Assembly: GCF_032854445.1 (NCBI RefSeq)
Contig: NC_088295.1
Coordinates: 50,827,385 to 50,891,384, forward strand
Reading direction: 5' to 3'
From: Liolophura sinensis
Taxonomy: Eukaryota; Mollusca; Polyplacophora; Chitonida; Chitonidae
Length of the DNA stretch: 64,000 bases
Part shown: piece after piece, positions 1-64,000 of the stretch
Numbering within the stretch: position 1 is the first letter of the stretch
Layout: every line of letters begins with the position of its first letter
Notes under the pieces: generated by a model
What the model saw: the letters and a program-made list of their open reading frames with translations, nothing else
Database searches by the model: none
Told to the model about the DNA's origin: nothing
Position numbers and translations under genes: made by a program

Positions 1-215
1 TTCACACACCTTGGTTAAGTGCTGGACAGTTTTGTCCCAGTTGGAGCTTAATTTGTCTGACTCAAGGCAGTTAGTGAACAACACGTTCTTTGTAACGCTG
101 AATTACGCTGAAGTGTCAATAGTCCACACTCTCATATACCGGTATGGCCACGATATCACTGCAACACTGGCAACGTTAGGTTAATCCATAAGCATTCATT
201 CATTTCATGTACATA

Positions 216-428
216 GGGTCGATTCCACAAAGCCGTTTCTGACTTAAATCAAAATTTAATAATTTATTATACTATGCTTAGTTTTTGATGATGTAAGTTT
301 GAACACGTTTGTATTAAGATACCATTGATGAGGAGGACAAAATTTTAATTTCTAACGCCCAAAAATGAGCTTTAAGATCGTATTTCAAATTTTGCGTTGT
401 CAGAAATGGTTTCGTGAAGTCGGCTCCT
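216..428. mobile_element. Fold-back (MITE-like) element 1
   Basis: The left end GGGTCGATTCCACAAAGC and the reverse complement of the right end (GGAGCCGACTTCACGAAACC) match imperfectly over about 40 bases, including the shared words TTTCTGAC and CAAAATTT. The inside is AT rich with no open frame, which fits a non-autonomous DNA element. Confidence 0.55.
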
Positions 429-577
429 GGGCCCAGTTTCACAAAGCAGGGTATGACATTTTTTATCCTACATTTGTCATACGATACTTTGTACGTCACT
501 GTTAACGTATCATTTTCCTATATGTCCGATATCGTACAAAGTACGACATCTTTGTGAAAGTGACCCGAGGCACTTGG
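427..577. mobile_element. Fold-back (MITE-like) element 2
   Basis: The outer words GGGCCCAGTTTCACAAAG and the reverse complement of the right end (GGGTCACTTTCACAAAG) form imperfect inverted ends. Inside, GTCATACGATACTTTGTACG is echoed in inverted form by CGATATCGTACAAAGTACG. It abuts element 1 directly. Confidence 0.5.
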
Positions 578-892
578 ACCGTTGGTGGACCGAAATTTTG
601 GTGAAAATGTGTAAAATTTGGACTGAATTACTTAAAAGATATTATATTCGTCCATCACGTGACGTAGGACCGGGGCCCACTGTAGCGACTTCTTTAGCTA
701 ACTCCAAGGAAACCGTACGAAACCGGTACTATGATTTAGACCACGAATAATTTTTAAAAATGACATCGGGATTTCCAGACCTGTACGGAATCAACAGCGC
801 AATGTTTGCGAATCAACTGGACATAGCAACGAATGTAGTGAAATAAGCTCCACAAAGAATTGTCAGCGACGTGTGAGCCGGAGAAACACCAC
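578..892. other. Unassigned sequence
   Basis: I see no open frame, splice-bounded exon or repeat here. Confidence 0.5.
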
Positions 893-904
893 GTAGGCGT
901 AGAC

Positions 905-1080
905 TTTTATTTATTTATTTGATTGGTGTTTTACGCTGTATTTAGGAATATTTCACTTATACGACAGCGGCTAGCATTATGGTGGGAGGAAACCGGGTAC
1001 AGCTCGGGGAAACCCACGACTATCCGCATGTTGTTGTTCGACCGATGATGCCAGCATGATGCGGACTTGAATTCACAGAA
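905..1080 (-). mobile_element. tRNA-derived molluscan SINE (family 1), 5'-truncated
   Basis: On this strand the body runs from the central domain to the AAATAAATAAAT tail. It is flanked by GTAGGCGTAGAC (893-904) and GTAGGCGTTGAC (1081-1092), a 12-base target-site duplication with one mismatch. Family 1 resembles the widespread molluscan V-SINE type (RUDI-like); the exact family name was not checked. Confidence 0.9.
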
Positions 1081-1092
1081 GTAGGCGTTGAC

Positions 1093-2149
1093 GAAATGCA
1101 GAGGAACAGTTACGTAATGGAGAAAGTACGAGTAACAGTACTCTCCCAAAAGAGAATCGACGAGGTGCCATAGTGCCGAGTCATTTCTTCTTTCAGGAAA
1201 ATAATGTTACGCGTGCTTTTTCCGTCTCTAACAATATTCATGTGCCTAAGTGACTTTCTACACTACTCAAATGATAGGTGGAGTAAACATCTGACACAAA
1301 TTGTCCTATTTTATGCAATGAATTTGGACTATACATATCCACAAGGCTGAAAACTTTATTACCGTCCTTTATATAACATGTTCGTGAATTTATAATCGGT
1401 TGCTTTTTACATGCGGACCCAGTTAAATTGTGGCTGATATCTGTGTGCATGTTTCTTGGATCTTTGAACAAATGCGCCAATTGAACAAGAAGGCATGGCG
1501 GTAAAACATGATATGGCATTTACATGGCAAAGGTAGTGGTTTGCCCAAGTGTCTTATGCACGGTTGGGGTGGCCCACTGTGCATTATTTCAGCGTGTTAT
1601 GCTGATTTTGGTGTCTTTTTACACCAAGTTCTCCTTCGCACTGTACTTTCCAGAATAAGAATGTACACTATCTGTAGTTTTCTTAAAAAGAAACAACAGT
1701 TTGATAATACAGGAACGCCACAACTATCATTTAAGTTGTCAGAACGAAGCAGCATCGATTCAGGTGATCCCACTACTGTACTGTGTCGTCTCTGATAACT
1801 TGCCACTGAACCAGAACCACAAGCAGAGTAGAACTAGGCCCTTTTAACCATCCGATCAACTGATTGGCGGAGATTTTCACATGTGACGCGAATATTAGTT
1901 CAGTTTCTAGGAATTTGTTTGTAGATGGATGAGCTTTATATAATGCATGAATTGGTCTGAGGATCCTAAACGATATGTAAAAGTAGCAGCCAGTTCCATT
2001 GGATCAGAGATATGCCATTAACCGATAATGTTTGATGCTCACATCCTATGTTCTTGTTATATTCAGTGAAGATGAAATAATTAACAATGGACTTTAAACT
2101 GATTAATTTTTATTTGTGTAGGCTTTGCATTCGAGTGGTTAGTGATCAC
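1093..2149. other. Unassigned sequence with two overlapping chance frames
   Basis: Open frames of 93-95 codons on both strands near 1240-1800 lack any domain, codon bias or splice context I can recognise. Nothing else is supported. Confidence 0.4.
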
Positions 2150-2368
2150 CAAGGCGGCCGCTGTTCATGTCTAGCTCATCTTGGCCTCCTCTGTGGTTGT
2201 CTGTGGACAGTCTATCAGCAACCAGCGGATCGTCGTGGGTTTCCCCTGGAATTAGGATAGACGTCTGTCTTAATCCCAGGATAGAGCCTTTCGCTATAAT
2301 GCTGGACGCCGTCGTATAAGTGAAATATTCTTACAGCGAAAAACTCCGATCAAATAAATAAATAGACA
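2150..2368 (+). mobile_element. SINE family 1, diverged copy
   Basis: Reads from a degraded head through CAACCAGCGGATCGTCGTGG and GCCGTCGTATAAGTGAAATATTC to CAAATAAATAAATAG. It has many substitutions and no clear target-site duplication. Confidence 0.85.
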
Positions 2369-4512
2369 TTGATATGTGTAGCAATGCAATGGTTGTGGAT
2401 GTTTCTTGAAAATTCTTCGTCATTACGTAATTTCGAAAGGTGAGATATACCAGACGTATAGTAAAGGAATCACGGTATTAAAGAATGTGCAACTTTGCGG
2501 CAGGTGCAACTGTCAAGGTAACGTGTGACAAGATACTTGTATGTGTGACAATGACAGTTACGCTTGCACAAAATTGCACAAGGTTTGTAGAACAGGCTAC
2601 TGATTTCAATTCCTTATTTACACGCCTATGCATGTGCACAACTGCAGCTTTATACGTTTAGATTTATATTCACTGGTGTGCATAACACGGTGATAACATA
2701 AATCACACATCGGTTTGCATGTGCATTTCCTTCCCTGCAGGCCTGTGTATATTCAGTGTTTTGTCTGTGTCAATCGTGCATATATGCAGTATTCTATACG
2801 AGACTAAATCCCTTACTTCCTATATATAACGGTGGAAACTTGATACGACGCTGATTCAAGAAAAGGCCATTTGAATATTTCATTGTGTTAATGTATGAAT
2901 AAAGCGCGCGGTTTACGAGTCCACACATCGGAATGTGGCTTGTTAAAATAAATGGATTAAACTAACAGTTTTGCGAGATAAATGTTAATGTCACAGAAAA
3001 TATTCATTGTCCAGCCATCATTGTCATCTTATAGGACCTGATAGGACCTGTCTCTGACATGCTGTAGCGTTTTGGGGGTAGGTCATTGCCACGAGATCAA
3101 GATGTTTCTCTTTTATGCAGTTATCATACGAGGTGTTGATTCAATCCCAGTTTCAGACCGGACATTTCTGACATTCTCCCGCTCGTCGGCTTACTATCCC
3201 CTGGGCCATGTTGACAATAATTAAGCGGTGGACGGCCCTTGTGTGGCTACATCATGACGTCCGGTGTATATCGGATCATATGCCTTCCATCAGGTATATA
3301 CACACATAACTACAACTATGTGGGTGCAGATTACTGGGTACGTGAGAGTTTGTCAGTGACTTGGTATAATGGTTTCCTCCGTGGGTCCCTCCACCCATGA
3401 CGCAGACCGTCGTGCATGGCATCAATGACATACTCTATAGCACGGCGTTAAAATAAGCAATAAAACAATGTACCGGTACAATTAATAAATAAAGCTTTGC
3501 GTGCAAATCACTTATGCCTCTCTTTAAACAACAACTGTGCCTTGTGACGAGAGGGGTTGGAAACACATGCTGATGGGCTGATGGGCTTTGTGGAGCGAAT
3601 TCAACAATTTCTGACATTTATCTGCCTCAGGTAAGTATCAGAAATTGTTGAAAGTGGACCTCAACGTTTAACTTAAATGAACGAGGGTTCGAGTCACCTC
3701 CACGCTCATTATCCCTGCTTAATGCTTTAATTTTCACACCTTTTTTCCCACTTTTAAAAGGTAATACCACATGCATGCTTACATACATGATAAAAGGTGT
3801 ATTTAATGAAGTTGCTGAAAGGGCTTGAATAAAGAATCAACATTTCTTTTGCATTTGTGTCGGTCCATTGAAAATCTGGGTGGGAAAGGCACAGTTTAAG
3901 ACCTCGTGGGAAGTCTTTTTAACGTCTGGGACAGTGGAGCCGCCCGTTTGAGTGGTGTATTGTGTGATCGCCATGTATGGCACACGGTCAACAAGTCCAT
4001 CGTTGCTCAGACACATTCAGAGAAAAATACCTTTTTGCTTGTATGACTGAGTGGTGAAGTCAGAAAAGAAGTTCAGGGTTTATTTGAAGGCCGACGTCAA
4101 ATATTTGACCTCTCCGGAGCAAACTACTGTCACTTGGTTTATCAATATTTCTGCTCGCTTGTTGAAAGCCGCGGTTTATAGATGTCGTGTCAACACAGCA
4201 CGGATATTACAGGCTGTCCGCAATCAGTTGTATGTGAGGAGATCCCAGTAGGGTCATGGATACCTGAACTGAGCCGTGTTGACAAGAGCGGTATACCGTG
4301 TATACATATATCTCACTGCGTAACCTCAATACAGAGATTTAACAGCAGGGCAGTTAACGCCTGTGGTGCATAAAAGTTGGTCCTGTTGAAAAAGGGATTG
4401 CCATCATTTCAGTTGCATTGTTGAGAAAATGGGGTATAATTACGTCAGAGTTTGTTTCAACTGTAGAAAAGTCTCAACGATGTAGAATGTTCTCTCGAAT
4501 CCTGGCGCTTGG
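2369..4512. other. Unassigned upstream sequence of the FAM167-like gene
   Basis: AT-rich, no recognisable exon. Any 5' UTR or promoter of the gene at 4513 would lie at the right end, but no specific element is visible. Confidence 0.4.
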
Positions 4513-4659
4513 ATGGCAGAGACAGCACATGCACGCAACAGGTGCCTAGGGATGAGCGGAATTAAGATTGGCCTGGGTCCGCCGTGTCCTCACAGGCGGG
4601 AGTACAATGCGGCTAAAGTCAGGATTGATCAGGCACTCGAGACTCTCAAGCGAGAACTG
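4513..4659 (+). CDS. FAM167-like gene, exon 1 (coding)
   Basis: This exon has 49 codons, from ATG at 4513 to a donor at 4660 (CTG|GTGAGT), phase 0. The same frame has a stop about 30 bases upstream, so the ATG at 4513 (or the one at 4552) could be the true start. An alternative is that the exon begins at an internal acceptor (CACAG, before 4596) fed by an unseen upstream exon. The last 12 codons are the first half of the FAM167 core (IDQALETLKREL). A long TA microsatellite follows the donor directly. Confidence 0.6.
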
Positions 4660-4668
4660 GTGAGTGAG

Positions 4669-4733
<65 letters not shown>

Positions 4734-7700
4734 ATGAATAAACTGAATGTCATATAGGTGGATCAAGTCATTTTTAATTTATTATATTGTCAGGTTTATA
4801 AGTTCAGTGCGCACGTTGATTAAAAAGCCACATTATATCATAGTGACATTAATTCATATTGCCTTTTGCGATATTGTTTCACATAGCTATTCACACGATG
4901 TACGTGAGTTGGCTAAATGGAACAAATGAATTCATACTATCAATAGCTCTATGTGAATATGGGTGGATCAGATTGTAGCATATGCTAAAGGAATCATAAC
5001 GGCCTGATTGCATAGTGAAAATTCGAAGTCTGACAGTTAGAAGTACCGGATGAACTCTTTTATCTATACGACCCACTTTTTTTAGGATGTATTGACATGA
5101 CAAATCTTGTTGACCTTTGGGCTATTCGTTAGCTTCCGGGAGTCAAAAATATAGAGGGTAATGGATAGTTCTGTTGGAGTGTCATAAATATTAGGGGACG
5201 AGGTGACAAATTAACATATAGATATATATACACGTAGGCTCAGCCATGTTTTGGCCTCCTTAGTCTGGCCTCCTTAGTCTGGCCTCCTTAGTCTGGCCTC
5301 CTTATTCTTTTTAATGTGATGTGTAGGTTTATGAATTGAGGAAAACTGACATGCAGAGCCCAACGGAAACCACCGTCCTTCACCTGGTAATTCTCTGACG
5401 TAAAGCCGCAGTGGTACACCTGCCGAGACTGGATTTGAACACGCAATCTCGTGGGTCAGTTATGGACTTGTCACGAGCATTGTTAAGGAAGCCATATAGC
5501 TGATCATGATCCAAGTCATTAGGAGTCATATTTAATCTATACCGCGTATTTAATTGCAGGCGGTCATTATATACGGCCAGTTTATGCAGGATGTATAAAT
5601 ATTTCTTTCTGTCTTTCATCTGCGTTTTACGTTTTACTTCACTATGTAGGCGTCCTCAAGGCTTGTTGGTTGAAGAAGCCTAGTAGAGGACATATGAAAC
5701 TACTGCATATGCATCGACCATGTTTGCAGTTACCTGAAAAATCCCCTGAAATACATGGTCTTAAGCAGACGGACTAGCAAAAGCTGGATTTGAATAAACG
5801 ATCACGTAGTTCTTAAATATGAGATTTCCGCTACCCATATTTAGGTTTGTGCATGTAAGCAGAAACTTAAGAAGAAGTAAGTGTAAGAAAGAAATTTTTT
5901 TTTGTAAACGGGTGTGTGTGCATGCGCTCAGTTTTATATTTATTGGGGGTATTCACTTGTTAAAAGATAAGTCAAGGCTAAAGGCAAATTCGCCTGTAAA
6001 CAAGCAAAGGTACATATAGTCTCTGATAACCTGTGTTCACTTGTCATTCAAGGTATTCACTTCTTAACCGGTAAGGGGTATAGTCTGTGTTAACTTTTGA
6101 CAATCAAGGTATTCATTTGTTAACAGGTAAGGGCTTTTGTCAATCAAGGTATTCACTTGTTAACAGGCAAGGGCTTTTGTCAGCCAAGGTATTCACTTGT
6201 TAACAATTTTTATCTATGAAGTTCCTTCGTGACAATAGCGGGCGATTAAATATTTGTATATATTTGCACTTTTCCTCACCAACCTCCAACATATTGACCT
6301 TATTTCTCTTGTGTTTCTAACAATTAGAGATGGGTTTATACTGCGCAATTGTTCCATAGACAGATTTAGAATCAATCAAGAAACGGAAGGCAATATAACC
6401 ACAGGAATTTTTATCTCGAGGGATTTATTTACTGCGAGGATAACCCCTGGTCCTGTTGACAGGCATTTTTTCCGAATGGTAGCCTTCATAGCTGCGCTGA
6501 AACGTTTCATTCCGTCGTTCAACATGGCTCCTATTTACACCCGAGAAACATTATTTCACGCGGTGATTAATTAATTAACACTGACTATCCTAAACATTGT
6601 CCGAAACCAGCACTGCTTATGACAGAAGTTCCATGTACGCTACAGCATGTAATGTGTTTACATTGTTTGTAGATGACTAATACAGAAAATTACGTACAGC
6701 TTAGCAATTAAGTCCATGTGTCGATGTTGGACAGGAGAGTAAACCTGGTGTTGTTGTCATTTTAGTATAGTCCATCATTTTGATGTTAGTTCAGATGGAA
6801 AAGATTGTCAAAATAAATGGTGAATGGATATATAGTGATACGACACATGCAAATGTGATACTCGAATTATTGGAAGTCATCCCGTGGTGTCGGCTGAGCT
6901 CAAACCAGTAAAGATATTTCCTGCAAATATACAGTGCTTTACATAGGCCGTACATTCTGGAGAGATTCATTTTGATAATGATTTACCGCCGCCTACCCAA
7001 TATCATACTAAAATACGATCCACACTTTTCTGACACAGCGACCCTATCAATTTACTAGGATGCCTTGTTTTTCCAGATAAGCAGTTCCTGTGTAGAGGTA
7101 TGTCATATGTTCGACAGCTTAAAATTTGAAGGGCACGATCCTGCCTTTGATAGGTCAGCCCCGGTCATAAAGACAGTTTAGTCAATGAAACAACCGTTCT
7201 GTTTTTATATTCCCGGTATAAAGGTCGTCATATGGTATGGCGTTGTCCATCAACATCTGCGTCCGTTTGGCCGTCCGTCCGTCCGTCCGTCCATGTGTAA
7301 GGCGCTAGCTCGCTACTACAATAACTACACAGACCGGCTCCACTTAAAACTGCTAAATATGTTCACTTTTGTCTGAATTGGCAGAGGAAAAGCCTATTAA
7401 AACGAGCTACGTCGCTATACAAGGACGAAAAAACACAACGTTATGCCTCTTTTTGTAATATTGGTTTTTCATGCATGTCCATATTGTACGAAGAACCGCG
7501 TTACGTAAGAGTTTGAAACAAAACAATTTCAATCAGCAACAGCAAGCCAGTAAATAGGTTTGAATCCGCGTCCGACCTGCAGCACTAATAGTTAAGCACG
7601 TGAAGTTTACATTTTAAGCATATTACGCATTATTTCCTCCTTAAATAGGAATGTGTGCTAGGTTTGCGCATTGTGTGTCCCTTATAGGGGTGTGTGCCTG

Positions 7701-10700
7701 GATTGCTCATTTTGTCGTCCCTAAACATGAAGAGGTGTATGCCTGGTTGGCGTGTTGTGTCGTCCCTAAACAGGTGTGTATGCCTGGATGGTGTGTTTTG
7801 TCGTCCGTACACAGGGCTGTATGCCTGTTTGGCGTGTTTTGTCGTCCCTACACAGAGCTGTATGCCTGGTTGGCGTGTTTGGTCGTTCTTACACAGGGGT
7901 GTATACCTGGTTGGCGTGTTTTGTCTTCCTTACACAGGGGCGTATGCCTGGTTGGCGTGTTTCGTCGTTGCAACACATGATATAATTAAAGATGTAACGC
8001 ATACAGGGCAAGATCAGAGCAGCGACGACAGTGTGATAGCTGGCAAATGGTCACACGTAACGGATGAAATATTACCACTTGTCAATTTACCTCAGTCAGG
8101 GTTTAATTCTAACTGTTCGTGTAAATGCATAAATAGTAGCAATTTATACGCCCCCTAACACCATGGATTAAGCAGACTTAGCTAAAAAAAAAGGGGGCTT
8201 TTAATAAGATTGCATATATATGGGGGGGGGGGGGGGGTGAACCCACGACCATCCGCAGGTTGCTGTCAAACCTTCCCACTTACAGCCGAAGAGGAAGCCA
8301 GCATGAGCTGGACTTAACTTCACAGCGACCGCATGGCGAGAGGCTTCTGGGTCATTGCGCTGCGCTATATGTAGTTATGTTTTCTGTTCAACGAGTGTAG
8401 CTGACCCTGAAAACTGTGTCGTAATTTATGTTGAGTTCTCTCGTTTCCTCCGTCCATTACCATGTCCGACATCATATGAGTGAAAAATTATTGAATATAT
8501 AATGCCAACGAAATGCAAATGAATAAATCACCAAGTGGAGAGATCAAGCCCTATATTTCTTAAATATTTAATTTTCTATGATTTAGACAAATTACATAAC
8601 GTCTTCATAAACAGGCCTGTACGTCATTAAAATTTACCAGGGCAATTTGTAGCCTCACTACAGATTGAGGCAAGACTGAGCAATCGATTATAAGGCGATA
8701 TCGAGAAAACATATTTATTTATTCACTTGACTGGTGTTTTATGCCGCACTGAAGAATATTTCACTTATGCGACGGCGGCCTGCATTATGGTGGGAGGAAA
8801 TTGGGCAGAGCCTGGGGGAAACCCAGATATCAAGAAAATGACCACGTACATATGTTACATGTTCATGTATATGCATTTTATGGCTAACGGAACCGCTGGG
8901 ACTGTATTCATAGAATTATACTGTTGGAAAAACTTCTGTTATTTTACTGTCATCAAAATGATAACATGCATGATTTTACCCAGTACATGTTTTTGCCACA
9001 AACATATACGAGAGATATTACAAGGATGAGAATTTTCCTTCTCACACAATGATTTGCATGGTACCATACTTAAATGAGTATAATTGTGTACTAAAATTTG
9101 ACGCCAGACACTCCTTTATCTATATTGATACATTTATTCGCCAAAGTTTAATACGAAAAGCCTATTTTGAAATCGGGTTATATATTTATACTTTTTATAT
9201 ATTTATATATATGTTTGAGAATATACAGCAGTAGCTATTGACTTACAGTATATAACCAAGATACCGTGGCTCGAGTAAATGAAAGTGCAATTTTATTCTA
9301 TTTAACAGAAGAGCATGAGAGACCAAGATGTAGCCCTACTGAAGCACCTCATCACAATCAGCGAAACGATCCGGAAACTGGCCAGGGGGCGTTCTAACAT
9401 TCGGACAAATCAGCGCACGATTGGCCGCTCGGGAGGAGCCGTTGCTGTGGTAGAAGGTAGAGCTCGACTGATTCGTCAGATGAGTGAACCACACGACTGC
9501 CGAATAATTCCAAAGGATGAAGAACTGACTGGATTATCAGTTGGAAGTTTAGAGGGTAAACTAATTCTATGGATTGATTGCTCTAATAATTGCGGATAAG
9601 CTCGGATTGGGTCATTCTTGCAGAAAGCCTTCATGTTATTTCAGAATACAGTAATTGTTACGCTGACTCTCAAAACATTTTGTCAGTGGAACAAACCCTA
9701 TAGTAAACGCAGGCTCATAAGAGATTATGTGCCTGTGATACGTATTTGAACATTGGTATTATTCGGATGTGTATCTTTGAAAACGTGCATAAAAGTATGC
9801 TCCTTAATTTGATTTATTTGATTGGTGTTTTACGCCGTACTCAAGAATATGTCACTTATACGACGGCGGCCAGCATTATGGTTGGAGGGCAATCAAGAGA
9901 AACTTGCACTCCACCACGAAAAAGTGGGCCTTAACCATCATGTGACTCCATTGAAACAGGCTGCAAAATGCGCGGTTATCTCCCCCTGCGTCTCGAAATG
10001 GAGAGAATTAATTCTTATCATATTACTGTTGGCATCGATGCAGGGATTGTTACACGATTAGTCGCCCGACAGCTCGGCTTCCGGTTATGTTAGCGTCTTG
10101 AGTGTGACCAACATTTTGTTCAGGAGATTTGCCTTGACGTTCTCTCTAGAAGAAAGAAGTAATTCTTACTTAAGAACCACCATTGGAGGTTGGCTACGTA
10201 CATGTATGTAGGAATACATTTCAATTCCTACGTTGGCTGAACTGAGACGTTGTTCACTGTATAGTAAGTAGGAAAAAAACCGGAAGAAAAACAAGGTAAA
10301 TGAAAAAAGGGCCTCCACGAGATCACCTTTTGTGAGCGCGCAAAGGCCAAAGTGCATATACATATGCACATGGGCCCATGACTATACAACACACAGAACT
10401 GAATAATTAGGCAACTTCAAGTCTTTCAGGGCTAACTGCAGCTGTCTACATTTACCGCCTTCCTATCACCCCTGCTCTGCATAACTTTTACATTTGGGCT
10501 AGTCCACAAAAAAAAAAATACAATGTGCCTGCAATGCGTGCTTCCTGGTGTGTCAGTGTAGGTAGTCAATAACATACGTGTGTCATCAGTCATTTGCGGA
10601 ATTAAACATGACTCCAGGTTCATGTGGAATTCTCTTCTTATTATGTGTGTTTTACTAATGGCGTCTTGTACTTATCATGAAAATCTTTTGGAACAGAATC

Positions 10701-13700
10701 GATCTACATATCACCAGATGATGGCAAGGAGAAATTAATTTTACAGTGGACAAGGCTCTTCTGTCATAATTTCTAGCTAAAGGATGATATTTTCAAACAT
10801 TGTGGTATTTCACCCCAGAAATATGCACGAACACCCATTACCATCACAAAAATGGCCATATCAAAGGTGGCTGCTATTTAACTTGTAGCCACCTTATTTA
10901 AATGACATACTGCCAGAAAGGTATAACAATCTTTTCAATTGGACAATGACTCACAGAGAGGATTGGGATTTTGTATATTCTTACAATGAGGTCAAACGTC
11001 TCACGGGAAATGACACCTTTTTTTACGTTAACATTACGCCCAAAACAAAACTAGCTGTGGCAAGGAGTTCTAACCGCTTTCCCACCAACAAGCGCCTTGA
11101 GTATATCCAAGAACTTCAAAAGTCAGTGCATGTAGATTTCTTCGGAAAATGTGCAGGAAGCGTGTGCTCGGAGCACGAATGTAATGACGCGGCTATGAAG
11201 AAATACAAATTCTATCTTGCGTTTGAAAATGGTAACTGTGCCAGTTGTAATGGAGGGGGGGGGGGGGGGATCATGGCCATGTGATTACGTACTAGTAGCG
11301 CCCCCTGGCTCTTACATAAACACGGCTGACTCTTCTTCCCCCAAGGAGTTAGCTGCTTACCTGGTTAAGTTAGATAAAGACGACCAGCTATACATGGAGT
11401 ATCACAATTGGAGGAAGAACTACACTGTGATATTGCGTGATTTGCATACAAATGGAAATTGGAAAAGTATCCTTCCACCCCATCCGGCTTTCTTGCGATT
11501 TGTGTGCCGCTCTGCATAATTGGTCTTTACCTCCCCAAGTCTACAGCGACTTAAAAGCTTGGTATTTATAAGATATATGTCCTTATGACCACCAAAATGT
11601 ATTCTGTATAGCGTTGAATCGTCGTTGTTTTAGGAAGAAACCCAGTGATCTTTTCACATGTTTTTGACTATAATTAGCTGCTGATGTGTTGCGGTAGATG
11701 CATTTGTAGGAATCTACTGCTTACGCCGTCGTATAAGTGAAATATTCTTGAGTACGGCGTAAAACACCAATCAAATAAATAAATAAATAAATAAAATAAA
11801 TCTACTGCTTACTTAAACTTCATTTTATTTGATCTTGGCCTTGGGCATATTTAAAGTGGTATAACTTACAAATAAATACCACATAATATTGTATGGAATG
11901 AACCGCTAACGGATGTTCTGGCTTTGTTCCTGTGATGAGAGAAAAGGTCCGTGTATGTGTGGGGATGTGCTTTATAATGTTACACAGACTACCAAAGAAC
12001 AACTGAATTCCCTACTATTAGGAAAAGAATTTAAATTTGCAGCCATTAAGGCCGAAAATTTAGCACACAAATTTTCCAACATACACATGTAATTAAGGGC
12101 TACAGGGACGCGCAGGGGGTACTTAATTTATTTTAATTATTTCAGCACTTTGCGAGTAATTACTTCTAGTTGCTGTTGCACTGGAATCTTGTAGTCCGAA
12201 GTTGTTATATTTAAACTTCTTAATTATGATCTTAATTTTATTGGTGCCCTTAGGCAAGAGAATTAAGCAAATTTTGTTCTCCCAAGATTTGAAAGTCAGT
12301 CTTGGTTTAGTCTTTAAATACATATCAAGGGACTTGTCATAGGATAGATGGTACTGCTTATATTTTCGAGCTGTTGTTGTTGGCCCACACCTAGTATTAG
12401 ATGTACTTGTGCTTTAAACTTTGTGACTCTCTGTAACTGTGCTGGGATTTTGTTGTCTTTCAGTGTTTTTTACCATCGATGTGTCACTATTGATAGTTTT
12501 CAAGTTCAAGTTAGCTGTTAGATGTGGTTCCCAATTGTTTGAAGTTTATCATTTGATAAAGCATGTGTAGTAATGGTTAATGTTGCCTGAAATAGCGGCG
12601 GAATGTCAATTTCTGATGGCATGATGCATTCAATTATTACTTTATTCGAAAAAATGTGGAATAGTTTGTGATATGCTTTAAGCATTTTATCTTTAGCAAA
12701 TTTATTTCTTCAAGGAGGTTTTTGTGTACTAATTGTAGGGACAAATTTAGGCCACAGATTGTGAATCCGATTATTGCTGCTACTCCAGACACAGATGATA
12801 ATATGGGGCACATTTTCAAGACATGCATTCGTAATGGCAGTGTGTGTTCGAACGTGTTTGAACAGCTATTTCTAGTGCATCCAGTTGTATTCCACTTTTA
12901 ACAATCCCTTCTCAGGCCGACATAGATTCAAACAGTTTGCAGGAATTTCTATGCCTATAGAATCTGCATATACCACTTCATTTTGTTGTGGGAAGTAGGT
13001 CAAGAGTAAAAAATGATTACCAGTTTGATCGTGAGTTATTTTGCCCCACGAATCACGTTTTACCAAAAAGTTTTACCAAGTGCACAGGCTGAGACTGCTT
13101 CAGTGGTGGTGGTGGTGGTGGTGGGGGGGGGGGGGGGGGGGGTGAATTGCCAGTTGTCGAAATAATAAGAGGTACAGTGTTTCGTTGTAAGATGAAAGAG
13201 GTGGAAAATGTCAGCAAGCACTACTCTGTGATGGTGAACTACTGGCGTCGCAAACTCGCTTCGTCAACACAAAAATGATATATGGAAACGTAGAAAAAAC
13301 AAAGATTTAATAAATGTCCTCACCTCAGTGATTGTTACATGTACAAGATGGATAAATTTTCCCGAACAAAATGGCACCGTTATGTAGCTTTTCTCACTAT
13401 TGTTTTGCAGATTACATTGGAGATTATGTTGATGACTTTTCCATCAGCTCTCTGAGTGAACTTGAGGACAGCACACCGTCTCTCCAGGACATCTGCCTGA
13501 TCTCACGAACAAGATCCATTTCCTTCCTCACTCCCGCCGCCCGTAAAGACGCCGACTCTCCCACAACGAACAATTCCGTATACGAAGAGATTCTGCGCAG
13601 AAACATTGTGTTGTGGAAAAACAGACTGCCCACAGAATTGGAAGCAAAGAATGACTCAGTGTTTTACGAAGAGGAGGAGGATTTGTGCTCTTACAGCAAC

Positions 13701-13715
13701 GTTAGTATTGTATAA
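4513..13715 (+). CDS. FAM167-family coiled-coil protein, three-exon gene model
   Basis: Gene-level entry joining exons 4513-4659, 9309-9555 (or 9309-9456) and 13411-13715. The junctions are phase 0 then phase 1 and the joined frame is open, giving 232 residues (199 with the earlier donor) plus a stop. Residues 38-60 read I-D-Q-A-L, two residues, L-K-R-E-L, two residues, M-R-D-Q-D, V-A-L-L-K. This matches the conserved FAM167 core (IDxA...LRxEL..MRxQD..L) and spans the first splice junction, which supports the join. The core is predicted to be coiled coil. FAM167A/B of vertebrates are small intracellular proteins of poorly known role, so I propose no function. The N-terminus is short compared with vertebrate FAM167A, so an upstream exon may be missing. 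The 3.9-kb last intron holds a GT10 fucosyltransferase remnant. I am fairly sure of the family and less sure of the exact ends. Confidence 0.65.
4668..4726. repeat. (TA)n microsatellite
   Basis: About 29 perfect TA units lie 8 bases past the exon 1 donor of the FAM167-like gene. The run would translate as a tyrosine/isoleucine chain, which is not coding. Confidence 0.95.
5253..5305. repeat. 14-bp tandem repeat (GGCCTCCTTAGTCT), four units
   Basis: Nearly perfect head-to-tail copies within intron 1 of the FAM167-like gene. Confidence 0.95.
6050..6206. repeat. Minisatellite, ~40-bp unit, about four units
   Basis: The unit begins AAGGTATTCACTTGTTAACA, seen at 6050, 6106, 6146 and 6186. The last spacings are exactly 40 bases. 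Intron 1 of the FAM167-like gene. Confidence 0.9.
7268..7292. repeat. (GTCC)n microsatellite
   Basis: About six GTCC/GTCG units in tandem. Confidence 0.85.
7655..7975. repeat. Minisatellite, ~41-bp unit, about eight units
   Basis: The unit is like TATGCCTGGTTGGCGTGTTT followed by TGTCGTCCCTACACAGGG. Because the unit is free of stops and not a multiple of three, all forward frames stay open, giving false open frames of 69-154 codons. Confidence 0.9.
7981..8165 (+). repeat. Unclassified dispersed repeat, copy 1
   Basis: Contains AATTAAAGATGTAACGCAT, CGACGACAGTGTGATAGCTG and TTACCTCAGTCAGGGTTTAA. It matches 24740-24925 along its length and 24430-24560 in its second half. No terminal structure was recognised. 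Confidence 0.75.
8221..8370 (-). mobile_element. SINE family 1, internal fragment behind a G run
   Basis: After 16 G at 8222-8237 come the head and central parts (ACCATCCGCAGGTTGCTGTC to GGGTCATTGCGCTGCGCTA); the tail domain is missing, replaced by the G run. Confidence 0.85.
8710..8825 (-). mobile_element. SINE family 1, 5'-truncated
   Basis: Tail and part of the central domain. It is flanked by GATATCGAGAAAA (8697-8709) and GATATCAAGAAAA (8826-8838), a 13-base target-site duplication with one mismatch. Confidence 0.9.
9309..9555 (+). CDS. FAM167-like gene, exon 2
   Basis: The acceptor is a pyrimidine-rich tract ending TTTAACAG; the exon opens in phase 0 with K-S-M-R-D-Q-D, which continues the heptads of exon 1. 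Two phase-1 donors are possible: after 9456 (GAAG|GTAGAG) and after 9555 (GAGG|GTAAAC). Both join in frame to exon 3. I chose 9555 because the frame stays open and the extra 33 residues look coding, but alternative splicing between the two is plausible. Residues 50-77 of the protein are helical with leucine/isoleucine spacing; after that the sequence becomes basic and glycine rich. Confidence 0.6.
9808..9888 (-). mobile_element. SINE family 1, short tail fragment
   Basis: Contains TTGATTGGTGTTTTACGCCG through GCGGCCAGCATTATGGTTGG. It lies in intron 2 of the FAM167-like gene. No duplication was found. Confidence 0.85.
10889..11519 (+). pseudogene. Alpha-1,3-fucosyltransferase (GT10) remnant, frameshifted
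   Basis: The first frame (10889-11230) contains hallmarks of the GT10 catalytic domain: LFNWTMTHREDWDF, then VDFFGKCAGSVC, then YKFYLAFEN. The second frame (about 11229-11519) holds VPVVM, then APPGSYINTADSSS, LAAYLVKLDKDDQLY, and a C-terminal cysteine segment ending at TAA. Between them the family's conserved donor-binding block after FEN (a tyrosine with Thr-Glu-Lys) is absent, the frame shifts, and a 16-base G run sits at the break. The N-terminal region is also missing: a stop lies just before 10889, although TTGTAG there could be a splice acceptor. Family enzymes transfer fucose from GDP-fucose to N-acetylglucosamine in the Golgi. This copy should be inactive. It lies in an intron of the FAM167-like gene, on the same strand. 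Confidence 0.75.
11725..11798 (+). mobile_element. SINE family 1, severely 5'-truncated, with perfect 14-bp duplication
   Basis: Only the last 74 bases remain (GCCGTCGTATAAGTGAAATATTC to the AAATAAATAAAT tail). AATCTACTGCTTAC occurs at 11711-11724 and again at 11799-11812, a perfect target-site duplication. A recent insertion 0.2 kb past the GT10 remnant. Confidence 0.95.
13104..13142. repeat. (GGT)n and G-run
   Basis: Six GGT units followed by more than 18 G, 270 bases before the terminal exon of the FAM167-like gene. Confidence 0.9.
13411..13715 (+). CDS. FAM167-like gene, terminal exon
   Basis: A strong acceptor (TATTGTTTTGCAG) precedes 13411. The phase-1 frame runs for 101 residues to TAA at 13713-13715. 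The product is acidic and serine rich (DYIGDYVDDFSISS, then EEEEDLC) with a helical patch YEEILRRNIVLWKNRLP. I do not recognise this C-terminal part, but it has clear coding character. It is joined to exon 2 by compatible phase, same strand and position. A possible ATTAAA polyadenylation signal lies at 14348. Confidence 0.6.
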
Positions 13716-14650
13716 ATGCGAGGCTGTGAATAGCATCCTTTGCTTAACCAACAAAATGGTTTGGCCGAATCGAGAACAGCCTTTCAGCTGATGGGGACAT
13801 TTCTTCCCTACGCAAGATTGTCTGCATGCATGTGATACCGCTAAATTAGCCCCTGAGAACGCTGATAGTCGTAATATGGAGTCATTCTACTTGTATATGT
13901 ATGATATATTAACTTTTTTGAGAATACAAAGTTTAATAGTTGTTAACAATTTACAATCATAGCTTTTTTGGACCACACCCTATATATCGTACACCGACAA
14001 TAGTTCGCTATGAACAGCTAGGTCGGGTAGACAGAGCAACCTTTCTCCCTTGTATGGGGGGGTACTGAATTTGCCCTTGCTCAGTGCTTCCTTATTTCTA
14101 GAGCTTTGAAGCTTATTGTTAATAATAGGTAACTTGCACGTGAAGTCACACCCTTCTGCATTTTTTAAGCTTTATTTGACTCAATGCGCCACCGTAATCC
14201 AGGCTTATAACGTGGCCCCATTCTTGGTGAAATAACAGACTTAAGATTTTAAAAGCATTTAAAGAATATTTTCCGGGGCTGCTGTCAATCATTATGAAAG
14301 TAACCATTACGGCAAGAATAATGATCATTATATCAATGGTGATAGTAATTAAAGATGTTGAATGGCGGCCACCATAAAAACATCAACAATAATTCTGCTA
14401 TTAGCATTATTGCCATCATTATCACCATCAGCACCATTGCCACAATCATCGCTATCATTACTATTATATAGTAGTATAGTAGTTATATTATGTAGTAGTT
14501 ATTTGTTTTTAATGCGCTGAAAAGGAATTCCAATCTCTCACTGTTTGTGGAAAGAATTCTTAAAATACTCTGTTCGGCTTATGAAGTTGGTTATGTTATG
14601 GTGCATGAGGTCGAGAAGGATACGGATTGCGTTCAGAGCAAATGGGCAGA
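13716..14650. other. Downstream region of the FAM167-like gene
   Basis: Probably contains its 3' UTR (ATTAAA at 14348). AT-rich with simple ATCATT/ATTATC stretches at 14380-14470. No other gene seen. Confidence 0.35.
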
Positions 14651-14662
14651 AGCCGTTTATAT

Positions 14663-14872
14663 TTATTAATTCATTTGATTGGTGTTTTATGCGGTAGTCA
14701 AGAATATTTAACTTATACGACGGCGGCCAGCATCATGGTGGGAGGAAACCGGGCATAGCCCGGAGGAAACTCACGGCCATCCGCAGCTTGCTGACAGACC
14801 TCTCCACTTACGGCTGGAGAGGAAGCCAGCATGAGCTGGACTTGAACTCACAGCGACCGCATTGGTGAAAGT
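14663..14872 (-). mobile_element. SINE family 1, nearly full body
   Basis: Tail, central and part of the head domain. CGTTTATAT at 14654-14662 and 14873-14881 is a perfect duplication; AAG, one mismatched base and CGTTTATAT extend it to 13. Confidence 0.92.
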
Positions 14873-15160
14873 CGTTTATATAGTGGCTAAGACCTGGCGA
14901 AACAATACCGTGCATGAAAGAAAGTCTGTCTATTATTCGCCTTGTAGCCAGAGTTGGAAAACCAGATTCTAGGCAAAGTAAGCAAGACGTGGCTTGGTAA
15001 ATAGCCCCAGTTTATAGGTAATGAACAAAATTGGAAGTATAATTCAGAAAGTGATCTGGATTTGGATATCATCAAGGATTTTGTCTTTGCTTCGTTAAAT
15101 TCAATCATCGATTTTGATCGTTGTATACATGACAGAATGACCCAGGAATATCCCATGAAT

Positions 15161-15361
15161 GCGGTCGCTATGAGCTCAAGTCCAGCTCATGCTGCCTTCC
15201 TCTCTAGTCGTACGTGGGAAGATCTGCAGCAACCTACAGATGGTCGTGGGTATCCTCCGGGCTCTGCTTGGTTTCCACCCACCATCATGCTGGTCGCCGT
15301 TGTATAACTGAAATATTCTTGACTATGGCGTAAAACACCATTCAAATCAATAAATAAATAT
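15161..15361 (+). mobile_element. SINE family 1
   Basis: Runs from GGTCGCTATGAGCTCAAGTC (a degenerate Pol III B box) through the central domain to CAATAAATAAAT. It lacks the A-box part of the tRNA-like head. Confidence 0.9.
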
Positions 15362-15773
15362 TGAAAATATCAGACATGACATACAAACAGGTATCGTTAG
15401 CAAATAAACGTATGCTGTTCAGGATATCAGTGAGCAGATTAATACACAAGAAGAAAAGAAAGGGTCTGCGCACAGAGCTCTGGGAACACCTGCACATATT
15501 TTACATAGACCAGACTGCTTCCCCAGAGTTAACCACAACTCTGGTATCGCTCTGTAAGATAATCGTAAAACCATTCTAAAAGAATATCTCTAATGTCAAA
15601 ACTCTGAAGTTTAGCAAGGTACGCCTTTATTAATTTTTGATGAAGTGGAACACGTATGAGTGATAGGTGTTATACGGAGAACAGTTTTGATATATAATGT
15701 TAAGGAACGAGCTCTAGAATTCCATCCTACGACAGCAGGACCCGCGATCCATGCTACCACCAAGGAACATGTA

Positions 15774-15803
15774 TTTATGTATGTATGTATGTATGTATGT
15801 ATA
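15774..15803. repeat. (TATG)n microsatellite
   Basis: About seven ATGT units. Confidence 0.9.
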
Positions 15804-17930
15804 CTTATACTATATCTTAGAATCAGAAGTTCCGGACATTCTCACTGGTGATTCCAACATTTTTCGATCGCAGTTAGGTGGTAACCTGGTGAGACTTAGG
15901 TTTAACCCAGTCACCTTTGATATTCTAAATACATTTGTGACACTTTCGGTGGTTATTTCGAAATATTTAATGTAACTGCAGCTGAATTATCCTGCCGAAG
16001 ACACCAGATATGACACGCCACCCAGTCGCACTATACTGGCATTGGTCCGGTTTCCTTGCACTATGACCTCAGTGCTGAGCGCCATGCATGACCAACATAT
16101 TGTATTCTGAAGTAAGCTAAAATCTGCAGGATGCAAAAACTGAAGCGCTTCCATGTTATTAGATTTAACCAATCAAGGGAGAGTTACTTCTCTAGCCTGA
16201 GAACGCAGCTGTTTCCGCTGACGTCATGTCAACGCTGATTTGCCTTTTAGCCATATGAGCGTGATGTGCACCTATAGGCCTATGTGCGACATCTTGGTTC
16301 CTGTTTTTCTAAAATAGCATATCTTATGGGCTTGTGAGAATTCCACATTAAACACTGATTAATAGAGTTGCAAGAGCGTCAATAAATGGCTGTACCCAGT
16401 CGTTTAGGTCTGTTTTCATCCATCTTCTGCCACTGTGGGCAACCAATCACAGAACGATTGTGGTTAAATTTCCGTCACTTAGGTTACAGCATGCAGGTTG
16501 ACGCCAAGTGTACTTGTTCCGAGAATGCGAGATATAAATGATCTCTGAATGTTTCAGAGACGCTGGGCTACTGTCACCGACAAAATCAACAACTTGATAA
16601 AGCAAAAAATTAAACATAGAATACTTTGTATCTTTATTTATATCTCTTTAAACAGTAAACAGCTTTGTAAACCGATTTCTTTTACTTCTGCGTGGAAAAG
16701 TGAATGCATACAAAAATGAAGAACATTTCATCATTTAATGATTAAAAAAATCAACATATACTATTATAGACAATATCATTCAAGGCATATATAAATGTAT
16801 CTTTCGGAAGGTATCCCTGAATACTACAAATTGTGTCAGAGTTTTGACATGCTACATGGCAGACTAAAACAAATACTAACCAACAACCTGAACATACCAC
16901 AACACGAAAATAAATCAACATTTGGAATGATTTGATGAACCATCGCATAGGCCTCTAATACCACAACCAGTGGGGAAAAAACATTTTAGAATATGTTATG
17001 CATCAACCTTAATTGCATGACCCATTTTATTGTGAAATTTATATTGAAAACAAGCAAGGGTTTCATATTTTTATGAAAGTACTGCTCAGTAACACTTAAC
17101 TGACCGCTTAGAAAATACGTAAGGTCGCATATATATGTTAATATTACATATGAATAATTTCTTGAAAACATATTATATCTTACTCTGTGCTTAAACCTGT
17201 ACATTATCAATAAATGCCACATGTATAAATAAACATAACACCCTCAACTTGGATTGACAAATTGTTTAACCGTTAACTCCTGCAATGGGGAAACAACATG
17301 AGAGGTATAACTTGACGTTGAGAATGACATTAAAACAGAAAGCTTAATCCAATGTACATGTATAACGGTCAAACATAAAAATATCTGCTTTACAGAATGC
17401 ACAAACTGAAAGAACATTATCAATTATCTCCATATAATGTTTCTTTATTTTTGGTTTGTTTTTTAAATTTTTTTTATATTTTGTTTAATATTTTATTGAA
17501 GGAAATAAAACGACCCCTTAATATCTGAACCCATGTTGGTTTTATGCCCGCACTTCCGTGCCAAAAAACTCTTCTTTTGGCCACTAAAATTAGTGATACA
17601 GCAGTAGCCATTTTGATAATGAGAAAATATGTTAATAACAAGCTTCTATAACTGTGTCTTTTTCCAAAGCACGCTGGGTTCAAACAAAAACAAAATCACA
17701 ACTATTTCTTCGGTGGTTTAACTACGATCAATACTGAGCAAAATGTTTGCGCGTTAAGTAGAAAAAATATACTGCTTCGATACTGTGAGCAAATCAAATA
17801 AAAACATAGCCCGCTTGTTTTAGTTCACTTGTAATGCCACAACAGATTTCTGGGCATACATGACCAAATGGTTAGTATCACACCGGTATAATGACTGGTA
17901 TCTGTTCATAGATAGCACGTGACGTACCAC

Positions 17931-18108
17931 CACTTGACAAAGTGGTGATGCGAAGTGCATCCACTTGACAAAGCGATGGATGGTAAGTGAAACCACTTGA
18001 CAATGTGATGATGGGAAGTTCAACACTTGACAGTGTGATGGTGAGAAGTACAACACTTGACAATATGATGATAAGAAGTACTGACACTTGACAGTGTCAA
18101 CTTAGCTA
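17931..18108. repeat. Minisatellite, 30-32-bp unit, six units
   Basis: CACTTGACA recurs at 17931, 17962, 17994, 18024, 18054 and 18085, each followed by a (T/A)GTGATGRTG-like block. It probably lies downstream of, or within, the receptor A 3' UTR. Confidence 0.92.
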
Positions 18109-18940
18109 GGATGTTATTCCTTGAGATTAGGGTAATGTCATAACACAGATCATGCACTTGAATGGAATCAAATAAGACAGACATCAGGGAATTTACTGTT
18201 CGGAATAATGCCGGGCACGATGCCTGCACAAAACAAAATACAGTCTTGTGGATAATGGGTTTGACAGCAAACCAGAATCAAAAATTAAACGTCAACATCA
18301 AATACAATCAGGCTATAGGGAATGGAACAAGTGCGATAATGGCCACATACCGTAGACTACCATTCACCTTACTAATTATTTGCCAAAAAAAAAGGAATTA
18401 TTTGACACGTATGTTAAGTACATGTCACACAAGGCTACAAAGAAGAGCATCACATTTGATCCGAGACAACCAAACAGTGACTTCTCAAGACGACTGAATA
18501 TTTATCCTGCACTACAATGTACATGTGTAACTCCGTCATGAAGTTTCATTCACCTCGGAACATTTTAGAGTGTTACTGGACAGCAAAAGACGCAAGTGCC
18601 CATGCACCGATATATTCACAACAGTAAACACTTAGAGGCCATCGCACATGTAAGAACATATATGTTACGTCGTGTGACACGTATAAGAACATATGGGTCA
18701 CGTAAGGGCATAGTTCACGTAAGGCAGCACTATCTTCACACGTGGGGAAGATGGTACCTTTAGAAAGGCAAGTATTTCAAGTAAGCTATTTTAAACGTCA
18801 CAATCGTGTAGAATGAAAGAAACACAGTGGTCATTCATGTCACAAAGATGACCTCAGATCCCAGATATGCTGCTAAGTTAAAGTAGAAATATCGGCACAT
18901 GTCACTTATATACCCGGAATGACGAAGTCTCCAGCGCTTC

Positions 18941-19517
18941 TCAAGAGCCCGCAGACTGATACAAACTATTGTCCACGAAAATTGTCTCTGTATTTGACAT
19001 CGATTTGTCCGGGATTGTATCTCTGGAAATCCCCAAATCCGGCTTTTTCCCGTTTTCCAGGCCACTTCCGTTCGTATTGGGACTTTCTTTATTCCTTCGA
19101 ACGGCGGGTGTGGGCCTGCCATCACTGCTCGCCGAAATTTCGCCTGGTGTCACGTGATCTAATATGTCGGGCGTTATGTAAGTATAGTGGCTAGGTCGGT
19201 CGTTCTTTTGATTCTCTGACGGAACTGGTGGGGGTGGGTCGGAGGGTGGTGGTGATAGAGGACCTAGTGATAAAGGCCGAGAAGATGGTCGTGATGACGA
19301 TGGTGGTGATGCGGGTAAGGCATAAGATTCCCAAGGAGCTGAATACCCTGGAGTGGCATACACTAGTTCGTGAGGGGGTGCTGATGGACGGAAGGTTCCC
19401 GTCCCTTTTCGGTTGTCATCGGCAGGCGAAGAGTTCGCCGTAACGATGAAAGGGTCGACAACTCCTTCTCGGATGTCCATGGTTCTTTCGCTGGACTTTC
19501 GCTCTAATTTTTTTCTC
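18941..19517 (-). CDS. Receptor A exon 6: cytoplasmic tail and stop
   Basis: The acceptor TTGTCCTAG precedes 19517. Phase 2 gives 191 residues after the split arginine, to TGA at 18943-18941. The tail is proline and serine rich. Tyrosines 367, 372, 379 and 427 each begin a YxxP motif (YATP, YSAP, YALP, YITP), the class of site that Crk and Nck SH2 domains prefer when phosphorylated. DPPPPVP (407-413) is a candidate SH3 or EVH1 ligand. A final tyrosine sits in NSLYQ near the C-terminus. Function is inferred from motifs only. Possible polyadenylation signals on this strand are at 17497-17492 and 17449-17444. Confidence 0.75.
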
Positions 19518-22500
19518 CTAGGACAAGACGAAAAACAAAAAAGAAGAAAAATAATTCTATTTATGGGTGCTGGTTTTGTTTAAAACTGATTGATCTATAG
19601 CCATATTTCCAATATTACTGGCCAACAAAGTCTGAAACGGTAAACTAACCATGCGCTATTCTTATTTTCTCTTCAAACTATAATTTCTCCACGCGATGAA
19701 TGCTTTATTTATTCATTTTTTTCTGATGAGACTATGTCTTGATACTATATTTAGCCTCCATAAAAACATTTATTTTTTGTGATTACTAAATACCACTACC
19801 AAGACTCGGTGGCAAGGCTACCCAAGAGGTCACCTGTAGGAAGCACGTGACTACAGAACTTCAGCTTAATACATAAAGTACTCAAATCGTGAATTTGGTA
19901 ATGTACGGTAATTAATATGCACACAGAGCATCAGCGATGGAACATCACCCTTGTATCAATGTGCTGTATATAGATGAAAAACTTCAGGTCAACACATGCT
20001 GTAGGCCTACATTTTGCGATACCACATTTTGCTTAACTTTCATTCTAATACACAAAGCCCGGAATTTGCTAATTTACGGTATTTAATATGCACAGGAAAG
20101 AAGAAAGTAATTGCAGGGACCATTTCAGTGGGAAAAGATCTTCTCCAGAGAAGTACCTCATGCGCGTCGATTTGTTATGAGCGAGGGGGCCATGTCAAGT
20201 GTCGCAACTGTTTGACCGCGTATGTGATGTCGACAAGCTGTCAGTGAATAGGTCCTGTCCTATCTAGTACGCATCAAGTACGCAAGGAAGTTTGGATATA
20301 ATTCACATTTTAATCTAACAGATACAAAAGTTGTGTTTTTCTAATAATCACTCACAATTACGCTGGGGTTGGAGGACCAGGACAGAGGTACACACGTAAG
20401 TCATTAGCCTATATCATAGTGGAACAAAGATTCAAACACGTTTTGGGCAGTGATATTCACCTCCCCACCCACCCACACCTAATACTGCGTAGATTCAGGT
20501 CTGCTTTCACGACAGAATCTTGATAACAGAAAGATCATTGTTTCGCAGCTTTGAAAAGCAAAATTAAAGATCTCACCTTTTCCTACAACAGCACACCCCA
20601 AAGACTACAACAGCTATTAACATGACAGCAGCAGCAATGGCAATTCCCACAATAGTCGCCACATCCAACACTGAAACAATGCAAGGGAAGAATTAGGGGA
20701 TAGAACCCAAACGGGCTATACCTTTGTCAAAAGTGTGCAGTGCTATATCATATACTTTACACTCGGTCATTTAGTATAGCATAACCATAACACCAAAGTC
20801 AAAAGGTTTAATAACAAAGCCTGCGGATGTACAAAAAAAGTTGATGTATCGTACGAAATGAGTTGGCTTGTTTTGTGTGTAATGTTCGAAAGACATAGAG
20901 AGTTGCTGTTCGAGGCATCTATTCTAAACTTAAATCCTTACGTATTAGCACGGACTATGGACTTGGCATAGCTTTTAATACACTTTGAACATCGTTTCAG
21001 CGTTAAATACATATAAGCAATTATTGTCATGCATAGTCCAGGTCCACTGAGATAGGGGGCAGCACATGTCACATCAGCACATCTTACCCTCATCATCACC
21101 TTCGACGTCATCCTCACCGGAAGCTGGGGAATCTTCTGGTTGGGAATGTACCGCTGTCGGGGTCTCCCCACGCTGTTGACATTTTAGCGACAATTCTCCA
21201 TCCCCTGAAGATACACAACGTATAACAGTGAAAATCCCATTGATGGGATATTAACGTCGCTTATAACATTATTTCGGTCATGTCACGGCGATGTATCCTT
21301 GAAGCAGGCCAGGACCCACTTGCATGAAACCCTCTTAAAGTTAAGAGCATGTAACATCCATGGGGACGTAATGCCTACACTGCTGGTTGTCATGGTAGTT
21401 ACATGCTCAACGTTAACAGGGCTTCGTATTAGTGGGCCCTGATCCAATACCAACATTTTATAATACTGCCTCAATAGATCGCCATGTCGAAGACATCAGA
21501 CTCGACCCCCTGACACCGGTCCGATCAGTATTTGTTCCGCTCGTCTAAGGTTGAGCCCCAACGAAGTAGTACTAAAATTACCGATGCTAAAGTCTTACTC
21601 AATCCAGAACTGAGCCCGGAATCTGAAGTTCCGAAGCTCTACCCAGAACGTCATCGTACCCGGTACGTCACAAAGATATCATGTGCAATCATTTTCAAAT
21701 TTCAACGATTTGATCCTGTATGTCACTGGTCAGGGTCTGTCATAACGACAACAGAATGAAATGGACACTCAAGCCTATTTCTATCAAGTGGATCTCCGTA
21801 TGATAAAATGATTTTCTTAAAACATCAACTCATGGCCTTCATTCATCTAGATATCTACCTGAAAGAGTGCTAAAACTTGAAAGTTTCTACATGTACCACA
21901 ACCGAGATTGAGTTTTCAGGAGATTAACATTCGATCCTCAGAGAGGCATTTAACGAAATTTATCCATGATGACTTACGTCTCCACAAACTCGAGCCTTGA
22001 GTATTGTTTAGTCGAGAAATTTTGGCTATGCACACCGAAGTATACCTAGTAATATCGCTTTCGAATGCACAAGTGATTCGGGCAACAGACTGTCAGATGG
22101 GCGAGCGTTGTCCGTAAACGAATATCAATCCATAGACGGATTGTTCAGGCTAGAGTATTCTTTAACGTACCTGTCAGTTGGAAGAGAAATCGCCCGCCAT
22201 CGTCACTGTCTGACTTGAGCTCAACTGCAATCTTTGGTCCTCCGCTAAAGAGTTCTCTGTAGCCATAGTAATCAAGTCGACTTGAACAATCAAACACTGT
22301 GCTTGTAGTAGAGTCGGACATGTTAAGGGACTGTCTGCATGTTTGGGTCTTCTGTTTCAGATCTAGTGTCAGTTCATTGACTGTTACAGACACTTTGCTT
22401 CCATGTTCAGAGGTTATTGAACACGAACAGCCAGAGTTCCTTCCCTTTATATAGTGTGGATACTCTTCGTTTGCAAGATATAGTGTACTGCCCACTTTCT

Positions 22501-25500
22501 GATCATCTGTGCACATCCGGCCGATTGCCTTGTCTGAGAGGAGAAGGAAGTCATTGGTTATTTTCTTCGATGGATCGATACCTGTCCAAGCTGTCTGCGC
22601 TGTTAACGTTTTCAGAATTAATATCGTATACCAATCTCTGATGTACACATACATCATTAAAGAGCTGCACCAGTGTCAAAACCCCTGTGTCTTAAAATAA
22701 AGCTAATGTGAAATAATAAGGATCAAGGCAGTCTGAGTTGTTTGTTTAAATTGTAAAATGGTGAATTGTAAAATGGTGAATTGTAAAATGGTGAATTGTA
22801 AGGGAACAGAAATCGCTGTAATAAATAACGATACCAGATAATGACGATAATAATAAAGGAGTGCTTATCACTTTGCACGATATCACGAAAAACACATGAC
22901 GTAATCAGCAGAGAATGATGCTTACCTGCTATACAGTCATAGTGTATTGTCCTGTAGAGTGAAGTGCCTGGGCAGTCTGGGGAAGATGCTAAGGGGTTCA
23001 GGTGGGTCTCGGAAATGAGACATGTCTGGACTCCAGCGCACTTAGCACTGAGAGGAGGAACGTCCGAGTTCACCCGAAACCTACAGTCTCCAGGCTGAAA
23101 AGAGCACGGTCGCACCCTTTGCTTCCTAACGTTGTACTCCACCCCTCGGATAGCGATCCTCTCTCCGACGTCACATGTTAATTTCGCTCCTTCTCGTTCA
23201 CAGGCGTAACTTGATTTGGGCGTATTGCCGTATGAGTTCCAGAGTTGTCCTGTAAACGAGTATTACAGATTTCATAACTTTCATATAACGAGTCACGAAT
23301 TTCACTTCCTATTAATTGAATGGTTTTTATAAGACTACAATAGAAGATATACAATAGCGTGCGTTGCTTATGACAATTAGGTGTCTCAGATGTGAACTGA
23401 CACCTGTATTTGTGGAATGATTACAGTCGTACGACTCATTTCACCTAACATACATCTGTAAAATATTGAGAGTATCTGTCATTTTCATGAACGGATAACA
23501 AGGTAATATTCATAAGTACTCTGTAATCAAGACGATTTTGATCCAAATGTTTGACCTAAATCCAGGTCGCATCTCTGACAACTGACGTCACGCGCTGATG
23601 TATACGGTGCGAAAAAAAAAAACTGAGGCCATTCCTCGACCTATTCATACTTAACTGAAATATTTCTTCTGCGACACTCGCGGTAAAAGTAGTCTGGCAT
23701 GCAGATATAATTTTCCACAGGATAAGCTTATTCGATGCTACCCAAACGGTTAAATCAAATTTTATCAACAACATAGCGTGAGTGTGCGATACTGAAATTT
23801 AAATAACTTACAATATAAATGACATAGGCAAATTACCGGATACATTCATAAACATGCCCAGTGACTTGATTTATCATTTTTCACTTGCACTGTTACAGCT
23901 TGAACTGTACCGCCAATATACGTTCCGATGTTTTTGATTCAAGAAATACTCGCAAAATATTATGCGAACAATACATTATGGTCTGGACAGTGTAGTGGCT
24001 GACTGATGAGAACAACAACGAGGCCAAATCACTATTACACAGAGACAAAATAGCATTACCAGTAACACTAGCAATTATAGAAATAGCCCACACGTAGTCT
24101 GAGTTCTAATTCATAAAATTAGCTACATATGTGAATATCAGATGACAGGGTTTATTGATTTGATTGGTGTTTTACACCGTACTCAAGAATATTTGACTTA
24201 TACGACGGCGGCCAGCATTATGGTGGGTGGAAACCGGGCAGAGCCCGGGGGAAACCCACGACCATCCGCAGGTTGTTGTAGGCCATCCAACATACGGCCG
24301 GAGAGGAAGCCAGCATGAGCTGAACTTGAACTCACAGCGACCGCATTGGTGAGAGACTCCTGGGTCATTACGCTGCGCTAGCGGATGACAGGATTGAATG
24401 AGCATGGATGTTTATTACAATATATTATAGACGTCACTGGTCTTGTATAACCACACGTAACGGGTGAAATACGACCTCTTGTCAATTTACCTTAGAGCTT
24501 TTTGTCACTGTTAAGGTAAAAGTCTAAATAGTAGCAAATTACATCAGTAACACGGCTTAAGCAGAAATATGTAGGGAAAAATGTAGTGATGTTAATTGTT
24601 ATGAATTTGGGGTCACTGTTCTAGAATCACTCAAAGGCTATGCTGTTATCACATTTAACATACAATAACATTACAAGAACGAAAAGGCTTCTGGGGTGCT
24701 TAGTCCACCAGCAGAACCCTGGTTTATGCCGGAATACAATATAATTAAAGACGTACAGCGCAAAGTAAAACCAGAGCGGCGACGACAGTGTGATAGCTGG
24801 CAAATTGTCACGCGCAACCGATGAAATACGGCCTCTTGGCCGTTTACCTCAGTCAGGGTTTTATTCTCACTACTCATGTAAACGCTTAACCAGTAGCAAA
24901 TTAAAAGCCCTCTAGCACCATACTTATATATATATCGGGGAAAATTTTCTGGCAACAAGATACACAATAACTAGCGATTACAGTTTTACACACTTTCTGA
25001 AAGGAGGGTAATACAGGTATTATTTTTCTCTGAAATGGAACAGAAACGGTGGTAAGATGCAGAGCACAGGACAGGACACAACAACACATACAAGTTGCTC
25101 TGAACAAGAATAACATGAGGACGTCAATATAACCAGAGATTGGAGCACAAGACATTGTGGTGTATGACAACTGGTTATTGAAGGCTAGACAACGCAACAC
25201 AAGTTGCTCTGTACACTGTGTTCGCTGTGCGCCAGTATGTCACCGAAATTAGGGTGTCAGCATGTAGTGCTGGGAATACAGGATGTTTTGGTATGACCTT
25301 GTCATTGAAGGTCAGCAAGCGCAACACACTCAAGTTGTTCTGGCCACGTATTCGCTGGGCGCCAATATTAACCTGAAAATCAGATGCCAGTATTGAGGGA
25401 TTAGAGAAAGGATAGTATTGAGGGGTTAAAGAACATTTAAGGTGCGCATTATTGTGGATATTTTTGTCAACTGAGCCGTCAGTCTGTCTGTCTGTCTGTC

Positions 25501-28500
25501 AAACTTTGTAGAAAAAAGTTAAGCACAGACTTGATGACATTTTGTGCATATTTAGGCTTTGGGTCGAGCTAGGGTAACCCGGATCCAGAATTTTGCATGT
25601 ACATTTAGCACGGGTGGAGATTTGAGCTGTCGAACAGTTTGTACAATGGCTTAATGAAATTTATTTGACTATTTTCTCTCGATTGCTCTCGATTTCTCAT
25701 CAAGTGGATCAACGCTCGTGCGTCTGTATCTGTTATTAAAGCAACGTCTTTTTAAATGTCTTGCTCATACAAGAATGTCCAATTGTAAATTTTCCATACT
25801 TGAACAGCAATATACCGAAGGGTTCTGCATATGGCGTGTAAATATCTCGCATTGTAGCATTTGTTATCCTGCACGTTATGTGACGATTTCAATCAACGTC
25901 AAAAGTTATTACTGCAGAAACATTTGAGTCAAAGTTATTCCATCAAACGCCTTCAGTTTAAGTTTCTTAAGTTTTACAATGAGTACAATTCTCTTGTAAG
26001 TAAATATCGACAGAGCGTCCAGAATCTCGGGCGCTCTACTTCATGATTGTGTGTAATTCCGCTTAACTAGTGGGGGGGGGGGGGGGGGTGCTGTATATTC
26101 ATCGTGTTAGGTTGCCATTTTGGATATATGAACAGCTGCAATTAAAGCTCAACTGAAATACACATTTTCTTATCGACAGCTTATATTCTAGCATGGTACA
26201 CGATTTGAATACTGATTTCACTCAGTTTCCTAGGCCATACCTTGCGTCTTTCATACATCATCGAAAACTGTTGACTGCTTCACTTTTTGCGATTCCTTCC
26301 TATTTTCGTACTTCATATACTTTCCTAGTTCTTTGGTAGTTTGTGTTGAACGTTGTTTTGGGAATTGGCTTGCTATTATTGACCCGGAACCTCTATCTTG
26401 GTTGACGGCTGGTATACTAATGTCTGTTTGGACGTATGGATTCAAAAGTTTTATATGCATGAATAGTGGACGTATATTTTACTTTTTTTTTTTTCATCAT
26501 TTTACTTCATTATTACATTACTGGTTTGTTCTTCAATCGCCTTATGTTACACGAAATGTGCTTCCGCCATTCTCCGGACACTTGTGACGGTAAGCGGTCA
26601 TTGGTGCTATCTTGTCTATGATAAGTTCGCGATAGGTCACATGCCTTCGCCAGTGTATGGTACCAAAGTTCGGCGGTGTATTGTGGGAGCTCCGATCCCT
26701 ACCACTTATTACACAAGGGCCTTGGAAGCAAATGAGAAGTGGGGGGAGTGGGGGTGGGGGGTTTGGGACACTATCCCAGCCAATCAGGCAAGCTTTGGGA
26801 TCTCAGGTATACACGTCAGAGCATGTATTAAGGAAGGTGGGGGGAGGGGTGGACTTGGGAGCAAATGAGAAGTGGGGGGTGGGGACACAATCCCAGCCAA
26901 TCAGGCAAACTTTGGGATCTCAGGTATATGTCAGAGCATGTATTAAGGAATTACGGAAGGGAGGCGGGGGGGGGGGTCCATCCAAGTTTAGTTCTCGGAT
27001 CACTTCTATATTTCTTGTAGGCCTCCTGTCTTTCAGTACAACACAAGTATATGCAAAAATTCTCTACCAAACAGAACATGCACTTAAGACTAATGTTAAT
27101 TATACATGCATGTGCTGTATCTTCTTCTAGAATAAACAGACCAAAATTAATGCAAATTAACACATATAGGCTATTAACAATAAAATTTCATAAAAGTGAC
27201 GTTTTTTATCATGTATTGTCACTACACGGTTCCTAGAATTTACCCCAAAATGAACCCAAGGCAATTGCATGAAGGTTATGCAGATGCACTATGGGATCGT
27301 TATCAGTCTGTGGTAGGCCACGGCGTTGGGAGTGTCTTATACACAATGGTAAACAGTATCGTAAAATCTCGTGTGTTTTCAGGCCCACTCGCTCACATAC
27401 GTCGTTAATATACACATACCATATGGTGTGTTGGTAATATCGTACCAGCTCTGGTCTATTTGCCAGGATAATGCACAAATCATGTATAGACTTATAAATC
27501 GCTGGCCTGATCTCTCCGTATCAGATGCTAGGCTGGGAACTTTTGAAAAGCGGGTATGCAGGAGTATAGGCCAGTTCAGGCCGGGCGCGTGTGAGGCGAA
27601 TGTTGAATCGAATGTTGGTTCGATTGATTAACTGATGGACTGGTTGATAATCTAATTGATTGATTGATTGGACTAGTTCCATTGATTGGTTACTGAAGGT
27701 ATAATACAATAGGTGACGTGGATGCATTAAAAATTCTCAGATGTATGGGTTATACTATACCTAATATCCTGCGCATGCATTGATGTTCCGGTACTATTAC
27801 AAGTTCAGCTGTTGCACGCTAAGCACGCCATATCAGACAGCTGTTCATACACAGTAACTCGGATACTTTGCCTGATTACCCATGCAATCGGAGGCGGCAT
27901 ATGGCCGCTGTGCATAGCTTTCCGGAAGGCAATTTTGCATTTTATGAGCAGTTTTCCATATTAGCATTGAAATATCACAAACATCACGCAACCCAATGTT
28001 TAACCATGCCCGCAAAGGGCTTTTAATTGCGTGGTTTCAAAAGAAAATAATTGAATTTTATGCGGAGTCCTTATCTACAAAGTTGTCCCTACGACTGATG
28101 TTACTGACAACAGAGTCTTGTCACGCAAGTCTGTATTTCGATGCAAAATTTACATAATTTCTATTCTTTTAATATAAATATTAACCACACCAATATATAT
28201 TGCCGGTATATTTTATAATTTTTTAGCCCAGAATTTTTATTTTAAGCATCAGCTTATCTCAAAAGACAGCAGCCAGGTTTCTTTTTACGCCAGGAAGTAG
28301 ATACTTTTTATAGTGTACATGGCGGTCCTACCCTAAATAAAGATGATAATAGCTTATTTATACGTGTGTAAAAGTGTACGTGTGTAAAAGTGTACGTGCG
28401 TAAAATTCCTTGGCGTTTGCTTCACGTAGAAACACCTTCAATACACAACAGTGGATGTTAAAACTATTTACTGATTTTTTGAACGTAGTTACATGGAAGT

Positions 28501-31480
28501 GATAGAGTATAACATGCCTAAATGTCCCCTTTTCGTGCAAATCAGACCATTATTAAACAATTCTCTATAGTCGTAAAAATCAAGCATTAGAATAAAAATA
28601 ACAGCCAGACATACGTGCATGGTACATGATACCACTTCATGCATGGTACATGATACCACTTCATGCATAGTACATGATACCACTTCATGCATGGTACAGG
28701 ATACCACTTCATGCATGGTACATGCATGATACTATTTTATACATGGTACACGATACCTCTTCAGGAAGCTACAACGGTTTCACAAAAATTAATAGACATG
28801 ATACCATGTAATTTAATCATTACTGTTCAAATCCGGCCCTGGACAAGGCATTTGCAGATTCCCCTGTTTATGTGGCCTAGGTGCCAATAAGCGATTGACG
28901 GTGTTCATGTGGCCGGATGCGCAGCCTAACGTTCGCTGAAGACCACTTGTCTTCGATGAATATGGCGTGCATATCTTTACATCACTTATGAGAAAGTTGG
29001 TCAGTATAGCCAGGAAAAGGCCAGTGTAACTTGTCAAAGGTCAGTGGTTTATACACACCGGATTTAACTGACCGCCATCGTACGAGAGAAAAATTCTTGA
29101 GCATGTATAATTATACAAGAATCAAGTCAAATAAATACGCAGTTTACTACGCGAACCACAATTCTAAGAAATGCCAACACAACCCAGCCCCAGCCCACAT
29201 CCGCGTATTAAGGATATACTTTGCTGGCACGGCCAGAATTGAACGAACAAGTTTACTTACTCATGGTTAATTAATCCTGGGTTAAATCACTTGTATCACA
29301 TAGTTCGATGTCATATGACAGAAAAAAAATGTTAAGTACGACGTAAAACCCGAACCAACACATGGATGTTAGTGCAGGAGAAAATGAAACAACTCAGCGA
29401 CTTCGTACACTGCACAGCATCATATAACGAAACCACATAAAGACTAAGGTAAATACCGCCAAATACCCAATAAACCCCGCATGTGCAAAGCAGGAGTGGA
29501 ATCGGCGACAACTGGATTCGGCAACGCGATCTTACTGGTCAAGGGACAGTGGATTCAACGAAGGTACTTCTAGTCCACTGGACCTTATGTGCTCTTATAG
29601 GAATGGTTACCTAGGAAACTGTGTAAATGTATGCACACCGCTCTCAAAAATCTCACAAGTCACCCACCGACACAAAGTGTATGTTTGCACATGCATTTAA
29701 AAACAGGTGTAGCAAATCGATACAAGAGATCTCAGTAGTGAAGATATATGCCCTGGTGTCTGACAATAGTTACTGGTCTTCCTTATCTACACTGTGTAGA
29801 TATATACACAGCCTGTATATATGTAGTAGGCAAAGAGTCAGGCTCTGTAGGATGAGACACTCGGTAGATTTCTGCCTACGTCTCAAAAGAAAAAAAACCA
29901 CAAATGCGTCATAACGTGAACTATATTATTACATATTTTGGCAACCTCTTAACTAGTATTTTTGAACTGGTATGATAAATATGACAAACAAACAACTCTA
30001 AAGCGCCAAACGTGAGGAGGACCGAAGGCACTCTTCCACAGAATGAGGGGCGAAAGCGTTCATCAAAGTCTCATTAATACTTGCATATTTATACGTGTAT
30101 ATGTGATCCTGGGTTGGGACCACGGATCGTGTTGAGGATCAGATCGTAAATGGGTCTTTACATGTAAGGGGTCTATAAATGGTTAGAAATATTTTCAGAT
30201 TAAAACAGGCCAGGTAAACCCATGTTTAGAAGTAAAGGAATGATAGAATGCAATTGTTTTAAAGTATTTAAAATGATGCATCATTCATATCCGTGATTCC
30301 TTCCACTGGTATAGCCATATTTACCAAACTTATACCTGGACAAGCCTCTCACCAATGTAGTCGCTATCAGTTCAAGTGTAGCTTATGCTTGATTCCTCTC
30401 CGGCCGTTAAGTGGGAAGGCTTGCTAGCAGCATGCGGACGGTCGTTGGTTTTCCCCGGGCTCTGCCCGGTTTCCTCCCACCATGAAGCTGGTCGCCGTCG
30501 TTTACGTGAAATATTTTTGAGTACGGCGTAAAACACCAATCAAATAAATAAATATACCTGGGCATCTTAACGAACTCGATGTAAGCCCTATTTCATCTAA
30601 GAAAGGAACATGACGGATGTATCTAATTCCCAGTCGTCTTTATCCCTGCGATCAGAGCCTTTACATCTGAACCGAATTTTTCTCCAGAAAACATCCTGAA
30701 TATATGCTGTATGTTTGTACTCTATACTTCACCTCAATTCACTTATCTACTAGGGTTTTGCTAGACGTGGAATGTATAGTAGCTACTAAAACGAATGCTT
30801 AGCATGGTCTGCTTTACGTACGTACACATGCCAATTACTGCAACAGCCCGAGCGTGGTGTAAGTACATGTAAGTACACATTACAGACACCTTCACAGTTG
30901 AACGCGTCTTCCATCTGCACAATAAAAATGGTTGTCACACAGACCAAAAGTAGTGAATACCAATGATTACCCCCACCCCCCACCCCACCCCCAGGCACTC
31001 TATCACATCACTACACAACTGGTGTTTACACACAGTCACATTTGGGCCTTATACGAATTCATACACGCATTAACATTTTAGGGCTATGGTCAGGGCTTTA
31101 CAGTCATACTTACATCTACGAATACAGTCAGGTCTCAAGGTATTAAGACCGACGTACAACACAGATATATAATTGTATATGGCAGGTAAGGCCTGCCTGT
31201 AAAAATAGCCCAGCTGATAGCCGTCTACCTGACTGGGCATATGACAGCGTTGTTATATTACTAAGCAATGCAGAGCTGTGTGTATAGAAAACTGTATACC
31301 CACGATACCGCTATCAGTGCAACCAGACAGACGATACTCTATGGCCAATATGCCTCATGCCAGCGACACACCGACATATCAACAGCATGCATGGGCGGCT
31401 GGGTGACTTAAAATTAACACTAAACCGGTCCCGTTACCTGTAAGGGTTGCGACGGCGAGAAACGCAGATAGTCGCCTCAT
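18941..31480 (-). CDS. Receptor A: SUEL-lectin / CUB-like single-pass membrane protein, six-exon gene
   Basis: Gene-level entry. In transcript order the exons are 31480-31438, 23249-22926, 22533-22171, 21204-21088, 20670-20577 and 19517-18941. All have AG/GT borders and matching phases (1,1,1,1,2). The lengths sum to 1518 bases, exactly 505 codons plus a stop. Predicted order: signal peptide (1 to about 15), SUEL lectin domain (about 29-121, eight cysteines), CUB-like domain (about 130-243), acidic stalk (245-282), transmembrane helix (about 286-308) followed by CCCRKR, and a cytoplasmic tail (315-505) rich in proline and serine with tyrosine motifs. SUEL domains bind rhamnose or galactose in egg lectins and serve as adhesion modules in latrophilins and EVA1. 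CUB domains are extracellular interaction modules. A cell-surface recognition receptor is inferred; the ligand is unknown. A diverged paralogue lies divergently at 45012. Confidence 0.8.
20577..20670 (-). CDS. Receptor A exon 5: transmembrane segment
   Basis: This is a 94-base exon entered in phase 1 and left in phase 2 (acceptor TTGCATTGTTTCAG, donor AAAAG|GTGAGA). It encodes about 23 uninterrupted hydrophobic residues (VATIVGIAIAAAVMLIAVVV and on), then CCCRKR. The three cysteines at the inner face are possible palmitoylation sites and the basic residues are a stop-transfer signal, so the protein is type I with the tail inside the cell. Confidence 0.8.
21088..21204 (-). CDS. Receptor A exon 4: acidic extracellular stalk
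   Basis: This is a 117-base exon, phase 1 on both sides, with acceptor TGTGTATCTTCAG and donor GAGG|GTAAGA. It encodes 39 residues that begin GDGELSLKCQQRGE and end in an acidic run, SGEDDVEGDDE. It has one cysteine (252). Low complexity and placement between the CUB-like domain and the transmembrane exon indicate a membrane-proximal stalk. Phase and length keep the frame open on both sides. Confidence 0.7.
21310..21441. mobile_element. Fold-back (MITE-like) element in receptor A intron 3
   Basis: The left end CAGGACCCACTTGCATGAAA and the reverse complement of the right end (CAGGGCCCACTAATACGAAG) align for about 45 bases and both continue to GAGCATGTAAC. The interior is about 45 bases. There is no coding capacity. 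Confidence 0.7.
22171..22533 (-). CDS. Receptor A exon 3: CUB-like domain
   Basis: This is a 363-base exon, phase 1 on both sides, with acceptor TTCTCCTCTCAG and donor ACAG|GTACGT. It opens DKAIGRMC. It has the CUB-like order: an early cysteine, a tyrosine-proline turn (EEYPHYIKG), a CxC pair (158, 160), cysteines at 188 and 205, then YGYRELFSG and a closing strand RFLFQLTG. Receptor B has the same five cysteines and YGYRE-FSG. The domain is only CUB-like: the typical early cysteine pairing is altered by the CxC. It is extracellular. The small intron before it contains a 15-bp tandem repeat. Confidence 0.75.
22751..22800. repeat. 15-bp tandem repeat (TTGTAAAATGGTGAA)
   Basis: Three perfect units and a partial one, in the small intron between the SUEL and CUB-like exons of receptor A. 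Confidence 0.97.
22926..23249 (-). CDS. Receptor A exon 2: SUEL-type lectin domain
   Basis: This is a 324-base exon, phase 1 on both sides, with acceptor TCGTTTACAG and donor GCAG|GTAAG. The product carries the eight-cysteine SUEL pattern (residues 31, 40, 63, 70, 85, 91, 107, 120), starting YACEREGAKLTC and ending CPGTSLYRTIHYDC. The spacing, the aromatic YxxxxYxC ending and the CxGxxxC centre match the family. The sugar-contacting YGR motif of egg lectins is replaced by YNV and the DPC motif by PDC, so classical rhamnose binding may be lost, as in adhesion-type SUEL domains. Confidence 0.85.
24150..24383 (-). mobile_element. SINE family 1, long copy
   Basis: Tail, central domain and most of the head, ending at GGGTCATTACGCTGCGCTAG. 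GATGACAGG at 24141-24149 and 24384-24392 flanks it as a perfect 9-base duplication. Confidence 0.93.
24430..24560 (+). repeat. Unclassified dispersed repeat, copy 2 (partial)
   Basis: Shares CACACGTAACGG, GTGAAATA, CTCTTGTCAATTTACCT and AGTAGCAAATTA with 7981-8165. Confidence 0.7.
24740..24925 (+). repeat. Unclassified dispersed repeat, copy 3
   Basis: Shares AATTAAAGACGTA, GCGACGACAGTGTGATAGCTG-type core, TTACCTCAGTCAGGGTTT and CCTCTAGCACCATA with copy 1. Copies 2 and 3 lie in the same orientation about 180 bases apart. Confidence 0.75.
25483..25501. repeat. (GTCT)n microsatellite
   Basis: About five GTCT units. Confidence 0.9.
26728..26952. repeat. Tandem duplication, about 100-bp unit, two copies
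   Basis: GCAAATGAGAAGTGGGG begins copies at 26728 and 26861; both contain ATCCCAGCCAATCAGGCAA and end GAGCATGTATTAAGGAA. G-rich linkers separate them. Confidence 0.95.
28619..28755. repeat. 24-bp minisatellite, about five units
   Basis: The unit is GGTACATGATACCACTTCAT plus GCAT. Being a multiple of three, it encodes an eight-residue peptide repeat (MHEVVSCT) on the minus strand, with no sign of a gene. Confidence 0.95.
29321..29363 (+). mobile_element. Fragment of SINE family 2 tail
   Basis: TGTTAAGTACGACGTAAAAC followed by CCGAACCAACAC resembles the 3' end of the element at 37543-37877. Confidence 0.5.
30340..30552 (+). mobile_element. SINE family 1
   Basis: Begins in the tRNA-like head (CTCTCACCAATGTAGTCGCT) and ends AATCAAATAAATAAA. 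TATACCTGG at 30331-30339 and 30553-30561 is a perfect duplication. Confidence 0.93.
31438..31480 (-). CDS. Receptor A exon 1: start codon and signal peptide
   Basis: ATG is at 31480-31478 with purine at -3. The exon encodes MRRLSAFLAVATLT plus one base (phase 1), with donor ACAG|GTAACG. Basic residues followed by a hydrophobic core are typical of a signal peptide. Phase 1 fits the next exon and completes a glycine. The surrounding sequence is GC richer than its neighbours, as expected near a promoter. The 8.2-kb intron that follows holds SINEs and other repeats. The assignment rests on signal-peptide character, the donor, phase, and the same arrangement in receptor B. Confidence 0.65.
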
Positions 31481-32889
31481 TCCGTCCAAGGGGCCGCCTC
31501 CTCCAACCCCGCCTCCGAAAAGGACAGTACCCTCACCTGTGACCGACCGTCGAGTTACAGGCCGTCATCTGTCGGAACTGGCAGTACACAGTGCATAGCT
31601 CTCTGAAAGCTGGCCGATGCAGTATGTACATACAGGCCAGAGCAAACTCCGCGTCGTTGTAGAGGTGACGGGTTGACCCGAATCACCCGGAACAGGCCTG
31701 CGAAAATTACCGATCGACAGGTTATGTACATGGACAAACGGTCAATGCATTTCTTTGAATGATACCGTCATATGATGCAATTATCATAAAGCCGTTTCTA
31801 CTTCGTGACTGTACGACGGGAAATATAGGGGAGATAGGGAATGGCGTCGTAATAACATATGGAGGGTCACGAGGGGATGGCTCACCCACCTGTCAGCTAA
31901 AAACTGTCACAAATCTGTATACATTTTTATGCTTCCTCGTCAATATATTTATGTAGCTAGAGCTATGGTTAACCAGTGCATAGACATATCAGTACATATT
32001 TAGGGTAGTGAATCACGACAAAATATTTCTGTTCACAGCTTCATGCACGTGTTTACTCAGATCCCCAGGTGAACACAAACCTCGTACAAACTTTTCCCAC
32101 TCCCTGTAACAGCGCACATGAGGCATGCACGCGGTGACAATATATATAATGCATACGGTTATATATCCATATTAAGGTCTTCTGTATTCACACCCGAGCC
32201 AAACTCTCAACCGATGCATCGATTTGATTTCTAAACAATTGTTGCTTTTAATGCTCAATTAGACCGTAGAAGCCAGAGACCTCGGGACTAAGGGTGGCTA
32301 ATATATGCTGAAACGCGTGGACAGCTGGCCACACTAAGCCCGATAGTTACGTGCATGGACCCGATTCCGGTATAATGCTTACAAAGAGCTACCTCTTTGC
32401 TCAATTCCGCTGCATGCGCGTTAGATTCGTCCTGAATACACATATAGCACATTTTGCCACATTCGGTACTTGCCCTTACACCCCCATTCTCTTGTAAATC
32501 TTAGCCGAAATCGAAAAGTTTGTAAGACGGGTCGGAAGTTGGGGGTGACTTTGGTTTATTAATATTATTAATGTTCAGAGCCAACAGGCCAGGAGCCCAT
32601 TTACAGGTCTGATAACACGGATACATACTGAGTAACAGAAGCGTGTAATATACATATGCAGAGCTAGGTAAATATAAAATCCAATTTTGTACAAAGATAG
32701 CGTAAACACAGGTAAACATATGATGGAATTCTTGGTACAGAAATGTTATAAGCCTATGTGTAAACATCGATGAATACATAAAACTATTCGTGTTGAAATT
32801 TCAATAACAAATAAGAATTGTAAACCGTTATAATCACAAGTTAAGATTCGTGAAATGTGTTAATCACAGAAAACCCGTTAAAAAAGAAT
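31481..32889. other. Upstream region of receptor A
   Basis: The first 90 bases (31481-31570) are GC rich and probably belong to the 5' UTR or promoter of receptor A on the minus strand. Beyond that I see no gene or repeat I can name. Confidence 0.35.
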
Positions 32890-33415
32890 CTAGTGATCTG
32901 ACCTTCTAAAAGATTGTTGTGAAGAAAAAATTTCTATGGAATGATTAGAACTCAGGTCATTATAGGAATTCATGGCTCGAGGGAAAAAAGAATGTTTTCG
33001 AGCGTTAATTCTAGTTGACGCAGGCCGGAAAGTTGCCGTTTGTCGTAAGGCCCGGGCAGGAAAATTAAAGTTGACCTGCTCTACTAAGTAAGGCGAGTCA
33101 GCGATAGAGTGAACACATTTGTGTAAGAACTTTAAATCGGCAGCTCTGCGGCGATCAGATAGTGTGGGCAGCTGAAAATGTTTACACATAGCACCGTATT
33201 TTTCAGAGGAATAAGCGTCATTAGTTTTAAAACAAAGATATTTGATGAACTTTTTTTTGAACGGACTCTAACTTGTCTGAGAGATATTTTTTGGTGGGGG
33301 ACCATATAATTGACCCATACTCCAAGTTGGAGCCAACTAAAGATCTGTACAGGGATATAAGTGACTTGGTTTTTGTAAAAGAAATAACCAAGTCACTTAT
33401 ATCCCTGTACAGATC
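32890..33415 (-). mobile_element. LINE (non-LTR retrotransposon) ORF2 3' remnant
   Basis: Minus-strand frames encode LYRSLVGSNLEYGSIIWSP and, after one frameshift near the T run at 33250, RRAADLKFLHKCVHS and FRPASTRINARKHSFFPRAMNSYN. This is the classic C-terminal region of LINE reverse transcriptase proteins. Only about 170 residues remain, so it is a dead 5'-truncated copy. A stop at 32890 ends the frame. Confidence 0.85.
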
Positions 33416-33419
33416 TTTA
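33338..33419. repeat. Perfect 34-bp inverted repeat with 14-base loop
   Basis: The arm 33338-33371 is the exact reverse complement of 33386-33419 (TAAAGATCTGTACAGGGATA... / ...TATCCCTGTACAGATCTTTA). It sits at the upstream end of the LINE remnant, one arm being LINE coding sequence. Confidence 0.97.
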
Positions 33420-33426
33420 TCCCTGT

Positions 33427-33743
33427 ACGTGACCACCCTTTTGGGTCTAAAACAAGATGGCTGCCCAATGTTAAAGCATTGAGGAAAAGTTCGCTTTTTG
33501 CCACTTCGTTAGCGACCAGTAAGGCTTAGATATACAAAATAACGTCACGAACGCTTTGCAGAAATACTCAGACTATCTGGAAAGTCGAAAATTATACAAA
33601 TCCAGCGGATACAAGATCGCTGCAGCCATTCAAAAATAGGCATTTTCCCATGCAATAACGTTGGGAGGACCGTTTTCTTCACGCATGCCTTTTGTTACTG
33701 AGGAGATCACGTGGTCTCTAGCTTCCGATCCGTCTTACAGAAT
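33427..33743 (+). repeat. Direct repeat, copy 1 (~300 bp)
   Basis: Shares GTCTAAAACAAGATGGC-type start, CCAATGTTAAAGCATTG, TTTTTGCCACTTCG and GCTTCCGATCCGTCTTACAG with 34321-34603. Confidence 0.93.
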
Positions 33744-34320
33744 AGGCTCGCATTTAGCAGGCCGCCGCGCGCTGCCATGTTTTTAAAATCGGGATCAGCT
33801 AGGCGCGCATACACAGCAGCGGTTGACCTTTCCGTGAAATTTAGAATGGAATGGTTGCCGAAGACAACCCTCTTTTTACTGCCAACGTAATTTGACATTT
33901 CACACAAATTGTGGGGTCCATCATTCTGCTCCAGAGCCTTCAGACAATTGCAAGTTCGCGCCTCCACAGTAACATGGCTTTCTGTCTCTCAGAACTGACA
34001 GCCAGCTGATCAAAACATAGAGAGGTAGTGAAAGGTCAACCACGCATGCGCGCCGAGCAACAACCCAATTTATTAGGTCACTATGTCGACAGGGCATAAC
34101 TATGAATTATCTTGGATTTACCGGCCTTAAAGGCTACAGAATGTGGTAAAATTTGGCAGAGGAACAGAGAATGTCTTGGTGGACATTATTTTAAGGAGTT
34201 TTGCCCGATAAATGCATGTATGTTCTCTCCGCCATGCAGCGTATATAGACGGCATATGCCCCGGGTTGGTGATTACGGTCAGAAGGTTAATCTCCGAGGG
34301 CAGCAAGTGTTTACTAGGGT

Positions 34321-34603
34321 CACGTAAGGACCCTTTCGTGTCTAAAACAAAATGGCCACCCAATGTTAAAGCATTGGGGAAAAGTTCATTTTTTGCCACT
34401 TCGCTAGCGACCTGTAAGGCCTAGTTGTACAAAATAACGTCACAAAAGCCTTGCAGAAATGCTCAGACTATCTGGAAAGCTGAAAGAGATACAAATCCAA
34501 AGGATACAAGATCGCTGACAGCGATTCAAAAAATAGACAAATAGACGCCGTTTGTTACTAAGGAGATCACGTGGCCTCTAGCTTCCGATCCGTCTTACAG
34601 AAT
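34321..34603 (+). repeat. Direct repeat, copy 2 (~280 bp)
   Basis: Same order of blocks as copy 1, ending at the same sequence, GTCTTACAGAAT. The roughly 580 bases between copies hold an 86-codon minus-strand frame that I do not recognise. Confidence 0.93.
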
Positions 34604-34699
34604 TTCCCACACTGCACATTTACAGCGGACGTTGGATTTTGAAACCGCAGTCGAATCCACTTATTTCTGATTTGGCTGAGCCTTTTAGCCAGGAGGAAG

Positions 34700-35190
34700 G
34701 CTCAAGGCACTCCTGAAGCCTGAAATCCTTAGACATGACAACTAACAGTGAGGTCGCTTCCGTGAGGGACGCCTGAAACGTGAAATCATTAGGCGTGACA
34801 TTCAACATTGAGGGCACTTCTGTAGCGTAAAATCATTAGACGTGACATTCAATATTGAGGGCACTTCTGTAGCGTAAAATCATTAGACGTGACATCCCAC
34901 AATGAGGGACGTCTGAAACGTGAAATCATTAGATGTGACATTTCACATTGAGGGCACTTCTGTAGCGTAAAATCATTAGACGTGACATCCCACAGTGAGG
35001 GACGTCTGAAACGTGAAATCATTAAACGTGGCATTCCACATTGAGGGCACTTCCGCAGCGTAAAATCATTAGACGTGACATCCCATAGTGAAGGCACGTC
35101 TGAAACGTGAAATCATTAGACGTGACGTCCCCGCAGTGAAGGCATTTCCGCATCGTGAAATCATTAGGCGTGACATCCCACAATGAGGGG
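34700..35190. repeat. Minisatellite, 46-47-bp unit, about ten units
   Basis: AAATCATTAGACGTGACAT recurs every 46-47 bases with alternating spacer types (GAGGGCACTTCTGTAGCGT and GAGGGACGTCTGAAACGTG), so a higher-order two-type structure exists. Confidence 0.93.
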
Positions 35191-35364
35191 ATTCTGCTTA
35201 ATCTTTTGTGCAAGGGTGTAACTGTACCTACTGTGGTGCAGTGGTAGGAGGTGGGATTTCATCGGTTACCACGTACCGGTGTGGCCATCTGCCAATTATC
35301 ACATTGTTATCGTTGCTCTGGTTTTACTCTCCATTCTGTAGTCCTTTATCATTAAACCTGTCAT

Positions 35365-35436
35365 CCCGCCAAGGCAACCTGCGGATGGTCGTGGGTTTCC
35401 TCCCTGCTCTGTTCGGTTTCCTCTCACCATAAAACT
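35365..35436 (+). mobile_element. SINE family 1 fragment
   Basis: Central domain only: GCAACCTGCGGATGGTCGTG to TCTCACCATAAAAC. Confidence 0.8.
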
Positions 35437-37542
35437 ATATTGTTTCTTATAATATAGGCAGATTCCTCTTGCTAGCCTGCAGCGAGCACATTATTTATCT
35501 TGCGTTTTTATATGTATAACATGGAAATAAACGTTAGCTGTATTAAATAACGTTGCACTGTTATTGTTTTATAGTTTATAACAACCTGTTGTAAATAAAA
35601 CTGAATGATGAGGAAGTATAGACGGGATGATTGTTGTTTGTCCTGTAATGTACACGATATCTTCTGTTCCATTCACACGTTGATGATGATTAAACTCGCC
35701 TGAGGTAACATGCATGTATATATTTGTCTGTCTAAAGGTCCGACGCAATGGGACTGGAAAAAGGCGAAAGAAATACGGTCTGTTGAGTTACTAAAAATTT
35801 TACAGCATTGTCCTAATAATGTAGAATTTTGGACAGAGTAGTTCCCCCTGAATCAAGAACTTGTCCGTAGTTAATTTTCCCTGAATCATCCACTTGCATC
35901 TCTGTCACCTTCAACAATCACAACCCAATAGCATTATATCAGTAATTCCTGCAGTCAGCATGGACGAGACTAAGATAGCTTTGGCAAGCAGTCAATCTCA
36001 CATGAATATCTACCGTTCAAATAGGACAGCATTTTTGAAAGCAGCCAATAAAAGATTCACAACCTTTGGTGTAGATTAGGCCTATTGTCCTCAGATTAGG
36101 CCTGTTGTCCTTAGATTAGGCCTATTGTCGTTAGAACTGCACGGACAACAATCTGAAGCACCATGTCAGCCAAGGAAAATCAATATAACTTAAGTAAAAT
36201 ACTTCATAGTATACGTAATCACAGCCCTACAGAGCTAGCATCGGAGATAATGTTTCTGGAGACCTATGGCGGTATGCCTTAATAAGGGTCGCAATCTGTC
36301 ACCGACTTCGACAGTAAGCCTATACCTAATCACAGCCCAACAGAGCTACTCCCATATGTATTAAAAACATACCCATTGCACGTGTAGTTCTAGTTGGAGT
36401 TTTTGCTATCTCTGCTTTTGTCATTTGGCTTGGTCGGCACAGTGTTATTGATTTCTGGCTTTAAATAAAGATAGTTGTTGTCTCCGATGAGCTCCGATGA
36501 AGATGATGAAGTGACCTCTAAACACTTCAACATGTGAAGACGGTTACAAGAACAGAATGGCTGGCGTATAAGGTGGCGCTAATTACAGAGGTAGAATCAT
36601 GCATTGGCCGGCAGAAGCACGTTTGCCACTTCAGATTTCTCTACCTTTATTTATAAATGACGAACGCCGCACATTACTGAACGTTTTTTTTTGGAGAGCT
36701 AACAGTTTTGAGACTGTACGGACTGACAATCCTGACAGTTTTCAACCTTCATATCTGAGCGATGCAATTCGTGTTTGTCTACTCACTGCTTTTCCGTGTT
36801 CGTCAAGGGGTATTTTAAAGACATAAATACAGCATAAATATGCATTGTTTCTGTAAATTGAAGTAATCTATCATAAGCATAATAATCTATTTATGCCAAA
36901 GCAAATTTTAAAAATGTTTTAACTTTACAAATTAGTCAGATTTTAAAGTTGATAAACATATAATTATATCAAGGCGGTGGAGGGGGGAGGGTGTCTCTTT
37001 CTCGCCGAAGGTTTTCCTGCCACTTGGCATGCTCGAGCCCGCCTCTGTGACTTTATATGAGCGAGGGAGGGAGAAAACAGCCTTTTTCATCGAATAGGAG
37101 GATGGAATTCTACTCAGTTAAAAAAATAAATAAACAGGTAAATAAATAATTCACATTCCGTCCCTTACGGCTTACCAATTATTTAAACAAAATAAAAAAT
37201 AAAGATGACTGGCTATTTACACTACAAAGAACAAAGTAAAGCTTAATTAAGCATTCAAAGATCTATAATTCATTTGCTATCGTTCTCTACTTTCAAACTG
37301 TCATGAATAGTAATAACATAATTGTAAAAAGAGGCTTTGCCATTTATGTTTTTATGTTTAACATTGATGATTTTTCGATCTTTGTTAGCCCTTAAAGGGC
37401 CGATTTTAAAGTCACAGTTTTAATGGTCAATCCAGACATAAACTATAGTGTCCCTTTCTGTACATAAATATATCCAGTAGTTACATCAGTCCATTATTTG
37501 TCTCAGCATACATATCCTTCCACATCTATTCATTGTCTAGAA
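35437..37542. other. Unassigned spacer between the divergent receptor genes
   Basis: AT-rich. A short tandem GATTAGGCCTATTGTCCTTA-type repeat (three units) lies at about 36073-36135. No gene seen. Confidence 0.4.
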
Positions 37543-37877
37543 CCTGCCCCGATGGCTCAGTTGGTAGCGTCCGCTTCAGGGGCGGTAGATCCAGGGTCGG
37601 GTCATACCTAAGACCTTAAAAGAGGAAGTTGTAACTTCCTCGCTTGTCGAGTATTCAGTATAAAGGGGTAGTACAACGACTGGCTGACCCATATGAGTAT
37701 AATGGCTCGGGTGGGGAGGTTTACTTGCCTCCGGTAAGTCGTCTCAGTGAAGCAGCACTAGATAAAACAGCGGTGAAAATCCGTCCTGCAACATTACATG
37801 TATATGGACTTAAAGACTTTTTCGTCGTCAAACGACTGAAATATTGTTAAGTACGACGTTAAACCCCAGTCACTCAC
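37543..37877 (+). mobile_element. SINE family 2, full-length tRNA-derived copy
   Basis: The tRNA-like head GATGGCTCAGTTGGTAGCG (A box) and GGGTCGGGTC (B-box like) are followed by a long body and the tail GAAATATTGTTAAGTACGACG, ending CCCCAGTCACTCAC. This differs from family 1 in head and body but shares an AATATT...GTACGACGT tail motif. It is a SINE and not a tRNA gene, because the cloverleaf does not close. Confidence 0.85.
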
Positions 37878-37968
37878 ATTAAGTATTAAATGTCTCTGTA
37901 TGTATAACTTCTCATCAATTACCCGTTCCAAATCTCTGTCTCTCCGTACATAAACCTTCTATTCATCA

Positions 37969-38185
37969 CGGGGCCTCCGTGGCAGAGGAGATCAGCCTGC
38001 CAGCGCCGCCCAATGACCTATGAGCCTCTCGCCAATACGGCCGCTATGAGTTCAAGTCCAGCTCATGCCGGCTTCCTCTGTGGATGTACGTGGGAAGATC
38101 TAACAGCAACCTGCGGATGGTCGATTTCCCAAGATTCAGCCCGGTTTTCTCACACCATAATACTGGCTAACGTCGTATAAGTGAA
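37969..38185 (+). mobile_element. SINE family 1 with intact 5' start, 3' tail lost
   Basis: Starts GGGGCCTCCGTGGCAGAGGA (the tRNA-like head), passes the B-box-like GAGTTCAAGTCC and ends soon after CGTCGTATAAGTGAATGAG, so it lacks the tail. Confidence 0.9.
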
Positions 38186-41100
38186 TGAGCTAAGATTTTT
38201 GATGATGAGTGAGAAGAGTGCGGAATAAACTGAGTGCAAAAAAAAAAAACAATGTGCGCATGGATCAACATTCTCGCCCCAAGAAGGGTACATAAATCAA
38301 GTAAACGATCAGGCTGGCTTCTTGAAACGAGCCTTGGTTGTCGTTTGGGAATAGAAATGGTACGATGGCGACATTCTTCAATGTAAACTGGCTGACATCC
38401 TCCAGGCAAAACAGGAGCAATGCCTTGTCTCACTACAGAGGAGGATCACGGCGACTCCAGCTACCTAGATGGGCTTGAGAACAGCAGCGACAGTGACCAT
38501 TAACGTCTCTGTAGACATTTGTGAACGATTTCTTAATTTTCTTAATTTGACGGATATTTTGAGAAGTGTGCCTTAAAGAATTTTTTTGAATGTACAATGT
38601 ACTGCTAAAACTGGAAACTCGACAAACATTTTTTTTATGTATAGTGTAATGTTTATCTAGCAATATAACAACAATTACGAAGTTTGAATATTCTGGACGG
38701 ATAAATTTAAATTTGTAATACTTTAGCGGAAGTTTATGAAGAAAAGTAATCGTGTTTGAAAAAGGGAGTGATGCAAAATTTATATGACAGTAGTCCTGTT
38801 AGCGTAATAAATATAAAACATATTTACGCAGTTGGCAGCTAGAAATTTGGAGATGACGTGCCTAAAATGTCGTCCATCCATAAAAAATAAAAGTATTAGG
38901 CTGTAAACAGATATCCAAGGTATAACTACATGTATATAAGCCGTTCAGTATAAGAGAGATATGGTCATTTCACTAAGTATAACCAGATTTTAGGAGCCGT
39001 GAAAAAGAGATCTTTGCTATATAATTGCCTTGCACACAAATATAGGTGAGGACCAGACAGGTGAATTGTTCGTTTTATGGTATGATGACACTTCAAAGGC
39101 GCGAAGGGGCTGACTTTAAAAACTTAGTTTTAGCTAACGATTGCGAAAATATATGTTATGTTTATTTATTTATCTGATTACATGATGTTTCAAATATTAC
39201 TCAAAATTTTTCTCCTATACTGACTGTAGGACTGTAGACAAATTTCTGTATCATCCAATTTTACATTTTAAAAACGCTTACCTTCCTCATAAAGCGTAAA
39301 TCAATGGCCAGCGGGAAGCGAATGAGGATTGAACCGGAACCCTAAGATACACGATTGAAACCAAAAACTACATAACATGTAATAGTAGCTACAAGCCTGT
39401 CACTTTAGGAGGGAGTGATATTTACAGTGTACTTTGGGCGAGTGCCAGCTATTATCACCAAATCCTCACAAGTACCAGTGTCTAGTAGGCCTAACTGTTA
39501 TCACACTGTGGAAGTCCCAACCAGCTGAGGTTAGCAACAGTTACGTATTCGCGGTTCCTAATTGAAAAGTAAGTGTGGCTCTAAAGGATGCACCCGCATG
39601 TGAATGTTGGGCTTTGAATGTGATTTAACAGCAGGAGGTGTCTGCGTATTTCTATCTGAATACATTTTATATGCCAGCGTTGCATCCTACTTTACGTTGG
39701 TAAAATATTGGCCTTAATCGTCTGATGGAGCCATAAAATGCTACAAAATCTCTTTTATCATGTACTTGCAACTGTCTAAATAGAGGTCTGAAAACGGGAC
39801 CTTCGTGCACATATATAGAACACACAATGACCCAAAGTTATAGCAGAACTCGGAAATGTAATATACACACAAAAACACAAAACAGCAATTGTGCAACCCT
39901 GGAAAAACTTGAACCAGTTAATATGTCATCATTCCATTCTACTTTTCTTTGCTACACATGGTGTTTTCATATTCTGTATGACCACTCAAATAATAACATT
40001 CAATATATAACGACAAATGAGTACCCCATTCTGGAGCCACGTCGACAATGACGGAATAGGGAATAAGTAACTAACTTGACACAAACTCGTTTCATTATAG
40101 GGACAGACTAATGCCAAGACTATGTCAACTATGCGGCTTCCATGTAAGCAGTATTAAACCTGACTTCGTACATTGGATTGAAAATGTCTACACATGGCCT
40201 TGATGGATGATCGGCACTTGTCTACCTTCCCGCCGTATGTTTAAAGATTTGATAGACAAATGAGGGCATTACGTGGCTCTGCTGCCGTTTTCGGCACATA
40301 AGCACATCGGAGATAGTATATCTCATACCATGCCGAATAAAGGGACACAACTCCTTACATTCAAGAACACAGCCTAACCTCAGCCAGATGGAGTATAAAT
40401 ATTGCAGAGAACGATTTAGAAACGGAAGCAAATAGAACTGCTTGAGTATACACCTAACTCATCCCTGTGGCTAAGATGCAATCTCAGCGAGCCAAGGATT
40501 TTGAAACAAGTCAGAATAACCCAGTGTATTGGTATTGCGCCGTAAGAACGGTATATTTATCTTTGTACATGGCTGAGATGGATATGTGTTACATTTCCGA
40601 GATGCCGTCATGTGATCTCCCTGAAGGACTCGATAGTGGTTAAATCCGATTCTTTTCTACATCCATAAAGCTGACATCGAACACCAAAGCGAAGTATTCA
40701 TGAATTTGTCATACACACCATTTCAGCAGATATACATTTACATGACACGAAAAAAGGCAAAAACGCAGAATTACGGTAATTTAAAACCGTTGTACCAGAT
40801 ACTTTTGGCAAAATATTGATCAGCACAAATCCAGTTGCATTGTGCAATAGCTTGTCATGGTCCTGCACGCGGTGCGCACTTGTTTGCCGGCTGCTCTGTC
40901 CTTCCGCTGCTTGTATCAACTGTCATCCCCCCCCCCCCCCCCCTCCGCCTCTTTCCATCTATATAGCTGTACTGTAGAGATATTTAAAATAATAAAGAAA
41001 AATTTGAGATAAACTGTGAAAATGACCTGGTGCGGTTTTGCAGCCGGGGAAGCGTTTGTCTCCTAACCTGTACATGAGTTGTTCAACCCGCAGTCGAGCC

Positions 41101-41800
41101 TATGACAAATTAAAAAAAAAAGACACCAAATAATATAACCATAGTTATTCTGTAAGAGGGGTTGAAACCTGAACGACCAAAGCCATTTGGTGCTGACGTT
41201 CTTTGTATATCTATAAATCAACTTTAAAGCTGGAATTCTTACTATAGTCTGTTTCTTTTAGCATTCAGTCGCCTATGTATCCAGCAGTCAGTAAAATCAG
41301 TCATACTGGCTATACCAAAATTGCTTTTAGTCAATGACAGGTAACAACACGAGCTCTCTACACATGGATATGTTCAAAGCTTATATTCATGCAAAGAAAA
41401 TGAAGCTAGAGTATCTTTGTAAATTCCTAATGGTAAACTGTACAAGCTCGGTTTCGACGACAAAAACTCATATTGCCGGAGTTCAGCATGTTTTTGGGGA
41501 GGGCGAAGTATCCCTGGCTTTTAAAGGGCTAAAAGGCAAAACAGTGTTCGTGCTATGTTAGTGTTCCCGGTTATAGAAATAATTTGTCGCCTGATAGGTT
41601 AATATCACTAACATTGCAGCGCTGTCGACATTTTCAGTGTGCGTGACTTTGCTTAAGTTTGCGATATCTCTGGTATTCAACATCACAAAAATAAAGACGT
41701 ATGCCTTATAAACTTTAGTTGGGGTACTGCATCGATGCATACATACAATTGGTCTAGAGTAGTCTTTTTATTAAAAAGTCAGTTTTCTTGGTACCACCTA
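38186..41800. other. Unassigned spacer
   Basis: No exon, known repeat or RNA gene recognised apart from an 18-base C run at 40926-40943. Confidence 0.4.
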
Positions 41801-41807
41801 TAGCATA

Positions 41808-41930
41808 CGACCATTCGCAGGTTGCTGACAGACCTTTCCACGTACGACCGGACAGGAAGACAGCCTAAGCACAGCGACCGCATTGGTGCATATAGGGGTA
41901 AGCTCCTAAGTTATTGCTCCGCGATGCATA
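41808..41930 (-). mobile_element. SINE family 1, 3'-truncated fragment
   Basis: ACGACCATTCGCAGGTTGCTG through CACAGCGACCGCATTGGTG; the tail is missing. Confidence 0.8.
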
Positions 41931-42009
41931 TAAGAGGAATAGGCGAAGTATTGGTCGGCACGGTGTCAGTATGAAGTGACTGGGTGGGGCGTCATGTCGG
42001 GTTTCATGG

Positions 42010-42130
42010 GCATGGCGTTACAGTGAGGCAGCGCAATAAGTATTTATTGATCATTGGACCCGGCCTGTTGCATGGAGAGGCCATTTAGATGTGACAGAAA
42101 TATTGTTGAGAGCGACGTAAAATCCCAGTA
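42010..42130 (+). mobile_element. SINE family 2-like 3' end
   Basis: GTTACAGTGAGGCAGCGCAATA, then TAGATGTGACAGAAATATTGT and GCGACGTAAAATCCCAG, typical of a molluscan SINE 3' part. No head was recognised. Confidence 0.6.
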
Positions 42131-42360
42131 TATCAATGTTTTGAACATGTGAACATACACTATACACGACATCTTATACCAAAATTTGCTGGACTTATTT
42201 CAGTATATGATCTAATTCTTTGTCACACATATATGTTGAAGACAAACTTATGTGATATCAAGAAAACCGAAATACAAACCATGAGGCGGGGAAAATTCTC
42301 TTATTTCTAACTCAAAGACAAGATGACTGATAAATCCCACAACACTTGTATATGCATTTG

Positions 42361-42537
42361 CATTTACTTATTTATTTGATTGGTATTTTACGCCATACTC
42401 AAGAATATTTCACTTATACGACGACGGCCAGCATTATGGTGGGAGGAAAACCGGGCAGAGATTGGGGGGAAAACCCAAAACCATCCGCAGGTCGCTGGCA
42501 GACATTCCCACGTACGGCCGGAGAGGAAGCCAGCATT
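42361..42537 (-). mobile_element. SINE family 1, 5'-truncated with perfect 12-bp duplication
   Basis: TATATGCATTTG at 42349-42360 and 42538-42549 flanks the body, which keeps tail and central domain but no head. Confidence 0.95.
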
Positions 42538-42550
42538 TATATGCATTTGT

Positions 42551-44539
42551 ACGTGGCATGTTTGATGCATACGTGTGCAAAACTTTTTCACGTGTATAAC
42601 AGTTATCTGGCAGAAGTGAAATTCTTACAATGGTTATCATCGTGAGTGGTGCGCATTTGACTCGTATATGATTGTCTGTATTGTAGACTGATTTCACTCT
42701 CTTTTCACATTAATATTTCATGTGTAAAACAACCTTTCATTCTGTTCAGTGAAGCACAATGCCCGGCTCCTCGTGGCACCGAGACTGTAAATGCAACACA
42801 GAACTGGAACCATAAGCGTGATGACGCATTCTTTCTCAATTCCGTCGATTGTAGCGTCCTAAACTCGTCTTAATGCCGGACATGTCTCGTAAATAGTGAC
42901 AGCAGACGTTTCGTGGCGACAAGGGTAGGGCCGCTGGACAATTATCGTGTACTTAATGATTAACAGTAATCGGGGTTATACGCAGATTGATAAAACACAT
43001 GCCCATTTTTATTTCATCGCACATGATGATAATGCGAAACTCACAACTGTAGTCCATCCAGGCCAATTCTAGGTTGTATGTCCGCACATAGGATCGCGCG
43101 AATAAAATGCATAACAGATTGAGTGACGAATGGGGGACTTCAGATGCCGTCTCTTTCATCGGTTCTGATTATTGTGATTCATCTGTCCCTTTGTCATTAC
43201 CGGTTTAAAACTTGATCATTTTAGATGCATACCAGGTGTGCTGAGCCTATGAACTAATCACGTGATCAATGTCGATTCTCTAGCAAACAATGGACCGTTG
43301 TTTGATATCACTACGACGACCTTTTTAACCTTCAGAACCTCCGTGAAACACTTTCCGTCATTCGTTGTATGATTCATATCATCTACCATTATTGGCATAG
43401 CGGTCACCATGGTGATGCGCGGAAGTGGGGAGTCTTTTTTTGTACCTCCGCACGAGCATACTGAGCAATATTACACCTGTGACAAAGGCGGGCATGCGTC
43501 ACTGACAAAATATATTTCGAGACACAAAGCAAAATTAGATGCGCTACTGTCATTCAAATCAGTGTTGTAAACAAATCACTGATCAAAAATATAATGTTAC
43601 CGATGAAAACAATTCTTAGGCATTGCAGAATCGCACCTCGATCCCGACCCCCCCCCCCCCCCCCAAGCTAGAGCTAGAATGTTTCTTTGTTTAAAGTGTG
43701 AAAATCTACACACTCCGTATGTTGTATAATCTGTTCAGCGTGCGAAGCATATTCGTTTGTGACACAAACCAATGATCGAGACTGTGGCAGCTCGCTGCAT
43801 GGCCCAGACTTCACATTTAAATGAAACTCGTGTCTCTCAGTACAGAGCGTTATGCGGTACGCGAACGTACGGCAGGGTGACATTCGGTATACATGTATGT
43901 ATTTTGCCAAACTGAAGGTTTGATATTCGGCGACCAAAGGTTGTTCCAAGCGCCGAGCAGAATCGTATGAAAGCTCAGTTTGCAGTGCTGAAGAGAACGA
44001 TAGTGCATATCGATCCTGATATCCTTGTATCTATAAGCTCGGAAACTTTTATTTCTCAAAGAAAGTGCTGATATAGTTGTGTGTTTGGGATGAGTCATGG
44101 TTGCGGCTGTGCGCTGAGGCGGGACCCGCTACCCAGCCCTGTCCAGTCCTTACCCAGCCCTTGAGTGTGCGGAGAAAGCCAGCACTGATCAACACTCAGG
44201 ACCCAGTGAAGCAGTTACCCTTTACCCGTTATCCGCAGCATTAGCGTCAGTGGTCGTTTTTGCTACTAGTAAGGTTCTATCCGAGGCAAAGGACCTTACT
44301 TAGTGTTTGCCTGGGGAATTCAGCAGCGCATGAGTACGATACGTTTAGGGACATTCGTTGCTATAGGACAGTTCTGAACCCATAACGTATTTAACACTGC
44401 CTAATGTCAACACTTTAATGACTGAAGGGTTGCCAAAACACTGTTGCCATTTCCTTTCCAAGAGCCAAATGTAGCGAAATGTAGCCTTTAATGGATTTTG
44501 GAAGGCTCCATAGAAGGAAAACGTAAAGAAGTCAGAATA
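42551..44539. other. Unassigned spacer upstream of receptor B
   Basis: Contains a 14-base C run at 43651-43664. Several 70-90-codon frames have no recognisable content. Confidence 0.35.
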
Positions 44540-45011
44540 TGGATTACGTATGAGAGGAAGGAGCAAGCCAGCTGTCTATATATCGGAGAGGAAGGCGACC
44601 GGAGAGCAGTACTGCGGAACAAAGAGGAACGGCTTCGTATTAGAGAGAAAGAGAGAGTCGGGGACAATTTTGGTTAACGCAATATTATTCCCAGCTTATG
44701 TATCGTGTTTTGACTATAGCTCTCTTTCTCTCACTGTGTTGTTGCTCCTACTGACATTTGTGTTGGGTCAATTAGAGAGGGAATCGGCCGTGCCTTGGCC
44801 ACTGTGGTTACGGATGAGCCGAGCCGTGGACTATATTACAGTAGATTACAGCGCCTACAGATGAGGGTTTAGTGTTGCATGCACCGTTATATCGATCCGA
44901 GCGATTAGCGCCGCGGCGGCTTTTCAGAAAGGCTGGTGTACGTATATACGTATAGCTGAGCGCCAGCCAGGATGTGGGGGACGTAGATGGGGACGTAGCC
45001 GGGGCAGCAAG
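44540..45011 (+). promoter_or_regulatory. Likely 5' UTR / promoter region of receptor B
   Basis: The stretch before the receptor B start is purine rich (44540-44680, repeated GAGAGGAAGG-like words) and becomes GC and CpG rich at 44880-45010. No TATA box or initiator can be fixed. A 104-codon open frame at 44550-44864 on this strand has no recognisable features and may be chance or a UTR frame. Confidence 0.3.
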
Positions 45012-45066
45012 ATGAAGAGGCCAGGCGCCGCCACTTTAGGGACACTCACTCTACAGCTGTTCGCCG
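45012..45066 (+). CDS. Receptor B exon 1: start codon and signal peptide
   Basis: ATG at 45012 has A at -3. The exon encodes 18 residues (MKRPGAATLGTLTLQLFA) plus one base, with a perfect donor G|GTAAGT. Spliced to 60653 it continues G-L-V-L-A-A-S-T-G, completing a hydrophobic signal core with a good cleavage context. The exon sits in a GC-rich, CpG-containing stretch (about 44880-45066). Distance to exon 2 is the main uncertainty, but phase and peptide continuity are exact. Confidence 0.65.
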
Positions 45067-48000
45067 GTAAGTAGGCCATGCACCCAAACTGACTGATAAT
45101 ATTTTTTTGCTTTGTCAACTTGCGTTTTTTATTTCGACAATCCAAGCGCAGCGTATATTCGACCTCAGGCTGGCTAGTTTTAAGTCTCATCTCCAATTAA
45201 ACGCCGGAGCTTCATAGAGTTCGGAATTTAAGCCACCCTCTCGCTAGCTCCCCTGTCTCTTTTTAGTCTCGCTGCAGGAATCCGTAAGCTATAGACTTCC
45301 CAGTGGTGTAATGAAATGATCGGGTTGACATGGCTTTATTGCTACACGGCGTGTAAAAAGATTGCGGGTGTTTTCCAAGTTTCTGTGGGGCGCATTATGG
45401 TGTTGTGTTACAGTAGTTATGAAGGAGCTTTCACATCTTACCACCGGTTTTTACACCGCTCCCATTCCTCTCTAGTTTGCGCTATGTACCGCACCCAGTC
45501 CTCACCAGTCAATGCTATATACTGCTCTTAGTCCTCACTAGCTAATGATACTTACGGCCATCAAACCTCACCAGCTAATGCTATATACCGCTCCCATTCC
45601 TCACTAGCTAGTGATATTTACCGCCATCAGTCTTCCCCAGCTAATGCTATATACCGCACCCAATCACCACCAGTCAATGCTTTATACCGCGCCCAATCAT
45701 TATTAGCTACTGATATATTTACCACCATGAATCCTCACCAGACAATGCTATATACCGTCACCAATCCTCATTAGGTAGTTATATATACCGCGACCAATCC
45801 TCACTATAGATAATGCTATATATAACACACCCAAATCTCACTAGCTAATGCTATACACAACCGCCAATCCTCAGCAGTTAATGCTATAAACCACGACCAA
45901 TCCTCATTAGCCAATGCCATGTGCACTTACTAGCCATTACTGTATACCGCTCCAATCCTTGATCACCAGCCTATGCTGCGTATACTGCATCCAGGTCTCA
46001 CTACTCAGTGTCATATGAAGTGATTGAAAAAAGTGCACTGCATATTTATTCCTGTTCATAGCAATTACGTAACTGTGAAACATAGGGGAATTCATGGCAT
46101 GTGTACTTTCATTTAGTTAGTCAGCCAAAGGGTAAGCCCTCACCTGCATTTAGATTACACAAGTCTTAAGGAGACAGACACACTGTAATGATTATAACCA
46201 TGCATGTGGATCAGAGGAAAAAATCATCATATTCTCCGGAAGGATCAAACCCAAACCTGATAAACAGTACAGATTTTCCCTGAGTGTGATTTTCCCTGAT
46301 AAGATGACTGACTGATTAAAACCTTCACACCCACCGAGATTTTTCACTCGCTGTGCTACGACGCCACGCGCTATGCGGTTCGTAACGTGGATGTGTCTTT
46401 TTAGCGCTGATTTCAACCTTGACGGTGAAACGCAAGAGCAATTCGGTCCGTTTTCCACTGTGTATTATTCAAGACTTTGCCAGGTGTCGTATATCACGAT
46501 GTGTTTAGCATGACGTATAAAATCAGTAAGATCAGTCGTTATTCATGGGAAATTCATAACGGCTGATGCCCTGGTATTGGGCTATGCTACGTAATCCATA
46601 TGAATCCGCTTTGGTGACGGGACAGATCCAGGCAAATTTGTTATTTTGGGGGGATATATTGATCGCGAGAAAAATGTCATACTTTGCGAAGTAAATTATT
46701 ACAGCTTTTGTTCGTATTTGAAAGAAATGTTATATCTTATAAGTTTTAAGGATGTTGTGTATAGCTGAAACACACATTGATGTTATAGTCGACTAGAATG
46801 ATATTTGCGATCATAATAAAACATCCACAGAGATGGACCGTATTTTAATTCACCTTGCAATTAAAGGTGAACGAGAGCTATTAAAGAAGAGTGTCTCGGC
46901 CAGTTTATTGGAATTGTTTAGTGGCGATGAGTCGTATTGTTCAATTAAAGTGTATAATTAAAGGTTAAGTTTTGTTGTGCCACATTAACTGCAAGTCTTT
47001 AACGGACAACCTTGATCGTAAAAGGCTAGATACGAAGGCTTAGACACTGTCAGTACATTGTTTGATCTAATCCATCACCTATTTGTTTAAATGAGAGGTA
47101 GAACGTTGACAATAACATGCCACAAATAGTATCCCTAAGCAAGCATTTCGCAGTGTATTTTTTTCTGTGTGTCCTTCAGGATCTTGTAGTGACAGATTAG
47201 CTCATAGGCCAGATGACATGGTAATAACCGACTACTCGCTCCCCTCTTTCACCCCAGCTGTAGCCTCTATACGCTATGTGTATTCCCTCTGCCATGATTC
47301 TCTCGGCTGACCTTTTTCCTGGGAAAACCTCCCAAGCCCATGTCATTATTCCATTCTCAAGTGGCTGGCGTGTTTCTTTGTGAACGGAGCACTCGAACTT
47401 CTCAATATCACCACCGGTAGTTTAGCCCAGTTACTATCGGCTTTATCCAGAACTTTGACTCCAGAACCGTCATACTTTTGTTGAGCGTTGTCTCGTTTTA
47501 GAAAATGGACGGATATTGGGTTTAAAGCGGCAAGAGGTAAAAAAAAAACGTTCTTCAGGCTTCAGTTTGATCCACACACTGAGAGACTACAGCAAGATTA
47601 TCACTGATCATGCGCATTGTACCGGCATATAATGAATGATGGCTGGTAAAGGCCATAGTATGCCTCCAGTAATACGAAGGGTGATAAAGCGAATGGGTGA
47701 AGTTGCGATGAGAATGTAAGCTCCGAGGAAGCACGGGAACAACCGGACAAAGTGCTCAGTGTTTGGTGACAAGCAATCTGGAATTCACTTCCAGCAGTAA
47801 GCTTCCACCGAGGACTTCCGTTAGACTTAACTTTTCAGAGCAGCAAGCAGTAGTTAATTTACCCGTGCGTGAATTTGTCAACACAACCTGTGATACAAAA
47901 CACATGTCGACCGAAGTCCCGTTACAAAGACTAAAATTTCGGTTCTCCACAGTAAAGCACCATTGAAAAGAAGTGTTGAACAAACAGAGCCTATAGGCCG

Positions 48001-51000
48001 TACCCAGATGGCACTACAGATGTTCTCTGGATGTAAACAAGATAACTTGGATATCCATGTCTGATGTTTAAGAAACGTCACCCAAGTTTTATGTACATAA
48101 TCTAAAACTACAGACCATAGTTATTAAATGCGATTGTTTTTCACCAAATGTTTCTGTTGTATACCTAAACTTTAATTTCTGTAGGCCTACATTGTACAAG
48201 GAAATATGTTTTCTCTCTGTATAGTGATTAACTTAGGATATTACCGATGTGTCAAGACGGTTTATGACCTTAAGGTGCTTGCCTTTAGTCACTGGAACAC
48301 ATGGAGGGCGGGTTCGAACCCAGTCCTGGGCGTCCAGAAATTTATGCAATCTAAAGTTCGTTAAAGTACTTGTCTTCCACAATTAGGCCCTGTATAGGTT
48401 GCACACATTTTTCAGTAATTTGACCATGGCCCGTTGTTTACCCCGTGATTCTACAGTATGGGGTAAAACATAAAATTAATAAATAATGAGCAACTACAGT
48501 TAGTATTGGCGTCAATGCTGGGTAGATATTGATAGAATGGAGACTTAGCTTATAGGGTAGTCCGCATCGTTGGCGACTTTCAAGATAGCTTTGTCAACGA
48601 TGGAATTGGTTGGGAAAGTCTCACTAGTTTTACAATTAGCGAGGAACTGACTTAGATTGTGATGAAGAGATAAACGGTTGTACGACAAGTAACGAAGAAT
48701 TGACTAGGATTGCGATGAACAGATAAACGGTTATACGACAAGTAACAAAGAATTGACTGGGATTGCCATGTAGAGGTAAACGGTTATACGACAAGTAATA
48801 TAGAATTAGCTGGGGTTGCGGGACGAGTGACAAGGAAATGACTTGTACTACGTTGAACCGAGGCACGATTATGTGACAAGAAATATGGAATTGAATAGGA
48901 TTGCGTGAAAAGATATACACAAATACGCGACAAGTATATGTAGCATAGGATTGTGTAGGATTACGTTGAACAGTAGTACATAGCCTTACCTGACTGACAA
49001 GTAACATGGAATTGACTGGGGTTGTGTTGAACAGATGGATATGATTACACGAGAGGTAACATGGATTTGACTGGATTGTGTTGAACAGAGGTATGTGATT
49101 ACGCGAAGAGTAACATGGAATTGACTGGAGTTGCTTGAACCAAAGGTATGTTATTACGCGACTTGTAACATGGAATTGACTGGGATTGTGTTGAACAGAG
49201 GCATATGAACACGTGACAAGTAACATGGAAATGACCTGGATTGACCTGGATTGCGTTGAACAGATATATATGGTTGCGGGACAAGTAACATGGTATATGA
49301 TTATGCGACAAGTAACCTGGAACTGACAGGATTGTGTTGAACAGAGGTATGTGATTACGCGACTAGTAACATGGAATTGGTTGGGGTTATGTTGAACACA
49401 TATTGACGATTATGCGACAAGAAGCATGAAATTGATTGAGATTGTTTTGAACAGAGGAGGTACTAGTACGTGACAACGCTCATGGAATTCGGTGGAATTT
49501 ACCTGAATGGAAGTACTATTACTACAGATACCCTGGAATCAGTTGGAACTGTGTTGAACGGAAGCTAGCATTGTCATGTATAAACCATACAATCCATCTC
49601 TATACGTTAAACGATTGAATGATCATTACAGGGCAAACATATAAAACAGTCCGATATTGGACCAACTGCAGGCGGTTAATTGTTGCTGGGCTATGAGCAC
49701 AACGGAACTATACACGACTAGGGGAATGTTGAACAGAATCGACTGGCATAACAATGAATCAGAGTGCGTCGCTATATGTCTGTACGTATCACACAAGCTA
49801 TAACTGCCCTGGAAAGGAGACCGAAATGGCAGACAAAGCAGGTTATGAAGACTGTCAACGAATATCAGATAACCGTAATACGGCAAATAGTAACCGACTT
49901 TTCAGATAAAGCGCTGATGGTAAAGACATTCGGTAACAGAAACAGTGCTGGCTGATAATGCATTGTGAAGGAAGAAAAGCGTATTTGAGGAAAAGGACTG
50001 AGATCCCTATAGTAAACTTCAGCCATGACTCATTTATGCAAGTTTGCTTTATAAGTTAAAAAACAGCAAATGTTGAATATGATTTTTTTTTTTTTTTTTT
50101 GATTGATGTTTTACGCCGTACTCAAGAATATTTCACTTATACGACGGCGGCCAGCATTATGGTGGTGGAAACCGGGCAGAGCCTGGGGGAAAACCCACGA
50201 CCATCCGCAGGTTGCTGGCAGACCTTCTCACGTACGGCCGCCAGCATGAGCCTGGACTTGAACTCATAGCGACCGCATTGGTGAGAGACTCCTGGGTCAT
50301 TACGCTGCGCTAGCGCTTTAACCGACTGAGCCACGGAGGCCCCTGTTGAATATGAATGAAGACAGGTACCGGAAGTTTTCTAGCTTCCTCATGAACTAAT
50401 GGAAAATTAATTTCACTGGAGATCCTGAGGTGAATAGTGGTAGGTAGGCCCACCAGGTGGGCATAGCCAAGGGGGTCTTTGAGACACTTTTCTAAGGAAA
50501 TTAACATGAAAGAGATAAGGTTACTACAACTAAAACTGGAAAGGAGACACTCTGATTTCAAAATCTGGCTCAGTCCATGATAAGTGGGTAATACAGGCAG
50601 TCATATTTTCAAATGTGAAGTAGCCGACGCCCAGCAGCTCTTCTGACGACGGAGGGAGAAAATAATGTCGATTTGATTTGTCTTGTTATAACAGCACTGT
50701 GGCATTATATTCCAGAATTAAGACTATCTCTTGTACCTAAAAGATAGGCAGGATCTGACAGTTCTTCATTTAATCGGCTCGTTGAGGTAAAATGTAGCAA
50801 TACAGTGGCACACGAGATGAAGGCACCTATAGAAAAATGAGTTAGGCATCGCGTATATGTCACTTCGTGTCCTAGCTGTGCATTGTATGCTTAGGGGCGC
50901 TGATTGGCTGATACTCTCTGTGCTTCACATGTCTTCGTGGTGTTCCGCGAATTTTAAACACCTCGCTTAAGCGTAAAAAAAATTCACAAATGTTATTATT

Positions 51001-54000
51001 TTCCAAGAAAGCAGGCATTGGCTTTCTATTGGACTATAGTGTATTCATTATTTGTCGTCTGCTCCTTTAAGGAATTACAAATAATGGAACATAAGTTATG
51101 ACATAGATTCCTCAGGTAACGATAAGCGCAACAAATATACACAGTGCCACGCCCTCAGAATTACGTTCAAATGTACTTCTTGTAATTTAGCACTGTACGC
51201 ACTGACAACATCACGATGGTCGCACTAAAACTGTAGGGCGTGTTTATGGCTGTTGCGATTCCCAACAGGTTGGCTACTCTAGCTGTTGATTTAGGACTTA
51301 ACAAAAGACGTGTGAGCATGGTCGGAAGAAAGATAGATTGTCCTTTGTCTAACAAGATTTGTTTCCGTATTTATGTCAGATGAAGGGTTTGGATGATACC
51401 AAGACCAGCTGGTGCCGTCTCGGGTCTAAGATCGTTTATCGTTGTGATCTGAACCGGGTCAGATTTTTTCACTTTGTCCTTGACTTTAAGTGAAGTTTAA
51501 GTAATTTGCCTGCAGAATCATTTAAACATGACCTTTTTTAGAGATGCCAAAAGCAGCTGGAGAAATCCAGCTCTCATTCTAGTTTCTTCTTCTGAGTCCT
51601 ATTCACCAGGATATTTGGAATTCCTCTGCACATGTTTATGACCTGTTGTTACGGTCCGGACAACAAAGACGGGGACATGTACTTTAGTGCGTATGGTGCG
51701 TAGGGCGTGGTGCTGAGCCAGGCAGAGTTTAATGACACGTTCCTGTAGGCTAAACCAATGTTTAATGACAAATTCCTGCAATCTGATTCAGGCTTCATAA
51801 TGACACGTCCCTGCAAACTGATTCAGACTTCATAATGACACATTCATGTAAACTGATTCAGACTTCATAATGACACGTTCATGCAAGAGGAAGCAAAGAT
51901 TAATGACAAGTTCTTGTAAGTTGAATCTAAGTTTAATGATAAGTCCCTGCAAAATGAATCAAATTTTAACGACAGATTCCTGAAAACTAAATCAAGGTTT
52001 ATAATGACATGTTCTGTCAAGTTCAATCCAAGAGTAATGGCAAGTTCCTACAAGCTGAAACAAAATTTATTGTCAGCTTATTGTTGCCCAGATGTCTTCT
52101 CGGTTTTGTCTGACACAGGCTGACGGGAAATGTGCCTCTGTGTGACACAGGCTGACGGGAAATATACCTCTGTGTGACACAGGTTGACGGGAAATATACC
52201 TCTTTGTGACATAGGCTGACGGGAAATATACCTCTGTGTGACACAGGCTGACGGGAAGTGTACCTCTGTGTGACACATGGTGACAGGAAATGTACGTCTG
52301 TCTGACACAGGCTGACGGGAAATGTACGTCTGTCTGACACAGGCTGACGAGAAATGTACGCCTATCTGACACAGGCATACGGGAAATGTACGTCTGTCTG
52401 ACACAGGCTTACGGGAAATGTACGTCTGTCTGACACAGGTTTACGGGAAATGTACGTCCAATTTGAATTTAAATTATTTGTATATACATTTTATTTCAAG
52501 ATCACTCAAAGTGTCATACAAAGAACATCAAGTATTTTCTCCCAGCTTGATCCAGTTCTGAGAATCCAGTTGAAGAAAGAGTTTCACATTTCCATAGTAT
52601 AAAAGTATATGTGCCAAAATGTATCAACGCTAATAATTTTCTATTCCAAACTGTTTGGATCTAAAGGATTTTATATACCAAACTGTGCGGATCTGAAGGA
52701 GTTTATGTACCAAACTGTTTGGATCTAATGGATTTTATATACCAAACTGCATGGATCTAAAGGATTTTATATACCAAAGTGTATGGATCTAAAGGATTTT
52801 GTATTCCAAATTGCATGCATCTAAAGGATTTTATATTCCAAACTGTTTGGATTTAAAGGATTTTATATTCCAAACCGTATGGATCTAAAGGATTTTATAT
52901 ACCAAAGTGTATGGATCCAAAGGATTTTATATACAAACTGTATGGATCCAAAGGATTTTATATACCAAACTGTATGGATCTAAAGGATTTTATATACATA
53001 ACTGTATGAACCTAAAGGATTTTATATACCAAACTGTATGGATCTAAAGGATTTTATATACCAAACTGTATGGATCTAAAGGATTTTATATACCAAACTG
53101 CATGGATCCAAAGAATTTCTACATACCAAACTGCATCCAGATGATATGAGAATTGAAAGGAATTAGGCTATGTCATTCAAGTGACATATTGGAGGCTATT
53201 TTTTGACACGATTTGATTTCACTGTAAATATTTTAGATCAAGATCAAAATATTGGATTTTTATTCCACACAGTCTTGCGTCGGCTTTGCTTGTAACGTCT
53301 GGCGAGGCTCATTGGAAACCAGCTTTATGTGATATCGGGAACCAGGCAGTCCTGCACTTTCTTCTCATATCCTGTACATGAGATAACCCAGTAGGCCTAC
53401 TCAACACTGCTGGACTTTCCACTCTCACCGACTATTCACTGATGAGGAGAAGAATTCTCTTAAGAATTCCGATTCAGATCCCGATGCTATTCGCCCTAAA
53501 TTCCTATCTGTGAAAATATCTACCGGTCTTATGGCCCCTTCTTTGACCTTACTTCCATGTGCATGCTCTTTTGTGTCAAATTTTATGCAGTGGTATTATA
53601 CTGTAGAACACTGGTCCGTTTCTGCGCTTTTTTTCTCCAGTGTTTGGCATATGAAAGGTTTTCCAGGCTTTGTCGCTATGGAAGGGCCTTGTTGGGACTA
53701 AATCAATATCTGTAGCTCACCATGTCCGATAGGGATTAATTTAACATCAACATCCTACCTTTGTCTGACACCTCCGAGAAACAATCGTTCTTGAATCAAT
53801 GAGGGGTAGAAGTGAAATGTGAGAGAAGCCACAAGACTGGATTACATACTCAACAAGAAAACATGTTTTGTTTAGAAGAAGGGACGTATAAGGAGAGGTA
53901 GTTAAATAGTGCCTATTTGTAGGTGCAGTTTTAACATAAAGCAAGATGTAGCAGAATTCTGCCATTTTGCAGGTGCAGTTGAAAATAATGCGAGAGGTAG

Positions 54001-57000
54001 CAAAATAGTGCCTATTTGCAGGTGCAGTGTAAACATAAAGCGAGATATAGTAGAATTCTGCTAGTTTGCAGATGCAATGTAAACATGAATTGAGAGATAG
54101 CAGAACACTGCCTATTTGTAGTGGCAGTATAAACATAAAGTGAGAAGTAACAGAATAGTGTATATTTGTTGGTGCAGTGTAAACATAAAGGGTGAGGTAG
54201 AATAACAGTGCTATTTGTTGGTGCAGTGTAAACATAAAGGCTGAGGTAGAATAACAGTGCTATTTGGAGGTGCAGTGTAAACATAAAGGCTGAGGTAGAA
54301 TAACAGTGCTATTTGTTAGTGCAGTGTAAACATAAAGGCTGAGGTAGAATAACAGTGCTATTTGTTGGTGCAGTGTAAACATAAAGGCTGAGGTAGAATA
54401 ACAGTGCTATTTGGAGGTGCAGGGTACACAAAAGGCGAGAGGTAGCAGAGTAGAACCTGTTTGTAGGTGCAGCGTAAACATAATGCCAGGGGAAGCAAAA
54501 TGGTGTCTGCTGTAGATGCAGTCTGAACATATAGCCTATAGCGAGAGGTTGCAAGACGCGGTATTAATAGGCCTACATTTAATGAGTGGTCATATTTTGT
54601 GAGATAAGACGCGGTAAAACGAGATGAAGTTAACGAGAATCTTTAGTCACGGTTTATATTGGCAAGATCTGATTCACATTCAAATGTGGGTCAATAGATA
54701 CCACACAACCGTAGGCACGGTATTACTCTGGCTATAGGGAACTTTGCACAAACCAACCAAATCGAACTGACCAGTATATCTGCCTGTTCCTGAGAACGTT
54801 TTCAACTTCATGCCGTTTGTGTGTTTGCGATTAAAACCATCCCATGTTCATGGACGCGTTGTGCCCTTTTTGTGCGACGACAGAAATGCTGGGAATCCAG
54901 AATGCTATTGGTCGGAAAACATTTTCGCTTGGTGTAAAACGGAGTAAAATGTCGAGCTGGATTTTTAGCCATGTATACATTCATACACATCCAAATACTC
55001 ATCGGGTTTATTCCGGGTCACGTGGCACGCCTGTTTTGTGTAAGTCAGGCTGTGGTCAGTCTCCACAGACCGGCCATGACTGACCTCAATTAACATAAAC
55101 GCGGAACAATCGAATTAGGTGTTGTATTCCCGTATAAATAACAGAAGAAAACGGCCCGCATTCCTTTGTGTACCAACAGCTACATTGAATAATGGAGCAG
55201 TGCTTCTTCACACAACCCCATGTTTAATCCAGGGTATCAGTTGTCACGAGTTAGTGCATTAGTCTTTGCATTTGTATGTTAATTTAACCAACACTTCGCC
55301 AATACAGGCTATACGCTGACGACTGCCCTGACACTCTGTGGAGGAATGAATGATTATGACTAAACGCTGCGTCGTCAATACTTGAGCCATGTCGTATCGA
55401 CACCTGGTATGTGTAGAATGTGCCAAAATGTTATTATCATGATTCTATTGGGACGCTATTTGTGGATGACTCTTCTGAAGATGGGGTTTGAGGCAGCTGA
55501 TGTGGCAATTTACAGGCCAAGGCATGTTTTCTGTTCCAGTATGTTGCGCGATATACGCGTCATTTTTCAGATTTATATTTTTTTTATTTACTTTATTTGA
55601 TTAACGCCCTTCTTTATTTGATTGTTGTTTAACGCCATTCTTTATTTGACTGTTGTTTAACGCCATTCTTTATTTGACTATTGTTTAACGCCATTCTTTA
55701 CTTGATTGTTGTTTAAGGCAATTCTTTATTTGATTGTTGTTTAACGCCATTCCTTATTTGATTGTTATTTAACGCCGTTCTTTATTTGACTTTTGTTTAA
55801 CGGCCTCCTTTATTTGACTGGTGTTTAACTCAATCCTTTGTTTGATTGTTGTTTAACGCCATTCCTTATTTGATTGTTGTTTAATCCCATACTTTATTTG
55901 ACTGTTGTTTAACGCCATTCTTTATTTGACTGTTGTTTAACGCCATACTTTATTTCATTGTTGTTTAACGTCATTCTTTATTTGACTGTTGTTTAACGCC
56001 ATTCTTTATTTGACTGTTGTTTAACGTCATTCTTTATTTGACTTTTGTTTAACGCCATTCTTTATTTGCTTGTTGTTTAACGCCATTCTTTATTTGACTT
56101 TTGTTGAACGCCCTTCTTTATTTCATTGTTGTTTAACGCCATTCTTTATTTTACTGTTGTTTAACGCCATACTTTATTTCATTGATGCTTAACGCCATAC
56201 TCTATTTGCTTGTTGTTGAACGCCCTTCTTTATTTCATTGTTGTTTAACGCCATTCTTTATTTGACTGTTGTTTGACGCCATACTTTATTTCACTGTTGT
56301 TGAACACCATACTTTATTTCATTGATGCTTAACGCCATACTCTATTTGCTTGTTGTTGAACGCCATTCTTTATTTCATTGTTGTTTAACGCCATACTTTA
56401 TTTCACTGTTGTTGAACGCCATACTTTATTTCACTGTTGTTGAACGCCATACTTTATTTCACTATTGCTTAACGCCATACTCTATTTGCTTGTTGTTGAA
56501 CGCCATACTTTATTTCATTGTTCTTTAACGCCATACTTTAGTTGACAGTTGTTTAATGTCATACTTTATTTGACCGTTGTTTAACGCCATACTTTATTTG
56601 ACCGTTGTTTAACGCCATACCTTATTTGATTGTTGATAAGCTCTGTATTGTTGCTTAACGCTATATTGTTGTTTAACGCGATCGATGTGATAAATCCGTT
56701 CGAAGTGATTTTTTTCAGCTTTTCGTGCACCACTGTATCTCTGAATGTATTTTTAAAAAACATGGAACTGTGGAGAGATTTGTGTATCAATCGCCTTAAT
56801 TTGCGCAATTGTTGTAAGCGCCATGCTCTGTTCAAAAGAAATGGATAAGATTTTGCTCAAGCAATCACCCAAATCTACATGTAATATGCAGGGCTGATGA
56901 GTGCTGCAGTTTTAGTGCTACTATTTTTTCTACAGTTTATAGTGTCAAAAAGTTTCTCCTTCACAAACATGAGCTGCAAGAGAAAAGTAGGAACCGAAGG

Positions 57001-60000
57001 GAAACCAATCTTGATTACAGACAACTTGATGCATGTTCAGTACCGAGGCCATTTTGTTGGTTACCTATGTCGTTTCTTTCAGTGTGAACGTTGTGTTGTT
57101 AATGGAAAGGCATTTATTTGCTCATTTTACATTCTACATTCATTTCTCCTGAACACACATTGCACAATATTCTGTTTCTAACAAGTGTTGTTCGTCTTGC
57201 GTTTTTGTATGTGTGTAACTTTTTGCGATGAGGACAAACCTGTATTTTGAAATTAGCGGCATTTATTGCTATATAACAAGGAATGAAGGCGTCAGACTTA
57301 AAATGATGCAGTACCTTATCTCATGCCTTTGTTTACCTACCGTTCGTGTTCAAATGTAGACTATCAGTGGCTTTAATGATATCGCAATTGGCCAGAACCG
57401 TGTTCTACGCCATATAAGGGCAGTAAATCACGCAGGCAGGGGTTGTCCCACAGTAGCTTACAGTTCATTACATTACAGCTTGATTGTCTTTCTGGGCTTA
57501 CTGTAGACATATACAGGGATATATAGCCAGCCTTACCACTGTGATGTACACAGCCGTCTAATTTGCCATGCAGACTGGTAGACAAGGCACCACACAACTT
57601 AGAGAAGCTTAGAGAAGCGCTAAGCTCTAACTGCACGTAAAAGATGTCAGCCAATTGTCTTTACAACCGCCCAGCCACTCTGGAGCTGATCACATTTCTG
57701 ATGTCATTGTCATTTCCTTGTCCATAATCAGATGTTCAGTGCTCTCTTTCTTTGGACGAGAAACAAATTAAGTTGCACTCAATAGGTCACGGACAATGTT
57801 GTATGTGTGCAGCATATTTTCTCACAGCAAGAAAAGATCTTCCTTTAATAACATTTGACTTAATTGTATACGGCAGTCGTTCTTGATAGAAATGATTAAA
57901 CAGGTTTGCATGGGACCTTATCAAAAGTCATATCATAATCAAAGTTAGAGTTATTGAGAAAGGAAACATCTTACTTTGTTTCCGTAACCGCCAGTCAGCA
58001 CCACCATCCAAACAAAGCTTTTGTGTTTCTGTTTATTATATTTATGGGTTTGTTTTTATTGATAACACAGCTTCCTGATACCTAATACTTCAGTGCGGTG
58101 CGTGAAGTAGTTTACGCATTAGAACGGAAGTCACGTAACGACCTTGCTCATTTTTATGATGTTTTGTACTGCCTGGTGGCTGTTTTATAGGCACCTTGGG
58201 AGCTGTGTTCAGTCACAACGTTCCGACATCTGAATAAGCTTGGCTGGAACATGGATTTGTGCAGCGCTTGGAACAGCATATAAAGTCTTGACTGGTTGCC
58301 ACAGCGGATTTTAATCTCTAACATTATCACCAATTAACCCATATTGGCATTCGGCTTTAAATGTCATAGGAATTCTGATCAATAAATTGCACGCATCAAT
58401 ATTTACATCTTGTAGAGATTGGAAACCTCAACCGCTCGTAAAAATGTAGCGATTAACACAAATGCGTTGCAGAGATATAAAGATTAATGGGTTCAAATTG
58501 ATAATTGAGTTAAGCTGGCAGAAAAAAGACTTGTCGGAATCGCACACAATACATTATTGAATAGAAACTATTACATCAGAGCTGTAGTTATGAAGAGGCC
58601 CCGAGCCTATAGTAGCGATTGTGGAAATTGAATATGTGAATTGTTTTTAATGTCTTGGTTCTCTCCGTCATAGGAGATTTGTAATTAAACGTGCTTTAAA
58701 TCATTCATTGCAGGCCACTAAATATAGCCGATTTTCCAACTTGTTGTAAAGTAAACAAAATTTCATACATGTAATACAATTGGTTTTCTGGCAGCACACA
58801 GTGTTCAGCTTTAAAGCTTACACAAATATACATGGTAAAATCCCAAATACTCTCAATATGGGAACTCAGACGAATCTAGAGTGTGTAAAATATATCAATA
58901 ATTTAAGACGATGGCCTCCGATATGCTATTTATTTCTTTAGGTTGATGGTTTCTTCGTGTTGTGTTTTCAACCTTGCACACGAACAACTTATATTTATTC
59001 ATTTATTTATTTGATTGGTATTTTACGCCGTACTCAAGAATATTTCACTTATACGACGGCGGCAAGCATTATGGTGGGAGGAAACCGGTCAGAGCCCGGT
59101 AAAATCCACGACCATCCGCAGGTTGCTGTCAGACCTTCCCACGTACGAACAACTTATAAGACTATATGAACGTAATGTTTATAGGCCTATAGACCTAGGT
59201 CGTATATATGCCAAAAACGCACTTTTGTCGCCAAACATGTTGATCGGATTCATCACAGGCTCATGATGTATAACAGACGGTCTTGTACAAAAGCTTTGTA
59301 CATGAGGGCAGGAACGCGGACATACGGAATTAAACCGTACAGCTCTTCAGCACAGATTGGTAGGGCAGTTCCAATTAGAACGAAGCTGTGATGATCGACG
59401 TCGGGGTAATGTTGAAACAAGACCAAAAAGTTAAAAGCGAACTGTCAGTTAGATTGCTCCGCTCCTCCGCGCCTTTATGGCAATATTTAATGAGGAAAAT
59501 CAATATAGAAGCTTTCTCTAATAGAGATTGCATGATGCGCAGAATCGAAGCCAACTCGACTCGTTTCTGGGAGATAACTGACTGCTCGAGTTTGGCCTTT
59601 TTGGTGTTCTGCCTTCTGAGAATGGGAAATCTGTGGCCTAAACTGTGGTGCGCAGTCCTCATTTCTATATAAGCTCAAGTCCCTTGCATACTTCCATCGA
59701 TCGGTACCCAGGGATGATTTGAGTCCAATCAATCAAGATCAAGACTGCATCTTCGCTCAGTTTCCAGGCCCGCTCCGTACCCCTACAGCACAGTCAAATT
59801 CCAGGCAATTGCCCAAAGAGCAATTGTTCGTCCTTTCAGTAAGGACCAAGGTTTGCGGTTTCGTGCGGCATTGTAGTTTCTGAATCAAAAAGAGCAGTGG
59901 AAACTTTAGAACCGCACCATCTCAACGACTGATAAAATTTAGCCCATCCTTGGAAAGCTTTCCTACAGTTTAACCTTGCATATATACCGACTATATATCT

Positions 60001-63000
60001 TCAGCTCGTCATGATTTCGGAACGAGAGTATAGACGAATAGCCCCTCGGTTGCAGCCATGTATGGTCTGTTTCTTCCTTTCGAATGGCTCTTATGAACAC
60101 ATAAAACTATTCCTGGGAATCAAAACTCTACCAGTACTCTAACATCGATGGCTTAACATGTAACGTGACACAATGTAAAGTAAAGACGATGCCTTGTAAA
60201 TGCAACGCCTATTGGCTTCATCTAAAACACCACATATTATAAACAGTTTTTAATCAGAGGAGTTTGAGACTTGTTTTCGTTTTATTTACACAGGCAAGCT
60301 TTGACCAACCCAAATTAATTGGTAACCCAGACCAGCGTCGTATAAATGAAATATTCTTGGGTTATGGGTACTACCTGCGTACAACATTTAAAGGTTTGTC
60401 TTTGTAGAGGCTAAAAAGAAAGAACAAAGTTCCCTGCTTAACTCACGTGTCATTTTGATGGACAGAAATACAAGTTAATAAAATCTCTCCTACTTCTTTT
60501 CTTTTGTCTTGGGAGACGCGACGAATTTCTTCGCTTTCTTCCTCCATAGCCCAGTGCAGTGTCGTATAAGTGAAATATTCTTGGCTACGACGTAAAACTG
60601 GAAACAAATAAGTAAACGAAATAATGCATCATGTTTTGTTTTATTTTTCTAGGTTTGGTTTTGGCAGCATCTACCGGCCTCGTGCAGCATCATTCCACGT
60701 CTTCCTGTAAAGGATACCATGCCAGCCTTAGGTGCCCTCCCAAACATGCCATCGCTATTAGGACGATTTTGTACGGCTCACATCGGGAGTACTGTGACCA
60801 GCGAAGGCTTGGTCTCGACCACTGCTGTGCGCCGTTTGTCGACGATTGTGTCTTCTCACACAAAGCAGCCATATTGTCCATGAACACGTATTGCTCTGGG
60901 CTTGATTCGTGTTATGGCTCTTCGGAGCCCACTGGGGAGATGCCCAATCACAATTGCGGATTTCATCTCTCCTACATAAAGGTCGACTTCGACTGTGTGC
61001 CAGGTACGTACACACGGGTGGCTTAGTGCTTATGTATACTTAACATTTCCATGTTTGCAGCATAATATAGAATATAAAGTTATCCCTATCATGACATTCA
61101 TAAGACAACCTTAAAGGTTTTGCCCTTTAAGGCCAACACAACCTTCGAAACATAGCACATGGCTGATCATTACAGTATCAAATGGAACTTTGCATGTCCC
61201 AAATAGAGATAACCTCACGTGATCTCGTCAAGGTAGAACCTTGCAAACAACAGGGTCCATAAAAAGATGCGTTTTACATTGAAACTTTAGAAAACCACCT
61301 TTACCTATGTGGTATTATCGCAGATAGCCCACTAAGAGCTAACAAACCGCTTAGTCCAGAGGAAATTCCAGACTCTAATTATCGGTCTTTGTTTTGATCG
61401 GGTAAAGGACAAGCTTATTCTAAAACACAGATAAGCCTGAAATAGCTACCAAAAATCGAGCTGTAATCCCTCCACTGACGTAATGGTCAATGCAGGTTCT
61501 TCTCGACAAGGCTGTGTGAGGTAACGAGTAAAATCAGGACAAGTTTTCAATTAATTATCTTCTATGTCCCGTAATGACATTGGTTTATGATGCAGTTTAA
61601 GAAAGGCACTCATTACGAAAAATAAAAACGTACAAAAAACTATAGATTGGTTGTCAGGTTTCAGATTGCCAGGAAATAAAAGTAATTTTCCGAAACACCT
61701 TAAAAATTCTGAGGCTTGCTGCATTGAATAGTACTTGGATCTTTTTGTGTAGCCTATACCCCAAGGCAATGGCGAAACAATTTGAGTGGATGCTTGTAAC
61801 AATACAAAATTTTTTGCCTTACAATTATAGACTGCTGATAATTTGGAGAAGTTGTTGATGGTATGAAAAAACAACTGATGCAATCCCGAGAACGTTTATA
61901 ACATATATCCAGGAGCACCGGTATGGAAACAGCCTTTCAGATGTTTATGTCTAAAATAGTCGCTAAGGAGAAACCGTTATAAGTTATCGCAAATATACAG
62001 AACCTTTGAAAGTTCTGATGACCTACATAGGGTTTTGCCAAAACCATAATTGGCAATGTCCAAGCACAGTCATCTGTAATCTTCATCTTTTTTGACGGAT
62101 ATGATATAATCAAGCCTTGAGCTCTATTATTCGCACTATTTTCATATCGTTCCAACTTGTAAATGACAAAGCTCTTGCAAAGTATCTAGACCTAATCGAT
62201 AAATATCACAGGAGAAGTTGGATTGTCTGGAGAATGGTTGTGAGTTGGTTAATGGAGTGGACTGATCGAGCTAATTGAACAATGCATGATTTGGCGTGTT
62301 TAGCACATTTAGTGATTATGGTTTATATAGATTTGTTCATGTGCGCACGATGCTCCAAAGCTGTAACATCAATGACAGTTTAAAATAGAATCACAAGTTT
62401 TGCTTCCACATCTCGCCAAGTTCACCATTCACTTGGCAATGCATCTTACGGCGCTTTCTCACTAAAGCCCAAATAGGTTTTATAAATTGCAATTAACACC
62501 GTTGTGAGTTTTTTTTTACCTAATTTCACTTAAGCTCTGGCTCTAGGGGTGTTACTCTATGGGCGTCGAGATTACTCTGACGATAGGTGTGGCAAAGATT
62601 TTGTTTGGCCAATAATGGCTCTCCAAATCAACGTTAATGCCTGATGCAGTTACCTGCCCATGTGAAATATATCTGGCAATCCTTGGCCGAACAAAATTTT
62701 GCCAAACCTAACGTCAGAGCAAAATCGTCGAAGCTAAAGATCCCATAAACGTTGTACAGTATCTTCTTCTATTGTCTTCACTAATATTTAGTATTAAATT
62801 GCAGAAAAAATTGTGAGCGAATTCTGTGTGGATAGTACCTACACTGACAGTCAGCTATACATCAGTAGCGCCGCCTATCCATCCTCCATGTCGGGAGATA
62901 ACTCTTCATGCAATTGCCTGGTTACGGCTGGAAGGGATACCAGAGTTAACATCAGCATACAAGCAATAGACGTCTTATTCACAGGGGTCGGATACCGGCC

Positions 63001-63188
63001 TCGGAAATGTGAACAGAAATTGATGATTAAATCGGATGAAGAACCAGATGAGAACTTTTCTCTGGACTGCAACGACCAGAAAATGTATGGTTACCGAGAA
63101 GTATTCAGTGGAAGAGGGAACAAATGGCTTCTCACTTTGTACAGTCATCCCGTCTCGGACCGGGGAAGAGTGTGGCTGGCGGTCAAAG
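45012..63188 (+). CDS. Receptor B: SUEL-like / CUB-like secreted or membrane protein, partial (3' end beyond window)
   Basis: Gene-level entry. Exons 45012-45066, 60653-61003 and 62805-63188 are joined with phase 1 at each border, giving 263 codons so far with no stop; the rest lies at or beyond the right edge. The order is signal peptide, a SUEL-like domain with ten cysteines, and a CUB-like domain. It has the same exon order and intron phases as receptor A, and the CUB-like exons share YGYRE, FSG and five cysteines, so the two are paralogues. They are divergently arranged. The first intron is 15.6 kb and packed with minisatellites. Whether B also has a transmembrane segment and signalling tail cannot be seen here. 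Confidence 0.72.
45455..46000. repeat. Degenerate minisatellite, ~33-36-bp unit
   Basis: Repeated CTAATGCTATATACCG and CCAATCCTCACTAG words alternate about fifteen times with drift. Confidence 0.85.
48640..49560. repeat. Minisatellite, ~54-57-bp unit, about sixteen units
   Basis: Unit words are AACATGGAATTGACTGG, GATTGTGTTGAACAGAGG and GTATGTGATTACGCGACAAG. The array yields a spurious 196-codon minus-strand frame. Confidence 0.92.
50083..50343 (-). mobile_element. SINE family 1, full length, young insertion
   Basis: The only complete copy. On the minus strand it starts GGGGCCTCCGTGGCTCAGTC (tRNA-like head with A box TGGCTCAGTCGG), has a B-box-like GAGTTCAAGTCC, the central domain, the conserved 3' domain and an 18-base poly(A). 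A perfect 12-base target-site duplication, TGTTGAATATGA, flanks it at 50071-50082 and 50344-50355. Confidence 0.97.
51690..52070. repeat. Minisatellite, 33-35-bp unit, about ten units
   Basis: TAATGACAC recurs at 51730, 51763, 51798, 51833 and 51868 with GTTCCTGCAA and CTGATTCAGACTTCA words between. Confidence 0.9.
52095..52458. repeat. Minisatellite, 32-bp unit, eleven units
   Basis: TGACACAGGCTGACGGGAAA plus TGTACGTCTGTC, strict 32-base spacing (for example 52111, 52143, 52175). Three overlapping minus-strand frames of more than 100 codons are products of this array. Confidence 0.97.
52600..53135. repeat. Minisatellite, 32-bp unit, about sixteen units
   Basis: Unit CCAAACTGTATGGATCTAAA plus GGATTTTATATA, at 32-base spacing. 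Unit sequence is unrelated to the neighbouring 32-bp array. Confidence 0.97.
53910..54510. repeat. Minisatellite, 49-51-bp unit, about twelve units
   Basis: GGTGCAGTGTAAACATAAAG recurs every 49 bases in the right half and about 51 in the left, with GAGGTAGAATAACAGTGC words between. Confidence 0.95.
55590..56640. repeat. Minisatellite, 28-bp unit, about 37 units, SINE-tail related
   Basis: Unit TTTATTTGACTGTTGTTTAA plus CGCCATTC, at 28-base spacing. It resembles the first 28 bases of family 1 read from its tail (TTTATTTGATTGGTGTTTTA plus CGCCGTAC). Confidence 0.95.
56641..58990. other. Unassigned part of receptor B intron 1
   Basis: No repeat or exon recognised in this stretch. Confidence 0.4.
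58994..59144 (-). mobile_element. SINE family 1, 5'-truncated with perfect 14-bp duplication
   Basis: ACGAACAACTTATA at 58980-58993 and 59145-59158 brackets the tail and central domain; the head is absent. Confidence 0.96.
60553..60622 (+). mobile_element. SINE family 1 tail fragment beside the SUEL exon
   Basis: GTGTCGTATAAGTGAAATATTC, TTGGCTACGACGTAAAAC and AAATAAGTAAA. A similar smaller fragment lies at 60335-60365. They end about 30 bases before the receptor B exon 2 acceptor. Confidence 0.75.
60653..61003 (+). CDS. Receptor B exon 2: SUEL-like lectin domain with ten cysteines
   Basis: This is a 351-base exon, phase 1 on both sides, with acceptor TTTTATTTTTCTAG and donor CCAG|GTACGT. 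The domain starts SCKGYHASLRCP and ends YIKVDFDC; ILYGSHREYC aligns with the YGR segment of SUEL lectins, and CSGLDSC with the central cysteine pair. Ten cysteines (37, 46, 66, 76, 77, 84, 99, 105, 120, 133 in the joined protein) include the eight expected plus an adjacent extra pair at 76/77. A fragment of SINE tail lies 40-90 bases upstream of the acceptor. Confidence 0.75.
61004..62804 (+). other. Intron 2 of receptor B
   Basis: Bounded by GTACGT and TTGCAG. The 110-codon minus-strand frame at 61551-61883 shows nothing recognisable. No repeats seen. Confidence 0.6.
62805..63188 (+). CDS. Receptor B exon 3: CUB-like domain
   Basis: This is a 384-base exon, phase 1 on both sides, with acceptor TATTAAATTGCAG and donor AAAG|GTCAGT. 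It begins EKIVSEFCVDS, includes AAYPSSMSG, the CNC pair, then YGYREVFSGRG and a final strand GRVWLAVKG. Five cysteines align one for one with receptor A exon 3, and the length differs by only seven codons. Confidence 0.78.
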
Positions 63189-63954
63189 GTCAGTGTCGAA
63201 GCCCATATGTATATAACCAGTTACCGCTGTGACAATGTTCGTTGATTTAGGTACATTTTTATTGTTAACAATTGATAAATATATAGCGAGTCAGAATAAG
63301 TAATGCATATAAGCGTGTATTACTGTTTTGGGGCGAATAGTTTCATATAAATTCTTGGCTAATATTGTATTGGGCATTGGTCAAAGAGGGCTGATTGACT
63401 TGCTCAAAAACAGCAGATATTTAAGTCAACTGATTTTCGTTACAGACTGGGACTAATTACTCAGTAACGTTGTCATCATCCCCACCTTAGTTTGACGCAA
63501 GACAGCCACTGACCTACTTTAGACGACAGCGAATGATCTACCTCAAGGGTTCGAAAACTAGCCCAAGAAAATGTTCCACTCCGAATATTGTATCAAATAC
63601 ATTTTTTTTTTTTTGGATAATTTAAACAATGACATATTAAACTTGGCTATGGAGCACAGTAATTTGTTAAGTTTCTTTCTACTTACTGGGGTTTTTTTCG
63701 CAAAGGTTTTACAACTTTATGGTGGGTTAATACACTACCAGCAGTTATTAAGACATTACTAGTTCTGCACTGGTGTTCACATGTGCTCCGGTGAAAGTCA
63801 AGGCCATAAGGAACTGTTTGCCAAGATTAGCCGGTTCGTTCATGTCGAAGCCAAAGATCGACCGTCCAGCTGAATTCCCACCCATGGTTCCTCCATTTGA
63901 GAATTCCGCAGGTGTCGCGGCCGTCTTAACCTAGGCCTTACCATGTTTCCTCAG
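63189..63954 (+). other. Start of receptor B intron 3
   Basis: Begins GTCAGT. Contains a 14-base T run near 63601. A weak acceptor candidate ends it at 63954. Confidence 0.4.
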
Positions 63955-64000
63955 ACAGCGCCGCCAGACATGTCCCCGTGCAGCTAAGGGCTGTATCGTA
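63955..64000 (+). CDS. Possible receptor B exon 4, cut by window edge
   Basis: The acceptor-like tract CCATGTTTCCTCAG ends at 63954. In phase 1 the 46 bases to the edge stay open (D-S-A-A-R-H-V-P-V-Q-L-R-A-V-S). This is where receptor A has its stalk exon. It is too short to judge and no residue similarity to the stalk is evident. Confidence 0.25.

Follow-up and report, generated by a model that had tools for sequence, protein, structure and literature searches.

Neighboring chiton genes with SUEL and CUB-like domains as candidate single-pass membrane receptors

Introduction

What is encoded by two neighboring, back-to-back genes on chromosome C1 of the chiton Liolophura sinensis, each of which appears to join a SUEL lectin domain to a CUB-like domain? 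The window, the stretch of 64,000 nucleotides analyzed here (NC_088295.1, positions 50,827,385 to 50,891,384), contains gene A and the beginning of gene B. We favor the reading that A and B are two diverged type I membrane receptors, and consider this reading as a whole, including a ligand and signaling through the tail, to be probable though far from secure. The exons, domains, predicted topology, a third gene, a grouping of loci on C1 and residue losses were established by computation, and the proteins are presumably expressed at the cell surface.

Results

Gene models

Rebuilding the exons with GT-AG sites and open frames places gene A on the minus strand (31480-18941; protein of 527 aa) and gene B on the plus strand from 45012, with three exons inside the window (Table 1). 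The first-pass annotation had ended gene B at 63188; the gene instead continues for 3.6 kb, to a transmembrane exon and a tail exon outside the window. For the gene B stalk exon there are three candidates, none of which we settled on, and exon 3 of gene A has three candidate acceptors, all in-frame (by eye). The first exons are plausible as modeled, with signal peptides judged by eye. They are 43 nt (A) and 55 nt (B) long, and about 8 kb (A) and 16 kb (B) separate them from the next exon. These short, distant first exons, the ambiguous acceptor in A and the missing stalk in B are what one would expect if one or both models were partly wrong, with artefactual first exons or CUB/TM links, or if a copy were dying. 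We judge such error quite improbable, as every frame is open, phases agree across three genes, protein similarity between A and B covers both the SUEL and the CUB-like domain, and the first exons lie on CpG peaks: among 400-base stretches of the window ranked by CpG content, the first (31451-31850) overlaps exon 1 of A and the third (44851-45250) covers exon 1 of B.

Table 1. Exons of genes A and B (window positions unless marked C1).
Feature	Position	Strand	Description
Gene A exon 1	31438..31480	-	start codon, signal peptide; phase 1 out
Gene A exon 2	22926..23249	-	SUEL domain, 8 cysteines; phase 1 in/out
Gene A exon 3	22171..22599	-	CUB-like domain, 5 cysteines, YGYRELFSG; phase 1 in/out
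Gene A exon 4	21088..21204	-	acidic stalk; phase 1 in/out
Gene A exon 5	20577..20670	-	transmembrane segment; phase 1 in, 2 out
Gene A exon 6	18941..19517	-	proline-rich cytoplasmic tail, four YxxP motifs, stop
Gene B exon 1	45012..45066	+	start codon, beginning of signal peptide; phase 1 out
Gene B exon 2	60653..61003	+	SUEL domain; 10 cysteines, two more than the eight-cysteine frame; phase 1 in/out
Gene B exon 3	62805..63188	+	CUB-like domain, 5 cysteines, YGYREVFSG; phase 1 in/out
Gene B TM exon	C1:50892528-50892612	+	beyond window
Gene B tail exon	C1:50893534-50894128	+	beyond window; tail of 198 residues

The proposal that A and B are paralogous is borne out at the protein level (BLASTP 5e-16, 26% identity over 278 columns). 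Both genes have the same exon order, with phase 1 at the borders between signal peptide, SUEL and CUB-like exons, and their CUB-like exons align at five cysteines and a YGYRE.FSG motif, with 33% identity. An origin by inverted duplication, also suggested initially, found no such backing: DNA comparison of the two loci gave short, repeat-like matches only (E up to 1e-3), so the duplication event, if any, is too old to see.

SUEL and CUB-like domains

Pfam searches with both proteins returned the SUEL and CUB signals that the first-pass annotation anticipated, although every match fell below its curated cut-off. For SUEL (PF02140, cut-off 31.4 bits), exon 2 of A scored 21.0 bits (E 4.3e-4) and that of B 21.4 bits (E 3.4e-4). 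We nevertheless regard the sequence-level assignment of a SUEL domain to both proteins as solid, because the eight-cysteine frame is present in each, profiles match solved structures (A to CSL3, E 8.3e-5; B to latrophilin-2, E 9.5e-4) and, in a fold check that covers A only, a confident AlphaFold2 model (pLDDT 84.2) resembles latrophilin lectin domains. Foldseek matched this model to latrophilin-3 (E 2.4e-5), and its first 13 rows were all SUEL-type lectin domains, with query TM-scores of 0.52-0.62.

Judged from A and B alone, the case for a CUB domain would be weak. Against PF00431 (cut-off 21.4 bits), exon 3 of A scored 15.3 bits (E 0.025) and that of B 17.1 bits (E 0.0069). A profile built from A and B reached C1r in the PDB only at E 0.92. 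Two unrelated chains ranked higher, one from an antibody at E 0.058 and the other from a synthase at 0.49, and we therefore do not count this search as evidence for CUB. An AlphaFold2 model of the A exon, from an alignment of three sequences, had a pLDDT of 35.7 and was thus unusable for a fold search. KdpC scored better than CUB on exon 3 of A (E 3.8e-4, 20.7 bits; cut-off 24.1), a match we attribute to chance, since searches to E 1 did not return it for B or for the third gene.

This third gene, at 54.00 Mb on C1 and 3.1 Mb from A and B, strengthens the CUB call, because it has the same exon-phase plan, SP|1|SUEL|1|CUB|1|(stalk|1|)TM|2|tail, and a CUB domain well above the Pfam cut-off (55.9 bits). 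Profiles of A and B match its CUB domain with P 8.2e-6 and its SUEL domain with P 2.2e-6, and four cysteines of the A and B CUB-like domains align with its CUB. With a profile of all three genes, the best PDB relatives are the CUB domains of C1r, C1s and MASP (C1r, 3.7e-8). Two aligners disagree on which cysteine of the CxC in A and B pairs with the second cysteine of the third gene. In a SUEL tree of 12 rows the three genes do not group together; branches are long and none of the nine inner branches is well supported.

Topology and tails

A single pass and a cytoplasmic tail had been predicted for A, and the same arrangement is now found for B, in its transmembrane exon and 198-residue tail. 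Hydropathy gives one segment in A (maximum 2.98, in exon 5), and B has one transmembrane exon. Since gene B reaches this exon and a tail, all three genes are predicted to encode type I single-pass membrane proteins. Matches of the transmembrane region to DAG1 and other families were all under their cut-offs.

The tail of A has four YxxP motifs among its six tyrosines, a number reached in 54 of 10000 shuffles, and that of B has three Y..[ILV] motifs, reached in 100 of 10000; both low values come from a series of eight tests without correction. YxxP, Y.N and PPxY counts in the B tail are ordinary, being matched by 7836, 4715 and 1860 of 10000 shuffles, respectively. Homology between the two tails was rejected, as 600 of 1000 shuffles score equally high, and the lack of detectable similarity leaves a shared signaling route unsupported.

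Related loci on C1 and the sugar site

The suggestion of a larger receptor cluster holds in the form of a sparse group: at least 10 SUEL loci lie within 8.9 Mb of C1 (47.5-56.4 Mb), and two more lie elsewhere. This count of 12 omits eight weak places outside the group (E 0.06-5.7; C9:13.74, C4:1.87, C4:8.24, C7:29.59, C6:37.68, C6:32.58, C3:7.87 and C9:23.64 Mb), none of which passed a local SUEL profile (best E 0.22). Within the DNA read, 5 of the 10 loci in the C1 group have SUEL and a transmembrane segment without CUB. The CUB count omits three weak places (E 0.82-5.2), one of which (L006) gave E 0.019 with a local CUB profile, under the inclusion line; a frame at 48.31 Mb (L026, CUB E 0.038) also fell under that line and was left out. 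At another CUB place (L027), 46 kb from the SUEL at 48.36 Mb, no SUEL match was listed.

Residues at the sugar site bear on what these domains might bind. In latrophilin-1, sugar binding was abolished or much weakened by the substitutions tried at Glu42 and Lys120 (PMC2430599). By eye, the lysine position holds another residue in all 12 SUEL domains of the C1 group, a set that excludes an incomplete SUEL-like frame (L015 4224-4478, E 1.5e-4) from the locus at 49.02 Mb, and the glutamate is gone in 11 of the 12. Gene A is the exception, keeping the glutamate with leucine at the lysine position, whereas B has lysine at the glutamate position and serine at the lysine position. Because the lysine that latrophilin-1 requires for rhamnose is absent throughout, classical sugar binding by the group is unlikely.

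These losses weigh against an alternative that casts A and B as receptors of innate immunity, recognizing microbial glycans with SUEL in the manner of secreted rhamnose-binding lectins. Recognition gene families are often grouped, and a set of grouped, diverged genes on one chromosome would suit such a family; with the lysine missing from 12 of 12 domains and the glutamate from 11, we consider this role unlikely.

Discussion

We propose that A and B are type I receptors, each composed of a signal peptide, a SUEL domain that lacks classical sugar-binding residues and a divergent CUB domain, followed by a transmembrane helix and a long tail containing proline and tyrosine. The most likely ligand of the SUEL-CUB head would be a protein, or some other non-classical partner, located either on a cell or within the matrix. 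Receptor clustering could then lead to phosphorylation of tail tyrosines, which may recruit SH2 adaptors; in B, adaptors of the WW or SH3 class might join them. Among the tail motifs, YxxP in A is of the Crk type and YENI in B of the Grb2 type. Finally, adaptor recruitment might alter adhesion or engulfment. Taken alone, the adaptor step is doubtful, more so than the receptor proposal around it.

A second alternative would make A and B neuronal adhesion or guidance co-receptors, with heads that resemble the lectin heads of EVA-1 and latrophilin and bind other proteins at the synapse or growth cone. EVA-1 is a co-receptor for SLT-1/Slit (PMC2430599), latrophilin lectin domains have been solved with teneurin and FLRT, to judge from structure titles, and the A and B tails are long and proline-rich, with adaptor-like motifs. 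Each protein, however, lacks the two SUEL domains of EVA-1 and the 7TM region of latrophilin, and a neuronal role seems to us about as improbable as the immune one.

More broadly, the interval from 47.5 to 56.4 Mb could be a sparse receptor complex derived from an ancestral single-SUEL type I receptor, in which at least 10 loci lost sugar binding and exchanged their second module (CUB, a mucin-like stalk or none) and tail, yielding a lineage-specific recognition repertoire of immune, self/non-self or neural character. This scenario is speculative and we would not expect it to hold in full, but the C1 grouping offers a case for studying how receptor sets diversify by module swaps between phase-1 introns. 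If the proposal for A and B is true, a SUEL and CUB single-pass set without the sugar site would represent an additional receptor design. It would also provide a clean test of the view, favored by the authors of the latrophilin-1 study (PMC2430599), that membrane SUEL domains have non-carbohydrate, protein ligands.

The individual domains are known; for their combination in a single-pass receptor family, we found no description in the literature searched, which gave partial coverage. Soluble tandem lectins are one point of comparison. The rhamnose-binding lectins CSL3 and SUL-I share the cysteine frame with A and B, and the SUEL fold with the model of A, but have two and three matched SUEL stretches, respectively, whereas A and B carry a single SUEL on a predicted membrane protein that has lost sugar-site residues. 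The CUB-like domains of A and B differ from the CUB domains of C1r, C1s and MASP by an extra cysteine (CxC). In the third gene, an aspartate, a residue with a calcium role, stands two positions beyond the following cysteine; A and B lack it.

Latrophilins combine a 7TM region with olfactomedin and GAIN parts. The latrophilins (ADGRL1-3 and C. elegans LAT-1) carry SUEL in the ectodomain and are among the closest solved folds to the SUEL of A; they are adhesion GPCRs (PMC2430599), whereas A and B have one transmembrane segment and a CUB-like domain. As membrane SUEL proteins, the latrophilin-1 study of 2008 (PMC2430599) names latrophilins, PKD1-like proteins and EVA-1. EVA-1/EVA1C (C21orf63) is likewise single-pass, with a SUEL ectodomain and sugar residues partly lost (PMC2430599), but it has two extracellular SUEL domains where A and B have one SUEL stretch and one CUB-like domain.

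Results

SUEL and CUB modules in the gene pair

Rebuilding the exons in the window shows that the first-pass annotation called those of the head-to-head paralogues A and B accurately. Gene A was complete as drawn and has a predicted product of 527 residues, whereas gene B continues past the window to transmembrane (TM) and tail exons in the ~40 kb of further DNA that we examined, so the original coordinates cover all of A and only the outer part of B. Counted without a stalk exon, the predicted B product has 489 residues. By computation, A and B are a well-formed gene pair, the function of whose products we infer.

The SUEL lectin and CUB modules originally assigned to both genes were borne out to different degrees, the CUB assignment being the weaker. 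Each SUEL exon alone matches Pfam PF02140 at E about 4e-4, with a score below the curated cut-off, while the Pfam CUB signal (PF00431) is weak in both A (E 0.025) and B (E 0.0069). In single-sequence searches of the PDB, the A SUEL domain finds CSL3 (E 8.3e-5) and that of B latrophilin-2 (E 9.5e-4); a profile built from nine SUEL domains of this genome finds a rhamnose-binding lectin at E 3.4e-21. With the predicted model of the A SUEL domain (pLDDT 84.2), the first 13 Foldseek rows are SUEL-type lectin domains, at modest fits (TM-scores 0.52–0.62, rmsd 4.8 or more). The structure model of the A CUB-like domain failed, and a CUB profile from A and B reaches C1r in the PDB at E 0.92 only.

The assignment of CUB in A and B rests on a third gene, 3.1 Mb away, whose SUEL domain emerged from the Pfam scan of the genome (a 609-Mb assembly of 632 contigs) and whose CUB domain scores over the Pfam cut-off. 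Its phases are 1 at borders as far as the TM exon and 2 after it, where a candidate exon encodes a 37-residue tail. Profile comparison relates this gene to A and B in both CUB (P 8.2e-6) and SUEL (P 2.2e-6), and a CUB profile from all three genes finds C1r at E 3.7e-8, a signal that is partly the third gene's own.

Used as queries against the genome, the CUB-like exons of A and B significantly match A and B alone; with the third gene from the Pfam scan, the SUEL + CUB order is therefore found in three genes. The PF00431 scan gave at least 150 matches (150 of 205 candidates were scored, and all matched). Read by eye, the matches listed include a single one, at 54.00 Mb, with a SUEL place of the Pfam scan no more than 10 kb away; because the CUBs of A and B are absent from this list, other divergent CUBs may be missed. 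Dense CUB runs elsewhere on C1 are probably multi-CUB genes.

Coordinates of features in and around the gene pair (plain numbers, positions in the window, which spans C1:50827385-50891384; SP, signal peptide)
Feature	Position	Strand	Detail
Gene A	31480 to 18941	−	6 exons: SP, SUEL, CUB-like, acidic stalk, TM, tail
Gene B, inside window	from 45012	+	SP, SUEL, CUB-like exons
Gene B TM exon	C1:50892528-50892612	+	beyond window, phase fits
Gene B tail exon	C1:50893534-50894128	+	beyond window, phase fits
Third gene exons	around C1:54.000 Mb		SP, SUEL (28.2 bits), CUB (55.9 bits), threonine-rich, TM
SUEL exon + downstream TM, same strand	C1:47.46, 48.316, 50.975, 52.902, 56.36 Mb		putative link, by order along the strand
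Three SUEL domains in a row	C1:48351000-48369999		identity of two of them to the third, 37% and 47%
Tail-like frame at a SUEL locus	C1:56357500-56367499, 8387-8986 of that piece	−	YDNI, YDRV, YDHV, YNQL, YDVL
Fucosyltransferase-like frame	10889-11516	+	Glyco_transf_10, two parts, E 4.9e-16 and 4.2e-16
Glycos_transf_4 peptides	C1:50912624-50912920; C1:50913364-50913624	+	past window; 33.2 and 30.6 bits
Interspersed repeat-like stretches	24151-24383, 30343-30554, 50090-50315, 59001-59147		both gene loci, up to 88% alike
Short tandem arrays (by eye)	52080-52460, 52640-53120, 53930-54500		long first intron of gene B
Dense CUB runs	C1:78.16-78.22 Mb; C1:85.78-85.82 Mb

The fucosyltransferase-like sequence switches reading frame at a long G run, so that it is either a broken copy or intact and misassembled within the run. 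Downstream of gene B, the two Glycos_transf_4 frames are probably exons of a single enzyme gene. Certain peptides, YSRIFH and ASIMVGG among them, are found repeatedly in the frames of many loci.

SUEL loci on chromosome C1

The Pfam SUEL scan (E up to 10) returned 13 places, seven at C1:47.46–56.36 Mb, which include gene B and not gene A, and three each at C1:17.6 Mb and C7:1.63 Mb. A query from the C1:47.46–56.36 Mb group added loci at C1:48.316 (E 0.039), 50.975 (9.4e-4) and 52.902 Mb (8.7e-11), and one further domain at C1:48.358 Mb. At gene level, 10 of the 12 SUEL loci found fall within 8.9 Mb; 12 randomly placed points never put more than four in such a stretch (20,000 trials). The test takes the loci to be independent, an assumption that duplicates break, and three of the loci came from the search with a group query. 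The suggested larger cluster is supported in the form of a sparse group; in the ~40 kb examined past the window, no SUEL match passed the inclusion threshold.

A TM segment was also seen downstream of a SUEL exon, on the same strand, at five loci other than those of A, B and the third gene. One of these, at C1:48.316 Mb, draws its support from the local SUEL profile (E 2.2e-12); no Pfam match was found there at E 0.01. Three SUEL domains, separated or followed by threonine/proline-rich frames, make up the locus at C1:48.357 Mb, where no TM segment was identified in the DNA examined. At C1:49.02 Mb there is a tyrosine-rich tail-like frame, the TM exon being not settled. The frame at 56.36 Mb is rich in Y..[ILV] and unlike the A and B tails. 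At these seven loci, no CUB passed the local profile in the roughly 4–10 kb examined on each flank of the SUEL exons.

Cytoplasmic tails

No alignment was found between the predicted tails of A (194 residues) and B (198 residues). In A, which also has PPPP, four of six tyrosines lie in YxxP, a count reached in 54 of 10,000 shuffles; B, with ten tyrosines and a run of six prolines, has three Y..[ILV] motifs (YENI, YNTV and YASI; 100 of 10,000), these being the two low values among eight tests. Its PPPY (1860 of 10,000) and single YxxP (7836 of 10,000) are ordinary counts. We take YxxP to be a Crk-type and YxN a Grb2-type SH2 site.

Discussion

In the literature searched, a partial set covering no protein databases of other animals, we found no recognisable description of a single-pass SUEL + CUB receptor, and the architecture may therefore exist unremarked elsewhere. 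In the portions of these sources available, the Aplysia immunome counts three SUEL lectin genes with architecture not given (PMC9334734), bdelloid rotifers have SUEL in large membrane-associated multidomain proteins, described without detail (PMC8878817), and papers on the Oikopleura house (PMC3390340) and zebrafish adhesion GPCRs (PMC4335454) show both CUB and Gal_Lectin as legend symbols, which may or may not belong to one protein.

Alignments and motif contexts, inspected by eye, show Glu of the sugar site kept only in A among the group's 12 SUEL domains and Lys at its position in none, residue placement being uncertain for the 56.36 Mb domain. In contrast, CE and KYLE motifs are seen in the SUEL pieces outside the group, at C7:1.63 Mb and C1:17.6 Mb. 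In mouse latrophilin-1, the sugar contacts given in the part of the source available are Glu42, Tyr63, Gly117 and Lys120, and with the changes tried at Glu42 and Lys120 binding was strongly reduced or lost; the membrane SUEL proteins named there are latrophilins, PKD1-like proteins and EVA-1 (PMC2430599).
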